Below, one piece after another: positions 1-64,000 of a stretch of DNA of 64,000 nucleotides. Position numbers and translations under genes: made by a program. Positions within the stretch are counted from its first letter, which is position 1; the number at the start of each line of letters is the position of its first letter. The stretch is from Amycolatopsis umgeniensis (lineage in GTDB: Bacteria; Actinomycetota; Actinomycetes; Mycobacteriales; Pseudonocardiaceae), in NCBI RefSeq assembly GCF_014205155.1, contig NZ_JACHMX010000001.1, forward strand, positions 5,084,001 through 5,148,000, written 5' to 3'. The notes under the pieces were generated by a model. The model did no database searches and was not told the origin of the DNA. It worked only from the letters and a program-made list of their open reading frames with translations.

Positions 1-23
1 CGGACAGACTTCGGCCGTGGCAT
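1..23 (-). CDS. N-terminus of an unidentified protein (partial)
   Basis: A start codon on the minus strand at 23-21 opens a reading frame that runs off the left edge (M-P-R-P-K-S-V). It is preceded, in the minus direction, by a strong ribosome binding site (GGAGG) about six bases upstream of ATG. Only seven codons are visible, so no function can be assigned. The 135 bases between it and the thioesterase at 159 would hold its promoter and leader; an AT-richer patch lies near 130-155. Confidence 0.5.
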
Positions 24-158
24 GAAATACCTCCGGGGATCTCAGCAGGGAGAGATCTTTCGAAGGTACCGGCCGAAAAGTGCGATGATCAGCCGCTGAA
101 CGGCCCAGCCGTTTTCCGGTGTTGCGGGAAATGGAGCATAAACGGTTAAAAAGTCGAT

Positions 159-644
159 TCAGCGGGCGGCGGGGATTTCGTCGATCGCCCCGCTGAACCG
201 CGTCAGCCGCTCGCGTTCCTCTTCGTCGAGGCGCCGCGTGCTGCCTTCGGGCAGAGTGCACGCGACCCAGATGGTGCGGCAGCGCGCGTAGACGGCCATC
301 TCGTCGCGGAGCCTGCTGTTCACCACGACGTCGCAGGTCCCGATCCGGCCGACGACGGTCTCCACCTCGACCGGATGGTCGCGGAAGGTCAGCCGCCGCA
401 CGTAGCTGACGTTGTGCTTCGCGATCAGATAGGCCGGTCCTTTCGTCCGGAAGACGCGCTCACGCAGCGGGTCGAGCATGGCGACCTGGGCTTCTTGGAG
501 GTAGTCCAGCAGCCGCACGTTCCCGACGTGGCCGAGATAGTCCAGGTCGGCGACACGCAGGCGGTGGCGGTACAGGTGGATCTCGGGAGCGGGACGCGCA
601 CTGGTCGTCCCCAGCGGATGTGCGTGCACGAAGTGGATCTTCAA
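159..644 (-). CDS. Acyl-CoA thioesterase, 4HBT hotdog family
   Basis: This 161-residue protein has the hotdog-fold signature DLDYLGHVGN near residues 34-43, matching the Asp-x-x-Gly-His-x-x-Asn motif of 4-hydroxybenzoyl-CoA thioesterase-type enzymes. The Asp is normally catalytic in acyl-CoA hydrolysis. The length suits a single hotdog domain that would act as a dimer or tetramer in the cytoplasm. The longest frame begins at TTG 644; a GTG at 629 is an equally plausible start because neither has a strong ribosome binding site. The acyl substrate cannot be told from the sequence. It lies 49 bases downstream of the BtrH_N gene on the same strand. Confidence 0.8.
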   Translation of the reverse strand: MKIHFVHAHPLGTTSARPAPEIHLYRHRLRVADLDYLGHVGNVRLLDYLQEAQVAMLDPLRERVFRTKGPAYLIAKHNVSYVRRLTFRDHPVEVETVVGRIGTCDVVVNSRLRDEMAVYARCRTIWVACTLPEGSTRRLDEEERERLTRFSGAIDEIPAAR

Positions 645-693
645 GGATCGCGTGGCGATCCGGCCGCGCGGCGCAACGGACAGCTACCCGGGT

Positions 694-1881
694 TCACTCC
701 ATCAGGGCTTCGGAGAGTTCGCGGATCGCCTCGGTCTCGGCGGTGTGGATGTCCCGGATCAGCGTGCCCATCGTGGCGAAGAGGTCGCCGACCTCGACGT
801 CGGTGAACGGCATCTCGTCGTTGTAGTGCGCGCGCAGTTTCCACATTTCCGCGCCCGCCGCCGCGGCCGCGTCCTGCCCCGCGTCGCCTTCACGGACACC
901 CGCCGAAACCGCGCTGACCAGCCCGCGCACCCAGGCGAACTCCGCTGTCGACGCCGGAACGGCGGCCTCGGCCAGCTCGGCCCAGCGCTCGCCGATCCCC
1001 CGCCACGTCGACGCCTGATCGGCCAGCTCCGGGAGTTCGAGCAGGCCGGAGGCCTCGGTGAGCGCGTCGGCGAACAGCCCGCGCAGATGCCCGCCCGCCA
1101 TCCCGGCCGGGGTGACGCTCTCCCAGACGTTCAACAGCGCCCCGACAAGCCCGCGCCGCTCGCCGAAAGCGCGCGGCCAGCCCTTGGGGTCACGTTCGTC
1201 GGTCATCGCCTTCGCCCAGCGTCCCCAGGCGGGCAGCGAGAACGACTTCGACGGCGCCGAGAGGTTCCGCGCGCAGTCCGTCAGCCCGCCGCGCACGGCG
1301 GCCCGCCAGTCGGAGACCTCGCCGGGCTGAGTCGTCGCGAGCAGGTTCTTGTACGAGCCGACCCGGGCGCGCGCGGCGTCGAACGTCTTCCGGTCGACCG
1401 TCAGCGGGGCGAGGTTCCGGTCGTCGACGAGCACCCGGCCGTCCTCCTCGCCGTACGCGACGACGAAATGCCCGCCACCGCCGGACATCTCCGGTGGGAG
1501 ATGCCAGTAGCCGAGCGATTCGTTGTCGGGGAGGACGATCACCGGCCGTCCCGCCTCGAGATCGGCGGTGAGCCGTTTCGCCGCGGCGCGTTTGCCGCCG
1601 GTGGTGTGGATGTCGACGCCGAGCCCGAGACGGTCCATTGTGGACTTCAGCCACTCCTGCGGATATTGCCAGCGCGCACGGAAACCGAACACGATCGTCG
1701 ACATCGTCTCGTGCGCGAAGTCCCACAGGATGTAGCCGGCACCGATCCCGCCGGACACGGCGAAGAGCAGGGCCTCGCTGGGCGCCTTCCCGTCCGGCCC
1801 TTCGACACCGTGATGCGCCAGTACGGCCGCCACGGCCGACACGTCCGGTTGAAGCCCGCCACGCAATTCGTACTCGCTCAC
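694..1881 (-). CDS. BtrH_N / DUF4872 family protein
   Basis: This protein is 395 residues long if it starts at GTG 1881. The N-terminal half carries VSGGIGAGYILWDFAH and GGGGHFVVAYG, which resemble the cysteine-peptidase-like BtrH N-terminal domain (BtrH is the acyl transferase of butirosin biosynthesis). The C-terminal half, from about residue 170, is helical and fits DUF4872. The family is often found beside peptide or antibiotic clusters, but no such cluster is visible here. The open frame continues upstream to 2763 with no homology and runs through the neighbouring LLM gene in another frame, so the start was placed where similarity begins. The start codon lies inside a 16-bp inverted repeat (1872-1918). 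Confidence 0.65.
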   Translation of the reverse strand: MSEYELRGGLQPDVSAVAAVLAHHGVEGPDGKAPSEALLFAVSGGIGAGYILWDFAHETMSTIVFGFRARWQYPQEWLKSTMDRLGLGVDIHTTGGKRAAAKRLTADLEAGRPVIVLPDNESLGYWHLPPEMSGGGGHFVVAYGEEDGRVLVDDRNLAPLTVDRKTFDAARARVGSYKNLLATTQPGEVSDWRAAVRGGLTDCARNLSAPSKSFSLPAWGRWAKAMTDERDPKGWPRAFGERRGLVGALLNVWESVTPAGMAGGHLRGLFADALTEASGLLELPELADQASTWRGIGERWAELAEAAVPASTAEFAWVRGLVSAVSAGVREGDAGQDAAAAAGAEMWKLRAHYNDEMPFTDVEVGDLFATMGTLIRDIHTAETEAIRELSEALME

Positions 1882-1918
1882 CCCGCCATCATGCCCGTGG
1901 AAGGCGGGGTGAGCGAGT
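1872..1918. repeat. 16-bp perfect inverted repeat spanning a start codon
   Basis: Bases 1872-1887 and 1903-1918 are exact reverse complements (core CGCTCACCCCGCC / GGCGGGGTGAGCG) with a 15-base loop. The element fills the 41-base gap after the LLM gene and includes the GTG start of the BtrH_N gene. It could terminate the upstream gene, bind a regulator, or sequester the start codon in mRNA structure. Confidence 0.7.
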
Positions 1919-1922
1919 GTCG

Positions 1923-2795
1923 TCAGAGCTTTTCCGCGGCCGGGATGACGTCCGCGCCGATCTTTTCGATCAGGTCGAGGTCGGGAAGGCCGGGGATCGA
2001 ACCGAGCGCGACGTCGACACCGAGTTCGGCCAGTTTGCCGAGTGCGTCGTTGAGTTCGCCGGTATTCTCGCCCTTCGGCCCGATGTCGAGGGTGTGATAG
2101 ACGGTCTTGGTGATCTCGGCGTAGTCGCGTCCCTCGTTCTCGCAGTGCTGCTTGAGCACGCCGAGTTTGCGTTCGAGGTCCGGGCCGTTGAAAAGATTGC
2201 ACATGTCGCCGTATTTCGCGACGAACCGCAGCGTCTTCTTTTCGCCGCCGCCCCCGATCATGATCGGCGGACGCGGCTTCGACAGCGCCTGCGGAACGTT
2301 CATCAACCTTTCGGCCTGGTAGTGCTTGCCCTGGAAGGGGCCGTCGTCTTCGCTCCACATCTGGCGCACGTAGCGCAGCGTCTCTTCCAGCCGCTCGAAA
2401 CGTTCCGCGGTGGAGGGGAAGGGGAAGCCGAGCCCGCGCGATTCCTCTTCGTTCCAACCGGCCCCGATGCCGAGAATGGCGCGGCCGCCGGAAAGGACGT
2501 CCAGGGTCGTGATGGCCTTCGCCAGCAGGCCGGGCTCGCGATAGTGCACCCCGGTGACGACGGTCAGGAGTTTCACGCGTTCGGTGTGCGCGGCGAGGAA
2601 ACCGAGCGCGGTGTAGGCCTCGATCATGTCGTTCTCCACCGGGCCCACCACCGAGATCTGGAAGAAGTGGTCCATCAGGGCGAGGGAGTCGAAGCCGGCT
2701 TCGTCGGCCTTCTTGGCGACGGCCGCCAGATCGGCGCCCAGCGCGCTCGCGCCGTTCGGCCACGTGAGGTCCGGGATCTGCAAACCGAGTTTCAT
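1923..2795 (-). CDS. LLM class F420-dependent oxidoreductase
   Basis: This 290-residue protein has the luciferase-like TIM-barrel layout. It shows an N-terminal MKLGLQIPDLTWP strand, a LMDHFFQ motif near residue 40, LSGGRAILGIGAGWNEEE near residues 102-119, and a PIMIGGGGEKK strand near residue 180 of the kind that contacts cofactor phosphate. The LSGGR and GAGWNEEE motifs are usual in actinobacterial F420-dependent members. The likely role is a cytoplasmic hydride transfer on an unknown substrate. It ends 41 bases before the BtrH_N gene, so the two may be co-transcribed. Confidence 0.85.
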   Translation of the reverse strand: MKLGLQIPDLTWPNGASALGADLAAVAKKADEAGFDSLALMDHFFQISVVGPVENDMIEAYTALGFLAAHTERVKLLTVVTGVHYREPGLLAKAITTLDVLSGGRAILGIGAGWNEEESRGLGFPFPSTAERFERLEETLRYVRQMWSEDDGPFQGKHYQAERLMNVPQALSKPRPPIMIGGGGEKKTLRFVAKYGDMCNLFNGPDLERKLGVLKQHCENEGRDYAEITKTVYHTLDIGPKGENTGELNDALGKLAELGVDVALGSIPGLPDLDLIEKIGADVIPAAEKL

Positions 2796-2834
2796 GCTTT
2801 CGACGGTATACCCGGAGTTACTCCACGTGAGACC

Positions 2835-3803
2835 TCAGAAATCCCGGATCAGGGAAACCCTGCCGCGCAAGGGATCCGTCACGTACACCGTTTTGGTGCG
2901 CTGGTCGATCGCGACCGCGCCGGGGTTCACGCCGAGTGACAGGTCACCGGTGAGCAGGTTCGTCACGCCGTCGATCCGGGCGACGCCGTTGGGGCCTCCG
3001 TTGGCGTACACGGTGTTCGTACCCTGATGGACCGCGACCGCCGACGATTCCGAGCGCAGCAGCACGGTCGCTTTTTCTTTGCGTTCATTCGCGTCCACAA
3101 CGGACAGATGATGGATCGCCGAATTCGCGACGAACACGGTTCCGCTCCCGCGGTGCACGGTGACCCCCGTCGGCGACTTGCCGACCGGGATCCCGCCGGT
3201 GAACTTCTCCGCGCCGAAGTCGAAGACCTCGAGGGAGTCCGTGCGCGTGCTGGTGGCGTACGCGAGCTTGCGGCCGCCGTCCACCGCGATCGAGGACAGG
3301 CCGGGCGTGGGCGCGGGGATCAGCTTCAGCAGGCGGCAGCCGACGCCGTCGATCACGGCGAGCGTTCCGGTGAGGTCGCTGACCGCGTAGATGCGGTTCG
3401 CCTGCTCGTCGATGTCGACACCGGACGCGCCGGGGCCTGCGGGCACCACGCTGATGACCTCGTTGGCCAGTCCGTCGAGGACGAGGACGGTCCCCGCGGG
3501 CGGATTGGTCACGAAGACCCGGTTGGTCACGGTGTCCACGGCCAGACCGGCGGGCTCGCCGCCGACCGGGATCACCGCGCCGACGGTGCCGCTCCGCGAG
3601 TCGAGTACGACGACCGTGCCGGTGGACGGATCCGAGACGTAGGCGAAGCCGGTGACGGAATTCACCGCGATCGCCTCCGGGGTGCCCCCGACCTCGACGA
3701 GGAGGACTTTCTCGGCTCTGGCCGCCGGAGCGAAGGCGATCGCCGAAGCGCCGGCCGCGGCCAGCGTGAGCAGGGCTCGGCGGCTCAGTTCGGGTCCTCG
3801 CAC
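2835..3803 (-). CDS. Tat-exported YVTN/YncE-type beta-propeller protein
   Basis: This 322-residue protein starts at GTG 3803 behind a GGGGAGG ribosome binding site. Residues 1-30 form a twin-arginine signal (SRRALLTLAAAGAS, then APAARA as the cleavage region). The mature part is built from about seven repeats of roughly 40 residues with the pattern VxxxTNxVYVxxPxxGTVxVxD, typical of YVTN beta-propellers such as YncE. No catalytic residues are evident, so it is probably a binding protein outside the membrane. It is divergent from htpX across 134 bases. Confidence 0.8.
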   Translation of the reverse strand: MRGPELSRRALLTLAAAGASAIAFAPAARAEKVLLVEVGGTPEAIAVNSVTGFAYVSDPSTGTVVVLDSRSGTVGAVIPVGGEPAGLAVDTVTNRVFVTNPPAGTVLVLDGLANEVISVVPAGPGASGVDIDEQANRIYAVSDLTGTLAVIDGVGCRLLKLIPAPTPGLSSIAVDGGRKLAYATSTRTDSLEVFDFGAEKFTGGIPVGKSPTGVTVHRGSGTVFVANSAIHHLSVVDANERKEKATVLLRSESSAVAVHQGTNTVYANGGPNGVARIDGVTNLLTGDLSLGVNPGAVAIDQRTKTVYVTDPLRGRVSLIRDF

Positions 3804-3937
3804 GGGCGCCTCCCCATGATCGTTCCGGAGCTCGACGATAACCCGCGGTCCGGCCGGGCGAAGGAACTTCGCGTCCCCCGATCGCGTTGTTTCCGATGAG
3901 TAACCCCCACCCCGGAGAAAGAAAGGAGCAGGACGCC

Positions 3938-4804
3938 GTGCACAAACACCAGAACGGACTGAAGACCGTCGTCCTGCTCGGCGTGCTGTCCGCGCTCATC
4001 GTCGGGATCAGCGGTTTCTTCGGACGGGGCGCGCTGGTCATCGGCCTGGTGGTGGCGCTCGCCGTCAACGCCTACGCGTATTTCAACTCCGACAAGCTGG
4101 CGCTGCGGGCGATGCGCGCCCGGGCGGTTTCCGAGGCCGAGCAGCCCGCGATGTACCGGATCGTGCGCGAGCTGGCGACCACCGCGCGTCAGCCGATGCC
4201 GAGCCTCTACATCAGCCCCACGCAGGCCCCGAACGCCTTCGCCACCGGCCGCAGCCCCCGGCACGCCGCGGTGTGCTGCACGACCGGCATCCTCGACCTG
4301 CTCGACGAGCGCGAACTGCGCGCGGTGCTCGGGCACGAACTGTCCCATGTCTACAACCGCGACATCCTCATTTCGTGCGTCGCGGGCGCGCTGGCGAGCG
4401 TGATCAGCGTGATCGCCAACATCGCGATGTTCGCGAGCATCTTCGGCGGCAACGACCGCGAGGAGGGCGACAGTCCGCTGGTCGCGCTGCTCCTGGTGCT
4501 GATCGGGCCGATCGCGGCCGCCATCGTGAAGCTCGGGGTGAGCCGCTCGCGGGAATATCAGGCCGACGCGTCGGGCGCGGAGCTCACCGGAGACCCGCTC
4601 GGCCTGGCGTCGGCGCTGCGGAAACTCGACCGGGGGACCCGCGCGGCGCCACTCGTGCCGGAGCCGAAGCTCGTCTCGCAGTCGCACCTCATGATCGCGA
4701 ACCCCTTCCGCTCGGGCGAGGGCCTCTCGAAGCTCTTCTCGACCCACCCCCCGATGGACGAACGCATCCGGCGCCTCGAAGAGATGGCCCGCCGCCCCTT
4801 CTGA
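3938..4804 (+). CDS. htpX: M48 family zinc metalloprotease HtpX
   Basis: This 288-residue inner-membrane protease degrades misfolded membrane proteins under stress. Two N-terminal membrane segments (about residues 9-25 and 31-47) are followed by the zinc motif HELSH near residue 132, then two further hydrophobic stretches, and the third-ligand region [10 protein letters not shown] near residue 205. The start was set at GTG 3938 because AAAGGAGC precedes it and [10 protein letters not shown] matches the usual HtpX N-terminus. An upstream in-frame ATG at 3887 would add 17 unlikely residues. Confidence 0.92.
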
Positions 4805-4813
4805 CCAGCCGGA

Positions 4814-4874
4814 TCGCGTTTAGCCCGCTAAAGGCGAGTCGCCGCCGGGATCGCGTTTAGCCCGCTAAAGGCGA
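4814..4874. repeat. Two tandem copies of the TTTAGC palindromic intergenic repeat
   Basis: Copies at 4814-4837 and 4851-4874 are identical over 24 bases, with core TTTAGCCCGCTAAA flanked by GCG and GGCG. They lie just after the htpX stop codon and before a divergent-function gene pair. They belong to a dispersed family found at 14 places in this window. Confidence 0.85.
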
Positions 4875-4891
4875 GGTCGCCGGGGGTGTCT

Positions 4892-4920
4892 CACCTCGTG
4901 GGAGAGGGAATCCCGAGGTG
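4892..4920 (+). other. Leader hairpin before the LLM monooxygenase pair
   Basis: CACCTCG (4892-4898) pairs with CGAGGTG (4914-4920) around a purine-rich loop, ending 20 bases before ATG 4941. The loop contains GGGAGAGGGA and the base of the stem is close to the ribosome binding region. It may modulate translation; there is no match to a riboswitch class I can recognise. Confidence 0.3.
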
Positions 4921-4940
4921 GGCGCGGGAGTTCCCCGGGC

Positions 4941-6014
4941 ATGGGTTCCGCACAGCAGTTGCACCTCGGGGTCGCGCTCGACGGGGCCGGGCAGCACCCG
5001 GCCGCTTGGCGGGTTTCCGGCATCCGCCCGGCCGCCTTGTTCACCGCCGCCCACTACCTAGCCCACGCGAGGCTCGCCGAAGCGGCTTCGCTCGACTTCG
5101 TCACCCTCGACGACACCCTCGCGCTCCAGCCGGGCGGCGAAGAGGTCGTCCGGGGCAGGCTCGACGCGCTGCTGACCTTTGCCGCGCTGGCCCCCGTGAC
5201 CAGCGGGATCGGCCTCGTCCCGACGGTCACCACCACGCACACCGAGCCCTTCCACCTCTCGACGGCAGTCGCCTCGCTCGACTTCGCGAGCCGCGGCCGC
5301 GCCGGCGTCCTCGCGGTGCCTTCGCGCACCGAAGCCGAGGTCGCCCACTTCGGCAGGCGCACGCTGCCGTCCGAGGTGGACGCCGAAGCGGAGAATGCCG
5401 AGGTCGTCGACGTCATCGCCCGCCTCTGGGACAGCTGGGAGGACGGCGCGATCATCCGCGACGAGCCCACCGGCCGCTTCATCGATCGCGAGAAACTGCA
5501 CTACGTCGACTTCGAGGGCCGCTTCTTCAGCGTCAAGGGACCTTCGATCACGCCGCGTCCGCCGCAGGGCCACCCCGTCGTCGCGGTGTACGGCGACTCG
5601 CCGTACGCGCAGGGCGCCGAGGTCGTCCTGATCGACGAGATCCGGGACGCCCGCGTGCGCTTCCCGGGCGCCAAGCTCCTGGCCGGCCTGTCGGTCGTGC
5701 TCGCCGAGACCGAGCAGGCGGCCATCGACCGCCGTCACGCCCTGGAGGCCTACGCCCCCTTCCCCACGGGCGGCCTCAGCTTCACCGGCACCCCGGCCGA
5801 CCTCGCCGCCGAACTGCCCCGCCTCGCCGCCGCGAGCGGTCTCGACGGCTTCCACATCCGGCCCGCCGTCCTGCCCGACGACTTGGAGCTCTTCACCGCC
5901 GAGACCGTCCCCGCCCTCCAGGCCGCGGGCGTGTTCCGGCAGGCCTACACCGGCACCACCCTGCGCGACCATCTCGGCCTCGGGGTCGCCGCCAACCAGT
6001 ACGCGGAGGCGTGA
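4941..6014 (+). CDS. LLM class flavin-dependent monooxygenase
   Basis: This 357-residue luciferase-like protein has a TIM-barrel layout, with a LGVALDGAGQHPAAW start, SLDFVTLDDTLAL, and a C-terminal GVFRQAYTGTTLRDHLGL segment shared with its downstream partner. It resembles the alkanesulfonate and sulfone monooxygenase branch, which uses FMNH2 supplied by a separate reductase. No reductase gene is adjacent. Only 3 bases separate it from the NtaA-type gene at 6018, so the two form an operon. Compared with its partner it is shorter and lacks the insertion regions, so the substrates may differ. Confidence 0.8.
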   Translation: MGSAQQLHLGVALDGAGQHPAAWRVSGIRPAALFTAAHYLAHARLAEAASLDFVTLDDTLALQPGGEEVVRGRLDALLTFAALAPVTSGIGLVPTVTTTHTEPFHLSTAVASLDFASRGRAGVLAVPSRTEAEVAHFGRRTLPSEVDAEAENAEVVDVIARLWDSWEDGAIIRDEPTGRFIDREKLHYVDFEGRFFSVKGPSITPRPPQGHPVVAVYGDSPYAQGAEVVLIDEIRDARVRFPGAKLLAGLSVVLAETEQAAIDRRHALEAYAPFPTGGLSFTGTPADLAAELPRLAAASGLDGFHIRPAVLPDDLELFTAETVPALQAAGVFRQAYTGTTLRDHLGLGVAANQYAEA

Positions 6015-6017
6015 CAG

Positions 6018-7334
6018 ATGCCCAAGCAGGTCAAACTCGCCGCCCATTTCCCCGGCGTCAACAACACGACCGTGTGGAGCGACCCGCGTTCGGGTAGCCA
6101 AATCGACTTTTCGTCCTTCGAACATCTCGCGCGCACGGCCGAGCGGGGCAAGTTCGACTTCCTGTTCCTCGCCGAAGGCCTGCGCCTGCGCGAGCACGCG
6201 GGCGAGATCCTCGACTCCGACGTCGTCGGGCGGCCGAACACCACCACCGTGCTGGCCGCGCTTTCCGCGGTCACCACCCGGCTCGGCCTCGCGGGAACAC
6301 TGTCCTCGACCTTCAACGAGCCTTACGAGGTCGCGCGGCAGGTCGCGAGCATCGACCACCTCTCCGGCGGCCGCGCCGCGTGGAACGTCGTCACCTCACC
6401 GGACGCGTGGACGGGACAGAACTTCCGGCGAGGCGGCTTCCTGAAACGCGAGGACCGCTACCAGCGCGCCGAGGAATTCCTCGCCACCGTCCGCGAACTC
6501 TGGGACAGCTGGGCACCCGACGCGGTGGTGGGGGACAAGGAGAACGGTGTCTTCGCCCGCGGCATCGACCGCTTCGTCCACAAGGGACAGCAGTTCGACA
6601 TCCGCGGTGAGTTCACTGTCCCGAGGACACCGCAAGGTCAGCCGATTGTCATCCAGGCCGGGGATTCCGACGAAGGCAGGGAGTTCGCCGCCAAGACCGC
6701 CGACGTCATCTTCAGCCGCCACGGGTCGCTGGAAAGCGGCAAGGAGTTCTTCGCCGACATCAAGCGACGGCTGCCCGTCCACGGCCGCGAGCCCGGCGAG
6801 CTGCTGATCATGCCCGCCGCGACGTTCGTCCTCGGCGACACTGAGGAGGAGGCACACGAGTACGCCCGCGAGATCCGCTACCAGCAGGTGCGCCCGGCGA
6901 CCGCGATCCAGTTCCTCGAACAGGTCTGGAGCCGCGACCTCTCCGCCTACGACGCCGACGGCCCGCTACCCGAGATCGACCCGGACCCCGACGCCGAACC
7001 GCTGACCTGGGGCCGGGTCCGGCACGAGAAGGATCAGCTGGCCGTGGCCGCGAAATGGCGGGCGATCGCGGAGGAGAAGAAGCTCTCGATCCGCGAACTG
7101 GTCATCGAGGTGACCGCGCGCCAGCAGTTCGTCGGCACCGCCCGTCAGGTCGCGGACTCGGTGGACGAGTACGTCCAGAGCGACGCCGCCGACGGCTTCG
7201 TGCTGGTGCCGCATCTGACGCCGGGCGGGCTGGACGTGTTCGTCGACGAAGTCGTCCCTCATCTGCAGGAACGCGGTGTCTTCCGGACGGACTACACCGG
7301 CGACACCCTGCGGGAGCACCTGTTCAGCCGGTAG
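6018..7334 (+). CDS. NtaA/DmoA family FMN-dependent monooxygenase
   Basis: This 438-residue protein has features of the NtaA/SnaA/DmoA family: [15 protein letters not shown] at the N-terminus, [13 protein letters not shown], the family hallmark [10 protein letters not shown] near residue 125, and a [18 protein letters not shown] strand near residue 215. Relatives oxidise nitrilotriacetate, EDTA, dibenzothiophene or dimethylsulfide with reduced FMN. It probably acts in sulfur or carbon scavenging together with the preceding LLM enzyme. Its stop codon overlaps the convergent rmlA stop by 11 bases. Confidence 0.88.
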
Positions 7335-8205
7335 CGCCCTGGGAGCGGGCGACGTTCATCAGGTATTCGCCGTAGCCGGACTTCGCCAGCTTCGCACCGA
7401 GCGCGAAACACTGGTCGGCGTCGATGAAGCCCATCCGCAGCGCGACCTCCTCGAGACAGGCGATCCGGACGCCCGTCCGGTGCTCGAGGACCTGCACGAA
7501 CTGGCCCGCTTCCAGCAGCGAGTCGTGCGTGCCGGTGTCGAGCCACGCGAACCCGCGGCCGAGGTCGACCAGGGTCGCGCGGTCCTGCCGCAGGTAGGCG
7601 AGGTTGACGTCCGTGATCTCGAGTTCGCCCCGCGGCGAGGGCTTGAGCTCGCGGGCGATCTCGACGACCTGGTTGTCGTAGAAGTACAGGCCGGTGATGG
7701 CCTTGTTCGACTTCGGCTTCTCGGGCTTCTCCTCGATGGAGAGGAGCTTGCCGTCGGCGTCGATCTCGCCGACGCCGTAGCGCTGCGGATCCTTCACCGG
7801 ATACCCGAACAGCACGCAGCCGTCGAGCGCGGTCACGGCGGCTTGCAGCCTGCTGGAGAACCCCTGGCCGTAGAAGATGTTGTCACCGAGCACGAGCGCG
7901 ACCTCGTCGTCGCCGATGAAGTCCGCGCCGATGACGAACGCCTCGGCCAGCCCGTTGGGGGCGGCCTGTTCGGCGTAGCTGAAGCTGAGCCCGAACTGGC
8001 TGCCGTCGCCGAGCAGCCTGCGGAAATGCGGAAGGTCGACGGGGGTCGAGATGATCAGGATCTCGCGGATCCCGGCGAACATCAGCACCGAGATCGGGTA
8101 GTAGATCATCGGTTTGTCGTAGACCGGCAACAGCTGTTTCGAGACCGCCTGGGTGATGGGATGCAGACGCGTCCCACTTCCCCCGGCCAGCACGATGCCC
8201 TTCAT
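7324..8205 (-). CDS. rmlA: Glucose-1-phosphate thymidylyltransferase
   Basis: This 293-residue enzyme makes dTDP-glucose from dTTP and glucose-1-phosphate, the first step to dTDP-L-rhamnose and other deoxysugars. The nucleotide-binding motif [17 protein letters not shown] is at residues 8-24, followed by [23 protein letters not shown] and [10 protein letters not shown]. The length matches RmlA of the short, tetrameric type. It stands alone; the other dTDP-rhamnose genes are not in this window. Cytoplasmic. Confidence 0.95.
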
Positions 8206-8258
8206 CCGTCGCCCCCGCTTCGTAGCCGTTCGCTCGACGGCTCACACTACCGGGTGGA

Positions 8259-9407
8259 TCAGAACGCGGGGCCCTTCGCGAAGTACGCCTTGCAGCCGAG
8301 GTTGTACTCGGTGGAGATCTGCAGCACGTTCTTGCCGCCGTCGACAGGCAGCAGCGTCGAGCTGTAGTTGGGGCAGAAGTTGTTGTGGATGCCGGTGATG
8401 TGCACGGGTGCGGGCAGTTCGTACCAGTTCCCGGCGCCGAAGTTGTCGTTCGCGAGCAGGACCTGGCCGTTCTTGTCCTGGGGGACCCCGGCGGCGTTGG
8501 TGTAGATCTGCCCGACCATCACCAGCCGCACGCCGTTCGGGCCGCCGGGGAACAGCGTGATCGTCTGGGCGTGCTGGAAGTAGTTGCCGCTGGCGGTGGT
8601 GACGCGGGTGCCGGGGTCGAGCGGATCGCCCCAGTTGGCGCCGTCGGAGGAGATCTTGAAGTACGGGTCGCAGTAGCGGTTGCCGTAGTTGCAGATCTCG
8701 TAGGCCAGGTAGTACCGGCCGTCGGGGAGACGCCGGATGATCGGCATCCCCGGCCGCACCCGGTGGGGCGGGATGGCCATGGTGCGCTGCTTGGTGCCCC
8801 AGTGCACCCCGTCGGTGGAGGCGACCCGGTTCATCACCTGCGCGAACTGCGGCGCCTCGGTCTCGTCCGCGTAGTGCAACCACAGCGTGCCGCCCGCGTC
8901 GACGACGAACTCCGGCTCCCAGATGCCGTCGTGGTTGTGCGAACGGGCGGCTTCGGACAGGAAGGCCCAGCTGCGGCCGGCGTCACGGCTGTACCAGATC
9001 TTGATGCCGATCCGCCGCTGCGGACCGGCGTCCTGACGGTAACTCGCGGCCCACAGCAAGGTGCCCGCGCGAAGCCTGCCGACCCGCTGCGGCAGCTCGT
9101 ACAGCGTTCCGCAGCACATGCCGTAGCGGCCGTCGCGGTCGCGAACCTCGCCGATCTTGTGGAAGCTCTGCCCCTCGTCGGTGCTTTCCATGATCGGGGT
9201 GAACTTGCCGCTGGCGTCTTCGCTGGTCAGCGACGCGAGGATGCGGCCGCGGCCGATCGCGGAATGCTCCAGGCGGATGAGCCGCGCGTACGAGCCGTAG
9301 CCGGGCACGAGCTGTTGGCGTTCCGCGGCCTGCGCGGAGGTGAACAGCGATGCGATCACGGTGAGTGACAGCGTGAGGGCGAGTGCGGAGCTGAAACGGC
9401 GCTTCAT
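8259..9407 (-). CDS. Secreted sialidase-like beta-propeller protein
   Basis: This 382-residue protein starts at ATG 9407 behind AAGGAAGG. Residues 1-28 form a Sec signal (MKRRFSSALALTLSLTVIA, then SAQA). Several Asp-box-type motifs are visible (STDEGQSFHKIG, SRDAGRSWAFL, STDGVHWG, SSDGANWGDP), which are typical of six-bladed BNR/sialidase propellers. The GH33 catalytic Arg triad and Tyr/Glu pair cannot be confirmed by eye, so glycosidase activity is uncertain. Six or more cysteines after the signal suggest disulfides. The open frame extends to 10151, but that extension is antisense to a lipoprotein gene and was rejected. Confidence 0.75.
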   Translation of the reverse strand: MKRRFSSALALTLSLTVIASLFTSAQAAERQQLVPGYGSYARLIRLEHSAIGRGRILASLTSEDASGKFTPIMESTDEGQSFHKIGEVRDRDGRYGMCCGTLYELPQRVGRLRAGTLLWAASYRQDAGPQRRIGIKIWYSRDAGRSWAFLSEAARSHNHDGIWEPEFVVDAGGTLWLHYADETEAPQFAQVMNRVASTDGVHWGTKQRTMAIPPHRVRPGMPIIRRLPDGRYYLAYEICNYGNRYCDPYFKISSDGANWGDPLDPGTRVTTASGNYFQHAQTITLFPGGPNGVRLVMVGQIYTNAAGVPQDKNGQVLLANDNFGAGNWYELPAPVHITGIHNNFCPNYSSTLLPVDGGKNVLQISTEYNLGCKAYFAKGPAF

Positions 9408-9590
9408 CGGGACCTTCCTTGAACGCGGTCGCCGGATTACAACACGGACATTTGTCCATTTCGGACTCCCGCGAAGGCGTTGCGGCAGAAACCCACGCCC
9501 GAGTGGCGTGAATCGCTCGGCCGGGTGGCCCGGTAACGCTGGGCTATCGGCCCGCGAAGATCCCATGACCGAACAGCTAGGGGGACGTAC

Positions 9591-10274
9591 GTGATCAGGC
9601 GTTTGTGCGCGGCCTTGTGCGCCGTGCTGGTGACCGCGGGCCTGGTGGCCTGCTCGCCGCCGAACACGGGCCGGATCGTCCCGCGCGCCGCGTCGGAGGG
9701 CCTGCGTGACTCCGAAACCCCGGCGCCGCCACCGCCGACGTCCACCACCACCCCGCCACCCGGCCCCCAGCCGGTGGAGACGCACTCGGGCAAGGGGAAC
9801 GCGTCGGTCCCCATGAGCTGGCCGATGCGCCTCGGCTTCGTGACCTTCGACTGCCCGAAGTGTTCCGGGCACGTCGCGGTCAACACCGAACACGAGCTGA
9901 TCGTCAACGACACCGGGCCCTACAAGGGCACGCAGTGGATCAACGACATGCCCGGCTACCAGGCGAAGACGTTCACCATCAAGGCCAACGCCGCCTGGAC
10001 GCTGACCATCACCGACGAAAGCGGCCTGCCCGTGCTGGAGCCGGGTAAAACCCTCTCGGGCAAACGCGACGCGGTCTTCTCCGTGCCCGACGCCGTCTCG
10101 GCGGTCGCCGTCAGCACCAAGGGCAACGGCAACACCGCGGTGTGGGTGCACAGCGGCGACTACTCGGATCTCCCCGTGAACCAGCTCGGCGACTACAAGG
10201 GCAGCGTGCCCGTGCCCGGCCCCGCGTACGTGTCGCTGGAAGGCGACGGGACCTGGACGATCACGGCGTCGTAG
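9591..10274 (+). CDS. Putative lipoprotein of unknown function
   Basis: This 227-residue protein starts at GTG 9591 behind AGGGGG. Residues 1-21 form a lipoprotein signal with the lipobox LVAC. A Pro/Thr-rich linker at about 47-62 follows, then a beta-rich domain containing a CPKC pair and many short strands. The CxxC pair could be a disulfide or a metal site. I do not recognise the domain. It is divergent from the sialidase-like gene across 183 bases with no clear promoter, and convergent with the YajQ gene. Confidence 0.7.
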   Translation: MIRRLCAALCAVLVTAGLVACSPPNTGRIVPRAASEGLRDSETPAPPPPTSTTTPPPGPQPVETHSGKGNASVPMSWPMRLGFVTFDCPKCSGHVAVNTEHELIVNDTGPYKGTQWINDMPGYQAKTFTIKANAAWTLTITDESGLPVLEPGKTLSGKRDAVFSVPDAVSAVAVSTKGNGNTAVWVHSGDYSDLPVNQLGDYKGSVPVPGPAYVSLEGDGTWTITAS

Positions 10275-10283
10275 CCATGACGA

Positions 10284-10316
10284 AGGCCACCTTCGGTGCT
10301 CCCGAAGGTGGCCTTG
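10284..10316. terminator. Bidirectional hairpin terminator
   Basis: A 14-bp perfect stem (10284-10297 with 10303-10316, arm AAGGCCACCTTCGG) with a five-base loop lies between the convergent lipoprotein and YajQ genes. There is no T-run, as is usual for actinobacterial terminators. Confidence 0.75.
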
Positions 10317-10328
10317 TCGGTGCCGCTG

Positions 10329-10820
10329 TCAGCGGTAGTTCGTGAACTGCAGCGCGATCTCGAAGTCCTTGCCCTTCAGCAAGGCGATCACGTCCTGCAG
10401 CTGGTCCTTCTTCTTGCCGGACACCCGCAGCTGGTCGCCCTGGATCTGCGCCTGGACGCCCTTGGGACCTTCGTCGCGGATGAACTTGGCGATCTGCTTC
10501 GCCTTGTCCGACGCGATCCCCTGCAGGATCTTGCCGCCCACCTTGTAGATCTTGCCGGACAACGCCGGCTCGTCCGCCTCGAAGGCCTTCAGGGAGATGC
10601 CGCGCTTGATCAGCTTCTCCTTGAACACCTCGACCGCCGCCAGCGCCCGCTCTTCGGTCTCCGACTCGATCGCGATCGCCTCCTCGCCGGACCAGTCGAT
10701 CTTGGTCCCGGTACCCCGGAAGTCGAACCGTGTACCGAGTTCCTTGCTGGCCTGGTTCAGGGCGTTGTCCACCTCCTGGCGATCGACCTTGCTCACCACG
10801 TCGAAAGAGGGATCCGCCAC
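10329..10820 (-). CDS. YajQ family cyclic-di-GMP/nucleotide-binding protein
   Basis: This 163-residue protein is full length for the YajQ (DUF520) family. It starts [20 protein letters not shown] and has the paired ferredoxin-like halves with [23 protein letters not shown] and [16 protein letters not shown]. Family members bind RNA or c-di-GMP and can act as transcription co-factors. A GGDEF-EAL protein is encoded at 27371, but no link between them is shown. The gene is followed, in its own direction, by the shared terminator at 10284-10316. Confidence 0.93.
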
Positions 10821-10939
10821 GTGTTCTCACACCTCGTACTCGCTTGTCAGGAGCTTCCACCCTAGCCCTGCGGAACCCGGTTGACCGGCCCGCCATGGCA
10901 TTGGGTATTCTTTCGTCTCGACCGGGCTTGCCCGGCCAC

Positions 10940-11021
10940 GGCGAGTTGCCCGAGCGGCCAAAGGGATCTGACTGTAAATCAGACGGCTACGCCTTCGGGG
11001 GTTCGAATCCCTCACTCGCCA
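10940..11021 (+). tRNA. tRNA-Tyr (GTA)
   Basis: The acceptor stem GGCGAGT (10940-10946) pairs with ACTCGCC (11014-11020), with discriminator A at 11021. The anticodon loop holds GTA at 10974-10976. The variable arm is long, as expected for bacterial tRNA-Tyr. The T-loop reads GGTTCGAATCC. The CCA end is not fully encoded. Confidence 0.95.
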
Positions 11022-11027
11022 CACCAG

Positions 11028-11066
11028 ATCGGCCCCGTGACCAGTAAACCTGGTCACGGGGCCGAT
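11028..11066 (+). terminator. tRNA-Tyr terminator
   Basis: A 17-bp perfect stem (11028-11044 with 11050-11066) with loop TAAAC directly follows the tRNA, and a short TCTGTTT tract follows it. Confidence 0.85.
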
Positions 11067-11087
11067 TCTGTTTCGTAAGCTGAGGGG

Positions 11088-11612
11088 ATGCGGCTGCTGG
11101 AACCGCCTCGGCTCTCGCCGCCGACGACGACGGTGCGCCGGTCGTGGCTGGAGGGCGAGCGGGCGGACCGCGCGGCCGACGGGGGTTCGACGGAGCTGCT
11201 GAAGCGCGCCGCCGCGGACTTCGAGCGGTTCGTCGCCGAGCGGCAGGGAGTGCTGCGGTTGTGGGGAGTTCCCGCCACCGTTCTCTGGTACGTCTCCGGC
11301 ACGCAGTACCTCGGTGAGCTCGTCATCCGTCACGAGCTGACGCCGGCGCTGGCCCGGACCGGGGGTCACATCGGGTACGGCATCGCGACTCCGTGGCGGG
11401 GGCGTGGACACGGCACCCGGATCCTGGGTGCTGGACTCGTCGAATGCCGCCGCCTCGGGCTGAGCCGGGTTCTGCTCACCTGTGACGCCGACAACACGGC
11501 TTCCCGCCGGGCCATCCTGGCCAACGGCGGGAAGCCGGACGGTCGAGTCGACGGCGAGGATCGCTTCTGGATAGCGATCGACAGGGCAGCCCCAGGTTCG
11601 GGGCCGCTCTGA
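11088..11612 (+). CDS. GNAT family N-acetyltransferase
   Basis: This 174-residue protein has the acetyl-CoA binding motif GYGIATPWRGRGHGTRIL near residues 98-115 and a following SRVLLTCDADNTASRRAI strand-helix typical of GNAT motif B. The C-terminal segment GGKPDGR closes the fold. The substrate (small molecule or protein N-terminus) is unknown. It starts at ATG 11088 just after the tRNA-Tyr terminator and is convergent with the gene at 11622. Confidence 0.85.
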   Translation: MRLLEPPRLSPPTTTVRRSWLEGERADRAADGGSTELLKRAAADFERFVAERQGVLRLWGVPATVLWYVSGTQYLGELVIRHELTPALARTGGHIGYGIATPWRGRGHGTRILGAGLVECRRLGLSRVLLTCDADNTASRRAILANGGKPDGRVDGEDRFWIAIDRAAPGSGPL

Positions 11613-11621
11613 GCAGACGGC

Positions 11622-12623
11622 TCAGTGCCCGACGAGAGGGCCGGGCGGGCGGTGTTCTTCCTTTTTCTTCTCCGGGGGCATCTCCGGCGCGCGTGTGTTG
11701 CCCGCCTTGTCCGCGAGCTCGGCGGTCGCGTTGGCGAGGGAGAGCAGCTGCGCCAGTGTGAGCCCGCTCTTCCCTTCCCAGCTGGGGATGTGGTCCTTCC
11801 ACTCGAGGTCCGCGGTGTTGCGGGCGTCGATGTGGGCGAACAGCCGGTCCATCCGCCCGTTCAGCGCGTTCACGGCGTTGCGGTAGTTCTCCATCACCTT
11901 GTTCAGCTGCTGTTGGAACGCCCACATCACGTCGGTGACCCCGACCGCGAGGGTGCCGCTGCTGGTGTCGATGTGCATCGAGTCCCCGCCCTGGGCCTGG
12001 GTGGGTGCTCCGGAAGCCACGCCACCTGTTCCCCACAGCAGCCGGACCACGTCGAGGCCGAGTTTCCCATTGGGGAGTTGGCCGATCGCGAGTTCGGCCA
12101 CCTTGCCGCAGAAGAGCATGGCCGCTCGTACGTCGGTGCCTTCGTCGAGTCGGTCCAGTGCCGAGTCCAGTGACATCCCCAGCTGGTGCAGGTCGTTCTT
12201 GCGGGCGGCCTGCACCGCGAACGCCGCGTCCAGCAGTCCGGACGCCTCGGGCAGGTAGCCCTCGGCGTCGTCGATGTTCTCGGAGTCGCCCGCGAAGTAC
12301 CCCAGGTGACTCTGCACCAGGTTGAGATAGGTGACGTACTCCCGCGACGCTTCACCGGACCAGCGGCTGACCAGCCGGTCGCCAATGCCTTTCAGGATGT
12401 CCCGGGACTCGTCGAACGCCTCCTTCTTCCGGAGGATGTCGCCCGGCGCCCCAGAGAACGCGCCGAGTTCGCCGTCCACGGCGAACTTCAGCCAGTCCCG
12501 TAGCGGTTGAAGCAGGAAAAGGGTGTCATCCGAGGCGCCCGGCGTCGCGGGCCACTCGCTGCGCGCCTTCTCGCACAGGCTTTTGTACATCGTCGTGAAG
12601 GCTTCAGGGCTGAAGTCGGTCAT
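11622..12623 (-). CDS. Large helical protein, possible type VII secretion substrate
   Basis: This 333-residue, almost wholly helical protein has no signal peptide. An RWSGEASREYVTYL segment near residue 87 resembles the W-x-G turn of WXG100/ESX proteins, and a second helical pair follows near residues 225-270. The C-terminus is charged and Pro-rich (PPEKKKEEHRPPGP). It lies 9 bases downstream of the small helical gene at 12633 and has a GGAG ribosome binding site. The pairing of a small helical protein with a longer one is seen in ESX-type loci, but no EccC-type ATPase is present here. Function is unknown. Confidence 0.6.
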   Translation of the reverse strand: MTDFSPEAFTTMYKSLCEKARSEWPATPGASDDTLFLLQPLRDWLKFAVDGELGAFSGAPGDILRKKEAFDESRDILKGIGDRLVSRWSGEASREYVTYLNLVQSHLGYFAGDSENIDDAEGYLPEASGLLDAAFAVQAARKNDLHQLGMSLDSALDRLDEGTDVRAAMLFCGKVAELAIGQLPNGKLGLDVVRLLWGTGGVASGAPTQAQGGDSMHIDTSSGTLAVGVTDVMWAFQQQLNKVMENYRNAVNALNGRMDRLFAHIDARNTADLEWKDHIPSWEGKSGLTLAQLLSLANATAELADKAGNTRAPEMPPEKKKEEHRPPGPLVGH

Positions 12624-12632
12624 CGAAGTCTC

Positions 12633-12956
12633 CTACTTCCCGACGATTTCTTGTTCGATCCGCTCGTACATCTCGGCGATGGTCTTGAGCCGTGACGCCG
12701 CCACGTCGAGCGAATCGCTGATGCCCAGCCCGCCCGTGATCAGCAGCGCGATCAGCTTGTTCCGGTTGCGGCCCAGTTGTGTGGCCTCGTCGACCTCGGA
12801 CCCGAACGCTTCGACGGGTGAGGTGTAGAGCTTTCGCATCGACTCCGACGCGTCCCGGACCCGCTCCTCGGCGGTGGGCATCCCGTGGCCCTTCGTGTCC
12901 GTGGCCATGGCTTTCAGATCGTCGATCTCGACGCTGAACCCTCGCGAATGTGGCAT
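12633..12956 (-). CDS. Small helical protein, WXG100-like
   Basis: This 107-residue protein starts at ATG 12956 behind GGAGGGG. It looks like a two-helix protein (helices about 38-60 and 83-104) with a glycine-rich turn LLITGGLGIS near residue 73. It has no signal peptide, and the size and shape suit the WXG100 group, although the W-x-G motif itself is absent. The upstream in-frame extension to 13385 is without similarity. It probably forms an operon with the 333-residue gene at 11622. Function is unknown. Confidence 0.6.
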   Translation of the reverse strand: MPHSRGFSVEIDDLKAMATDTKGHGMPTAEERVRDASESMRKLYTSPVEAFGSEVDEATQLGRNRNKLIALLITGGLGISDSLDVAASRLKTIAEMYERIEQEIVGK

Positions 12957-13071
12957 TTGACCCCTCCATGTCACTTCGGCCGGTCGCATTGCAGACGTTC
13001 GAAGACGCCCGTCGGTTTCCTGGATCACCCTGTCGGGCAAGTATCGATCGCGTCTGCAAACGCGTGGGCCT

Positions 13072-13506
13072 TCACCGGCCGCGATCCGGCCTCTGTGGCC
13101 ACGCCGGATGACTGTTCGGTTCGGCCAGGTCTTCGAGGTAGGTGAACTCGCTGAAGTCGTCGTCCGTCGGAGGTGCCTTGACCGCGCGGGCGGGTGCGGC
13201 CGGCGGGGGCGCCTGCGCGGGTTCCGCGGCGACCTCGGCCAGCAGCGGCCACAGCTTCTCCTGGGCCTTCGGCGTGAACAGCGCCTGCGCGAGCGGATGC
13301 GGGCACGTCCCGGCCGCGACTTCCTCCCAGCTGAACTTGCCTTCCAAAACGCAATCCGCCGCCCTGGCCAGCCGCGGCGGGGCATCGGGCCGCGCGGCCG
13401 CGCGGCGGTACACCTCGGCCGTGAACTTCGACGCGTCGACCACCACCGCCACCTCCGTCGTTCCCCGGTCGCTACGCCGGGGTACGACGACCTTACCGAG
13501 CGGCAC
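13072..13506 (-). CDS. Hypothetical protein, possible ESX-associated
   Basis: This 144-residue frame has coherent protein-like composition: a VVVDASKFTAEVYRRAA segment, a helical middle and a Pro/Ala-rich stretch near 95-110. The GTG at 13506 has no good ribosome binding site, and internal GTGs near 13445 are alternatives. I do not recognise the family. It is upstream of, and on the same strand as, the helical pair at 12956-11622, separated by 115 bases. Confidence 0.5.
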   Translation of the reverse strand: MPLGKVVVPRRSDRGTTEVAVVVDASKFTAEVYRRAAARPDAPPRLARAADCVLEGKFSWEEVAAGTCPHPLAQALFTPKAQEKLWPLLAEVAAEPAQAPPPAAPARAVKAPPTDDDFSEFTYLEDLAEPNSHPAWPQRPDRGR

Positions 13507-13524
13507 GACCCGGTGAAGCGGCGA

Positions 13525-14088
13525 TCAGGCGGCCCGGTAGCGCAGCAGCACGATCCCCGAGGTGAACGCCCGCTCCTCCACGAGCCGAAGCTTCGGAACG
13601 CTCGTCGCGCCCTCGAACAGCCGACGGCCTTCCCCCACTACGACGGGATAGACGAACAGGCGGTACTCGTCGACGAGCCCTTCGGCGATCAGCGCGCGCA
13701 CCAGCGAGATGCTGCCGGTTGTCACGATGTCCTTGCCCTCGGCGGATTTCAGCCTTTCGATCTCCGAACGCAGGCCACCGGAGAGCACCGTCGTGTTCTC
13801 CCACTCCGGCTCCGTCAGCGTGCTGGAGACCACGTACTTGCTCACCGAGTCGAGGTAGGCCGAGATGCCCGTCTTGTCTTCCGTCTGTTTCGGCCAGTAG
13901 CCGCGCATGTCTTCGAAGGTGACGCGCCCGAGGAGGAACGCGTCCGCGTTTTCACGTTGTTCGTGGAGCGCGGCCAGGACGTCCGACAGATCGGCGCCCG
14001 GATCGCTGTCGCCCGGGCTGAACCAGTCGCCCGTCAGCTCGATCACGCCATCGATCGTGCTGTTCTCCGTGACGATCAACTCCCGCAT
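13525..14088 (-). CDS. Dihydrofolate reductase-type (RibD C-terminal) protein
   Basis: This 187-residue protein resembles the RibD_C/DHFR-like family: MRELIVTENSTIDGVIE at the start, LLGRVTFEDMRGYWP near residue 54, a VVSSTLTEPEW strand, GKDIVTTGSISLVRALI near residue 118, and VYPVVVGEGRRLFEG. Family members are NADPH-dependent reductases, often of unknown substrate. It starts at ATG 14088. The upstream in-frame frame to 14253 is antisense to the GNAT gene and was rejected. The intergenic gap to that divergent gene is only 40 bases. Confidence 0.85.
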   Translation of the reverse strand: MRELIVTENSTIDGVIELTGDWFSPGDSDPGADLSDVLAALHEQRENADAFLLGRVTFEDMRGYWPKQTEDKTGISAYLDSVSKYVVSSTLTEPEWENTTVLSGGLRSEIERLKSAEGKDIVTTGSISLVRALIAEGLVDEYRLFVYPVVVGEGRRLFEGATSVPKLRLVEERAFTSGIVLLRYRAA

Positions 14089-14128
14089 GAGCCCGACAGT
14101 ACCGCCGCCCTCCGACAAGAATGGACCG

Positions 14129-14658
14129 ATGACCGAGCCGACGCCCTGGCCCGCCACGCCACCTGCCCACGGATCCGTCGTTCTGCGCGAGTTCGCCGAA
14201 ACCGCCGTCTCTCTCGCCCTCGATCTCGGCGAAGATCCGTACATCCCGCTCATCGGCAGCCTCCCCGCGCATCCGACCCGGGAGGAGGCCGAAGCCTGGG
14301 TGCTGCGGCAGCGAAGCCGTCATGCCGAAGGCCGGGGATTCCCCTTCGTGATCACCGTCGACGGGGAGGCGGTCGGTACGATCGGGCTCTGGCTGCGGAA
14401 ACTGTCCGAGGGAATCGGGATCCTGGGCTATTCGGTCTCACCTCGCCATCGGCGCCGCGGTTTCGCGACGGACGCGATCGAAGCGATCACGGGCTTCGCC
14501 TGGACCGTCCCTGGAATCGAGCGGATCGAGCTGTACATCGAGCCGTGGAATCGATCCTCGCCGCCGAAGGAGCGGGCTATCGGCGCGAGGGCCTATTGCC
14601 CGAGCATCAGGAGATCGGCGGCACCGCACGCGACATGCTTCTTTACGTGTCCCCGTGA
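14129..14658 (+). pseudogene. GNAT acetyltransferase broken by a frameshift
   Basis: Starting at ATG 14129, the frame encodes a typical RimJ/RimL-type GNAT with LGYSVSPRHRRRGFATDAI and IERIELYIEPWN. It then shifts: the expected next part (SILAAEGAGYRREGLLPEHQ, then EIGGTARDMLLY) continues in the other frame and ends at the TGA 14656-14658. The shift falls near 14543-14553. A one-base loss (or a sequencing error) explains it. In the original frame translation would go on to about 14818 with nonsense sequence. The substrate is unknown. Confidence 0.75.
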
Positions 14659-14696
14659 AACGTCTCTAGGATGCTCCGCAACCGAAGGGGGACAAC

Positions 14697-14798
14697 GTGT
14701 TCGCGATCCAGCCGTGGCACCTGATCATCCTGCTGCTCACGGTCGTCTTCGTCGGCGCCGTCATCGTCGCCGTGGTGATGGCGGGCAGGAATCGCTGA
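14697..14798 (+). CDS. TatA-like single-span membrane micropeptide
   Basis: This 33-residue peptide starts at GTG 14697 behind AAGGGGGAC. It opens with FAIQPWHLIILLLT, which resembles the first residues and membrane helix of TatA/TatE subunits (typically a Q-P-W/H-L-I start). It ends right after the helix with MAGRNR and so lacks the amphipathic helix and acidic tail. It could be a real membrane micropeptide or a truncated tatA remnant. It lies between the broken GNAT and the TetR gene, convergent with the latter by one base. Confidence 0.6.
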   Translation: MFAIQPWHLIILLLTVVFVGAVIVAVVMAGRNR

Positions 14799-14799
14799 A

Positions 14800-15438
14800 C
14801 TACTCCCGAATCGCGTAGTCGCCGAAGGACGGTTCCAGCAGTTCGAAAGCCCGCTTCGTCGCCTTCGTCAGCGCTTCGGCGATTTCGTCGTTGCTCTCGC
14901 CGGCATGCGACCGCCGGAGGACGTCGCGGAACAGAACACGGTCGATCGCGTTGAGTTCGGCGGCCGCCATCACCGGGGTGACGTCGTCCAGGTCGGCTCC
15001 GGTCTCGGTCGCGAGCAGTTTGGCGAGCGCCTCTTCCCGCAGTTCGTGCAGTTCACGCAGCCGCGCGGTCAAGGTCGGGCTCTCCAGCACCATCTTCGAG
15101 AAGTCGGGCCCGGCGAAACCGATGACGTGCGAGTGCTCGGCCACCGCGTCGAGGAAGGTGCGCCGTAGCGCGGCCAGCGCCGACTCACCCGGCTTCCTGG
15201 CGGCGACGGCGTTCGCCAGCCCGTTCGTGAACTCCTCGTGCTGGTCCAGCGCCAGGTCCTCTTTGCGTGCGAAGTAGTTGGTGACGGTTTTCTTCGCGAC
15301 CCTCGCCGCCGCGGCGATCTCGGCGATCGTCGTCTCCTCGAAGCCCTTCTCGATGAAGAGCAGTGTCGCCTGGTCGGAGATCTGCTGCCGCGTCTCCTGC
15401 TTCTTGAGCTCTCGCAAGCCCACATCCGTGCTGGTCAT
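14800..15438 (-). CDS. TetR/AcrR family transcriptional regulator
   Basis: This 212-residue regulator has an N-terminal helix-turn-helix (TIAEIAAAARVAKKTVTNYF, residues about 37-56) and a helical ligand-binding C-terminal domain. It probably represses its own promoter and the divergent one at 15471-15498. The expected target, usually an efflux pump or monooxygenase, is not intact; only a small frame and a VOC gene follow. Confidence 0.9.
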   Translation of the reverse strand: MTSTDVGLRELKKQETRQQISDQATLLFIEKGFEETTIAEIAAAARVAKKTVTNYFARKEDLALDQHEEFTNGLANAVAARKPGESALAALRRTFLDAVAEHSHVIGFAGPDFSKMVLESPTLTARLRELHELREEALAKLLATETGADLDDVTPVMAAAELNAIDRVLFRDVLRRSHAGESNDEIAEALTKATKRAFELLEPSFGDYAIRE

Positions 15439-15439
15439 G

Positions 15440-15520
15440 GGCGAAGTTTACCACCGTAGTAAAAATATCCTTGACTTACGGTAGGTCGAGTGTAAACTTA
15501 CGTCCGTACTACCGACCAGT
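15440..15520 (+). promoter_or_regulatory. Promoter and operator region of the TetR gene and rightward unit
   Basis: A rightward promoter has -35 TTGACT (15471-15476), a 16-base spacer and -10 TAAACT (15493-15498). Direct repeats ACTTACG at 15474-15480 and 15496-15502 are 22 bases apart, and GGTAG/CTACC half-sites recur at 15481-15485 and 15509-15513, with another CACCGTAGT nearer the TetR start. This is the probable TetR binding region. Confidence 0.6.
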
Positions 15521-15533
15521 GAGAAGAGGCTCC

Positions 15534-15677
15534 TTGACCGCTCGAATCCCCCAAGGCAACGAAGGCACCAACCGCGCCCAGGCCCGCCGGAACGACCGCC
15601 GCCATCAGCAGCCGTTTCCCGGCCGCTCGACGCCGGTGCGCCGTTCGATCGGCGTCCCGCGCCGCCGGTCTTACTGA
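15534..15677 (+). other. Small orphan reading frame behind the TetR-controlled promoter
   Basis: A TTG at 15534 with a GAGAAGAGG site upstream could translate a 47-residue Arg-rich peptide. A different frame across 15626-15723 ends with a plausible protein tail, LLTDQFIRTALPTEG, whose TGA overlaps the ATG of the VOC gene (ATGA at 15724). The stretch is either a leader peptide or the eroded remains of the gene once controlled by the TetR protein. Low certainty. Confidence 0.3.
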
Positions 15678-15723
15678 CCGACCAGTTCATCCGCACCGCA
15701 CTGCCGACCGAAGGGGATAGCCC

Positions 15724-16104
15724 ATGAACGTCCTTGCCTCCACCGTCTCGCTGACCGTCGACGACGTCACCGCCTCCAGCCGCTTCTTCACCGAGCACTT
15801 CGGCTTCACGGAGCAGATGGCCGCCGAGGGTTTCGTGTCCCTCGGGCATGAGACAGCGAAGCTGGCCATCGTCCTGCTCCAGGCGGGGATCGAGGTGTTG
15901 CCGGAGAACCTGCGGCAGCAGCGCGCGTCCGGGGTGATCGTGGCCTTCACGGTCGAGAACCTCGAAGCCGAGGAGAAGCGCCTCCGCGCCGAAGGTGTCG
16001 AGATCACGTTGCCGCTGCGGGAAGAGCCGTGGGGAGAACGCCTCTTCATGGTCACCGACCCGAACGGCGTGCCCGTGGAACTCGTGGAATGGGTGCAGCA
16101 GTAA
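15724..16104 (+). CDS. VOC family (glyoxalase/bleomycin resistance-like) protein
   Basis: This 126-residue single-module VOC protein begins STVSLTVDDVTASSRFFTEH and ends LFMVTDPNGVPVELVEWVQ, with the C-terminal DPNG-x-x-x-E-L motif carrying a metal-ligand Glu. Such proteins act as dimers in dioxygenase, isomerase or drug-binding roles. It sits downstream of the TetR-controlled promoter, so it may be the surviving target gene. Confidence 0.85.
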   Translation: MNVLASTVSLTVDDVTASSRFFTEHFGFTEQMAAEGFVSLGHETAKLAIVLLQAGIEVLPENLRQQRASGVIVAFTVENLEAEEKRLRAEGVEITLPLREEPWGERLFMVTDPNGVPVELVEWVQQ

Positions 16105-16114
16105 GGAGACGCCG

Positions 16115-16151
16115 AAGCGGGGCCTGGTCCACAATGGACCAGGCCCCGCTT
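16115..16151. terminator. Bidirectional terminator between two VOC genes
   Basis: Arms 16115-16131 and 16135-16151 are 17-bp perfect complements (arm AAGCGGGGCCTGGTCCA) around loop CAA, between convergent genes. Confidence 0.8.
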
Positions 16152-16156
16152 TGCGG

Positions 16157-16546
16157 TCACTTCATCGTGGCGAGCTGGATCAGGTTGCCGCAGGTGTCGT
16201 CGAAGACGGCGGTGACCACCGGCCCCAGGTCGACGGCGTCCTGGGTGAACTCGACGCCCAGCCCCTTGAGCCGCTCGACCTCGGCGAACACGTCGTCGAC
16301 GGCGAACTGGGTGAACGGGATCCCGTCGGCCGCGAGAGCTTTCTTGAACGGCTTCGCCGCGGGGTGGCCGTCCGGCTCCAGCAGCAGTTCGACGCCGTCG
16401 GGATTCGCGGGCGAGACCACGGTGAGCCAGCGCGCGTCGCCGGTGGGCACGTCGTGCTTCTTGGTGAACCCCAGCTTCTCGGTGTAGAAGGCGAGCGCCT
16501 TGGCCTGGTCGTCGACGAAGACGCTGGTGATGTTGATGCGGATCAC
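16157..16546 (-). CDS. VOC family protein coupled to an ArsR regulator
   Basis: This 129-residue VOC protein starts at GTG 16546, where the sequence GTGA overlaps the stop of the ArsR gene (translational coupling). The frame could extend upstream to 16576 (139 residues), but similarity begins at IRINITSVFVDDQAKAL. It contains ARWLTVVSPANPDGVELLLE and a C-terminal GNLIQLATMK. It probably acts as a small-molecule binding or modifying enzyme whose expression is controlled by the ArsR partner. Confidence 0.85.
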   Translation of the reverse strand: MIRINITSVFVDDQAKALAFYTEKLGFTKKHDVPTGDARWLTVVSPANPDGVELLLEPDGHPAAKPFKKALAADGIPFTQFAVDDVFAEVERLKGLGVEFTQDAVDLGPVVTAVFDDTCGNLIQLATMK

Positions 16547-16836
16547 GGGTTTGGTTCCTCTCGCTCGATGGGCCACCGCTCGGCGATCGAGCGCAGCGGG
16601 CTCGTGTCGATGTGGTGGAACTTGTAGCGGCCCTGCCGCCGGGTGTGCACCAGGCCGGCCTGTTCGAGCATCGCGAGATGTTGCGAGATGGCCTGGCGCG
16701 AGGAAGCCAAGCCGTGCTTCATGGTCAGCCGCCCGCAGAGCTCGAACAGTGTTTGACCGTCCTTTTCGATCAGCTCGTCGAGGATGGTTCGTCGCGTCGC
16801 GTCGCCGATCGCCTTGAACAGGTCGCCGTCCACCAC
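16543..16836 (-). CDS. ArsR family winged-helix regulator
   Basis: This protein of 96-97 residues has the ArsR-type winged helix (FKAIGDATRRTILDELI, then ASSRQAISQHLAMLEQAGLV, then wing RRQGRYKFHHID). No ArsR-type Cys metal site is present, so it is probably a non-metal sensor or a general repressor of the HTH_20 type. Starts at GTG 16836 or GTG 16833 are both open. The spacing from the -10 box favours 16833, giving a leaderless mRNA. It is coupled to the VOC gene at 16546. Confidence 0.88.
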   Translation of the reverse strand: MVDGDLFKAIGDATRRTILDELIEKDGQTLFELCGRLTMKHGLASSRQAISQHLAMLEQAGLVHTRRQGRYKFHHIDTSPLRSIAERWPIEREEPNP

Positions 16837-16839
16837 CCG

Positions 16840-16869
16840 TTTATAGGCAAGTGGTCACTTGCCTGTCAA
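16840..16869 (-). promoter_or_regulatory. ArsR promoter with operator in the spacer
   Basis: On the minus strand, -35 TTGACA (16869-16864) and -10 TATAAA (16845-16840) are spaced by 18 bases. The spacer holds the palindrome GGCAAGTG-AC-CACTTGCC. Binding there would block RNA polymerase, so autorepression is likely. The -10 is 4-7 bases from the GTG starts, pointing to a leaderless transcript. Confidence 0.75.
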
Positions 16870-16876
16870 GCCGGGG

Positions 16877-17521
16877 TCAGGAGCCCAGATAGCGAAGGAT
16901 GGCCAGGACGCGGCGGCTGTAACCGGCGGTGTTGGCCAGCCCGAGCTTGTCGAAGAGGGCGTTCACGTGCTTCTCGACGGCGCTCTGCGACACGTACAGC
17001 GACTCGGCGATCCCGGCGTTCGTGTGGCCCTGCGCCATTTTCTCCAGTACTTCGCGTTCGCGGGCGGTCAGCTTCGCGAGCGGATCGGTGTGCGTGGTCC
17101 TCGCGAGCAACCGCCGGACCACCTCCGGATCGAACGCCGCCCCGCCCGCGGCGACCCGGTCGAGCGCGTCCAGGAATTCGCCCACCTGGGCGACCCGGTC
17201 CTTCAAGAGATAGCCGACGCGTTCGCCGTCACCGGTGATCAGATCGGCGGCGTAGCGCTTCTCGACGTACTGCGAGAGCACCAGGACCCCGATCTCCGGC
17301 CAGCGTTTCCGGATCTCGAGCGCCGCGCGGAGGCCCTCGTCGGTGTGGGTCGGCGGCATGCGGACGTCGGTGACGATCACGTCCGGCTGGTAGGCGGCAG
17401 TCGTCGAGAGGAGCGCCTCGCCGTCTCCGACGGATGCCACGACGTCGTGCCCCTCTTCGACAAGAAGCCGGACGAGTCCCTCGCGCAGCAGGGTCGAGTC
17501 TTCGGCGAGGATCACTCGCAC
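16877..17521 (-). CDS. NarL/LuxR-family response regulator
   Basis: This 214-residue response regulator has an N-terminal receiver domain (MRVILAEDSTLLREG; DVIVTDVRMPP with the phosphoacceptor Asp near residue 52; KDR near 105) and a C-terminal LuxR helix-turn-helix (TAREREVLEKMAQGHTNAGI, then SQSAVEKHVNALFDKLG). It overlaps the stop of the histidine kinase gene by 10 bases; a second GTG at 17515 would form a GTGA coupling. Start 17521 was chosen since MRVILAED fits family N-termini. It probably controls genes elsewhere. Confidence 0.93.
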   Translation of the reverse strand: MRVILAEDSTLLREGLVRLLVEEGHDVVASVGDGEALLSTTAAYQPDVIVTDVRMPPTHTDEGLRAALEIRKRWPEIGVLVLSQYVEKRYAADLITGDGERVGYLLKDRVAQVGEFLDALDRVAAGGAAFDPEVVRRLLARTTHTDPLAKLTAREREVLEKMAQGHTNAGIAESLYVSQSAVEKHVNALFDKLGLANTAGYSRRVLAILRYLGS

Positions 17522-18654
17522 GGCAGCACCGCCGTCACCACTGTCGGGCCGCCGAGCGGGCTGTCCACGGTGAACTCGCCGTCCGCCGCCGCGACGCGCC
17601 GCGCGAGGCCGGAAAGGCCGCCCCCGGACTCCCGCGCCCCGCCCGTGCCGTCGTCGGTGATCCGCACCCGCACCCTGTCCCCGTCCCGCTCGGCCTCGAT
17701 GTCGATCCGCGTCGCCGCGGCGTGCTTGATCGTATTGGTGACCGCCTCGGACGCGACGAAGTACACGACGGTCTCGATGGCCGCCGGTGGCCGTTCCGGC
17801 AGGTCGACGCGCAGATTCACCGGTACGCCGGAGCGTTCCGCGAGCGCCTCCAGCGCGGGGTGCAGCCCGTCCGAGTCCAGCGCGATCGGATACACCCGCC
17901 ACGAGACCTCGCGCAGGTCTTCGAGGGCGCGCTGGGACTCCTCGTGCGCCTGCCGGAGCAGCTCCGACGCGTGGTCCGGATCGCCGGTGCGCCGCGCCCG
18001 CCCGAGCAGCATCCCGAGCGCGACGAGCCGCTGCTGGACGCCGTCGTGCAGATCCCGTTCGATCCGGCGCCGCTCGCCGTTGACCGCTTCGACCACTTCG
18101 GCGCGGCTCGTCGCGAGCTCGGAGACACGGCGGCGTAACTGTTCCTTCTTGCTGGGCCCGAAAAAGCGCCTCGCCAGCTTGCGCTCCAGCGTCGCGATGC
18201 CGATGAGTCCCTGCGCGGAAAGGAAAAGCAGCAGGACGCCCAGTCCGACGGTGGCGATCTGGTCGGAAAGGCTGCCTTCGCCAGGCCATTCGCCGAAGGC
18301 TTTTTGGTAGGCGACATACGTTCCGATCACCACGCCGTAGCCGAGCAGCAGGAAGATCCCGGTGCTGAAAAGGCCGATGACACAACGCGGCACGAGGTAC
18401 GTCATCGCGCGGCGTCCGGTGTAGTCGGTCGCGTTCTCCGCGCCGAGGTACTTCTCGATCCGCCGTCGCTCCACTTCGGACAGTGCGCGGGCGCCGGCGA
18501 AGACGGGCGGCCTCAGCGCGGGGATCGCGAGCGCGATACCGCCGAAGAGGACATAGAAGAACTCGGCGAACGCCGTCGCGGCGCCGATCGCCACGCCCAG
18601 CGTGCCGCGGAGCATCTTGCGCAGGTAGCGGCGCGTAGCGGCCGGATCAGGCAT
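17512..18654 (-). CDS. Sensor histidine kinase (HisKA_3 type)
   Basis: This 380-residue membrane kinase is the partner of the response regulator at 16877. The N-terminal half has hydrophobic segments near residues 18-48, 90-112 and 130-155. The phosphoacceptor motif GERRRIERDLHDGVQQRL is near residues 193-210, and the C-terminal ATPase has a SEAVTNTIKHA N-box and an ITDDGTGG G1 box. It is a typical actinobacterial two-component kinase with an unknown signal. Confidence 0.92.
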   Translation of the reverse strand: MPDPAATRRYLRKMLRGTLGVAIGAATAFAEFFYVLFGGIALAIPALRPPVFAGARALSEVERRRIEKYLGAENATDYTGRRAMTYLVPRCVIGLFSTGIFLLLGYGVVIGTYVAYQKAFGEWPGEGSLSDQIATVGLGVLLLFLSAQGLIGIATLERKLARRFFGPSKKEQLRRRVSELATSRAEVVEAVNGERRRIERDLHDGVQQRLVALGMLLGRARRTGDPDHASELLRQAHEESQRALEDLREVSWRVYPIALDSDGLHPALEALAERSGVPVNLRVDLPERPPAAIETVVYFVASEAVTNTIKHAAATRIDIEAERDGDRVRVRITDDGTGGARESGGGLSGLARRVAAADGEFTVDSPLGGPTVVTAVLPCE

Positions 18655-18789
18655 AACGCCAGGCTAACGGGGTAACCGGAGATCGGTACTGCGGTTTTCC
18701 CCAGTGATCTGTGCCGCTTCACCGCAGGGTGCGGAACCCGGGCAATTCGTACGTTCGTTGACACCTGCAGACGACCACGAAAGGCCGCC

Positions 18790-19440
18790 ATGAACCTCCT
18801 CCTCGCCCAAGCCGCCAGCGAACCGATGGGCGGCCTCGCCGGCTGGGCGGTGTCACTGATGGACTCACTGGGAGGTCCGGGGGCCGCGATCATCGTCGGT
18901 CTGGACAACCTGTTCCCGCCGATCCCCAGCGAACTGGTGCTCCCGCTCGCCGGGTTCTCCGCGAGCCAGGGGACGTTCACCCTGGTGGAAGCGCTGGTGT
19001 GGACGACCTTCGGCTCGGTCGCCGGCGCGATCATCGTGTACTACCTCGGCATGCTGCTCGGCCGCGACCGCACCCGCCGCTGGATGGCGAAGATCCCGCT
19101 GGTCAAGACGTCCGACTTCGACAAGACCGAGGCCTGGTTCCAGAAGCACGGGGCGAAGGCGGTGTTCCTCGGCCGGATGGTGCCGATCTTCCGCAGCCTC
19201 ATCTCCCTGCCCGCCGGGATCGAACGGATGCCGTTCTGGCGCTTCCTCGCTCTGACCACGGTGGGCAGCCTGATCTGGAACACGGTGTTCGTCCTGGCGG
19301 GCTACGGGCTGGGGGAGAGCTGGCACATCGTCGAGAAGTACGCCGGGTTCTTCCAGTACTTCGTGATCGCCGCCGTCGCGATCGCGATCACGCTCTTCGT
19401 CGTGACCCGGCTCCGCGAGAAGAACCGCACCAACGCCTGA
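18790..19440 (+). CDS. DedA family membrane protein
   Basis: This 216-residue integral membrane protein has the DedA/SNARE-associated motifs: LDNLFPPIPSELVLPLAG near residues 38-55, a FLGRMVPIFRSLISLPAG motif near residues 132-149 with the conserved Gly and Arg residues, and about five membrane spans. Family members act as lipid flippases or in proton-dependent homeostasis. It starts at ATG 18790, divergent from the histidine kinase across 135 bases in which I see no clear promoter. Confidence 0.92.
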   Translation: MNLLLAQAASEPMGGLAGWAVSLMDSLGGPGAAIIVGLDNLFPPIPSELVLPLAGFSASQGTFTLVEALVWTTFGSVAGAIIVYYLGMLLGRDRTRRWMAKIPLVKTSDFDKTEAWFQKHGAKAVFLGRMVPIFRSLISLPAGIERMPFWRFLALTTVGSLIWNTVFVLAGYGLGESWHIVEKYAGFFQYFVIAAVAIAITLFVVTRLREKNRTNA

Positions 19441-19446
19441 CGAACG

Positions 19447-19499
19447 CGCGTGAAGGCCCCCTTCCCTCGGCTCAGCCGAGGGAAGGGGGCCTTCACGCG
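19447..19499. terminator. 26-bp perfect hairpin terminator
   Basis: Arms 19447-19472 and 19474-19499 are exact complements around one base (effective loop CTCAG). It lies between the convergent DedA and PhoX genes. The arms carry TGAAGGCCCCCTTCCC, like other gene-end hairpins in the window. Confidence 0.85.
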
Positions 19500-19502
19500 G
19501 GA

Positions 19503-20663
19503 TCAGGAGCGGAACGGACCGGTCACCTCGTAGGTGATCCCGCCGGACGAAGAACCGGAAGTGCCGCGCTGCGAGGAGAAGTACAGCCGGTTCCCGGCCG
19601 GGGTGAACGCGGGACCGCAGATCTCCGACGAGCTCTGGCCGCCGATCCGCAGGAACGGCGCCACGATGTCGTTCGGCGTGATGATGCAGATCTCCATGTT
19701 GCCGCCGTCTTCGGCGACGAACAGATCGCCCGACGAGGTGCCGGTGACGTTGTCGACGCCGGTCAGCGGCGCCGATCCGGGGCTCACCAGCGAGTCGTCG
19801 TAGGCGAGCTCGTAGGTGCTGTTGGTCAGGTTGAGCTGCCAGACGCGGTTGTCGCCCTTGGTGGTGAACCACGCGGTGTCGTTGGCGTAGTGGAGTCCTT
19901 CGCCGCCGTTGAACCGCTTCGCGCCGGAAACCTGGTTACGCGTCGCCGTCGGGGAGCCGTCCGGGTCGGGCACGTTCGCCCAGGTGAAGCTGCCCGACGT
20001 CGCCGAGCCCGCCTTCAGCACCTGCAGCGTTCCGGCGGAGAGGTTGCCCCAGGTCGTCGGGACGAAGCGGTAGAGACAGCCGTCCGTGGTGTCCTCGGTC
20101 AGGTAGACGACCTTGCGCACCGGGTCGGCCGCGGCGGCCTCGTGCTTGAACTTGCCCATCGCGGGCCGCTGGACGGCGGCCGAGGCGGGCCCGTTCGGCT
20201 GGCACTCGTAGACGAACCCGAGGTCGATCTCCTCACAGGAAAGCCAAGTGTTCCAAGGAGTCTTGCCGCCCGCGCAGTTCTGGCGCGTGTTCGCCAGCAC
20301 GCGGTGGGCGCCGGTGACGTTCCCGCTCGCGTCGAATTTGACCGCGCTCGCGCCGCCGCCGGGGTTGATCTCCGAGTTCGACACGTAGATCCAGCCGCTG
20401 CCGTCGGCGAACACCGCACCGCCGTCCGGGGCGTTGTGCCAGGTGTAACCGGTGCTCGCGACCTTCTGGCCGGAGCGCGCGATGACGCGGCTGGTGAATC
20501 CCGCGGGCAGTTGGATCCCGTTGGCGTCGGCGGCCTGGAGCGCGCCGTAGGGGCTGGGTCCGTTCTGGGCTGGTGCGGCCAGTGCCGCCCCCGAGAGCCT
20601 GTTTCCGAACGCCGTGACGCCGGCGCCGACCACGGCCGCGCGCAGGAAATTCCGTCGCTTCAC
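19503..20663 (-). CDS. PhoX-like (DUF839) Tat-secreted protein
   Basis: This 386-residue protein has a twin-arginine signal (MKRRNFLRAAVVGAG; cleavage near ALAAPAQ, residues 28-31). The mature part resembles the DUF839/PhoX beta-propeller: TPWNTWLSCEE near residue 135, a KHEAAAADPVRKVVYLTEDT segment near 172-191, FNGGEGLHYAND near 255 and FVAEDGGNMEIC near 315. PhoX is a Ca/Fe-dependent alkaline phosphatase; this shorter homologue may bind metal without being a phosphatase. The two genes to its left in transcription direction are unrelated. Confidence 0.82.
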   Translation of the reverse strand: MKRRNFLRAAVVGAGVTAFGNRLSGAALAAPAQNGPSPYGALQAADANGIQLPAGFTSRVIARSGQKVASTGYTWHNAPDGGAVFADGSGWIYVSNSEINPGGGASAVKFDASGNVTGAHRVLANTRQNCAGGKTPWNTWLSCEEIDLGFVYECQPNGPASAAVQRPAMGKFKHEAAAADPVRKVVYLTEDTTDGCLYRFVPTTWGNLSAGTLQVLKAGSATSGSFTWANVPDPDGSPTATRNQVSGAKRFNGGEGLHYANDTAWFTTKGDNRVWQLNLTNSTYELAYDDSLVSPGSAPLTGVDNVTGTSSGDLFVAEDGGNMEICIITPNDIVAPFLRIGGQSSSEICGPAFTPAGNRLYFSSQRGTSGSSSGGITYEVTGPFRS

Positions 20664-20750
20664 TCGTGCCTCCGCTGAAGTGGTGGTGCGGGAAGGAGCG
20701 GAGAGGAGGTTACGGGCGGAACGGGACTTCCAGGTGAATTCGCGGCGTAT

Positions 20751-21464
20751 TCAGTCGTTCTCGATCAGTGCGCGGAATCCGGTCAGCAACGCGGTGAGGC
20801 CGACTTCGAACTCGTCGTCGCCGAGATCCGCGAGTGTGTCGGCGTGCTCGACGAGCAACGGGACGACACTGGCGTCTCGCGAGCGGAACAGCTGTCGCCG
20901 ATGACGGCTCTCCTCGGGATCTCGGGTGTCGACTCCGAGGTTGAAGTTCACCGAGCCGATGACGAAGGTCGCCAGCGAAGACGCGGCGGCCGCGGCGACC
21001 CGGGGGCTCAGGCCCGCGCCGATGAACAGCCCGAGGGCGTAGTTCATCCCGGCCAGGGAGTTGGGGCCGAGCCGCTCGGTTCCGCGAAGGAGTGAGGCGA
21101 CACCGGGATGGCGGCGCAGGTGCTCTCGGAACCGGCGTGCGGACCACGCCGCCTTCCCCGCCCAATCCGCGTCCTCGGGCGGAGCGGCGCTCGCCACGCT
21201 GATCGCCCTGTCGACGAGCAGGGTCACGAGCTCTTCCCGGTTGCGCACGTGCCGGTAGAGCGACGCCTGTGTGCAGTCGAGTTCCTCGGCGACGTTGCGC
21301 ATGGTCAGCGCGGCGGCTCCGCGCTCGTCGAGCAGGGCCAGGGATGCGTCGAGGATGCCTTCGAGGGTCAGCGATCTGCGCCTTCGCGGCCGCTCGGGTT
21401 CGTTCTCCCTGGCAAGCCACCAGGCCGCCGTTCCCGGCCGTGGCTCTGTCGTCGGTTCGTGCAC
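20751..21464 (-). CDS. TetR family regulator
   Basis: This 237-residue regulator starts at GTG 21464. The N-terminal tail is followed by a helix-turn-helix (LTMRNVAEELDCTQASLYRH, near residues 53-72), then a helical C-terminal domain of the TetR_C type. It is divergent from an alcohol dehydrogenase at 21549 and probably represses it through the inverted repeat between them. The inducer is unknown. Confidence 0.88.
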   Translation of the reverse strand: MHEPTTEPRPGTAAWWLARENEPERPRRRRSLTLEGILDASLALLDERGAAALTMRNVAEELDCTQASLYRHVRNREELVTLLVDRAISVASAAPPEDADWAGKAAWSARRFREHLRRHPGVASLLRGTERLGPNSLAGMNYALGLFIGAGLSPRVAAAAASSLATFVIGSVNFNLGVDTRDPEESRHRRQLFRSRDASVVPLLVEHADTLADLGDDEFEVGLTALLTGFRALIEND

Positions 21465-21480
21465 GGGGTCAGCATAGGTC

Positions 21481-21528
21481 TTATGCGAACAAGTATCACT
21501 TTGCGATAAGCTAACGCCGTTCGCATAA
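21481..21528. promoter_or_regulatory. Operator between TetR and alcohol dehydrogenase
   Basis: The ten-base inverted repeat TTATGCGAAC (21481-21490) and GTTCGCATAA (21519-21528) is separated by 28 bases, in the middle of the short divergent intergenic region. A related TTGCGATAAG half-site lies at 21501-21510. The arrangement fits binding of two TetR dimers. Confidence 0.65.
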
Positions 21529-21548
21529 CAGTGGCCGAAGGGAGCACC

Positions 21549-22481
21549 ATGCGTGCCGTGCGAAACACCGATCAGGGCATCCTCGTGGCCGAAGCCGACG
21601 AGCCGGGAGGCCCCGGGGTCCGCCTCGCCGTCGCCTCGATGGGTGTCTGCGGGACGGACGTCACCTTCGCGGCGGGCGGCGTTCAGGGCTACATCTACGG
21701 ACACGAGTTCGCCGGGACCACCGCCGACGGCCGGTCCTACGCCGTCGAACCGACGGTCTACTGCGGAGCATGCGACCAATGCCGCGATGGCCACGTCCAG
21801 CGATGCGCCGCCCCGGAACACGGGACGCTCGGCATCTTCCGGGACGGCGGAATGTGCGACGCCATCACGGTTCCCGAGGACATGCTCGTCGAGCTCCCGC
21901 CAGGCTTGGACGTGCGCGACGCCTGTCTCGTCGAGCCCGCGTCAGTGGCCGGGCACGGTGTCCGTGTAGCGGCACTCGAGCCGGGGGAGCGGGTGGCGGT
22001 CGTCGGCGGCGGCAGCATCGGGCTCCTGGCCGCGGCGACGGCCCGGCAGCGCGGTTTCGACGTCGATGTCGAGACGCGCCATGAGCACCAAAGGATGGCG
22101 GCGGAACGCCTGAAAGCCGGCTCGGTGGCGGGCACCTACGACGTCGTGATCGACGCCGCGGGCAGCGAAGCGGGCCTCGCCCGGTGTGCCGAGCTCGCCC
22201 GCCCTGGCGGCCGCGTCGTGCTGATGGGCGTCTATCAGCACACGGCTCCCGTCCCGGGCATCGTCAGCCTGGTCAAGGAGCTCAGCTACGTGCACTCCAT
22301 CGCCTACAGCAGGCATGACGGCGTCCGCGACACCGAACGGGCCGCGGCGCTGCTCGCCGCCGATCCCGAGATCGCGCGGACGGTGATCACCCACCGCTTC
22401 CCCCTCGCCGACGCCGCGGAGGCCTTCCGCGTGGCGGGTGACAGGGCCTCCGGCGCCATCAAGGTCGTCCTGCACCCCTGA
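21549..22481 (+). CDS. Zinc-binding medium-chain alcohol dehydrogenase
   Basis: This 310-residue dehydrogenase has the catalytic zinc pattern SMGVCGTD near residues 30-37 and YGHEFAG near 53-59. It also has the structural-zinc Cys cluster VYCGACDQCRDGHVQRC near 74-90, and a Rossmann nucleotide-binding strand VAVVGGGSIGLLAAA near 150. It would oxidise an alcohol or polyol using NAD(P). It starts at ATG 21549 behind AAGGGAGC. The longer in-frame ATG at 21531 is unlikely. It is probably under control of the divergent TetR. Confidence 0.9.
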   Translation: MRAVRNTDQGILVAEADEPGGPGVRLAVASMGVCGTDVTFAAGGVQGYIYGHEFAGTTADGRSYAVEPTVYCGACDQCRDGHVQRCAAPEHGTLGIFRDGGMCDAITVPEDMLVELPPGLDVRDACLVEPASVAGHGVRVAALEPGERVAVVGGGSIGLLAAATARQRGFDVDVETRHEHQRMAAERLKAGSVAGTYDVVIDAAGSEAGLARCAELARPGGRVVLMGVYQHTAPVPGIVSLVKELSYVHSIAYSRHDGVRDTERAAALLAADPEIARTVITHRFPLADAAEAFRVAGDRASGAIKVVLHP

Positions 22482-22488
22482 CCGCCGA

Positions 22489-22520
22489 AAGCCCCGGATC
22501 CTGGGCGGGATCCGGGGCTT
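22489..22520. terminator. Hairpin terminator of the dehydrogenase and lon genes
   Basis: Arms 22489-22501 and 22508-22520 form a 13-bp stem (AAGCCCCGGATCC) with a six-base loop. It lies between the convergent dehydrogenase and lon genes. Confidence 0.7.
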
Positions 22521-22526
22521 CGGGCG

Positions 22527-24929
22527 TTACGCGGCCTGGGCGACCGGCGTGGACGCCGGGGCCAGCGCGATGTCCAGCACGTCGCGGACGTTCGCCACGG
22601 CGTGGACGTCCAGCTGGGCCAGCACTTCGGCCGGGACGTCGTCGAGATCCGGCTCGTTGCGCTGCGGGATGATCACCGTCTTCATCCCCGCCCGGTGCGC
22701 GGCCAGCAACTTCTGCTTGACCCCGCCGATCGGCAGCACGCGCCCGGTCAGCGACACCTCACCGGTCATCGCGACGTCCGACCGCACGACCCGGCCCGAA
22801 AGCAGGGACGCCAGCGCCGTCGTCATCGTGATTCCGGCACTCGGCCCGTCCTTGGGCACCGCGCCCGCCGGGACGTGCACGTGGATGCCGCGATCCTTCA
22901 GGTCGCCGACCGGCAGTTCCAGCTCCGCGCCGTGCGAACGCAGGTACGACAGCGCGATCTGCACCGACTCCTTCATCACGTCACCCAGCTGGCCTGTCAG
23001 CGACAGCCCGGTCGAGCCGGATTCCGGATCCGCCAGTGACGCCTCGATGTAGAGGACGTCACCGCCGGCGCCGGTCACCGCCAGACCGGTCGCCACGCCG
23101 GGGGTCGACGTGCGCTGCGTCGACGCCGGCAGCGAAGACTCCGGCAGGTGCCGCGGGCGGCCGAGGTAGGTCTCGAGCCCGTCGGCGTCGATCGTCAGCG
23201 GCAGCTCGACCTCGTCCAGCGCGACCTTGGTCGCCACCTTCCGCAGCACCTTCGCGATGGTCCGGTTCGCGTTGCGCACCCCGGCTTCCCGCGTGTACTC
23301 GGCGGCGATGCGGCTGAAGGCGTCGTCGGTCAGCGTGACGTCGTCCTTGGCGAGGCCCGCGCGGTCCAGCTCGCGGGGGAGCAGGTGGTCGCGGGCGATG
23401 GTGACCTTCTCGTGCTCGGTGTAGCCGTCGAGGGTGACCAGCTCCATCCGGTCCAGCAGCGGCCCGGGGATGGTCTCGAGCGCGTTCGCCGTCGCGAGGA
23501 ACACGACGTCGGACAGGTCCAGCTCGACCTCGAGGTAGTGGTCGCGGAACGTGTGGTTCTGCTCCGGGTCCAGCACCTCCAGCAGCGCGGCCGTCGGGTC
23601 GCCGCGGTAATCGGCGCCGACCTTGTCGATCTCGTCGAGCAGCACGACCGGGTTCATCGAGCCCGCTTCCTTGATGGCGCGGACGATCCGGCCGGGCAGC
23701 GCGCCGACGTAGGTGCGGCGGTGACCGCGGATCTCGGCCTCGTCGCGGATACCGCCGAGCGCGACGCGGACGAACTCGCGTCCCATCGCCTTCGCCACGG
23801 ACTCGCCGAGCGAGGTCTTGCCGACCCCGGGAGGACCGGCGAGCGCGAGCACCGCACCCGAACGCCGTCCACCGACCGGGCCGAGACCCGATTCGGCGCG
23901 GCGCTTGCGGACGGCCAAGTACTCGATGATGCGTTCCTTCACGTCGTCGAGACCGGCGTGATCCGCGTCGAGGATTTCGCGCGCGGCGGCGATGTCGTGG
24001 ACGTCGGTGGTGCGGTTGTTCCACGGCAGTTCGAGGACGGTGTCGAGCCACGTGCGGATCCAGCCGCCCTCGGGGGACTGGTCCGAAGTCCGCTCCAGTT
24101 TGTCCACTTCGGACAGTGCGGCCTTCTTGACGGCGTCCGGCAGCTCGGCGGCCTCGACGCGGGCGCGGTAGTCGTCGTCGTTGGCGGTGCCGTCGAGTTC
24201 GCCCAGCTCCTTGCGGATCGCTTCGAGCTGGCGGCGCAGCAGGAACTCCTTCTGCTGCTTCTCCATGCCCTCCTGGACGTCCTTGCGGATGGTGTCGGTG
24301 ACCTCGAGCTCGGCCAGCTGCTCACGGCTCCATTCGAGAGCCTTTTCGAGGCGGGCCGAAACATCGAGCGTGGAGAGCAGTTCGAGCTTCTGCTCGGTGT
24401 TCAGGTAAGACGAGTTGCCCGCGAGGTCCGCGAGCGCGGACGGGTCCTCGACCTCCTGGACGGCGTCGATCATCTGCCAGCCGCCACGCTGCTGGAGGAT
24501 CGCGAGGACGACGCTCTTGTACTCGGACGCGAGCTTCGCGGAGTTGTCGTCGGTGGTCTCGGTGGCGACCTCGGCGTGGACCCAGCGGGCGGCGCCGGGA
24601 CCGTCGGCGATGCGGCCGACGACGGCGCGGCGGGTGCCGCGCAGCAGCACCGCGGTCTTGCCGCCGGGGACGCGGCCGATGCGCTCGACGGTCGCGATGG
24701 TGCCGAGCTCGGCGTACTCGCCGTGGGCGCGGGGGACGATCAGGACCTCGGCCTTGGCGGTGGTGCCGGAGCGGATCCCGGGGAAGGAAGCCTGGGCGGG
24801 CGTGTTGGCCTGGGCGGACTCCACCGCGGCCCGCGTCTCCGTGTCGGCGAGGTCGAGCGGGACGATCATGCCCGGCAGCACGACGTCGTCATCGAGCGGG
24901 AGGACGGGCAGGAGGCGGTTGTCGGTCAT
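22527..24929 (-). CDS. lon: ATP-dependent protease La
   Basis: This 800-residue protein is full length for Lon. The N-terminal substrate-binding domain starts MTDNRLLPVLPLDDDVVLPG. The AAA+ domain has Walker A GPPGVGKTS near residues 363-371 and VLLDEIDKVG. The protease domain has the catalytic Ser in KDGPSAGITM near residue 697 and the Lys in GGVKQKLLAAH near 738. It degrades damaged and regulatory proteins. A HAIR-like inverted repeat lies just upstream, so HspR control is likely. Confidence 0.96.
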   Translation of the reverse strand: MTDNRLLPVLPLDDDVVLPGMIVPLDLADTETRAAVESAQANTPAQASFPGIRSGTTAKAEVLIVPRAHGEYAELGTIATVERIGRVPGGKTAVLLRGTRRAVVGRIADGPGAARWVHAEVATETTDDNSAKLASEYKSVVLAILQQRGGWQMIDAVQEVEDPSALADLAGNSSYLNTEQKLELLSTLDVSARLEKALEWSREQLAELEVTDTIRKDVQEGMEKQQKEFLLRRQLEAIRKELGELDGTANDDDYRARVEAAELPDAVKKAALSEVDKLERTSDQSPEGGWIRTWLDTVLELPWNNRTTDVHDIAAAREILDADHAGLDDVKERIIEYLAVRKRRAESGLGPVGGRRSGAVLALAGPPGVGKTSLGESVAKAMGREFVRVALGGIRDEAEIRGHRRTYVGALPGRIVRAIKEAGSMNPVVLLDEIDKVGADYRGDPTAALLEVLDPEQNHTFRDHYLEVELDLSDVVFLATANALETIPGPLLDRMELVTLDGYTEHEKVTIARDHLLPRELDRAGLAKDDVTLTDDAFSRIAAEYTREAGVRNANRTIAKVLRKVATKVALDEVELPLTIDADGLETYLGRPRHLPESSLPASTQRTSTPGVATGLAVTGAGGDVLYIEASLADPESGSTGLSLTGQLGDVMKESVQIALSYLRSHGAELELPVGDLKDRGIHVHVPAGAVPKDGPSAGITMTTALASLLSGRVVRSDVAMTGEVSLTGRVLPIGGVKQKLLAAHRAGMKTVIIPQRNEPDLDDVPAEVLAQLDVHAVANVRDVLDIALAPASTPVAQAA

Positions 24930-24947
24930 CTGTGCACTCCTCGGTTA

Positions 24948-24968
24948 GTTGAGTCTGCCTAGCTCAAC
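24948..24968. promoter_or_regulatory. HAIR-like inverted repeat upstream of lon
   Basis: GTTGAGT (24948-24954), a seven-base gap and GCTCAAC (24962-24968) match the HspR-associated inverted repeat consensus CTTGAGT-N7-ACTCAAG with only the outermost and innermost bases differing. In Streptomyces, HspR represses lon with such sites, so heat-shock control of lon is inferred. Confidence 0.6.
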
Positions 24969-25017
24969 TCTCCGATCGACCCGTTTGTTTCCTCCCACTG
25001 TTCGCCGTCAGCGATCA

Positions 25018-25244
25018 CCCCACCCCTCCGATCTCTGCGCCCCAACGCGTCGCGTTTAGCCCGCTAAACGCGACGCGACGCGGGTAGGCATCGGATGTTT
25101 CGAGTCGGGCGGACGTCGCGAAAGCCACTTTCGAGACGTCAGGTGTCCCGAAAGTGGCTTTCGCGACACCCGGCCCCCTTTGTGCCCCACCCCTCCGATC
25201 TCCGCGCCCCAAAGCGTCGCGTTTAGCCCGCTAAACGCGACGCG
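25018..25244. repeat. Duplicated 60-base element with palindromes around a hairpin
   Basis: Bases 25018-25077 and 25185-25244 are direct repeats with two mismatches in 60. Each contains the TTTAGC palindrome (25050-25073 and 25217-25240). Between them a 19-bp perfect hairpin has arms 25115-25133 and 25149-25167 (AAAGCCACTTTCG). The whole 335-base gap 24930-25264 holds no open gene that I can support. Confidence 0.8.
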
Positions 25245-25264
25245 CAGGCGGCAGAGGTCGGACG

Positions 25265-26113
25265 TCAGGGGTGGACGGAGACACCGCACCAGGCGAACGG
25301 CCGGGCGCCTTCCTCGTCCCGCCGCAGCTCCCGGACCGGACGCCAGTCGGGCAGGTGGACGACCCCGGGCTCCAGCAGCGGCCAGTCCCCGAAGAGCGGC
25401 TCGATCTCCTCGCGGTCCCGCATCCACACCGGGTTACTCGTCTTCCGGTACTGCTCGACCATCCAGCCGAGCCCGTCCGCGTCCGGACCGGTCTGCCCGC
25501 CGAAGCTCATATGCGACAGCCCCAGCCAGCTACCCGGCGCCAGCGCGTTCCGATAGGTCGCGACCAGCGCGGGCGGATCGTCGTGCGGCCCGGCGAAATG
25601 CAGCACGGCCATCATCATCAGGCAGACGGGCTGCGAGAAATCGATCAGCCGCAGCGTCTCCGGATGCCGCAGGACGTCCTTAGGCCGCCGCATGTCGGCA
25701 TGCACGATCCCGGCCCAGTCGGTCGCCTCGTGCCGCTCGAGGATCAGTTCCGCGTGCGCCACCGCCACCGGTTCGTAGTCGACGTACACGACCTTCGCCG
25801 CATCGCCCGGCTCCAGTTCCTCCTGGACGATCTCGTGCACGTTCCCGGCTGTCGGGACACCGGAACCCAGATCGACGAACTGCCGGATCCCCGCGTCCAA
25901 CGCCGCGCGCACGACGCGGTTCATGAACTCGCGGTTGTGCCGCGCGCCCGGTTTCACCCACCGCCACTGCCGTTCCAGCGCGCGGGCGAACTCGCGGTCG
26001 ACGGCCCAGTTGTGGGTTCCGCCGAGAAACCAGTCGTAGATCCTCGCCGCGGACGGCTTTTCGGTGTCGACCCCGGTCGGCGCCACCGGGGCCGTGTCAT
26101 CGTCCCTCGTCAC
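25265..26113 (-). CDS. SAM-dependent methyltransferase, DUF574 family
   Basis: This 282-residue protein matches the actinobacterial S-adenosyl methyltransferase family (Methyltransf_19/DUF574): an ARIYDWFLGGTHNWAVDREF motif near residues 23-42, the SAM-binding FVDLGSGVPTAGNVHEI near 80-96, VVYVDYEPVAVAHAE near 108-122 and a GLSHMSFGG strand near 197-205. The family occurs in large paralogue sets in Streptomyces and Amycolatopsis and its substrates are mostly unknown. It is separated from the GNAT gene at 26153 by 39 bases. Confidence 0.9.
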   Translation of the reverse strand: MTRDDDTAPVAPTGVDTEKPSAARIYDWFLGGTHNWAVDREFARALERQWRWVKPGARHNREFMNRVVRAALDAGIRQFVDLGSGVPTAGNVHEIVQEELEPGDAAKVVYVDYEPVAVAHAELILERHEATDWAGIVHADMRRPKDVLRHPETLRLIDFSQPVCLMMMAVLHFAGPHDDPPALVATYRNALAPGSWLGLSHMSFGGQTGPDADGLGWMVEQYRKTSNPVWMRDREEIEPLFGDWPLLEPGVVHLPDWRPVRELRRDEEGARPFAWCGVSVHP

Positions 26114-26152
26114 AGAAAACCCCCTGATCTTCTGCGAAAGAGCCTATCGGGA

Positions 26153-27091
26153 TCAGGGAACCGCCGGTCGCCGCTGCCAGTACGTCCACAGCGGCCGATA
26201 GCCCTGCGCGTACCAGAACGGCGTCGAGCGCGGGTTGGCCAGCGCGTGGTGCAGCAGCACGGCTTCGGTCCCGCATTCGTCGAAGATCTGGTGCGCGTGC
26301 GCGGCGAGCGCCGACCCCACCCCGCTCGATCGCGCCGGTTCGGCCACCGCCAGCGACGAAAGGTAGCCGACCCGCTCGGCCGCGACCCGGCCGCCGATCC
26401 ACGCCGTCTCGTCGGGGAACTGCACCCGCACCATGCCCAGCGGACGCCCGTATAACTCCGCGATCCACAACGTCGGGTTTTCCCGCTCCAGCTGTTTCGA
26501 CAGGTCCGCGGTGATCGCCTCCTCCGCGCCCTCGCGCAAAGTGACCGAACCGAACTGCGCGTCATAGCGCTGCAATTCCAGTTCGAGCCCGACGGCGGTT
26601 TCGAGATCATCCGCTTCGGCGGGCCGGATGTGCACCCCGGGAGTGGCGGGCGGTCCCGTCACGGCCAGCCGGTCCGCCGGACGGACCGCGATCACCAGCA
26701 CCGGAGCGAAGCCGCGGCGCAGCAATTCGGCCGAGCCGGGCGAATCGCGGCTGGGCCGCACCACGGTCGCCGCCGTTTCGACATCCCCAGGTGGGGCGAC
26801 CGTCTTCAGATGTTCATCCCATCGGGTGAGTAATGCGTCGAGGGCCTCTTCCGGACGGGGGCCGGTGAGCCGCGCTTCGAGGCGATGTTCGACGAGGGCC
26901 CGCCACGGAGAGTCAACAGAATCGGGGCCCGCTTCAGTCCGTACCGACAATCCGGCGGCGGCCGAGTCGCCCGCTGTCGCGGAGAGTGACACGGAGCCCT
27001 CGACAGGCTCCAGTGCAGGCATTTCCGGGAGCAGGGCGTCCACGGTGGCGAGCCGCTCGGCATGCCCGGCGGCGATGGCGTGGCTATTCAT
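26153..27091 (-). CDS. GNAT family N-acetyltransferase, two-domain
   Basis: This protein is 312 residues long from ATG 27091. The C-terminal half is a clear GNAT domain (VHIRPAEADDLETAVGLE, SSLAVAEPARSSGVGSAL, and a C-terminal PFWYAQGYRP). The N-terminal half looks like a degenerate second GNAT domain without an obvious acetyl-CoA motif. Longer starts up to 27202 have no better ribosome binding site. It is upstream of the methyltransferase on the same strand and may be co-transcribed. Substrate unknown. Confidence 0.78.
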   Translation of the reverse strand: MNSHAIAAGHAERLATVDALLPEMPALEPVEGSVSLSATAGDSAAAGLSVRTEAGPDSVDSPWRALVEHRLEARLTGPRPEEALDALLTRWDEHLKTVAPPGDVETAATVVRPSRDSPGSAELLRRGFAPVLVIAVRPADRLAVTGPPATPGVHIRPAEADDLETAVGLELELQRYDAQFGSVTLREGAEEAITADLSKQLERENPTLWIAELYGRPLGMVRVQFPDETAWIGGRVAAERVGYLSSLAVAEPARSSGVGSALAAHAHQIFDECGTEAVLLHHALANPRSTPFWYAQGYRPLWTYWQRRPAVP

Positions 27092-27370
27092 AGGACTATT
27101 CAAGCCCCTACTGACGGGTCCGACGGGAACTTCACGAGATTGGCCGGGGCGTGGCGCCAGGTGACTTCCGGTAGTCGGAAGGAACGCGAATAACGCTCCC
27201 ATTTCACCCCTTGGTCCACGCAGGTCAGCGCGACGCGCCCATTGTTAACCCTGGGGTGATCTCATACTGTCTCGAATGGGACTTGGGTACGCCCTCCGGG
27301 GTACTGTATTGCCCTCATCCCGAGGTCGCGGTAGGACAAGACCGGTTGGGCAGCCGGGAAGGAAGGTCGG

Positions 27371-29986
27371 ATGCCGGACACGAACGGCAGGCCCGTGAGC
27401 GCCGCACAGGCGGCACCGGGCAAGGGAGGCGCCGTTACGGAGGCTCGTACCGACGAGCGACGGTTCCGCGTCTACACCTTCGCGGTACTCACCATGGGCA
27501 TCGCCGCCGCGGCCGCGGTCAGCCTCTGGCTGGACTTCGAAGCCTCGGACGATTTGTTGTGGATCGGGCCGATCCTCGCGCTCGCGTTCCTGCTGGCCGA
27601 ACAACTCGGCATCAACGTCGACGTCCGCAGCGGCATCTCGTGGACGATCTCGTTCACCGAGATCCCCCTGGTCATCGGATTCTTCGTCGCACCGTTCGAA
27701 GTCGTCCTCGCCGCGCATCTCGCGGCGGGCATCGGAACACTGCTGGCCCGCAAGGTCGCGGGCCGCGTCCTCTACAACGCCGGCGCCTTCCTGCTGGAGA
27801 TCACCGGCGCGTTCGCCGTGGCAGGGCTGGTGAAACAGGCCTCCGGCGCCCACGACATGACCTGGATCGCCGCGCTGGCAGGCACTTTGACAGCGCCGCT
27901 GGTCAGCACGCTGCTCGCGCTCGCCGCCGTCCGCGTGCTGCGCCGCCGCATGCGGGTCAGCACCGCGATCCGGCTGACCGGCCGCATCCTCGTCGTCGGA
28001 TTCGTCAACGCTTCGGTCGGTCTTTCCGGCTATTTGGTCATTTCCGGTACGCCGAAGGCCTGGCCGCTCGTGCTGGCCGTCTTCCTCGGGCTCACCGCGT
28101 TGTACTGGGCGTACTCCGATCTGCTCCGCGAACAGCGCGACATGGAAGCACTGTCCGACGTCAGTCTCATGGTCGCAAGATCCGGCCAGCAGGCCGCCGC
28201 GCGTCCCGCGGGCCGGGCCGACGAGCTCGTCGGAGGCGTGGACGTCCGCGAGTGGGCGACCATCGCCGAACGCATCAAAGACCAGCTCGCCGCCGGCCGT
28301 GTCGTGCTCAGGCTGCGGCTGGAACCCAAGGACACCATGCGGATGGTCGTCGCGGGCGACGAGCTGCCACCCGTCGACCCGGCCGCCGACGACCCGTTGC
28401 TGCGCCTGCCCGGCGCGCACGTCCGGCACTTCCGGATCACCGAAGCCAATCCCGACGTCCGCTCCGCGCTGCTCGATCGCGGCGCGCAGGAGGCGCTGGT
28501 CGTCCCGCTGCGGAGCGCGAACCAGCTCCTCGGCGTCGTCGAAGCGCACGACAGGCTGTCCCGCTGGCGTGGTTTCGGCAAGTACGACGTCCAACTGCTC
28601 GGCACGATGGCCAGCCACCTCGCGACCTCGCTGGACAACCGGCGCCTGCTCGCGACCCTGCGCCACGACGCCTACCACGATCCGCTGACCGGTCTGCTCA
28701 ACCGGCCGGGCTTCCGGCAGGTCGCCAAGGAACCGTTGCGGGAACAGGTCGACGCGGTCGTGCTGCGAGTCGACCTCGACGTCTTCTCCACCGTCAGCGA
28801 CGCACTCGGTTACGTGTGGGCCGATCGGATGGTCATCGCCGCGGGCCGCCGGATCCGCGACGCGCTCGGCCCCGACGTCCCGCTCGCCAGGCTCGAAGGC
28901 GCGTCCTTCGCGGCGCTCCTCGTCGGCTGCGCGCCGGAACGCGCCCAGGCCGCCGCGGAACTGCTCCGCGCGGAACTCGTCGCCCCGTACCCGGTGGACC
29001 GGCTCTCCGTCGAAGCCAACGCGATGATCGGCTACGCCACGTCCTCGGCGGAAGACGACGACCAGGTCGACGTCGACGGGCTCCTGCAGCGCGCTGACGT
29101 CGCCGTCCGCGCGACCAAGGGCGGTGAAGAGGTCCGCGGCTACATGGCCAGCATGGGCCAGATCTTCATGCGCCGGTTCCAGATGGTCACGCAGTTCCGG
29201 CAGTCGCTCGAAGAAGGCCAGCTGAGCGTCCACTACCAGCCGAAGATCACCTTGCCGAACAGGCAGATCCAGGGTGTCGAGGCGCTGGTGCGCTGGGTGC
29301 ACCCGGAGTTCGGCAGGCTCGGCCCGGACGAGTTCGTGCCGGCGATCGAAGCGGCGGGCCTCATCGGCGTCCTGACGTCCTTCGTCCTCGAAGAGTCGCT
29401 GAAGCGCGTGCGGAAGTGGCTCGACGAGGGTCTGCGCATCTCGGCGGCGGTCAACCTGTCGGTGCGGAACCTGGCCGACGAGGACTTCCCGACGAAGGTC
29501 GCGCGCGAACTCGACCGCTTCGGCATCCCGCCCGAGCTGCTCACCTTCGAGCTGACCGAATCCGGTGTGATGTCCGACCCGCAGAAGGCGCTGCCGATCC
29601 TGCGGGAGCTGCACTCGCTGGGCATCGTGCTCGCCGTCGACGACTTCGGCACCGGGTACTCGTCGCTGGCCTACCTGCGGCAGCTCCCGGTCGACCAGGT
29701 CAAGATCGACAAGAGCTTCGTCCTCGGCATGGGCACCGACCTCGGCGACCTCGCCGTCGTGCGTTCCATCGTCGAACTGGGCCACTCGCTCGGCCTCACG
29801 GTCGTGGCGGAGGGCGTCGAGGAGGACGTCGCGAGGGATCAGCTCGAGGCGATGGGATGTGACGTGGCACAGGGCTACCTCATCTCGCGTCCGCTGCCGG
29901 AGGATCGCCTGGAGGCGTGGTTGCAGGCCCGTACGGCGCGCTCGCCGGGACGCCACTCCGAGACCGTCTTGACCCTGCTGACCTGA
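27371..29986 (+). CDS. Membrane GGDEF-EAL protein, probable c-di-GMP phosphodiesterase
   Basis: This 871-residue protein has an N-terminal membrane domain with about six to seven hydrophobic segments (residues 35-240), a GAF-like region (about 270-420), a GGDEF domain and an EAL domain. The GGDEF signature is degenerate (LEGASF near residue 508 in place of GGDEF), so cyclase activity is unlikely. The EAL domain is intact: VEALVRWVHP near 635, the ELTESG motif, DDFGTGYSSLAYLRQLPVDQ, and KIDKSFV. It probably hydrolyses c-di-GMP. It starts at ATG 27371 behind GGGAAGGAAGG. The 279-base gap before it shows no clear promoter and no other gene. Confidence 0.9.
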   Translation: MPDTNGRPVSAAQAAPGKGGAVTEARTDERRFRVYTFAVLTMGIAAAAAVSLWLDFEASDDLLWIGPILALAFLLAEQLGINVDVRSGISWTISFTEIPLVIGFFVAPFEVVLAAHLAAGIGTLLARKVAGRVLYNAGAFLLEITGAFAVAGLVKQASGAHDMTWIAALAGTLTAPLVSTLLALAAVRVLRRRMRVSTAIRLTGRILVVGFVNASVGLSGYLVISGTPKAWPLVLAVFLGLTALYWAYSDLLREQRDMEALSDVSLMVARSGQQAAARPAGRADELVGGVDVREWATIAERIKDQLAAGRVVLRLRLEPKDTMRMVVAGDELPPVDPAADDPLLRLPGAHVRHFRITEANPDVRSALLDRGAQEALVVPLRSANQLLGVVEAHDRLSRWRGFGKYDVQLLGTMASHLATSLDNRRLLATLRHDAYHDPLTGLLNRPGFRQVAKEPLREQVDAVVLRVDLDVFSTVSDALGYVWADRMVIAAGRRIRDALGPDVPLARLEGASFAALLVGCAPERAQAAAELLRAELVAPYPVDRLSVEANAMIGYATSSAEDDDQVDVDGLLQRADVAVRATKGGEEVRGYMASMGQIFMRRFQMVTQFRQSLEEGQLSVHYQPKITLPNRQIQGVEALVRWVHPEFGRLGPDEFVPAIEAAGLIGVLTSFVLEESLKRVRKWLDEGLRISAAVNLSVRNLADEDFPTKVARELDRFGIPPELLTFELTESGVMSDPQKALPILRELHSLGIVLAVDDFGTGYSSLAYLRQLPVDQVKIDKSFVLGMGTDLGDLAVVRSIVELGHSLGLTVVAEGVEEDVARDQLEAMGCDVAQGYLISRPLPEDRLEAWLQARTARSPGRHSETVLTLLT

Positions 29987-30067
29987 GGTTTTGCGCTAAA
30001 GTGACCCCTCCTTCACGGGGCTCACGGAGGTGTTGCTAATCTTTCCAAGTCCTCGCGAGAGGGCAAG

Positions 30068-30140
30068 GCCCCTTTAGCTCAGTCGGTAGAGCGTTTCCAT
30101 GGTAAGGAAAAGGTCTACGGTTCGATTCCGTAAAGGGGCT
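30068..30140 (+). tRNA. tRNA-Thr (GGT)
   Basis: Acceptor arms GCCCCTT (30068-30074) and AAGGGGC (30133-30139) pair, with discriminator T. The anticodon loop ATGGTAA gives GGT at 30101-30103. The T-loop reads GGTTCGATTCC. It is the first of a tRNA pair before rpmG. Confidence 0.95.
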
Positions 30141-30148
30141 CGCTACCT

Positions 30149-30178
30149 TAACCGCGTCACGCAAGCGTGTCGCGGTTA
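30149..30178 (+). other. Hairpin between tRNA-Thr and tRNA-Met
   Basis: TAACCGCG (30149-30156) pairs with CGCGGTTA (30171-30178), with an inner CACGC/GCGTG stem. It may be a processing or weak termination site between the two tRNAs. Confidence 0.45.
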
Positions 30179-30190
30179 GGGGTATGTAAG

Positions 30191-30263
30191 GGCGGTGTAG
30201 CTCAGCTGGCAGAGCAAGCGGCTCATAATCGCTGTGTCGCCGGTTCAAGTCCGGCCACCGCTA
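30191..30263 (+). tRNA. tRNA-Met elongator (CAT)
   Basis: Acceptor arms GGCGGTG (30191-30197) and CACCGCT (30256-30262) pair with a G-T closing pair; discriminator A. The anticodon loop CTCATAA gives CAT at 30224-30226. GGTTCAAGTCC forms the T-loop. The G1 start marks an elongator, not an initiator. Confidence 0.92.
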
Positions 30264-30308
30264 CGCGGTAATCCTGGGTATCCCAGGCCTAGTAGAGAAG
30301 GAAATGCT

Positions 30309-30473
30309 GTGGCTGCCACTGACGTGCGACCGAAGATCACGCTCGCGTGTGAGGAGTGCAAGCACCGCAACTACATCACCAAGAAGAACCGGCGCAACAA
30401 CCCGGATCGCCTGGAGATGAAGAAGTTCTGCCCGAACTGCGGTACGCACCGGACTCACAAAGAGACCCGCTGA
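30309..30473 (+). CDS. rpmG: 50S ribosomal protein L33
   Basis: This 54-residue protein starts at GTG 30309 behind GAGAAGGA. It has the four-Cys zinc ribbon (CEEC at 14-17 and CPNC at 41-44), so it is the zinc-containing (C+) L33 form. Actinobacteria usually have a second Cys-less L33 elsewhere, and zinc starvation shifts between them. It is followed by a strong terminator. Confidence 0.97.
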
Positions 30474-30500
30474 GCGTCTAGCGGTTCTACCTGTCTTACC

Positions 30501-30540
30501 CCGAAGCCGTCCTGGTCACCAGGGCGGCTTCGGTATTTTC
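30501..30540 (+). terminator. rpmG terminator
   Basis: Arms 30501-30516 and 30518-30533 form a 16-bp stem (CCGAAGCCGTCCTGGT with one G-T), followed by TATTTTC. Confidence 0.75.
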
Positions 30541-30561
30541 CGGGTTGGGTAGCCTGCTCGG

Positions 30562-31011
30562 GTGGCCTTGGATCAGTCGTTCACCGGGCGGGCGTACCCG
30601 CCGACCAGTACCTATGAAGTGAGTCGCGAGAAGATCCGGGAGTTCGCCGACGCGCTCGGCGACGCGAACCCGCTCTACCGCGAGACCGAAGCGGCGAAGG
30701 CGGCCGGCTACCCCGACGTCATCGCGCCGCCGACGTTCCTCACGATCATCAACCTCGCCTCGATCAACGCGATCGTCTCGGACCCCGAGCTGGGCCTGGA
30801 CTATTCGCGGATGGTCCACGGCGACCAGCGGTTCACCTACACGCGGCCGGTGCACGCGGGCGACGTCCTGTCGCTCACCACGTACATCGACAACATCATG
30901 ACCCGCGCCGGGAACGACTTCATCAACCTGCGCGCCGAGATCTCCGGCGCCGACGGCGGCCCGATCGCCACCACGTACGCCCAGCTCGTGGTCCGAGGGG
31001 AGGGCGCGTGA
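30562..31011 (+). CDS. hadA: MaoC-like dehydratase subunit HadA
   Basis: This 149-residue hotdog protein corresponds to HadA of the (3R)-hydroxyacyl-ACP dehydratase. It has GDANPLYRE near residues 33-41, matching the hydratase-2 motif but with Tyr instead of His, as in the non-catalytic, substrate-binding HadA. It starts at GTG 30562 and overlaps hadB by GTGA. The gene order rpmG-hadA-hadB follows the mycobacterial one. Amycolatopsis lacks mycolic acids, so the role is probably in general fatty acid or polyketide elongation. Confidence 0.85.
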   Translation: MALDQSFTGRAYPPTSTYEVSREKIREFADALGDANPLYRETEAAKAAGYPDVIAPPTFLTIINLASINAIVSDPELGLDYSRMVHGDQRFTYTRPVHAGDVLSLTTYIDNIMTRAGNDFINLRAEISGADGGPIATTYAQLVVRGEGA

Positions 31012-31412
31012 GCACGTTCACCGTCGGAGAAGAACTGGCGCCGCTGACCATCGACGTCACCAGGGACCAGCTGGTGCGCTACGCGGGCGCTTCATTGGAC
31101 TTCAACCCCATCCACTGGAACGAGGCCTTCGCCAAGGAGGTCGGCCTGCCGGACGTCATCGCGCACGGCATGCTCACCATGGCGCTCGGGGCGCGGCTCG
31201 TCACCGACTGGCTCGGCGACCCCGGCCGCCTCATCGACTACTTCGCGCGCTTCACGCGCCCCGTGGTCGTGCCGAACGACGGCGCGGCGAGGATCGAGTT
31301 CACCGGGAAGGTCGCCGTGGTCAACGACGACGGCACCGCGCGGATCGACATCACCGCCAAGTTCGACGGCAAGGCCGTCCTCGGGAAGGCCCAAGCGGTC
31401 GTCCGAGCGTGA
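31008..31412 (+). CDS. hadB: MaoC-like dehydratase subunit HadB
   Basis: This 134-residue hotdog protein is the catalytic partner of HadA. The hydratase-2 motif SLDFNPIHWNEAFAKE near residues 30-45 carries the catalytic Asp and His, and is followed by LPDVIAHGMLTMALG. It forms a heterodimer with HadA that dehydrates (3R)-hydroxyacyl-ACP in the cytoplasm. It is coupled to hadA (GTGA at 31008). A third subunit gene, hadC, is not present here. Confidence 0.9.
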   Translation: MSTFTVGEELAPLTIDVTRDQLVRYAGASLDFNPIHWNEAFAKEVGLPDVIAHGMLTMALGARLVTDWLGDPGRLIDYFARFTRPVVVPNDGAARIEFTGKVAVVNDDGTARIDITAKFDGKAVLGKAQAVVRA

Positions 31413-31423
31413 CCTGACCCCGC

Positions 31424-31539
31424 ACTCGCGTGATCAGACCCGGATCTCGCGTGATCAGACGCGGATCTCTCGTGTGCGGTGTCTGATCACGCGAGTCACG
31501 GATCTGATCACGCGAGTCCCGCGCCTGATCACGCGAGTC
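31424..31539. repeat. Cluster of five TGATCACGCGAG repeats
   Basis: Two forward copies (31424-31439 and 31444-31460) face three reverse copies (31481-31497, 31502-31518, 31523-31539). All share the 12-base core CTCGCGTGATCA or its complement. Copies at the ends could pair into long hairpins. The last copy overlaps the stop codon of the SGNH gene by two bases. They may act as a complex terminator between the convergent hadB and SGNH genes or as protein binding sites. Confidence 0.85.
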
Positions 31540-32443
31540 ACGCGACCTTCAGCAGCTTCACGATGACCTCCGCCATGCCTTCCTCGCCCCGGGCGTTCGG
31601 GTGCAGCGGCGCCGCGGGGACCGCGGGCGCGGGCCCCTCGACCCACCGCCGGTTCGCGGCGCTGCACATGTCCCGCCCCTTGCTGGCGGTCGACATGTCG
31701 GCGAAGCCCGCTTCGTGCTCCTTCGCCGTCTCCTCCAACGCGGTGTTCAGCCGCTCCAGCGAGTCGCGGAAGTAGGCGACGTCCCCCGCACCGACCGGCA
31801 GGACCGGCCAGCAGCCGGCGTCGTCGTCCGGAAGCACCGTCGGGTAGCCGACGACCACGACGCGTGCTTTGGACGCCCTGGAGCGGATCTCGTCCAAGAT
31901 CCCGCCGAGCCGGTCCGCCGCGGCGGTGATCCGCTCGGCGAGCTGGTCGCGTCCGCCCATCGTCAGCCGGGTCTTACAAGGCGAAGCGGTCTGAAGTTGC
32001 GTCGCGCACTCGCTCGCGAAGCCGACGAAGCCCACGTCGTTGCCGCCGATCCCGACGGTCACCAGCGTCGTGTCGCCATTGATCGCGTCGAGCTGCGGAG
32101 CGTTCGTGCCGTCGCGCGTCTTCTGCTCGCCGGTGAGGTGCTCGGTCGTGGCGCCGCCGCAGCTGACATCGGCGAACTGCGCCGGCCGCAGCTTCGCGGC
32201 GAGCAGGCTCGGGTAGTTGTTGTCCGAGCGGTCGCAGCCCACCGGTGTGCCCACGGGCCGCCCGGTGCCCGGCGAGGCCGTATAGGAGTCACCCAGGGCC
32301 ACATATCGGCCCGAGCCATCCGAAGTGGTGACCCCCGCTGGTGTCACCGATGTCCCTCGCTCCCACAGGTGGTAAGCGATCCCCAGGACGGATAGCACGA
32401 TCACCAGGAACAGACAGCCGCCGCCAGTTCTCCGCTGCGTCAC
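31538..32443 (-). CDS. SGNH/GDSL hydrolase, membrane-anchored or secreted
   Basis: This 301-residue protein has an N-terminal hydrophobic segment (about residues 9-25) that anchors or exports it. The esterase blocks are present: GDSY near residue 50 with the catalytic Ser, VSCGGATT near 93, GIGGNDV near 130, and the catalytic His in HPNARGEEGMA near 278. Several Cys residues suggest disulfides outside the membrane. It probably acts on an ester in the cell envelope or medium. It is convergent with hadB. Confidence 0.88.
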   Translation of the reverse strand: MTQRRTGGGCLFLVIVLSVLGIAYHLWERGTSVTPAGVTTSDGSGRYVALGDSYTASPGTGRPVGTPVGCDRSDNNYPSLLAAKLRPAQFADVSCGGATTEHLTGEQKTRDGTNAPQLDAINGDTTLVTVGIGGNDVGFVGFASECATQLQTASPCKTRLTMGGRDQLAERITAAADRLGGILDEIRSRASKARVVVVGYPTVLPDDDAGCWPVLPVGAGDVAYFRDSLERLNTALEETAKEHEAGFADMSTASKGRDMCSAANRRWVEGPAPAVPAAPLHPNARGEEGMAEVIVKLLKVA

Positions 32444-32587
32444 CCGTTCGTTGTACGCGACCAGGGTCGCGTTGTCATGGGTCCGACCGTCGGTGAACTA
32501 CGCGTGAACGGGTGATCACCGGTTGCCTGAGACGTGGATCACGTTCAGGGTGGGGCTCGTACCTAGCCCCGAGGAAAGGCGAATGAC

Positions 32588-32803
32588 GTGAGCCTGAACT
32601 TGAACAAGCTGGTCGACAAGGCGTGGGAGGACAAGAGCATCAACGAGCTGCTGGACGCTCCGCCGTCCGCGCTCGAGGGCTTGACCAAGAAGCACGACGA
32701 AGTCCTCGCGGAACTCAAGATCAAGACCGTCCGCGACCTCGGCAACTGGAAGTACGCCGCGAAGGCGCACGCCCTCGTGCAGCTCGCCGACGGCGAATCC
32801 TGA
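32588..32803 (+). CDS. Conserved small protein of unknown function
   Basis: This 71-residue protein starts at GTG 32588 with GAGGAAAGG upstream. The sequence is two helical units ending in EVLAELKIKTVRDLGNWKYA, reminiscent of a helix-hairpin-helix DNA-binding fold. The composition is protein-like and the start has a good ribosome binding site. It is cytoplasmic, with unknown role. The 144-base gap upstream holds a palindrome ACGTGGATCACGT at 32532-32544. Confidence 0.7.
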   Translation: MSLNLNKLVDKAWEDKSINELLDAPPSALEGLTKKHDEVLAELKIKTVRDLGNWKYAAKAHALVQLADGES

Positions 32804-32807
32804 CCCT

Positions 32808-32840
32808 CTGAAGGCCCTTCCCGCCGGGGAGGGCCTTCAG
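32808..32840. terminator. Bidirectional hairpin terminator
   Basis: Arms 32808-32818 and 32830-32840 form an 11-bp stem (CTGAAGGCCCT), extended by TCCC/GGGA. It separates the convergent small gene and LLM gene and carries the AAGGCC arm motif seen in other gene-end hairpins. Confidence 0.7.
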
Positions 32841-33733
32841 TCCTTCGGAACGAGAGCGCGCAGCTCGGCGGCGAGATCGAGGGCGTGGCTGACGTCCCGT
32901 GCGAGGTAGTGCGGGTCGACGAAGGCTTCGGTGACCCCGGTTTCGGCGGCCGCTTCCAGCGTCGCCGCGACGTCCCCGAGATCGGTGCCCGGCTTCGGGT
33001 TGATCCGCAGTACCCGTCGCAGCGTGCCGGGGTCGCGGCCCGCCTTCTCCGCCGAGCTCACCACGGTTTCCCAGAGCTTCGCGAGGTAGGGCGCGGGCAA
33101 ACCGGCGGGCAACCAGCCGTCCGCGCGGCGTCCGACGCGGTCCAGCGCCGCGGCCGAGCGTCCGCCCAGCAACACCGGCGGATGCGGGCTCTGCGCCGGT
33201 CGCAGTCCCACCTTCGACTCCGGGATCCGCCAGCGTTCGCCCTCGTGCTCGAGCGGGTCGCCGGTCCAGAACTTCCGAAGGACGTCGAGGAGCTCCTCCA
33301 GTTGCCTGCCGCGCCCCTGCCAGGGAGTGCCTGTCGCGGTGTACTCGTCGCGAAGCCATCCGGTGCCCAGCCCGACGTCCAGACGGCCTCCGCTCACTTG
33401 ATCCAGCGAAGTGAGCATCCGGGCGAGCACCACGGCCGGATACACCGTCCCGGTGAGCGTGCTGGTGCCGAGCCGGACGTTCTTCGTGACGCTCGCGGCC
33501 ACCGTCAGCAGGATCAGCGGATCGGCGAAGGTGACGAATTCGGGCGGGTACGGCCGTTCCGGCGTGCCGCCGGGATAGAAGTCCGACGGCGAAACCGGGG
33601 CCAGCACCCGATCCCCGACCCACAAGGACTCGTACCCGAGTTCCTCGGCGGCACTGGCGAAACCCGTGACGGCACCCAAGGACGCCAGAGGACCGTACTG
33701 CGGAAGGGCGATTCCCAGGCGCATCGCGGTCAC
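32837..33733 (-). CDS. LLM class F420-dependent oxidoreductase
   Basis: This 298-residue TIM-barrel protein has [15 protein letters not shown] at the N-terminus, [12 protein letters not shown] near residue 35, [18 protein letters not shown] near 110 and a [17 protein letters not shown] strand near 185. It resembles F420-dependent LLM reductases such as TIGR03619-type proteins. Its GTG start overlaps the aspC stop codon (GTGA at 33730), so the two are coupled; an internal ATG at 33724 is an alternative start. Substrate unknown. Confidence 0.85.
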
Positions 33734-34959
33734 CGTGCTTCCGCGAGCAGCCGGCCCATCCTGGTGATCCCCTCGGTGAGGTCTTTTTCGCCCAGTGCGT
33801 AGGAAATCCGGAAGTATCCGGGTGTCCCGAACGCCTCGCCGGGCACCACGGCGACTTCGGCCTCGCGCAGGATCAGATCGGCCAGCGCCACCGTGTCGGC
33901 CGGTCGCTCGCCGCGGATCTCCTTGCCCAGCAAGGCTTTCATCGACGGGTAGACGTAGAAGGCGCCGAGTGGCACCGGAGTTTCCACTCCTTCGATCTCG
34001 GAAAGCAGCGAAAGCGCCGTTTTACGCCGGGAGTCGAAAGCTTCGCGCATCGCGAAAACGGCGTCGAGAGGGCCGCTCACCGCCGCCAGCGCGGCCCGCT
34101 GCGCGACGTTCGAAACGTTGCCGCACAAGTGGGACTGGTACGCCGTCGCCGCCTTGACCACGTCCTGCGGGCCGAGCAGCCAGCCCACCCGCCAGCCAGT
34201 CATCGAGTATGTTTTCGCGACCCCGTTGAGGATGATCGTCCGATCGGCGAGTTCCGGGACCAAGACGGGCATCGAAGGCGCTTCGGCGCCGTCGTAGACC
34301 AGGTGCTCGTAGATCTCGTCGGTGATGACCCAGAGGCCGTTCTCGTGCGCCCAGCGCCCGATCGCCTCGACCTGCTCGCGCGGGTACACCGCGCCCGTCG
34401 GGTTCGACGGCGAGACGAACAGCAGCACCTTCGTGCGTGGCGTCCTGGCGGCTTCGAGCTGCTCGACGGTGACCAGGTAGCCCGTCGTCTCGTCCGCCGT
34501 CACCTGCACCCCGACGCCACCGGCGAGGGCGATCGACTCCGGGTAGGTCGTCCAGTACGGCGCGGGCAGCAGCACCTCGTCGCCCGGGTCGAGCAGCGTC
34601 GCGAACGCCGAGTAGACCGCCTGCTTGCCGCCGTTGGTCACCAGGACACGGCCGGGGTCGACCTCGAGTCCGGAGTCGCGGACGGTCTTCGCCGCGATCG
34701 CCTCGCGCAGCTCCGGCAGCCCGCCCGCGGCCGTGTAGCCGTGGTTCACCCTGTCCCGGACGGCCGCTTCGGCGGCTTCGAGCACGTTGGCCGGGGTCGG
34801 GAAGTCCGGCTGCCCGGCGCCGAACCCGATCACCGGACGGCCTTGCGCCTTGAGCTCTCGGGCCTTCGCGTCGACGGCCAGCGTGGCCGACGGCGTGATG
34901 CCGCCGATGCGGGCCGAGACGCGGGAGGCGGCCGAAGGCGAGGGTGCGGGAGCGCTCAT
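33730..34959 (-). CDS. aspC: Pyridoxal-phosphate aspartate aminotransferase
   Basis: This 409-residue class I aminotransferase has [16 protein letters not shown] near the N-terminus, a [11 protein letters not shown] motif near 180, the PLP-binding Lys in [15 protein letters not shown] near 245-260, and an FRISYA C-terminal segment with the substrate-binding Arg. It moves amino groups between aspartate or glutamate and oxo acids. It starts at ATG 34959. The neighbouring position beside tRNA-Trp and secE is the usual one in actinobacteria. Confidence 0.9.
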
Positions 34960-35043
34960 GGCGACATCGTGGCACGATCATGGGGTCGGCCGGGGGGACT
35001 TTCCCCGCGGAAGGCTGCTCCGCGCCGCCTTCGAGGGGCGCGG

Positions 35044-35074
35044 TTGCGAAGCTGTTCGGGGGTTGCCGTAGACT
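35044..35074 (+). promoter_or_regulatory. Possible promoter of tRNA-Trp and secE
   Basis: TTGCGA (35044-35049) and TAGACT (35069-35074) are spaced by 19 bases, about 95 bases before tRNA-Trp. The -10 is good; the spacing is on the long side. Confidence 0.35.
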
Positions 35075-35165
35075 TCTGGTCTCGGAACGCACTACGGTCA
35101 TCCCCGCCACGGCGGTGGGGACGATGGAATGCGTCCTCGGGAGCTCCAGAGCATCGGGGCTCCAA

Positions 35166-35238
<73 letters not shown>

Positions 35239-35271
35239 CGTAAGCGAACTGGTGAAGGCGGAGGAGTGGTC

Positions 35272-35718
35272 GTGAGCGACAGCGACGCCAGCGGTGAGAA
35301 GGCGCAGGACGGCGCCGGGCAGAAGCCCGACGAAGAGTCCCGCCCGGTGACCGCCGCTGCCCGGCGTGAGCGCCGTGCGTCCGCGCGCCCGTCCGGGAAG
35401 GCCGACGCCAAGTCGGACGACAAGACCCGTCCCGCCGGCAAGGCGAAGGCCGGGGACAAGACCGAGAAGTCCAAGGACGCCAAGGGCACGGCGACTCCGA
35501 AGCGCGACCGCAAGCCGAAGCAGGCGTCGATCTTCGCCCGGCTGATGCGCTTCATCCGCGAAGTCTGGGCCGAGCTGCGCAAGGTCATCTGGCCGAACCG
35601 CAAGCAGATGGTCACCTACACCGCGGTGGTGCTGGTCTTCGTGGTGTTCATGGTGGCGCTGGTGAGCGGCCTCGACCTGGCCTTCAAAGAGGTCGTCGGT
35701 GCCGTCTTCGGCAGCTGA
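35272..35718 (+). CDS. secE: Preprotein translocase subunit SecE
   Basis: This 148-residue protein starts at GTG 35272 behind GGAGGAG. The first 80 or so residues are charged and low complexity, rich in Lys, Asp and Ala. The C-terminal part has the conserved amphipathic helix REVWAELRKVIWPNRKQ and one membrane span TAVVLVFVVFMVALVSGL. SecE clamps SecY in the translocon. The long charged N-terminal tail is typical of actinobacteria. Confidence 0.95.
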   Translation: MSDSDASGEKAQDGAGQKPDEESRPVTAAARRERRASARPSGKADAKSDDKTRPAGKAKAGDKTEKSKDAKGTATPKRDRKPKQASIFARLMRFIREVWAELRKVIWPNRKQMVTYTAVVLVFVVFMVALVSGLDLAFKEVVGAVFGS

Positions 35719-35794
35719 GGCAGCCGGTAGCGGTGCTTGAGCGCACCGCACGGTGGCCTGCGCCACGGCAACCGATCAACTGAGAGGACGGAAC

Positions 35795-36646
35795 GTGACC
35801 TCCGACAACGGCACAGCAGCCGGTCATGAGCTGACCGAGCTTTCCGACGAGCAGGTGCACGCGGCACTCGGCGACGAGCAGTCCGAGCACCTGGACTCCG
35901 TCGAGGTGCCCGCCGCAGGCGACGAGGTCGACGAAGCCGGAGATGTCGTGGAGGCCGAAGAGGCGTCCGACGACAACGCAGACGACGACAACGCCGCCAC
36001 GGCCGAGCCTGAGGTCGACGAGAACGTCGATCCGGTCGAGAAGCTGCGCGCGGAACTCAACGCCGCTCCCGGTGAGTGGTACGTCGTGCACTCGTACGCG
36101 GGTTATGAGAACAAGGTGAAGACCAACCTCGAGACCCGCACCCAGACGCTGGACGTCGAGGACTACATCTTCCAGATCGAGGTCCCGACCGAAGAGGTCA
36201 CCGAGATCAAGAACGGCCAGCGCAAGCAGGTGCAGCGCAAGGTGCTGCCCGGCTACATCCTGGTCCGGATGGACCTGAACGACGCTTCGTGGAGCGCGGT
36301 GCGCAACACGCCGGGCGTCACCGGGTTCGTCGGTGCCACGTCGCGTCCGTCGCCGCTGACCGTGGAAGAAGTGCTCAAGTTCCTCGCGCCCAAGGTCGAG
36401 ACGGCGGCACCCGCCAAGTCCGGCAAGGGCGACTCCTCTTCCAGCGAGTCGCAGCTGGGCGGCCCCGCGGTCGAGGTCGACTTCGAGATCGGCGAGTCGG
36501 TCACCGTCATGGACGGCCCGTTCGCGACGCTCCCCGCGACGATCTCCGAGGTCAACGTGGACGGGCAGAAGCTGAAGGTCCTGGTGTCGATCTTCGGCCG
36601 GGAGACCCCGGTCGAACTGTCGTTCAACCAGGTCTCCAAGATCTGA
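35795..36646 (+). CDS. nusG: Transcription termination/antitermination factor NusG
   Basis: This 283-residue protein starts at GTG 35795 behind GAGAGGACG. An acidic N-terminal extension of about 85 residues precedes the NGN domain ([19 protein letters not shown] near 95-113, [11 protein letters not shown] near 155). The KOW domain ([20 protein letters not shown], about 230-249) follows. It links RNA polymerase to Rho and ribosomes. A Ser-rich linker lies at about residues 205-220. Confidence 0.96.
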
Positions 36647-36724
36647 CGGCCGCCAGACGGCCGGCAGTCCCCGCGTACTGGCAGGTGTGCGGGGGACTCA
36701 AGTCAGTAAGAAGGAACAAACGAA

Positions 36725-37159
36725 ATGCCACCCAAGAAGAAGAAGCTTGCGGCGATCATCAAGCTGCAGATCAAGGCGGGTGCGGCCAACCCCGCGCCGC
36801 CGGTCGGCCCCGCGCTGGGTCAGCACGGCGTCAACATCATGGAGTTCTGCAAGGCCTACAACGCCGCGACCGAGTCGCAGCGCGGGGACGTCGTCCCGGT
36901 CGAGATCTCCGTGTACGAAGACCGTTCGTTCGACTTCAAGCTCAAGACGCCGCCGGCCGCGAAGCTGCTGCTGAAGGCCGCGGGCGTGGAGAAGGGCTCC
37001 GGCGAGCCGCACAAGACCAAGGTCGCCAAGGTCACTTGGGACCAGGTCCGCGACATCGCGAAGACCAAGGAATCCGACCTGAACGCGCACGACGTCGACC
37101 AGGCCGCGAAGATCATCGCCGGCACCGCCCGCTCGATGGGCATCACGGTCGTCGACTGA
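36725..37159 (+). CDS. rplK: 50S ribosomal protein L11
   Basis: This 144-residue protein is full length. It has [20 protein letters not shown] near the N-terminus, the [15 protein letters not shown] motif near 32-46, and the C-terminal rRNA-binding domain ending [13 protein letters not shown]. It binds 23S rRNA at the GTPase-associated centre and is needed for stringent-response sensing by RelA. It follows nusG by 78 bases. Confidence 0.98.
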
Positions 37160-37244
37160 CGCTGTTCTTTCCAGCACCACGTGGGAGAGCCAGTGCTGGC
37201 TCCAACACCACACTGATCCGTTTTGAAGAGTTGAGGACAGAAGC

Positions 37245-37958
37245 ATGACCAAGCACAGCAAGGCCTACCGTCAGGCCCTCGAGCTGGTGGACCGCGAGCG
37301 GCTGTACGCCCCGCTCGAGGCCGCGAAGCTGGCCAAGGAGACCTCCAAGTCGAAGATGGACGCCACCGTCGAGGTCGCCATGCGCCTCGGTGTCGACCCT
37401 CGTAAGGCCGACCAGATGGTCCGCGGCACCGTGAACCTGCCGCACGGCACCGGTAAGACCGCTCGCGTCATCGTTTTCGCCGTCGGTGACAAGGCCGCCG
37501 AGGCCGAGGCCGCCGGCGCGGACGTGGTCGGCACGGACGAACTGATCGAGCGCATCCAGGGTGGCTGGCTCGACTTCGACGCCGCGATCGCGACGCCGGA
37601 CCAGATGGCCAAGGTCGGCCGCATCGCCCGCATCCTCGGCCCGCGTGGCCTGATGCCGAACCCGAAGACCGGCACCGTGACCCCCGCGGTCGCGAAGGCC
37701 GTGACGGACATCAAGGGCGGTAAGATCAACTTCCGCGTCGACAAGCAGGCCAACCTGCACTTCGTGATCGGCAAGGCCTCGTTCGACACCGAGAAGCTGG
37801 TGGAGAACTACGCGGCCGCGCTGGACGAGATCCTGCGCGCCAAGCCGTCGTCGGCGAAGGGTCGCTACCTGAAGAAGGTCACGATCTCCACGACGATGGG
37901 CCCGGGTGTCCCGGTCGACCCGGCCCGGACCCGCAACCTCCTCTCCGAGGAAGCGTGA
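37245..37958 (+). CDS. rplA: 50S ribosomal protein L1
   Basis: This 237-residue protein is full length, with [37 protein letters not shown] near 144-160 and [17 protein letters not shown] near 170-186. It binds 23S rRNA at the L1 stalk and can repress the rplKA mRNA. It is followed by a strong terminator. Confidence 0.98.
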
Positions 37959-37980
37959 GTCTGAGTTAGACATCACTGAG

Positions 37981-38019
37981 AAAGGGGCGGTCCCGCTACG
38001 GCGGGGTCGCCCCTTTTTC
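37981..38019 (+). terminator. rplA intrinsic terminator
   Basis: AAAGGGGCG (37981-37989) and CGCCCCTTT (38008-38016) form the base of a hairpin with an inner CCCGC/GCGGG stem, and five T residues end the run (38014-38018). It is one of the few T-tailed terminators here. Confidence 0.85.
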
Positions 38020-38034
38020 GTGTTTGCTGGAGGG

Positions 38035-38799
38035 ATGCCTACCTTCGCGTCGTTCGACGGGCTCCAGCTGAGCTACACCGTTTGGGAAGGTGAAGGACGT
38101 CCCGTGCTGTTGCAGCACGGCTTCGCGGCGGATACGAACGCCAACTGGATCGCTCCCGGCGTCGTCGACACCCTCCAGGACGCCGGACTACCGGTGATCA
38201 GCCTCGACGCGCGCGGGCACGGGCGGTCGGCGAAGCCGCACGACGAGGCGAGCTACGGCGATGACGCGATGGTCCGCGACGTGTCGGCGCTGCTGGACGA
38301 GCTGGGCCTCGACGAGGTGTCGATGGTCGGCTACTCGATGGGCGCGATGATCGCGCTCGGCGCGGTGGCCGCCGATCCGCGGATCCGGTGCCTCGCGATC
38401 GGCGGGGTCGGCTCGGGGATCGTCGACTTCGGGGGTGTGGACACGCGAGTGGTCACCCCGGACGCGATCAGCGAGGCGCTGCTGGCGGAAGATCCTTCGG
38501 CGCTTCCGCCGTCTTCGGCGCCTTTCCGGGCGCTGGCCGACGCGCTGCGCGCCGACCGGGTCGCGCTGGCCGCCGTCGCGCGCGGGACCGCGAACCCGAA
38601 ACTGGACCTGACGGCGATCGCGGTGCCGACCCTGATCCTGGCCGGGGACACCGACCCGCTGGCCGCCGAACCCGAACGCCTGGCCGCCGCCATCGCCGGC
38701 GCCCGGCTCGTGCGCGTCCCCGGCGATCACATGACCGCCGTCATGCACCCCGCCTTCGGCTCCACTCTGGCGGCCTTCCTCACCTCGCACGACCTCTGA
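38035..38799 (+). CDS. Alpha/beta hydrolase
   Basis: This 254-residue protein has the alpha/beta hydrolase core: VLLQHGFAADTNANW (oxyanion HG motif near residue 27), the nucleophile elbow GYSMGA with Ser near residue 104, an acid near ILAGDTDPLA (about residue 206), and the catalytic His in PGDHMTAVMHP near residue 230. It is cytoplasmic; the substrate is unknown. The upstream in-frame extension to 37906 passes through the terminator and is not used. Confidence 0.85.
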   Translation: MPTFASFDGLQLSYTVWEGEGRPVLLQHGFAADTNANWIAPGVVDTLQDAGLPVISLDARGHGRSAKPHDEASYGDDAMVRDVSALLDELGLDEVSMVGYSMGAMIALGAVAADPRIRCLAIGGVGSGIVDFGGVDTRVVTPDAISEALLAEDPSALPPSSAPFRALADALRADRVALAAVARGTANPKLDLTAIAVPTLILAGDTDPLAAEPERLAAAIAGARLVRVPGDHMTAVMHPAFGSTLAAFLTSHDL

Positions 38800-38805
38800 C
38801 CCACG

Positions 38806-38865
38806 TCGCCTTTAGCGGGCTAAACGCGATCCGGCGGGCACTCGCCTTTAGCGGGCTAAACGCGA
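38806..38865. repeat. Two copies of the TTTAGC palindromic repeat
   Basis: Copies at 38806-38829 and 38842-38865 are in the opposite orientation to those at 4814 (TCGCC-TTTAGCGGGCTAAA), 36 bases apart, just after the hydrolase stop. The same paired layout and spacing (37 bases) is seen at 4814/4851. Confidence 0.85.
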
Positions 38866-38887
38866 TCTGGGGGTGACGAGGCCCAGG

Positions 38888-39721
38888 TCAGTTGCCGGTG
38901 GGGGGAGCCGGGCAAGGCTCCGGGGAGTTCGCGTGCCCGGTGATCAGCCACTGGCCCATCTCGACTTCCTGGAGGGTGAAGCTGCCCAGCAGGGGGCCAC
39001 CGCGGATGCTGTACCAGCACGAGTGGATCGTCAGGTTCTGGCGCGGGACCACGCTCGACATCGGGCGGACCGCGTAGATGTACGGCGTGATGTCGGTGAC
39101 CTTGGCGTTCAAGGCCGGGACAGCGGTGGCGCAGTCCGGGTAGCCGAGATTCCGGGCGAACTCGGCCTGCGCCTGTTCGCTCATCGAGAGGCAGACCTTT
39201 TCGACCCGGGTGGCGGGCGGATAGGGCTTGCCGATCGTGTCGTAGATCGCGCGCACGGCTTCCCAGGGGTTGGTCGAAAGGACCTGGTTGGTGTGGTGCT
39301 TGCCGCCGCCACCCTGAACGAATTCCGCAGTGGTCTGCCCGGCGTCGCTGGGGAAGATCTGCCGGTACGCGATGGTGGCCCCGACGCAGATCAGCACGAT
39401 CACGATCACCCAGGCCAGGAGCTTCCCGCCGAGGCGTCGCAGCCAGCGCGGCACTCGCGGCCGAGGAGCCGGGACGAGCGTGCCGGAAGGCGGCCCCGGC
39501 GGCTGGGCGTAATGCTGGGTCACGGGCTGCGTGGGCTGTGTCGGCACGAGGCCCTGCTGCTGGGCCTCGGTGAACTTCAGATAGTCCTGGAACTGCTGAA
39601 ACTGCTGGAACTGGCGCAGTTGCTCCTCGTCCAGCTGAGGCGCGGGCTGACCTCCCGCCTTGGGCTCGATGTCCGTGCCGGGCTCACTGCCCGGCTTTCC
39701 GTCATCACGCTGCTCCGCCAC
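38888..39721 (-). CDS. Single-span membrane protein of unknown function
   Basis: This 277-residue protein has a Pro/Gln-rich cytoplasmic N-terminus (about residues 1-90 with QFQQFQQFQDYLKFTEAQQQ), one membrane helix LLAWVIVIVLICVGATIA near residues 101-118, and an external domain with paired Cys residues and an HSCWYSIRGG motif. This is the layout of DUF4878-type or NTF2-like secreted-domain proteins, but I do not recognise the family. It is divergent from the rplJ leader. Confidence 0.75.
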   Translation of the reverse strand: MAEQRDDGKPGSEPGTDIEPKAGGQPAPQLDEEQLRQFQQFQQFQDYLKFTEAQQQGLVPTQPTQPVTQHYAQPPGPPSGTLVPAPRPRVPRWLRRLGGKLLAWVIVIVLICVGATIAYRQIFPSDAGQTTAEFVQGGGGKHHTNQVLSTNPWEAVRAIYDTIGKPYPPATRVEKVCLSMSEQAQAEFARNLGYPDCATAVPALNAKVTDITPYIYAVRPMSSVVPRQNLTIHSCWYSIRGGPLLGSFTLQEVEMGQWLITGHANSPEPCPAPPTGN

Positions 39722-39763
39722 GTCACCATGATGCCTCGCGAGAGCCCCGGCGCACTCCGCCGG

Positions 39764-39787
39764 TCGCGTTTAGCGGGCTAAACGCGA
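39764..39787. repeat. TTTAGC palindromic repeat upstream of the rplJ leader
   Basis: A single copy with perfect GCGTTTAGC/GCTAAACGC arms lies between the divergent membrane-protein gene and the rplJ leader. Confidence 0.85.
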
Positions 39788-39839
39788 TCTGGAGGGGGGT
39801 GCGAGCAGGGGGCGAACGGGGTCACGTACTCTTGTCAAG

Positions 39840-40030
39840 GTTCTACCGAAGACCGCTGGTCTTCTCCTGGTCATCTGGCCTGGAGAACGAAGGCCCCGCT
39901 AGGGCGGGCGACCCGCGCAGGAGGAACGAGGCTCGCCCGCGACGTACTTTGTCGCGTGCCCTGACGCCCCGCGCCTGTCTGCGCTGGGGCGTTTCGTCGT
40001 TTCAGGGCTCTCAAGGCCAGTGGACCACTA
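39840..40030 (+). promoter_or_regulatory. Structured rplJ leader with possible attenuator
   Basis: About 200 bases of untranslated leader precede rplJ. It contains several short stems and a GC-rich hairpin near 39964-39992 (ACGCCCCGCGC with GCGCTGGGGCGT) followed by TTTCGTCGTTT, like an intrinsic terminator. By analogy to L10 leaders, L10-L12 binding to this leader would regulate the operon. I could not fold it in full, so the boundaries are approximate. Confidence 0.5.
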
Positions 40031-40049
40031 GCCAAGAGAGGAGGCGACC

Positions 40050-40601
40050 ATGGCGAAGCCCGACAAGGAGGCGGCCGTCGCCGAGATCGCGGAGAGCTTC
40101 CGCAGCAGCTCGGCCACAGTCGTTACCCAGTACACCGGCCTCTCCGTGTCCCAGCTTTCGCAGCTGCGCCGCGCTCTCGGCACCAGTGCCAAGTACCGGG
40201 TCGCGAAGAACACCCTCGTCAAGCGTGCCGCCACGGACGCCGGTATCGAGGGCCTTGAAGACCTGTTCGTCGGCCCGACCGCCATCGCCTTCGTCGAAGG
40301 TGAAGCTGTTGACGCCGCGAAGGCGCTTCGCGACTTCGCGAAGGACAACAACGCGCTTGTGATCAAGGGCGGCTTCATGGACGGCAAGACGCTGTCCGTG
40401 GACGAGATCAACACGATCGCCGATCTCGACAGCCGTGAGGTCCTGCTCGCCAAGGCGGCGGGCGCGTTCAAGGCGAAGCTGTCCCAGGCCGCCGCGCTGT
40501 TCCAGGCGCCGGCGTCCCAGGTCGCTCGCCTGGCTGCCGCGCTGGAGGACAAGCAGCGCAACGCCGGTACCGAAGCAGCCGAAGCACCCGCCGAGAGCTG
40601 A
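40050..40601 (+). CDS. rplJ: 50S ribosomal protein L10
   Basis: This 183-residue protein is full length: [37 protein letters not shown] near residues 30-46, KNTLVKRA near 53-60, and a C-terminal helical tail that carries L7/L12 dimers. It links the L12 stalk to 23S rRNA. It starts at ATG 40050 behind GAGAGGAGG. It probably represses its own translation through the leader. Confidence 0.98.
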
Positions 40602-40652
40602 ACAACCCCCACCCCGAACGTTTTTTAGTTCGTTTCAGAGAGGAAAGCCACC

Positions 40653-41039
40653 ATGGCGAAGCTGAGCACCGCGGACCTGATCGACGCCTTCAAGGAGCTC
40701 ACCCTTCTTGAGCTGTCCGAGTTCGTCAAGGAATTCGAGACCACCTTCGACGTGACCGCGGCCGCCCCGGCTGCCGTCGTCGCCGCCGGCCCGGCCGGTG
40801 CCGCCCCGGCCGCCGCCGAGGAGCAGGACGAGTTCGACGTCGTCCTCGAGTCGGCCGGCGAGAAGAAGATCCAGGTCATCAAGGTCGTCCGTGAGGTCGT
40901 CTCGGGCCTGGGCCTGAAGGAGGCCAAGGAGCTGGTCGAGGCCGCTCCCAAGGCCCTCCTGGAGAAGGTCGACAAGGAGGCCGCCGAGGCCGCCAAGGAG
41001 AAGCTCGAGGCCGCGGGCGCCAAGATCACCATCAAGTGA
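40653..41039 (+). CDS. rplL: 50S ribosomal protein L7/L12
   Basis: This 128-residue protein has the N-terminal dimerisation domain [20 protein letters not shown], an Ala-rich hinge near 35-50, and the C-terminal factor-binding domain with [20 protein letters not shown]. The 51-base gap after rplJ holds a short CGAAC/GTTCG hairpin with a T-rich loop at 40616-40633. A strong terminator follows. Confidence 0.98.
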
Positions 41040-41072
41040 TCTCGGGCGCGTCAGCGCCTACCGCAGCACCGT

Positions 41073-41110
41073 CGAAGGGGCGGGCATCCACTCGGATGCC
41101 CGCCCCTTCG
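41073..41110 (+). terminator. rplL terminator
   Basis: Arms 41073-41089 and 41094-41110 form a 17-bp perfect stem (CGAAGGGGCGGGCATCC) with a four-base loop; CTGTCTCC follows. Confidence 0.85.
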
Positions 41111-41132
41111 CTGTCTCCGGCCCCCGCGCGCG

Positions 41133-41280
41133 TCGACTTTAGCCCCCTAATCGCGACGCGTAGCCACGCTAAGCATCCGAGCGAGCCGAGGGCGCCGGAT
41201 CGCGTTTAGCCCGCTAAAGGCGCTCCAGGGGGCGGCCCGGCGCGACCCCCGCTGACCTGCGTTTAGCGGGCTAAACGCGA
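41133..41280. repeat. Three TTTAGC-type palindromic repeats upstream of the mce operon
   Basis: Copies lie at 41133-41156 (variant core TTTAGCCCCCTAAT), 41200-41223 and 41257-41280. They sit in the 518-base gap between rplL and the Mkl gene. Apart from them and the rplL terminator, the gap from 41281 to 41557 holds no recognisable gene. An inverted pair of GTGCAC hexamers at 41340-41345 and 41362-41367 may be an operator for the mce operon; no certain promoter is seen. Confidence 0.8.
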
Positions 41281-41557
41281 CGCGGCACCGCGCCGACCTG
41301 GGGTAAGGGGCGGGTTGTGGATCTGCGCCGAGGGGTGACGTGCACTACGGTGCCGCTAGCGGTGCACGGGCCGGAGCGGGCTGCGCGAAAAGTTACCCGC
41401 GGGTCTGGCCAGAAAAGAAAACTGGTGAGTAACCTGTTCGCACTCAGCTCGTTGCACCTGGTTGACGCGGGTATCGCTGCGCGGACGCATGCGCCCTCCC
41501 GAGCCAGTGGGACGGGAAGGCAGTGCGCGACGACGCGGAACAGCTCCTGGAGGTGCG

Positions 41558-42727
41558 ATGGGTGCCGAGGTGGTCATCGAAGGTCTGAGCAAGTCCTTCG
41601 GTAAGCAGGCCATCTGGCGGGACGTCACGCTGACCCTGCCTCCGGGCGAGGTTTCGGCGATGCTCGGTCCGTCCGGAACCGGTAAGTCCGTCTTCTTGAA
41701 GTCGATGATCGGTCTGCTCAAGCCCGACAAGGGCCGTTGCATGATCAACGGCGTCGACATCGTGACGTGCTCCGAACACCAGCTCTACGAGGTGCGCAAG
41801 CTCTTCGGCGTCCTCTTCCAGGACGGCGCCCTCTTCGGCTCGATGAACCTCTACGACAACGTCGCGTTCCCCCTGCGGGAGCACACGAAGAAGTCGGAGA
41901 CCGAGGTCCGCCGGATCGTGCTCGAGAAGCTCGAGATGACCGGTCTCAACGGCGCCGACAAGAAGCTGCCCGGCGAGATCTCCGGCGGTATGCGCAAGCG
42001 CGCCGGCCTCGCCCGCGCCCTGGTGCTCGACCCGCAGATCATCCTGGTCGACGAGCCGGACTCCGGCCTCGACCCGGTCCGCACCACCTACATCTCCCAG
42101 CTCTTCCTGGACGTCAACGCGCAGATCGACGCGACGTTCCTGATCGTCACGCACAACATCAACCTCGCCCGCACCGTCCCGGACAACCTGGGCATGCTGT
42201 TCCGCAAGGAACTGGTCATGTTCGGCCCGCGCGAGGTGCTGCTGACCAGCGAGGAGCCGGTCGTCAAGCAGTTCCTCAACGGCAAGATGGACGGCCCCAT
42301 CGGCATGAGCGAGGAGAAGGACTCGGCCCAGCTCGCCGCCGAGCGCGCCATGTTCGAGGCCGGTCACCACTCGGGCGGTGTCGAAGACGTCAGCGGGGTG
42401 CCGCCGCAGATGCAGCCCACCCCCGGCGTGCCGACGCGGATGGGCGCTGTCCGCCGCAAGGACCGCGTCATGCAGATCCTGTCCGGTCTCCCGCACGAGG
42501 CCCAGCAGAGCATCATCGAGTCGCTCTCCCCGGAGGAGCAGCAGCACTACGGTGTCCGCCCGCAGCGCCTCGCCGCCGCGGGGCACCGTTCGCAGCCGAG
42601 CGACGGCTCGATGCCGAACCACCACCAGGGGCAGCTGCCCGACGATCAGGTCGCCTCGATCCCGCATCCGGGGAGACCGGGCAACCACCGCATGCGGCCA
42701 CATGATCCGGGGTCAGGTGGCGCGTGA
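41558..42727 (+). CDS. mkl: MCE transporter ATPase (Mkl/MceG type)
   Basis: This 389-residue ABC ATPase has Walker A GPSGTGKS near residues 37-44, the signature ISGGMRKRAGLARAL near 143-157, and Walker B ILVDEPDSGLDP near 166-177. A C-terminal extension of about 120 residues is rich in His, Gln and Pro. It starts at ATG 41558 behind GGAGGTGC. It is coupled to the first permease by GTGA at 42724. It would power lipid import by the MCE complex from the inner face of the membrane. In mycobacteria the equivalent ATPase gene stands apart from the mce operons. Confidence 0.93.
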   Translation: MGAEVVIEGLSKSFGKQAIWRDVTLTLPPGEVSAMLGPSGTGKSVFLKSMIGLLKPDKGRCMINGVDIVTCSEHQLYEVRKLFGVLFQDGALFGSMNLYDNVAFPLREHTKKSETEVRRIVLEKLEMTGLNGADKKLPGEISGGMRKRAGLARALVLDPQIILVDEPDSGLDPVRTTYISQLFLDVNAQIDATFLIVTHNINLARTVPDNLGMLFRKELVMFGPREVLLTSEEPVVKQFLNGKMDGPIGMSEEKDSAQLAAERAMFEAGHHSGGVEDVSGVPPQMQPTPGVPTRMGAVRRKDRVMQILSGLPHEAQQSIIESLSPEEQQHYGVRPQRLAAAGHRSQPSDGSMPNHHQGQLPDDQVASIPHPGRPGNHRMRPHDPGSGGA

Positions 42728-43518
42728 GCTCTCCCGCTTCATCGGCGAAGATTCCCGGAATCGGCATGTTGCGCGAGACCGGAAACCTGTTCGCCCTTGG
42801 CCTCGACATCGTTCGTGGCATTTTCCAGCGCCCGTTCCAGCTGCGGGAGTTCATCCAGCAGGCCTGGTTCATCGCGAGCGTCACGATCCTGCCGACGGCG
42901 CTCGTCGCGATCCCGTTCGGCGCGGTCATCTCGCTTCAGTTCGGTTCGCTCGCCCGCCAGCTCGGCGCCCAGTCCTACACGGGCGCCGGGTCGGTGCTCG
43001 CCACCGTGCAGCAGGCCAGTCCGCTGGTCACCGCGCTGCTGGTCGCGGGCGCCGGCGGTAGCGCCGTCTGCGCCGACATCGGAGCGCGGACCATCCGTGA
43101 AGAGATCGACGCCATGGAGGTGCTCGGCGTCTCCGCCGTGCAGCGCCTCATCGTGCCGCGTGTGCTCGCGATGATGCTGGTGGCGCTCCTGCTGAACGGC
43201 ATGGTCAGCGTCATCGGCGTGCTCGGCGGCTACTTCTTCAACGTCGTCCTCCAGGGCGGGACGCCGGGCGCGTACCTGGCGAGCTTCTCCGCACTGGCCC
43301 AGCTCCCCGACCTCTGGGTCGGCGAGCTGAAGGCGCTGATCTTCGGCTTCATCGCCGCGGTCGTCGCCTCCTACCGGGGACTGAACCCGTCCGGCGGCCC
43401 GAAGGGCGTCGGCGACGCGGTGAACCAGTCGGTCGTCATCACGTTCCTCATGCTGTTCGTGGTGAACTTCGTGATCACGCTGATCTACCTGCAGATCGTG
43501 CCCGGAAAGCTGGACTGA
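42724..43518 (+). CDS. yrbEA: MlaE/YrbE family permease A
   Basis: This 264-residue integral membrane protein is the first MlaE-type permease. It has about five membrane spans, a coupling region REEIDAMEVLGVSAVQRLIVPRV near residues 121-143 of the EExDA/LxxxG kind that contacts the ATPase, and GGPKGVGDAVNQSVV near the end. It overlaps the ATPase gene (GTGA) and is 3 bases from the second permease. Confidence 0.93.
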   Translation: MSSPASSAKIPGIGMLRETGNLFALGLDIVRGIFQRPFQLREFIQQAWFIASVTILPTALVAIPFGAVISLQFGSLARQLGAQSYTGAGSVLATVQQASPLVTALLVAGAGGSAVCADIGARTIREEIDAMEVLGVSAVQRLIVPRVLAMMLVALLLNGMVSVIGVLGGYFFNVVLQGGTPGAYLASFSALAQLPDLWVGELKALIFGFIAAVVASYRGLNPSGGPKGVGDAVNQSVVITFLMLFVVNFVITLIYLQIVPGKLD

Positions 43519-43521
43519 CGC

Positions 43522-44358
43522 ATGACCTTTCTCCAGGGCGCCAAGCGGGTCGCCAACCGTCCATTGCAGACTCTGGACACCCTCGGTGACCAGATGTCGT
43601 TCTACGGCCGCGCGTTGCTGTGGACGCCGCGGACGCTGCGCCGCTACACCAAAGAGGTCCTCCGGCTCCTCGCCGAAGTGAGCTTCGGTTCCGGCTCGCT
43701 CGCGGTCATCGGCGGCACGGTCGGCGTGATGGTCGGCCTGACGCTGTTCACCGGTGTCCTCGTCGGCCTCCAGGGCTACTCGGCGCTGAACTCGATCGGC
43801 ACCTCGGCCTTCACCGGCTTCCTCACAGCGTTCTTCAACACCCGCGAGATCGCGCCGCTGGTCGCGGGCCTCGCGCTGTCGGCGACCGTCGGCGCCGGGT
43901 TCACCGCCCAGCTGGGCGCGATGCGGATCTCGGAGGAGATCGACGCGCTCGAGGTGATGGGCGTGCCGAGCCTGCCGTACCTGGTGACCACGCGGATCAT
44001 CGCCGGTTTCGTCGCGGTCATCCCGCTGTACGTCATCGGCCTGCTGAGTTCGTATCTCGCGTCCAGATTGGTCGTTATCTACATCTACAACCAGTCAGCG
44101 GGAACCTACGACCACTATTTCGACCTCTTCTTACCACCGCAGGATGTGCTCTATTCGTTCATCAAGGTGCTGTTGTTCAGCGTCTTGATCATCCTGTCCC
44201 ATTGCTATTTCGGATACCGGGCCTCCGGTGGCCCCGCCGGCGTCGGCGTGGCGGTCGGCAAGGCGGTGCGGCTGAGCATCGTCACGGTGTCCATCATGAA
44301 CTTCTTCATCGGTTTCGCGATCTGGGGAACCGACGTCACGGTGAGGATCGCAGGATGA
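43522..44358 (+). CDS. yrbEB: MlaE/YrbE family permease B
   Basis: This 278-residue permease is the second subunit. It has GRALLWTPRTLRRYTKEVLR at the N-terminus, about five membrane spans, the ISEEIDALEVMGVPSLPYL coupling segment near residue 137, and GGPAGVGVAVGKAVR near residue 240. It overlaps mceA by ATGA at 44355. Codon use at 44040-44210 is less GC-biased than in the neighbours. Confidence 0.93.
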   Translation: MTFLQGAKRVANRPLQTLDTLGDQMSFYGRALLWTPRTLRRYTKEVLRLLAEVSFGSGSLAVIGGTVGVMVGLTLFTGVLVGLQGYSALNSIGTSAFTGFLTAFFNTREIAPLVAGLALSATVGAGFTAQLGAMRISEEIDALEVMGVPSLPYLVTTRIIAGFVAVIPLYVIGLLSSYLASRLVVIYIYNQSAGTYDHYFDLFLPPQDVLYSFIKVLLFSVLIILSHCYFGYRASGGPAGVGVAVGKAVRLSIVTVSIMNFFIGFAIWGTDVTVRIAG

Positions 44359-45698
44359 TCGCGACAGTCCGGCGCAGGCTACTGGGCCTGATGCTCGTCG
44401 CCGTCATCGTCGGCGGTGTGGCGCTGAGCATCGCCTTGTACGAGAAGGCGTTCACCCCGGTGGTGAGCGTGAAGCTGCAATCGAGCAGCATCGGGAACCA
44501 GTTGCTCAAGCAGTCCGACGTCAAGGTCCGCGGCCTCATCGTCGGTTCGGTGAAGGAGATCGCCGCGACGCCGGATGGCGCCGAGCTCACGCTCGCGCTG
44601 AACCCGGAGTCCGCGAAACTGATCCCCCAGAACGTTTCCGCGCGATTCCTGCCGAAGACGTTGTTCGGTGAGCGCTTCGTCTCCCTCGAGATCCCGGCCG
44701 CCCCTTCGGTGAAGACGATCGCCGAGGGCGACGTGATCACCCAGGACCGCACGTCCAGCGCGGTGGAACTGGAGCAGGCCTTCGCCCATCTGATGCCGGT
44801 GCTCCAGGCCGTCCAGCCGCAGAAGCTGTCGAGCACGCTTTCGGCGATCTCGACCGCGCTCAACGGCCGCGGCGACCAGCTCGGCGACACCCTCGCGCAG
44901 CTCGGCACCTACGTCGGCGACCTGAACCCCCATGAGCCCCAGCTCCAGCGGAACCTCAAGGAACTGGCGGAGTTCTCGGACAACCTCAACGCCGTCGCCC
45001 CGGATCTGGTGCAGACCTTGGACAACCTGAGCACCACCACCCGCACCGTGGTGGACCAGAAGATGAACCTGCAGAACCTCTACGGCAGCGTCACCCAGGC
45101 CTCGGTCGATCTCCAGACCTTCCTGGGGAACAACGCGGACAACCTGATCCGCCTCGCCGACAGCGCCCGCCCGACGGCGGAGCTGCTGGCCAAGTACGCG
45201 CCGGAGTATCCCTGCGTCGTCGGGCAGATGGCCGACGTCCTGCCGAAGATCGACAAGGCGCTCGGCAAGGGCACCAACCGGCCCGGTCTGCACGCGACCA
45301 TCGAGATCACCGTCAACCGCGGCCCGTACCTGCCCGGCAAGGACGAACCGAAGTTCGAGGACAAACGCGGTCCGCGCTGCTACGACCTGAAACAGTTCCC
45401 GGACCCGTTCCCGCAGGACCCGCCGGACGGCCCGATCCAGGACGGCACCACGCACAAGCCGCCCGCACGGTCGACCAACGACGGTCTCTCGCCGTCCAAC
45501 AACTACGCGAACTACGGCGGCTACAACGGAAACGGCGGCAGCGCGCCCGCCGGTAACCCGACCTACAGCACGTCCGAATCGGACTTCCTCGCGCAGCTGG
45601 TCGCCCCGCAGGTCGGCATGTCCGCCTCGGACGTGCCCGGCTGGGGTTCGCTGCTCGTCGGGCCGCTCTATCGCGGAGCGGAGGTGCACGTCCGATGA
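44355..45698 (+). CDS. mceA: MCE family protein MceA
   Basis: This 447-residue protein has an N-terminal membrane anchor (about residues 10-30), an MCE/MlaD domain (about 35-115, with VSVKLQSSSIGNQLLKQSDV and LFGERFVSLEIP), a long helical segment that forms the tunnel, and an Asn/Gly/Pro-rich tail (about 345-415). It is a subunit of the lipid-binding ring outside the membrane. The start overlaps yrbEB (ATGA) and the end overlaps a 35-residue frame (ATGA). Confidence 0.92.
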   Translation: MIATVRRRLLGLMLVAVIVGGVALSIALYEKAFTPVVSVKLQSSSIGNQLLKQSDVKVRGLIVGSVKEIAATPDGAELTLALNPESAKLIPQNVSARFLPKTLFGERFVSLEIPAAPSVKTIAEGDVITQDRTSSAVELEQAFAHLMPVLQAVQPQKLSSTLSAISTALNGRGDQLGDTLAQLGTYVGDLNPHEPQLQRNLKELAEFSDNLNAVAPDLVQTLDNLSTTTRTVVDQKMNLQNLYGSVTQASVDLQTFLGNNADNLIRLADSARPTAELLAKYAPEYPCVVGQMADVLPKIDKALGKGTNRPGLHATIEITVNRGPYLPGKDEPKFEDKRGPRCYDLKQFPDPFPQDPPDGPIQDGTTHKPPARSTNDGLSPSNNYANYGGYNGNGGSAPAGNPTYSTSESDFLAQLVAPQVGMSASDVPGWGSLLVGPLYRGAEVHVR

Positions 45699-45802
45699 CT
45701 GGAATGGAAGTTGCGCCCCTTGTCGAGAAGGTGATCGACACGCGCGCGTTCCGGCCGGAGGCTACGCGATCGCGATCGCGCGCAGACGGGGGGAAGGCAT
45801 GA
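45695..45802 (+). CDS. 35-residue coupled micro-ORF between mceA and mceB
   Basis: ATG at 45695 overlaps the mceA stop by ATGA, and the TGA of this frame (45800-45802) overlaps the mceB ATG by ATGA. The 35 residues (starting MTGMEVAPLVEKVIDTRAF, with an Arg/Ser-rich tail) have no membrane segment. It fills an otherwise 100-base non-coding gap, in an operon where all other junctions are tight. It may be translated to keep ribosomes on the message, or encode a small peptide. No similarity is recognised. Confidence 0.55.
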   Translation: MTGMEVAPLVEKVIDTRAFRPEATRSRSRADGGKA

Positions 45803-46830
45803 GGGGACTTCTCGCACCGCTGATCAAGCTCTGCGCCTTCATCGTGGTCACCGTGCTGTTCACGACGATCCTCGGGATCAGCATCGCCAACATCAACACC
45901 ACCAGTACCAACGCCTACAAGGCCCGCTTCAGCGACGCGACCCTGGTGCTGCCCAACGACGACGTCCGCATCGCGGGCGTCCGGGTCGGGCAGGTCAAGG
46001 AGGTCCGCATCGTCGACAGGCGCCAGGCCGAGATCGAGTTCGAAGTGGACGCCGGCCGCAAGCTGCCCGCCGGGGTCACCGCGCAGATCAAATTCCGGAA
46101 CCTGGTCGGCCAGCGCTACCTCTCGCTCGGTCAGGGCACCGACTCCTCCGGCAAGAACCTGGCGCCCGGCGGCAACATCCCGCTGGAGCGGACCACGCCC
46201 GCGCTCGACCTGACGCAGTTGTTCAACGGGTTCAAACCGCTGTTCACCGCGCTCAACCCGGACGACATCAACAAGCTGTCCTACGAGGTCATCCAGGTCC
46301 TGCAGGGCGAGGGCGGCACGATCGAAAGCCTGCTGAAGCACACCGCTTCGCTCGCCACCACGATCTCCGACAAGGACCAGGTGATCGGTGAGGTCATCGA
46401 CAACCTGAACTCGGTGCTCGACACGGTCAACGCGCATACGCCGCAGCTGAACGACCTGATCGTCAAGCTCCAGCAGCTGGTCTCCGGGCTGGCCGCGGAC
46501 CGCGAGCCGATCGGCGACGCCATCGACTCGCTCGGCACTCTCGCGCAGACGACGTCGGGCCTGCTCGGAGAGGCTCGTGAGCCGCTCAAGCAGGACATCG
46601 CCGCGCTCGGCACGCTGACGAAGAACCTCAACGACAGCCAGCCGATCGTCGAGCACTTCATCCAGTTCCTGCCGCAGAAGGTGACGGCGCTGACCCGCAC
46701 CGCCGACTACGGCTCCTGGTTCAACTTCTTCGCCTGTGAACTGACAGGAGCCGTCGCCCTGCCTCCGCTGATCAACGAGCCGATCAATCTGCCGCTGCTG
46801 CCGGTGAACCGGGCGAGGTGCACGGCATGA
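45799..46830 (+). CDS. mceB: MCE family protein MceB
   Basis: This 343-residue protein has a membrane anchor (about residues 5-27), the MCE domain (about 36-115, with DVRIAGVRVGQVKEVRIVDR and KFRNLVGQRYLSLGQG) and a helical C-terminal part ending in a small Cys-containing segment. It is part of the hexameric MCE ring. It starts at ATG 45799 behind GGGGGAAGG and overlaps the micro-ORF before it and mceC after it (ATGA at 46827). Confidence 0.92.
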   Translation: MRGLLAPLIKLCAFIVVTVLFTTILGISIANINTTSTNAYKARFSDATLVLPNDDVRIAGVRVGQVKEVRIVDRRQAEIEFEVDAGRKLPAGVTAQIKFRNLVGQRYLSLGQGTDSSGKNLAPGGNIPLERTTPALDLTQLFNGFKPLFTALNPDDINKLSYEVIQVLQGEGGTIESLLKHTASLATTISDKDQVIGEVIDNLNSVLDTVNAHTPQLNDLIVKLQQLVSGLAADREPIGDAIDSLGTLAQTTSGLLGEAREPLKQDIAALGTLTKNLNDSQPIVEHFIQFLPQKVTALTRTADYGSWFNFFACELTGAVALPPLINEPINLPLLPVNRARCTA

Positions 46831-47813
46831 AGTCGTTCCAGAAACGCAATCCGATCCCGATCGCGCTGGTCGGCATCTCGGTGCTGCTGCTCGGTTTCCT
46901 CGCCGCGCTCAACTCCGAGGACCTGCCGGTGATCGGCGGCGGCACCACCTACACCGCGGACTTCAGCGAGGCTTCCGGCCTCCAGCAGGACAACGACGTC
47001 CGGGTCGCCGGGGTGAAGGTCGGCAAGATCTCCGAGATCAAGCTCGACGGCGACAAGGTCCGGATCTCCTTCAAGGTCAAGGACGCCTGGCTGGGCGACA
47101 AGACCAGCGCGGCGATCAAGATCAAGACGGTGCTCGGCCAGAAGTACCTGGCGCTCGACCCGCAGGGTCAGCGCACGCTCGACCCGAGCGCGACCATCCC
47201 GCGTGAGCGCACGATGTCGCCGTTCGACGTCCTCGACGCCTTCCGCGGGCTTTCGCAGACTGTCGACGACATCGACACGACGCAGCTGGCGAAGAGCTTC
47301 GACGTCATCACGGAGACCTTCGCCGACACCCCGGCTGACGTGAAGGGCGCGCTGAACGGCCTTTCCCGCCTCTCGGACACCATCGCCAAACGTGACTCGC
47401 AGCTGTCGAGCCTGCTCGCGAACACGCGACAGGTTTCGCAGACGCTCGTCGACCGTGACGCCGAGTTCCAGAAGCTCCTGTCCGACGGCAACAAGCTGCT
47501 CGGGGAGGTGTCCCGGCGCAAGGACGCGATCGCCGCGCTGCTGGACGGCTCGCGCAACCTCGCCACCCAGCTCAAGGGCCTCGTCGACGACAACGACGCG
47601 CAGCTCGACCCGGTGCTCACCCAGCTCGACCAGCTGACCTCGATGTTGCAGCGCAATCAGGACGCGCTCGGCCAGGGCATCGCGCGGTTCGCACCGTTCA
47701 TCCGGGTGTTCACGAACACGATCGGCAACGGCCGCTGGTTCGACAACTACATCTGCGGACTGGTCCTGCCGTCGTTCGGCCCGATCAACGACAAGGGGTG
47801 CTACGAGAAATGA
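46827..47813 (+). CDS. mceC: MCE family protein MceC
   Basis: This 328-residue protein starts at ATG 46827, inside the mceB stop. It has an N-terminal anchor (about 10-27), the MCE domain (about 35-112: DNDVRVAGVKVGKISEIKLD, KTVLGQKYLALDPQG) and a helical region to about 290, ending in NYICGLVLP with a Cys pair. It is coupled to mceD (ATGA at 47810). Confidence 0.92.
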   Translation: MKSFQKRNPIPIALVGISVLLLGFLAALNSEDLPVIGGGTTYTADFSEASGLQQDNDVRVAGVKVGKISEIKLDGDKVRISFKVKDAWLGDKTSAAIKIKTVLGQKYLALDPQGQRTLDPSATIPRERTMSPFDVLDAFRGLSQTVDDIDTTQLAKSFDVITETFADTPADVKGALNGLSRLSDTIAKRDSQLSSLLANTRQVSQTLVDRDAEFQKLLSDGNKLLGEVSRRKDAIAALLDGSRNLATQLKGLVDDNDAQLDPVLTQLDQLTSMLQRNQDALGQGIARFAPFIRVFTNTIGNGRWFDNYICGLVLPSFGPINDKGCYEK

Positions 47814-48988
47814 GTACCCGTCTCGGAGCCGGCCTCGCACGCGGCTTCACCATCGCGATCGTGCTCGCGCTGGTCGTCGCCGGCGCGCTGTGGTGGACGC
47901 TCAAGGACGCCGGCCGCAACCACCTGACCGCCTACTTCGCCGGTGCCGTCGGCCTCTACGAGGGCAACAGCGTCCGCATGCTCGGCGTCGACATGGGCAC
48001 GATCACCAAGATCCAGCCCCTGGGCAACCAGGTCCGCGTCGATCTCGAATACGACCGTTCGGTGGCGGTGCCCGCCGACGCGAAGGCGATCATCGTGTCG
48101 CCGTCGCTGGTCAGCGACCGCTACGTGCAGCTGGCCCCGGCCTACAAGGGCGGCGCGCGGATCGCCGACGGTGCGGTCATCGGCCTCGACCGCACCGAAG
48201 TCCCCCTGGAAGTCGACGAGCTCGCCGCGAGTCTTTCGCGGGTCAGCAAGTCGCTCGGCCCCAACGGCGCCAACAAGAACGGTTCGCTGTCGAACCTGCT
48301 CGACACCGCCGCGAAGAACTTCGACGGCAACGGGCAGGCGCTGCACGACACGATCACGAAACTCGGCCAGGCCGCGGGCACGTTGTCCGGCAACAAGGAC
48401 GACCTGTTCAAGACCGTCGAGAACCTCGGCTCCTTCTCGCAGACGCTGGTGAACAGCGACTCGCAGGTCCGCGACTTCGAGCGGCAGCTCGCCGACGTCA
48501 GCGGTTTCCTCGCGGGGGAGCGGGAGAACCTCGCGGCCACGGTGAAGCAGCTGTCCGACACACTCACCGCGGTGCAGGGCTTCATCGAGAAGAACCGCGA
48601 CCGGCTCAAGTCCAATGTGGACAAGCTGGCCAGCGTGACCAAGGTGCTCGTGGACCAGCGCGGCGCGCTCGCCGAGATCCTCGACGTCGCCCCGGTCGGC
48701 CTCGGGAACCTGGTCAACACCTACAACGCCTCGTCGGGAACGCTCGACGCGCGGGCGAACCTCAATGAGCTCACCCAGCCGCCGCTGGTGATGGTGTGCA
48801 ACCTGCTCAAGCAGACCCCGGACGCGCTCGACGCGCTGGGCGACGCGTGCAAGGGGATCGCCGGACTGGTCGACGGGCTGGTGCCGCTGCCGTCGATCGC
48901 GCAGGTGATCCAGTCCTCGCAGGCGGGCCAGCTGCCGCCGCTTCCGCTGCCCATCGCGGGCCAGCTCTACGGATCGGCGGCGAAGTGA
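47810..48988 (+). CDS. mceD: MCE family protein MceD
   Basis: This 392-residue protein has an anchor (about 10-30), an MCE domain (about 38-115: GNSVRMLGVDMGTITKIQ, SPSLVSDRYVQLAP) and a long helical segment rich in NxxDLxxTVxxLxxF repeats, ending with a Pro-rich tail. It overlaps mceC and overlaps mceE by one base (TGATG at 48986). Confidence 0.92.
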   Translation: MSTRLGAGLARGFTIAIVLALVVAGALWWTLKDAGRNHLTAYFAGAVGLYEGNSVRMLGVDMGTITKIQPLGNQVRVDLEYDRSVAVPADAKAIIVSPSLVSDRYVQLAPAYKGGARIADGAVIGLDRTEVPLEVDELAASLSRVSKSLGPNGANKNGSLSNLLDTAAKNFDGNGQALHDTITKLGQAAGTLSGNKDDLFKTVENLGSFSQTLVNSDSQVRDFERQLADVSGFLAGERENLAATVKQLSDTLTAVQGFIEKNRDRLKSNVDKLASVTKVLVDQRGALAEILDVAPVGLGNLVNTYNASSGTLDARANLNELTQPPLVMVCNLLKQTPDALDALGDACKGIAGLVDGLVPLPSIAQVIQSSQAGQLPPLPLPIAGQLYGSAAK

Positions 48989-50187
48989 TGCGGAAACTCG
49001 CTCTGGTGGCCTGCGGAACCGTCGCCGCGCTGACGTTGAGCGGCTGCGGGTTCAGCGGGATCTACGACATCCCGCTGCCCGGCGGCGCCGAACTCGGCGA
49101 CCACCCGTACACGGTCAAGGTGCAGTTCCGGGACGTGCTGGACCTGACCCCGCAGGCCGGGGTGAAGGTCAACGAGGTCTCCATCGGCCGCGTCGAAGCG
49201 ATCGGGCTGACCCAGGACGGCTGGAACGCCGAGGTCACCCTCCGGGTCAACGGTGACGTGAAACTGCCGGCGAACGCGCTGGCCAACGTCAAGCAGTCGA
49301 GCCTCCTCGGTGAGAAGTACGTCGAGCTGGCCGCGCCCGCCGACGGGCAGGGCAAGCTCGCCGACAACGCGGTGATCCCGCTGGCCCGCACGAACCGCAG
49401 CGTCGAGGTCGAGGAACTGCTCGGCGCGCTTTCGCTGCTGCTCAACGGCGGTGGGGTCGAGCAGCTCAACACGATCACCAAGGAACTCAACAACGCCACC
49501 AGCGGCCGTTCGCCGGAGCTCAAGGCGCTGCTGAACAACACCAACCAGCTGGTCACGAACCTGGACAGGCAGTCCGCGAACATCACGCGGGCGCTCGACG
49601 GGCTGAACCGGCTCTCGCTCACGCTGAACGGCCAGAAGGACAAGCTGGTCGGCGCGGTCGACAACCTCGGACCCGGCCTCGGTGTGCTGGAGCAGCAGCG
49701 CGGCCAGCTGGTGACGATGCTGAACGCGCTCAACAACCTTTCCGGCGTCGCCATCGACACGGTGAACAAGAGCAAGGAAGACCTCGTCGCCGACCTCAAG
49801 GCGCTGCAGCCGACGCTGCAGAAGCTCGGCGAGGCGGGCTCGGATCTGCCCAAGGCGCTGGAGATCCTGTTGACCTTCCCGTTCAGCGACGCCGCCTACG
49901 ACGGCGTCAAGGGTGACTACTTCAACCTGTTCGCGAAGGTCGATCTGAACCTGAACGAGATCCTGAAGAACCTCGGCCGAAGCCGGCAGAACCCGCTCCA
50001 GGACGTCATCCCGGTGCCGGGACTGACCGGCGGGACCGAGGGGCCGGGCGTGAACCCGCCGCTGCCGATCCCCGACAGCGTCGGCGGTGTTTCCGGTAGC
50101 CAGGCCGGTGCGCCGCAGGGCGGCGGGCAGCCGCAACAGACCGGGCCCGCCGGGATCTTCGGCCTGCTGTCGGGAGGTGCGGGCTGA
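48988..50187 (+). CDS. mceE: MCE family lipoprotein MceE
   Basis: This 399-residue lipoprotein (LprK type) has signal and lipobox LTLSGC (Cys near residue 20), then the MCE domain (about 40-120, with AGVKVNEVSIGRVEAIGL and SSLLGEKYVELAAP) and a helical C-terminal part with a Gln/Gly/Pro-rich tail. The lipid anchor replaces the membrane helix of the other Mce subunits. It is coupled to mceF (TGATG at 50185). Confidence 0.92.
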   Translation: MRKLALVACGTVAALTLSGCGFSGIYDIPLPGGAELGDHPYTVKVQFRDVLDLTPQAGVKVNEVSIGRVEAIGLTQDGWNAEVTLRVNGDVKLPANALANVKQSSLLGEKYVELAAPADGQGKLADNAVIPLARTNRSVEVEELLGALSLLLNGGGVEQLNTITKELNNATSGRSPELKALLNNTNQLVTNLDRQSANITRALDGLNRLSLTLNGQKDKLVGAVDNLGPGLGVLEQQRGQLVTMLNALNNLSGVAIDTVNKSKEDLVADLKALQPTLQKLGEAGSDLPKALEILLTFPFSDAAYDGVKGDYFNLFAKVDLNLNEILKNLGRSRQNPLQDVIPVPGLTGGTEGPGVNPPLPIPDSVGGVSGSQAGAPQGGGQPQQTGPAGIFGLLSGGAG

Positions 50188-51452
50188 TGCTGGTCAAAAG
50201 GACGAAGCTCCAGTTGGTCGCCTTCGCGATCATCTCCGTCGTCGCCATCGTGTACGCCCTGATCCGGTTCGCCGGACTCGGCCAGGTCTTCGGCGACGAG
50301 GGCTACACGGTGAAACTCGAGCTCAAGGAGTCGGGCGGCATCTTCCAGAACGCCGAGGTCACCTACCGCGGCTTCAACATCGGCCGGGTCGGCGAGCTGC
50401 GCCTGACCAAGACCGGGCTGGAAGCCGACCTCAACATCGCGCCGGACGCCCCCGCCGTGCCCAGCGACCTCGACGCGGTGGTCGCGAACCGGTCGGCGGT
50501 CGGCGAGCAGTTCGTCGACCTGCGGCCCAAGAGCGAGAAGGGGCCGTTCCTGAAGCCGGGATCGGTCATCCCCGCCGACAAGGTCAAGACGCCGGTGCCC
50601 ACCGAACAGCTCATCGGCGACCTCGACAGCCTCGCGGCGTCGGTGCCGACGGATTCGCTGCGCAAGGTCGTCGACGAGTCGTACAACGCCTTCAACGGCA
50701 CCGGCCCGGATCTGCAGCGGCTGCTCGACACCGCGCGCAGTTTCACCACCACCGCGCAGGAGTACCTGCCGCAGACCATCCAGCTGCTGGAAAAGGGCGG
50801 GCAGGTCCTAGACACGCAGAACGACATGGCGAGCTCGATGAAGTCGTTCAGCGCGGACTTGAACAAACTGTCCGGCACGCTGAAGAACTCCGACGCCGAC
50901 ATCCGGAAGCTGATCGGGATCACCCCGCAGGTGGCGACCCAGATCAGCGAGGTGCTGGCGGAATCGGGGCCGGGGCTGGGCGCGCTGACCGCGAACCTGC
51001 TCACGACGTCGAACCTGCTGGTGACCCGGCTCGACGGGCTGGAGCAGGGCCTGGTGACCTACCCGGTGCTGGCCGCGGGCGCGAACAGCGTCGCCAACGA
51101 CGGCACCGCGCACCTGGGCCTCGCGCTCAACCTGTTCAACCCGCCTTCGTGCACCAAGGGCTACATCGGCCTCGACAAGTACCGCGAAGGCACCGACACC
51201 ACGAACCGGCCGCCGAAGGACGACGCGTACTGCGCCGAGCCGAAGGGCAGCCCGATCAACGTGCGCGGTTCGCAGAACGTGCCGTACAACGGTGTCCCGC
51301 AGATCCCGTCGCAGGGCGAGGTCGCCGCGAACGCGGGCCGGTCGGCCGAGGAACTGGCCGCGCTGCGGGCGGCGCAGGGCATGCCGAGCGTCCTGCAGAG
51401 CCCGGGCGTCAGCCTGGCCAGCCTCGGGTCGCTGCTGGGCCTGCCCGGCTGA
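50187..51452 (+). CDS. mceF: MCE family protein MceF
   Basis: This 421-residue protein has an anchor (about 10-28), the MCE domain (about 38-115: QNAEVTYRGFNIGRVGELRL, NRSAVGEQFVDLRP), a helical region, a Cys-containing segment near 318-345 and an Ala/Gly-rich end. It is the last ring subunit of the operon. The 31-base gap to the Mce-associated gene is the first break in coupling. Confidence 0.92.
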   Translation: MLVKRTKLQLVAFAIISVVAIVYALIRFAGLGQVFGDEGYTVKLELKESGGIFQNAEVTYRGFNIGRVGELRLTKTGLEADLNIAPDAPAVPSDLDAVVANRSAVGEQFVDLRPKSEKGPFLKPGSVIPADKVKTPVPTEQLIGDLDSLAASVPTDSLRKVVDESYNAFNGTGPDLQRLLDTARSFTTTAQEYLPQTIQLLEKGGQVLDTQNDMASSMKSFSADLNKLSGTLKNSDADIRKLIGITPQVATQISEVLAESGPGLGALTANLLTTSNLLVTRLDGLEQGLVTYPVLAAGANSVANDGTAHLGLALNLFNPPSCTKGYIGLDKYREGTDTTNRPPKDDAYCAEPKGSPINVRGSQNVPYNGVPQIPSQGEVAANAGRSAEELAALRAAQGMPSVLQSPGVSLASLGSLLGLPG

Positions 51453-51483
51453 GCCCGAGACCGTATACCTACCCTGGAGTGTC

Positions 51484-52005
51484 ATGAGTTCTTCTCGATC
51501 GCGGACCCTGGTCCTGGGCGCGGCGGCGTTCGCGCTCGCCGCCTTCGTCGCAGCGGCGATCTTCGGGGTCCAGTGGGCCGTGGCCGCTTCGGACGACAAC
51601 GCCGACCTCGCGCGCTCGCGGGACGACGTGGTCAAGGCGGGCGGCACCGCGATCAAGGCGTACACCGAGGTCGACTTCGAGAACCTCGACGAGTTCTTCA
51701 ACCGGCAGAAGGCCGTCTCCGACGACAAGATGAGCCAGCAGCTGGCCCAGTTGGAGCCGACCTACCGCAAGGCGCTCGGCGACGCGAAGACCAAGGTCGC
51801 GACCACGATCCAGGACATCGCCGTCGAGGAACTCGACGACCACGAGGGCAAGGCGAGTTTCCTCGCCGCCATCACCACCCAGGTCACCCAGGGCGACAAG
51901 GCGAGTTCGAAGGCGCTGCGCCTGGAGGTCTCGATGACCAGGGTCGGCGATGAGTGGAAGCTGTCCGGGATCGACAACGTGCCCCTCGTCGCGGCCGGTC
52001 AGTAA
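51484..52005 (+). CDS. Mce-associated membrane protein 1
   Basis: This 173-residue protein has one membrane helix near residues 9-33 and an external NTF2-like domain (about 40-170, with DEFFNRQKAVSDDKM and LRLEVSMTRVGDEWKLSGID). Such Mas proteins stabilise or assist Mce complexes in mycobacteria. It starts at ATG 51484 and is probably co-transcribed with mceF. Confidence 0.85.
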   Translation: MSSSRSRTLVLGAAAFALAAFVAAAIFGVQWAVAASDDNADLARSRDDVVKAGGTAIKAYTEVDFENLDEFFNRQKAVSDDKMSQQLAQLEPTYRKALGDAKTKVATTIQDIAVEELDDHEGKASFLAAITTQVTQGDKASSKALRLEVSMTRVGDEWKLSGIDNVPLVAAGQ

Positions 52006-52032
52006 GAGCGTCACCTAGAACGGAGCCCCGTA

Positions 52033-52998
52033 GTGCCCCCCTCCCGTCGCCAGCCCCCTCGCAGCACTCCGCCGGTGCGCCGCCCCCGGGTGGCCGGTCT
52101 GCGACGGCCCGGTGCGTCTCCTGTCGATGAGGCTCCCGAGGTCTCCGCTCCCGAGGTCGAGGTCGAGGTCGACGAAACGCCGGCGCCGGTTCGCCGTCCG
52201 TCGCCGCGGCCCGCTCCGCGTCCTGCGCCTGAACCCGAGCCTGAGGAAGCCGTCGTCGACGCTCCTGAAGAGGTCGAGGAGGCTCCCGAAGACGAGGTTG
52301 TCGCGAAGCCGAGCCCGCGCGCGAAGGCCCCTGCGGTCGCGGAGGAGAAGCCGGACGACCTCGAAGAGGCCGAAGCCGAGGCCGCTTCCGAAGCCTCTGA
52401 GTCAGAGTCCGAGAAGAAGCCAGGCTCTCGCCAGCTGATCCTGGCGGGCGCGCTGGTCGTCGTCGGGCTGCTGCTGGCCGCGACAGCGGTGCTCTTCCAT
52501 CTCAAGGCTTCCGAGGTGTCGAGCTCGACGGACAACACGGCGCTGCTGGACGTCGCGAAGACCGCGCAGGTCAAGGACCAGGTCGCGAAGGCGACCGAGG
52601 CGCTCTTCTCGTACGACTACAAGAACATCGCGAAGACGGAGACCGCGGCGGGCGATCTGCTGGTCAACGACGAGGTGCGGGCGAAGTACAACCTGCTGAT
52701 GGGCGAGGTCAAGCGACTGGCCCCGCAGCAGAAGATGGTCGTGACCTGCAAGGTCACCCGCAGCGCCGTCATCCGGCTGGAGGGCGACAGGGCCGACGTG
52801 ATGGTCTTCGTCGACCAGAGTTCGACTCGGGCCGACACGAACAAGACCACCGCCGGGAGCGCGCAGCTGCATTTGAACGCGGAGCTGCAGGGCGACAAGT
52901 GGAAGATCACGGCGATGAACACCTACGCCGCTCCGCCCAACCCGGCCGCCTCCTCGGCTCCCGCCGCACCCCCCGCTTCGCCTGCGCCCTCCAAGTAG
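52033..52998 (+). CDS. Mce-associated membrane protein 2
   Basis: This 321-residue protein starts at GTG 52033. The first 130 residues are a Pro/Glu/Arg-rich low-complexity cytoplasmic tail, then a membrane helix near residues 134-154, then an NTF2-like external domain (about 165-300, with KTETAAGDLLVNDEVRAKYN). The C-terminus is Ala/Pro-rich. It is a second Mas-type accessory, 27 bases after the first. Confidence 0.83.
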   Translation: MPPSRRQPPRSTPPVRRPRVAGLRRPGASPVDEAPEVSAPEVEVEVDETPAPVRRPSPRPAPRPAPEPEPEEAVVDAPEEVEEAPEDEVVAKPSPRAKAPAVAEEKPDDLEEAEAEAASEASESESEKKPGSRQLILAGALVVVGLLLAATAVLFHLKASEVSSSTDNTALLDVAKTAQVKDQVAKATEALFSYDYKNIAKTETAAGDLLVNDEVRAKYNLLMGEVKRLAPQQKMVVTCKVTRSAVIRLEGDRADVMVFVDQSSTRADTNKTTAGSAQLHLNAELQGDKWKITAMNTYAAPPNPAASSAPAAPPASPAPSK

Positions 52999-53010
52999 CG
53001 CCGCCGGGAC

Positions 53011-53080
53011 CTGCGTTTAGCCCGCTAATCGCGATCCGGTGCGCTGGGTGCCCGGACCTGCGTTTAGCGGGCTAACGCGA
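53011..53080. repeat. Two TTTAGC palindromic repeats after the mce operon
   Basis: Copies lie at 53011-53034 (one arm ends CTAATCGCGA) and 53058-53080 (shortened by one base), in the 104-base gap after the mce operon and before the convergent gene at 53103. Confidence 0.8.
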
Positions 53081-53102
53081 CGCGTGGGCGCGTCGACCTG
53101 GG

Positions 53103-54335
53103 TTACGCGCCCTGGGATCGGAGCTTGAAGCTCGCCGTCCGCGCCTTCTTGGCCGTCGCCCGGTCCGGATGCTTCTGGCCGACCACGTCCAGGAGTTCGC
53201 GCGTGGCCGGGTGGCCGGAGGACGTCAGCAGATCGACCACGTCGAAGCCGTCGTCCAAGCCGGCGAGCTGATGGACGAACGAGCCGAGCACGTGCATGGC
53301 CGCGAAGTGGTCGGTCATCCCGACGGCGACTTCCTCGCGGGTGATCGTTTCGCGCCGGACCGCTCCGCGCTCGGACAGCCACATCGCGGCGACGGCGCCG
53401 GGCACACCGCCCTCGGCGCGGACTCCGGCCGCGGCTTCGAGACCGCGCGTGCCGGTGGCCCCGAGCGCGATCAGAGCGAAGAGCCGCCCCTCAGGACGCG
53501 TCGTGGTCCGGAGGAACTCAGTCGCTTCCTCGATCGCGGCGGAGGGCGATCGGTGCCGGGCCCAGGCCTGCAGCTCGGCCTCCGAGGTCGCCGGTGCGGC
53601 GCCGACGAGGTCCGAACACAGGCTGTCGAGACTTTCGTCCGCGGACTCACCGACGACCGGCGCGTTCGCCCCGGCCGCGCGGAGTTCCCGGTTGATCGCC
53701 CACACCGCGATCGGGGTGAGCCAGATCATCGCCGGTGACGGGCTGGGGTCGCCCGTGACCTTGGCGACCGACGTGAGTTCGGCCGGATCCGCGACGCCCT
53801 GATGGAGGGCGCCGAGCCGTTCCAGGAGGTCCAGCGTGACCGCCACCGCGTGGCGCGTCGACTCGCCCGGTTCGAGGCCGAGCAGTGCCGTCAGGACCTC
53901 GGGGAGGAGGTCGACGGGAACCGGGGCCGGGCCCGATCCGTAAAGCGTGAAAGCGATCGTCGAGACCAGCCGGGGGAGCAGCAGTTCGAAACCCGGCGGC
54001 ACGCCGTCGTCCTCGGCGACGAAGCCGGGCCCGGTCTCGCCGATCGTCAGGTACGCCCGCTCCCAGAGCTCGACAGGGCTGTCGAGGAGGTTCGCGTTCT
54101 CCTCGACGGCTATGTGCGCACCGTCGGAGACGCGGACCAGTCCGCAGGCTTCGGCCCAGCGAGGGATCAGCGCGCCGTCCTCCGCTTCGCCGGGACGGCC
54201 CACAGCGGCGACGTAGCGGCGGAGGTCCTTCAGAACCAGGCTCTGCTCCGCGGCGATCCGCAGTTCGGCCTCCGGCGGCAGAACGACCGCGGGCATCGTC
54301 GGCGGCGCGTCGGACTCGGGCCTCTGCTCGTTCAT
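53103..54335 (-). CDS. Uncharacterised 410-residue protein
   Basis: This soluble, Ala/Leu-rich protein is mostly helical with no signal, membrane segment or known motif. The N-terminal part has a LRRYVAAVGRPG segment, and the C-terminal part ends with a basic RATAKKARTASFKLRSQG tail. It starts at ATG 54335. It sits alone between the mce operon and rpoB, convergent with the mce genes. It resembles plant-type or repeat proteins only loosely. I do not assign a function. Confidence 0.7.
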   Translation of the reverse strand: MNEQRPESDAPPTMPAVVLPPEAELRIAAEQSLVLKDLRRYVAAVGRPGEAEDGALIPRWAEACGLVRVSDGAHIAVEENANLLDSPVELWERAYLTIGETGPGFVAEDDGVPPGFELLLPRLVSTIAFTLYGSGPAPVPVDLLPEVLTALLGLEPGESTRHAVAVTLDLLERLGALHQGVADPAELTSVAKVTGDPSPSPAMIWLTPIAVWAINRELRAAGANAPVVGESADESLDSLCSDLVGAAPATSEAELQAWARHRSPSAAIEEATEFLRTTTRPEGRLFALIALGATGTRGLEAAAGVRAEGGVPGAVAAMWLSERGAVRRETITREEVAVGMTDHFAAMHVLGSFVHQLAGLDDGFDVVDLLTSSGHPATRELLDVVGQKHPDRATAKKARTASFKLRSQGA

Positions 54336-54362
54336 ACCGCCAGTTTCGCAGGGGCGGCCGCC

Positions 54363-54542
54363 GCGACTTTAGCCCCCTAATCGCGACTTGGGGCCGTTCC
54401 TGTGCGCCGCACCAACCAGCCCACCGGCCACAGCCGCCACAGGCCTCCACCGACCTCAGAGCGCCCCGGAACACCCCGCCCCGACCCGGTGACTCTCCAG
54501 GGCGGCCCGCCGGCCGGGTCGCGTTTAGCCCGCTAAACGCAG
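54363..54542. repeat. Two TTTAGC palindromic repeats upstream of rpoB
   Basis: Copies lie at 54363-54386 (variant core TTTAGCCCCCTAAT, as at 41133) and 54519-54542 (GCGTTTAGCCCGCTAAACGC). They are in the 639-base gap between the gene at 54335 and the rpoB start. Bases 54543-54810 show no gene that I can support. Confidence 0.8.
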
Positions 54543-54810
54543 GTCGGCGTGCCGGCGCCGTCACCTGCGGGTACCGGGCGGTAACCAGGATGATCGTCCT
54601 GTGAAGGACCCCGCGTGGAACCTCTTCCACGCTGCGCCAACCGGCGGGACCACCGCGCGGCATCTTGACTCAGAGCCCGCGTGGGGTCACGCTTACTGCC
54701 AACGGTGAGAACCGGCGGCGCCCTTGCGGGAGGGACAGCCACGGGGAGGCCGAGGAGAGGCATACCTGAAGACGTTGCGATGCAGGCTGGGCCCCATCGG
54801 GAGCGCCCCC

Positions 54811-54839
54811 TGGACAGACCGCGACGTTCGGGCTAGACT
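54811..54839 (+). promoter_or_regulatory. rpoB promoter
   Basis: The -35 TGGACA (54811-54816), 17-base spacer and -10 TAGACT (54834-54839) are close to consensus. The start would be near 54846, leaving about 130 bases of leader to rpoB. A second, weaker -10 TAGGAT lies at 54884-54889. Confidence 0.65.
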
Positions 54840-54974
54840 GCTTCTTTGCGCTGCCCTCTTTCAGGCTGCCCGGAGCCGGTAGTTAGGATAGTGGGCACAC
54901 GGCACCCTTGACAGTCCGCATCAGCTGTTGCTGACGCGGCTGCTCACCGCTCATTGTCCCCGGAAGGACGCATC

Positions 54975-57900
54975 TTGGCAGTCTCTCCCGCGAACCAGGC
55001 CACTGCTGCGACCACCTCGGCTGTATCTCGCTCGGAGTCCACGGGAATCCCGGGAGCCCCCAAACGGGTCTCCTTCGCAAAGATTCGCGAGCCGCTCAGC
55101 ACCCCGAACCTGCTCGACGTGCAGATCAGGTCCTTTGAATGGTTCACCGGCGACGAGGCGTGGTTCGAACGCCGCGTCGAAGAAGGTGAAGAAAACCCGG
55201 TCGGTGGCCTGGAAGAGGTCCTCAACGAGATCTCGCCGATCGAAGACTTCTCCGGATCCATGTCGCTGTCCTTCTCCGACCCGCGCTTCGACGAGGTCAA
55301 GGCCTCCGTCGAGGAGTGCAAGGACAAGGACATGACGTACGCGGCCCCGCTGTTCGTGACCGCCGAGTTCGTGAACAACAACACCGGCGAGATCAAGAGC
55401 CAGACGGTCTTCATGGGCGACTTCCCGGTGATGACCGACAAGGGCACCTTCGTCATCAACGGCACCGAGCGTGTCGTCGTGTCCCAGCTGGTCCGTTCGC
55501 CTGGTGTGTACTTCGACACCAGCGTCGACAAGACCACGGACAAGGACGTCTTCAACGTCCGCGTCATCCCGAGCCGGGGTGCCTGGCTCGAGTTCGACGT
55601 CGACAAGCGCGACACCGTCGGCGTCCGCATCGACCGCAAGCGCCGCCAGCCGGTCACCGTGCTGCTGAAGGCGCTCGGCTGGACCACCGAGGCGATCCGC
55701 GAGCGCTTCTCCTTCTCCGAGACGCTGCTCGCCACCCTCGAGAAGGACCACACCGCCGGCACCGACGAGGCGCTCCTCGACATCTACCGCAAGCTGCGCC
55801 CGGGCGAACCCCCCACCAAGGAGAGCGCGCAGACGCTGCTGGAGAACCTGTTCTTCAAGCCGAAGCGCTACGACCTGGCGAAGGTCGGCCGGTACAAGCT
55901 GAACAAGAAGCTCGGCCTGACCACGCCGTACGACACCGGGACGCTGACCGAAGAGGACATCGTCTCGACGATCGAGTACCTGGTCCGCCTGCACGCGGGC
56001 GAGGACAAGGCGACCGTCGGCGACCAGACCATCCCGGTCGAGACCGACGACATCGACCACTTCGGCAACCGTCGTCTCCGCACCGTCGGCGAGCTCATCC
56101 AGAACCAGATCCGCGTGGGTCTGTCCCGGATGGAGCGCGTCGTCCGCGAGCGGATGACCACGCAGGACGTCGAGGCGATCACGCCGCAGACCCTGATCAA
56201 CATCCGTCCCGTCGTGGCGGCGATCAAGGAGTTCTTCGGTACTTCGCAGCTGTCGCAGTTCATGGACCAGAACAACCCGCTGTCGGGGCTGACGCACAAG
56301 CGTCGTCTGTCCGCCCTCGGCCCCGGTGGTCTGTCGCGTGAGCGCGCCGGCATGGAGGTCCGTGACGTCCACCCGTCGCACTACGGCCGCATGTGCCCGA
56401 TCGAGACGCCGGAAGGCCCGAACATCGGCCTGATCGGTTCGCTCTGCTCGTACGCGCGGGTCAACCCGTTCGGTTTCATCGAGACCCCGTACCGCAAGGT
56501 CGTCGAGGGTCGCGTCACCGACCAGGTCGACTACCTCACCGCGGACGAGGAAGACCGTTACGTGAAGGCGCAGGCGAACGCGCCGATCCACGACGACGGC
56601 ACCTTCGTCGAAGACCGCGTCCTGGTCCGTAAGAAGGGCGGCGAGGTCGAGCTGATCGACCCGCTCGACGTGGACTACATGGACGTCTCGCCGCGACAGA
56701 TGGTCTCGGTCGCGACGGCGATGATCCCGTTCCTCGAGCACGACGACGCGAACCGCGCGCTGATGGGCGCGAACATGCAGCGTCAGGCCGTTCCGCTGCT
56801 GCGCAACCAGGCGCCGTACGTCGGCACCGGTGTGGAGCTTCGCGCCGCGGTCGACGCCGGTGACGTGCTCGTCGCCGAGCAGTCCGGTGTCGTCGAGGAG
56901 CTCTCGGCCGACCTGATCACGATCATGCACGACGACGGCACGCGGAAGAGCTACGGACTGTACAAGTTCCGTCGCTCCAACCACGGCACCTGCTTCAACC
57001 ACCGCCCGATCGTCAACGAGGGCGACAGGGTCGAGCAGGGTCAGGTCATCGCCGACGGCCCGTCCACCGAGAACGGTGAGATGGCGCTCGGCAAGAACCT
57101 GCTCGTCGCGGTCATGCCGTGGGAGGGCCACAACTACGAGGACGCGATCATCCTCTCGGAGCGCCTGGTGCAGGACGACGTGCTCACGTCGATCCACATC
57201 GAGGAGCACGAGATCGACGCCCGCGACACCAAGCTGGGCGCCGAGGAGATCACCCGGGACATCCCGAACGTCTCCGAAGAGGTCCTCGCCGACCTCGACG
57301 AGCGCGGCATCATCCGCATCGGTGCCGAGGTCCGCGACGGCGACATCCTGGTCGGCAAGGTCACGCCGAAGGGCGAGACCGAGCTGACCCCGGAAGAGCG
57401 CCTGCTCCGCGCGATCTTCGGTGAGAAGGCCCGCGAAGTCCGCGACACCTCGCTGAAGGTGCCGCACGGCGAGACCGGCAAGGTCATCGGCATCCGCGTG
57501 TTCTCGCGCGAGGACGACGACGAGCTGCCCCCGGGCGTCAACGAACTGGTCCGCGTCTACGTGGCCCAGAAGCGGAAGATCCAGCCGGGCGACAAGCTCG
57601 CCGGCCGCCACGGGAACAAGGGTGTCATCGGCAAGATCCTCCCCGCCGAGGACATGCCGTTCATGGAGGACGGCACGCCCGTCGACATCATCCTGAACAC
57701 CCACGGTGTCCCGCGTCGTATGAACATCGGCCAGGTCCTGGAACTCCACCTGGGCTGGCTGGCGTCGCAGGGCTGGAAGATCGAGGGCAACCCCGACTGG
57801 GCGAAGAACCTCAACGAGGAGCTCTACGACGTCGACCCCGGCACGAACACCGCCACCCCGGTGTTCGACGGTGCCAAGGAAGACGAGCTGACCGGTCTGC

Positions 57901-58475
57901 TCGGCGCCACCAAGCCGAACCGTGACGGTGAGCGCATGGTGAAGCAGAACGGCAAGGCCACGCTGCTGGACGGCCGCTCCGGCGAGCCGTACCCGTACCC
58001 GGTCGCGGTCGGCTACATGTACATCCTGAAGCTGCACCACCTCGTCGACGACAAGATCCACGCCCGGTCCACCGGTCCGTACTCGATGATCACGCAGCAG
58101 CCGCTGGGTGGTAAGGCGCAGTTCGGTGGCCAGCGCTTCGGTGAGATGGAGTGCTGGGCGATGCAGGCGTACGGCGCCGCATACACCCTGCAGGAGCTCC
58201 TCACCATCAAGTCGGACGACGTGGTCGGCCGCGTGAAGGTGTACGAGGCGATCGTCAAGGGGGAGAACATCCCCGAGCCGGGTATCCCCGAGTCGTTCAA
58301 GGTGCTCCTGAAGGAGCTCCAGTCGCTCTGCCTCAACGTCGAGGTGCTGTCCAGCGACGGCGCCGCGATCGAGATGCGCGACTCCGACGACGAGGACCTC
58401 GAGCGCGCCGCCGCCAACCTCGGCATCAACCTGTCCCGCAACGAGTCGCCCTCGGTGGACGACGTCGTGCACTGA
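54975..58475 (+). CDS. rpoB: RNA polymerase beta subunit
   Basis: This 1166-residue protein starts at TTG 54975 behind GGAAGGA, matching the N-terminus of actinobacterial RpoB ([15 protein letters not shown] near residue 28). It has the rifamycin region with [16 protein letters not shown] from residue 423; Asp431, His441 and Ser446 (E. coli 516, 526 and 531) are wild type. The C-terminal clamp with [17 protein letters not shown] is intact. An upstream in-frame TTG at 54954 lacks a ribosome binding site. Confidence 0.98.
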
Positions 58476-58482
58476 CCGCGAT

Positions 58483-58511
58483 GAGGCGGGAGCCCGCCAG
58501 GCTCCCGCCTC
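58483..58511 (+). other. Hairpin in the rpoB-rpoC gap
   Basis: GAGGCGGGAGCC (58483-58494) and GGCTCCCGCCTC (58500-58511) are a 12-bp perfect stem with a five-base loop. It has no T-run, so it may be an RNA processing or partial attenuation site within the operon. Confidence 0.6.
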
Positions 58512-58559
58512 CACTCGCCAACTCCTCTAGTCGCATCAACCCCAAGGGGATGTAAAGAC

Positions 58560-62471
<3,912 letters not shown>

Positions 62472-62489
62472 TCGAAGCGAAATCCACGA

Positions 62490-62523
62490 GAAAGGCCCTC
62501 GCCGATTCCGGCGGGGGCCTTTC
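62490..62523 (+). terminator. rpoC terminator
   Basis: Arms 62490-62504 and 62509-62523 form a 15-bp stem (GAAAGGCCCTCGCCG, one T-G) around ATTC; CCCGTTT follows. The arm has the AAGGCC motif seen in other gene-end hairpins. Confidence 0.8.
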
Positions 62524-62661
62524 CCGTTTCCGGCAATGTTCCGATTTGAACCCCCTTCACCCGAAACAAGTACGCACCCTCCTCGACGCTCGCTAAATTG
62601 AACGAGTTCCACGCGGTTCGGGGGCTGTGCGCATTCCATGGGGTATCTGGGGAGACTCTGC

Positions 62662-64000
62662 GTGAGCAAGAAACCTGGCGCGAGATCGATCGCGCGTGCT
62701 GGGGTCGTCTACTTGGCCGCTTTGGCGGCACTGACCGGTGTGTTCGTCCTGCCTGCCGCGGCGGAGCCGCCGGTGCCCACGTCCACCGCACCGGCGACTT
62801 CGGAACCGACGAGCAGCTCTCCGGCGCCGACGCCCGTCGAGAGCCCTTCGCCCGCTGCGGCGGAGCCGCGGGCCGAGCGGCCGACGGTCGAGGCGTCCGT
62901 CGTCTTCGAGAAGGCCGCTTACCGGAGCGACGAAAACGTCCGGTTCACCTTCAAGGTGACGAACGTCAGCAAGGTCTCCGCGGTCGGTCTTCGGATCAAC
63001 CAATGGCTCACTGTGCCGGGAGCGCTGTCGATCCCCTATGAACCAGGTTGGGGAGAGCTGGGGCGCGCGCCGGGAATGAACCTCGCGCCGGAAGGGACCA
63101 TCGAGTTTTCCGTCACCGGGCAGATCCAGGATCTCGACCTGGGCAAAGCCGTCGTCCGAGGCTTCGTTTCCGACACGAGCGGGTTCGGCGTCGGTAGCTT
63201 CGACGCCGAGGTCGCCGTCACCAAGAACACCGGGCGGGCGACCGGCGTCGTGTTCGGCGACGAGAACAGTGACGGCAAACTCGACGACGGCGAGCAGCTG
63301 ACCGGTCTCCCGCTCACCTTGCGGCACGCCATCAGTGCCAAGGAGTACCACGCCACGAGCGGCCCCGGCGGGAAGATCGATTTCGGTGATGTCCCGGCCG
63401 CCAGATACTTCCTCAGCGGCGACGGGATCAAGGGTTGGTTGTTCCCGTTTCGGACCATCCAGGTCGGTGAGGACACCGAGGACCTGTCCATCCGCGGTGT
63501 GCGACCGTTGAACGGGGCACTCAAGGCGTCGATCTCCTTCGCCAAGGACATCTACAAGTCCGGCGAGCTCGCCCATCTCACCGTGAAGCTGTCGAACTCC
63601 GGCACCCGTCCGCTCGTCGGCATCGTGGCCGGGTGCAATCGCGTCGGAAACGACTTCGAGTTGACGAGCGACGGTGCCGGTTGGGGCGAACTCTCCACTC
63701 TCGGGAGCGGGGCGACGATCCTGCCCGGCCAGACTCGCGTTTTCGACGTGACCAAGACAATCCCGGACGCCGCACTGAACTATGGCCGCGTCTCCGTCGT
63801 CTGCGACTTCGGCTATGCCGACGTCGGTCTCGACGGCAGCCCGGTCGCGATGGACGCGGCCGAGGTGCCGGGTGGGATGGCCACCCTCGCCGGACGGTTG
63901 ATCCGGATCACTGATCCGGGCAAGCCGGAGGTGGGGCTCGCCGGAGTCAAGCTCGTGCTTACCTCCGACGGTGACTGCCCGACCGTCGTCGAAACGACGA
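62662..64000 (+). CDS. Large secreted repeat protein with SdrD-B-like domains (partial)
   Basis: The frame starts at GTG 62662 behind GGGGAGA and stays open to the right edge (446 codons seen). Residues 1-35 form a Sec signal (AGVVYLAALAALTGVFVLPA, then AAAEPP). A Pro/Thr/Ser-rich linker follows (about 36-75). Then come alternating modules: ENVRFTFKVTNVSKVSAVG and LAHLTVKLSNSGTRPLVG (a repeated unit near residues 90 and 305), and a Ca-binding GVVFGDENSDGKLDDGEQ (near 198-215) like SdrD B domains. It is probably a long cell-surface or adhesive protein. Confidence 0.8.
   Translation, partial: MSKKPGARSIARAGVVYLAALAALTGVFVLPAAAEPPVPTSTAPATSEPTSSSPAPTPVESPSPAAAEPRAERPTVEASVVFEKAAYRSDENVRFTFKVTNVSKVSAVGLRINQWLTVPGALSIPYEPGWGELGRAPGMNLAPEGTIEFSVTGQIQDLDLGKAVVRGFVSDTSGFGVGSFDAEVAVTKNTGRATGVVFGDENSDGKLDDGEQLTGLPLTLRHAISAKEYHATSGPGGKIDFGDVPAARYFLSGDGIKGWLFPFRTIQVGEDTEDLSIRGVRPLNGALKASISFAKDIYKSGELAHLTVKLSNSGTRPLVGIVAGCNRVGNDFELTSDGAGWGELSTLGSGATILPGQTRVFDVTKTIPDAALNYGRVSVVCDFGYADVGLDGSPVAMDAAEVPGGMATLAGRLIRITDPGKPEVGLAGVKLVLTSDGDCPTVVETT

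Follow-up and report, generated by a model that had tools for sequence, protein, structure and literature searches.

The 64-kb window (the whole stretch of DNA analysed from the soil actinomycete Amycolatopsis umgeniensis, 64,000 nucleotides) carries a dispersed palindromic site with TTTAGC and GCTAAA half-sites, found around genes that include lon, rplJ, rplL and rpoB (Table 1). The 14 copies reported in an earlier sequence-only reading were all recovered at their reported positions, and a scan allowing up to four mismatches to GCGTTTAGC-NN-GCTAAACGC returned exactly these 14 in the window. Arms of the variant type CCCCCTAAT at 41133 and 54363 and the lost base at 53058 were as that reading described them, and 14 of 14 window copies were intergenic, as it had also claimed, according to our own crude gene calls. 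Its pair spacing of 36–37 bp was seen but gave an incomplete picture, as the window also has spacings of 47, 57, 67 and 167 bp. At gathering scores, Rfam matched four tRNAs in the window and nothing else.

Table 1. Positions of the site copies and of rpoB in the window; the strand of a copy is the orientation of its CC centre.
Feature	Coordinates	Strand	Context
Site copy	4814..4837	+	Tandem gap, M48 peptidase gene / luciferase-like monooxygenase gene
Site copy	4851..4874	+	37 bp from copy at 4814
Site copy	25050..25073	+	Upstream of lon; gap between two minus-strand genes
Site copy	25217..25240	+	Same gap as copy at 25050
Site copy	38806..38829	-	Convergent gap
Site copy	38842..38865	-	36 bp from copy at 38806
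Site copy	39764..39787	-	Divergent gap upstream of rplJ
Site copy, CCCCCTAAT variant	41133..41156	+	Downstream of rplL
Site copy	41200..41223	+	Downstream of rplL
Site copy	41257..41280	-	Downstream of rplL, upstream of ABC-transporter ATPase gene
Site copy	53011..53034	+	Convergent gap
Site copy, one base lost	53058..53081	-	Convergent gap
Site copy, CCCCCTAAT variant	54363..54386	+	Divergent gap upstream of rpoB
Site copy	54519..54542	+	Divergent gap upstream of rpoB
rpoB, domain landmark	55119..58475	+	Sites reach about -50 to +275 kb from rpoB (this genome)

Concentration in one chromosomal domain

Across the whole 9.23-Mb genome, 71 of the 79 copies found with up to two mismatches lie at 5.09–5.41 Mb, that is, in 3.5% of the chromosome, and the other eight are distributed over the remaining 96.5%. 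This domain surrounds rpoBC and the ribosomal-protein operons and lies 0.62–0.95 Mb from the parS cluster (4.466–4.469 Mb). The exact string TTTAGCSSGCTAAA occurs 65 times in the whole genome and the reversed pattern not once. With up to four mismatches, the 400 kb around the window (5.06–5.46 Mb) gave 98 matches, compared with 5 for a reversed-core control, each of the latter at four mismatches. Setting aside two four-mismatch matches, one in a gene (5372650) and one outside the domain (5447600), leaves a set of 96 copies spanning about 325 kb (0.33 Mb).

On the other chromosome arm, six copies (3.634, 3.640 and four at 3.770 Mb) form a possible mirror cluster 0.70–0.83 Mb to the left of parS. 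No regulator gene recurred among the isolated copies of this genome (3.770, 4.155 and 4.999 Mb) and those of the genomes G007 and G014; the gene preceding the 4.155-Mb copy appeared TetR-like by eye.

Site sequence and helical spacing

In the CC orientation, the consensus reads CGGATC-GCGWTTAGC-CC-GCTAAASKC-GM. The distances between neighbouring copies follow steps of approximately 10.5 bp regardless of relative orientation, with Rayleigh R values of 0.80 at 10.6 bp in this genome (n = 34), 0.69 at 10.3 in G059 (n = 11) and 0.75 at 10.4 in ten relatives (n = 62). The phase is equal for same- and opposite-orientation pairs, and the spacers are nearly unrelated. Covariation between the arms was absent in the 96 copies: each of 20 pairs was below its shuffled mean or no further than about one standard deviation above it, and pair 2-17 was Watson-Crick in 33 of 96 copies versus 40.4 after shuffling. 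Hence, a hairpin is not what is conserved, there is no selection on arm pairing, and an RNA hairpin was rejected as the function of the sites.

Conservation in relatives and replacement by another palindrome

Both in relatives and in members of five other genera, the copies cluster mainly in the same syntenic domain, which holds 19 of 20 loci from 10 genomes of the five other genera. Copies on other contigs or far away were found in G340 (1 of 10), G328 (1 of 10) and G378 (3 of 9). Individual positions are conserved as well. The gap at 38806/38842 has at least one copy (up to five mismatches) in each of the 9 relatives (of 10) that yielded both flanks, and the copy upstream of rplJ (39764) is at the same position in 8 of 10 relatives, with either GG or CC as its centre. 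In G059, a site is found in 8 of the 13 gaps that bear one in this genome and in 2 of the 52 that lack one here (p = 1e-5). Of 80 genomes from the genus, 49 lack an exact copy. Much of the genus does without the sites, so that any function they have is dispensable there.

In four genomes of the genus, a different palindrome of the same architecture, GCTTYTGC-SS-GCARAAGC, replaces the site; three of them have no exact copy of the first site type and one has a single copy. Most of its copies fall within the same domain, and some occupy the very gaps that carry the first type elsewhere: in G003 it is present in 4 of 14 gaps that are site-bearing here versus 0 of 69 site-less ones (p = 5e-4). Divided by gap type, the sharing of positions reached significance in tandem gaps (p = 6e-4 and 0.01) but not in convergent or divergent gaps, where numbers are small. 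When 100 kb from each of the genomes G008, G068, G029, G049, G060 and G022 was searched de novo for palindromes with exact arms of length 6 and a centre of 0–8, none with this architecture emerged. The 117 copies in G211 were rejected as family members: among the matches listed they are spread over contigs, and two of the loci have a 159-bp repeat in common at 82%, which marks them as a separate repeat.

Possible signs of a spreading repeat

REP/BIME elements are palindromes between genes that often occur as doublets and next to gene 3' ends. The sites resemble such RAYT-associated elements in all of these respects and differ in the missing RAYT match in the genus, in their concentration in one domain and in the lack of conserved arm pairing. 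The sites could be a functionless, locally spreading repeat (REP- or MITE-like, or propagated by template switching or gene conversion) that multiplied around rpoB and was vertically inherited. The copies have blocks of 30–34 bp in common, array copy number varies between relatives, and CC to GG centre flips and arm swaps without indels, as seen among relatives, resemble template-switch or conversion events. Such repeats do multiply in the genus, as the tandem palindrome TAAAGCSSGCTTTA of two other species (G071 and G079) has 501 and 395 copies; being genome-wide among the matches listed, it is a separate repeat and was rejected as a third site type.

Copies inside genes bear on this explanation in both directions. 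Of the 96 domain copies, 11 lie inside predicted genes, and seven that are well inside were compared with orthologues in relatives. Three or four of the seven (5211832, 5213227, 5255796 and 5200572) have a gapless alignment with one or more orthologues that do not carry the site, which counts against a spreading repeat, but other orthologues have gaps of 1–12 residues. The alanine racemase copy is insertion-like, with 6–12 extra residues relative to all 8 orthologues, and two of the seven fall in poorly alignable segments. The REP transposase family PF01797 had no match in any of 80 genus genomes (in a positive control, 5 of 14 known genomes matched, E. coli included), which led us to reject a REP/RAYT system. 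Also at odds with a spreading repeat are the one-domain concentration across genera, the helical phasing whatever the orientation and despite nearly unrelated spacers, and the different palindrome in the same domain and partly the same gaps. Overall, we regard it as a rather unlikely source of the sites.

Preference for gene ends

Site density in the domain is 0.038 per kb in coding sequence versus 0.99–4.41 per kb between genes, so that the sites are neither at chance frequency nor equally common inside genes, either of which the sequence-only reading had named as counting against the family. Convergent gaps have the highest density (4.41 per kb), followed by tandem (1.33) and divergent (0.99) gaps, and hold 39 of 85 intergenic copies (binomial p = 1e-8). 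Among gaps of at least 60 bp, a site is present in 16 of 27 convergent, 15 of 97 tandem and 8 of 53 divergent ones. The nearest site centre lies 12–34 bp from the gene end at 30 of 56 3' ends bordering site-bearing gaps.

This distribution would fit roadblocks, terminators or supercoil sinks at the gene ends of a very highly transcribed domain, where a bound protein or gyrase would stop read-through or remove positive supercoils between convergent genes. However, more than half of the intergenic copies (46 of 85) belong to tandem or divergent gaps, and only 8 of 79 copies fall outside the domain, in the other 96.5% of the genome. Between rpsI and glmM, an ordinary terminator-like hairpin is conserved separately with the sites downstream of it, in support of the earlier view that a simple terminator role does not fit. 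In none of the 96 copies does TTTT follow an arm within 14 bp; together with the unconserved pairing and the rpsI hairpin, this speaks against an intrinsic terminator. A roadblock, terminator or supercoil-sink role appears improbable.

Search for a binding protein

The operators of plasmid RK2 share the TTTAGC/GCTAAA arms: in PMC2680271, the KorB operator O_B is TTTAGC(c/g)GCTAAA and the KorA operator O_A is GTTTAGCTAAAC. With identical half-sites, the copies could be operators of a ParB/KorB-type clamp, but their centre is 2 bp, compared with 1 bp in O_B and 0 bp in O_A, and O_B is plasmid-borne. A strong ParB match is present in each of the 80 genus genomes; in this genome it lies at the parS cluster and is the only ParB_N match (4.467 Mb). 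Further ParB_N matches in other genomes occur alike in site-bearing and site-less ones; no ParB paralogue tracks the sites in the 80 genomes, and a dedicated ParB was rejected as the binder. Such a clamp is a very improbable explanation.

A screen covered those genes of the G000 domain that occur in G059 or G003 but are missing from 360 kb of G008; with one match of the first site type at up to four mismatches, G008 was taken as site-less. By eye, no gene in this screen stood out as a specific binder, except a response-regulator/sensor-like pair (g40-g41).

Discussion

The sequence-only reading had offered two interpretations, a REP-like mobile family and sites for a nucleoid or regulatory protein. 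The former is not supported, given the absence of PF01797 and of arm covariation, the orientation-independent helical phasing and the three or four gapless coding copies; the latter is the best supported. We put the probability at roughly 55% that the sites are bound by a putative protein that recognises their sequence, binds cooperatively, and marks or organises a domain of the chromosome. The protein, its cooperative assembly and its domain-level function are what we infer from the arrangement of the sites. Each copy would be a double-stranded DNA site for this putative protein, which is probably a dimer that recognises both TTTAGC half-sites. Steps of one helical turn would place several dimers on the same side of the DNA, where they could assemble cooperatively. 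The approximately 96 sites would mark the domain that contains rpoBC, the ribosomal-protein operons and other core genes nearby; once bound, the protein may organise, anchor or insulate this domain, as MatP does on matS. The insertion-like alanine racemase copy and the variable array copy number count against the protein-site reading, as do the lack of a binder from our searches, the genus members without sites, the copies outside the domain, the restriction of significant position sharing to tandem gaps and the preference for convergent gene ends.

PMC3116907 describes matS as a 13-bp motif, consensus GTGACRNYGTCAC, with 23 copies in the Ter macrodomain of E. coli. Both systems place a short palindromic site many times in one chromosomal domain (here 71 of 79 copies in 3.5%). 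The sequence here, GCGWTTAGC-CC-GCTAAASKC, is unrelated to matS, and the matS domain is the replication terminus, in contrast to a region 0.62–0.95 Mb from parS at ribosomal-protein genes. The sites here also differ in being about four times more numerous, in their helically phased arrays, in their gene-end preference and in a lineage-specific sequence. We know of no preference of matS for convergent gene ends. Biased chromosomal distributions are shared with the SlmA sites of E. coli, a 12-bp palindrome with 50 copies and none in Ter (PMC3116907), and with RacA of Bacillus subtilis, which binds the oriC-proximal part of the chromosome (PMC7174722); these systems mark other chromosomal regions, and the SlmA consensus is unrelated.

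Domain-specific site systems have thus already been described in E. coli (matS, SlmA sites) and Bacillus (RacA). Within the portion of the open-licence PMC literature searched, neither a description of the present site nor any of six exact site strings was found. More tentatively than the protein-site reading itself, we suggest an undescribed actinobacterial macrodomain system, in which a dedicated protein, bound in helical register to about a hundred sites, might make the rpoBC/ribosomal-protein region one structural unit. Protein and site might then have changed together (from GCGTTTAGC to TGCTTTTGC half-sites) with some positions retained, and whole clades might have lost the system. If true, a site family would be held in the ribosomal-protein and RNA-polymerase domain across several genera, with its sequence replaced in some species, and it would offer a new handle on the organisation of the most transcribed region of bacterial chromosomes.

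Genomic distribution of the site in A. umgeniensis

All 14 copies of the TTTAGC-CC/GG-GCTAAA palindrome that the sequence-only reading had located in the window were recovered at exactly the same positions, and a scan allowing up to 4 mismatches to GCGTTTAGC-NN-GCTAAACGC found no other copy there. In the A. umgeniensis genome (G000; one contig of 9,225,930 bp), which a tree built from seven proteins encoded near rplJ places within the Amycolatopsis orientalis group, TTTAGCSSGCTAAA occurred 65 times and the reversed pattern not once, which is not a chance frequency. Allowing at most 2 mismatches to a 20-bp pattern, we counted 79 copies, 71 at 5.088–5.414 Mb and 8 outside; up to 3 mismatches gave 105 copies (control 1), 88 of them in this domain. 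Its genes include rpoB, rpoC, rpoA, rplK, rplJ, rplL, rpsL, fusA, tuf, rpsJ and rpsC as well as rpsI, infA, map, glmM, glmS and alr, and its densely occupied part is mostly common to all species compared. Six of the eight outlying copies lie at 3.634–3.770 Mb, on the opposite chromosome arm at a distance from parS similar to that of the domain. Four 3-mismatch matches share another core and are perhaps a second palindrome family.

Positions of site copies and other features (G000 genome coordinates unless marked; other G numbers are genomes compared, L numbers loci fetched from genomes)
Position	Feature	Observation
5084001–5148000, contig C1	Window	
4.466–4.469 Mb	parS sites and ParB gene	Domain start is therefore about 0.62 Mb away
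5.139 Mb	rpoB	
5.12–5.26 Mb	Highest copy density	
3.634, 3.640, 4.999 Mb	One outlying copy each	
3.770 Mb (L001, 1490–1790)	Four successive outlying copies	After membrane-protein-like gene; two of the sites are separated by another long palindrome, gaaggccaccttt...aaaggtggccttc; two copies at the orthologous place in G007
4.155 Mb (L005, ~1497)	Lone outlying copy	Directly past the end of a gene TetR-like by eye; MarR-like gene close
3604307, 3788789, 3819681, 1909060	3-mismatch matches	Core TTTAG/TTCAG + AGGA/TCCT + CTAAA
5211832, 5213227, 5200572	Copies in genes	Gap-free alignment to G008, to G008 and G003, and to G022, respectively; gaps of 1–12 residues in other orthologues
5255796	Copy in gene	Gap-free alignment to G059, which has none at that place
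5225966	Copy in alanine racemase gene	6–12 residues extra vs 8/8 orthologues
5191226, 5201228	Copies in genes	Within segments that align poorly
Window 53103–54335 (-)	410-aa protein beside rpoB	No Pfam match; homologue in G002, 87% identical; none in regions of ten other species compared
Window ~39880–40049	Stretch directly upstream of rplJ	Strongly conserved in ten close relatives, partly in other species shown; no Rfam family at or above threshold; could be L10 leader RNA

Form of the site and helical phasing

Across 96 copies the inner arm pairs were nearly invariant, and Watson-Crick pairing of the variable outer pairs did not exceed the expectation from shuffled right arms (33 vs 40.4 for pair 2-17, 64 vs 66.5 for 1-18, and 63 vs 66.8 for 3-16). 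What is conserved is a DNA site rather than a hairpin. The two halves differ about the centre: read in the CC orientation, the left half is mainly GCGTTTAGC (62 of 96) or GCGATTAGC (21), and the right half mainly ends in CGC, GGC or GTC. The CC centre occurs in both directions (52 CC, 44 GG).

Neighbouring sites up to 100 bp apart in G000 were separated by 32–37, 45–47, 55–58, 67–68 or 77 bp, with a best period of 10.6 bp (Rayleigh R 0.80, n = 34); in 2000 randomised sets, each jittered by at most 5 bp, R never reached this value. The relative G059 gave R 0.69 at 10.3 bp (n = 11, p = 0.008), and ten relatives, mutually non-independent, gave R 0.75 at 10.4 bp (n = 62). Tandem duplication alone is insufficient for this phasing, because the phase is the same for pairs of equal (3.9 bp) and opposite (3.8 bp) orientation and the spacers are nearly unrelated (47% identity for 17 pairs at 55–57 bp vs 45% when shuffled, sd 0.7%, a small excess). 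We read the phasing as putative proteins assembling along one helix face. The most frequent spacing in other genera was 42–43 bp.

Gene context

With gene calls from our own crude finder, 85 of the 96 copies fell between genes: convergent gaps hold 39 of them, tandem gaps 32 and divergent gaps 14. Densities were 4.41, 1.33 and 0.99 copies per kb, respectively, vs 0.038 in coding sequence, far from an equal frequency inside and outside genes. Sites may also act as a roadblock at gene ends, a reading we retain because the preference for convergent gaps is strong. A separate hairpin with 10-bp arms was present in 7 of 20 site-bearing convergent gaps.

Seven copies well inside genes were comparable with relatives (table). 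Since gap-free and gapped coding alignments both occur, part of the sites, judging from these alignments, arose in place and part may be inserted. We looked at seven gaps in each of ten close relatives. Of these 70 cases, 50 had both flanks recovered, and a site was found in 46 of the 50 (up to 5 mismatches, one chance-like match excluded); the variant of the half-site, the direction of the centre and the array number varied among them.

Distribution in other genomes

The exact core was present in 31 of 80 genus genomes and absent from 49. In the five genomes with every copy listed and on the rpoB-bearing contig, all copies lay within ~185 kb of rpoB (G001 3/3, G002 8/8, G004 21/21, G005 8/8, G011 4/4). 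Among the matches listed, copies off the contig or region of rpoB occurred in G007 (contigs C1, C18, C45, C53), G034 (C4, C5), G035 (C15), G028 (C20) and G014 (at 2.075 Mb).

At family level, 46 genomes out of 390 carried the exact core, and they belong to 8 of the 46 genera, a count that includes G211, which we rejected as a carrier, its copies being a different dispersed repeat. This genome of another genus holds 117 exact TTTAGCSSGCTAAA copies, over several contigs among the matches listed, and its loci L064 and L065 have a 159-bp repeat in common (82% identity). For 10 genomes of five other genera, a single cluster holds most copies among the matches listed (outside it: G340 1/10, G328 1/10, G378 3/9); G339 and G379 are fragmented, or their clustering was judged only among the matches listed. 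Orthologues of the G000 domain genes were present in 19 of 20 other-genus loci (two per genome, 10 genomes).

Around rplJ, 21 of 80 named loci had at least one copy and 16 had two or more (up to 4 mismatches), while the reversed core matched 4. Two or more were found in the A. orientalis group, A. suaedae, A. marina, A. palatopharyngis, Prauserella muralis and Qaidamihabitans albus; in the A. pretoriensis/A. rifamycinica and A. taiwanensis/A. sacchari groups there was no site in 20–25 kb at rplJ, except for one match in A. rubida. On a 64-row tree, presence (at least one copy in 20–25 kb per locus) required at least 8 changes. Such patchiness would fit an old feature with several losses.

A separate palindromic repeat, TAAAGCSSGCTTTA, is limited to two of the 80 genus genomes, G071 (501 copies, frequently in tandem at ~24 bp) and G079 (395 copies); loci L077 and L079 are examples from these two.

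A second palindrome of the same architecture

A de novo search of the rpoB region of G003, which lacks exact first-type copies, returned TTTTGC-NN-GCAAAA as the top palindrome, in full TGCTTYTGC-SS-GCARAAGCA. This form had 70 matches in 200 kb vs 1 for the control (up to 4 mismatches), many of them intragenic by our own crude gene calls. Within the genus, GCTTYTGCSSGCARAAGC was restricted to four of 80 genomes, with 31 to 35 copies in each and none for the control, namely G003, G054 and G058, all without an exact first-type copy, and G027 with one such copy. The listing covered G003, G027 and G054 but not G058, and gave places for 94 of the 98 matches counted in these three genomes; 92 of the 94 lay from 17 kb upstream to 230 kb downstream of rpoB. 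For G003 alone the figure was 28 of 31.

The second type occupied 4 of 14 orthologous G003 gaps that bear sites in G000 vs 0 of 69 site-less ones (p = 5e-4); split by gap type, this was significant alone only in tandem gaps (p = 0.01). In the gap preceding glmS, the sites are found 55 bp in for G000, 54 bp in for G059 and 48 bp in for G003. The map-infA and rpsI-glmM gaps hold both site types, and sites in other genera as well, and are empty in the site-less species shown.

Candidate binders and interpretation

Family-model searches and a by-eye scan of domain genes identified no binder gene, and the domain genes absent from G008 included no candidate convincing by eye. As far as family models reach, a RAYT (0/80 genus genomes) and a dedicated ParB were rejected. 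The TetR-like and MarR-like genes beside the 4.155-Mb copy are a weak lead. The KorB and KorA operators of RK2 have the same half-site (PMC2680271), but the centre is longer in A. umgeniensis, and a ParB-family search found no KorB cognate. In the searched open-licence PMC literature, neither six exact site strings nor a description of the site was found.

Among known kinds, the macrodomain site exemplified by matS (13 bp, 23 copies; PMC3116907) comes closest, although sequence and location both differ and rule out identity with matS. Most likely, the site set acts like a domain marker read by a putative protein.
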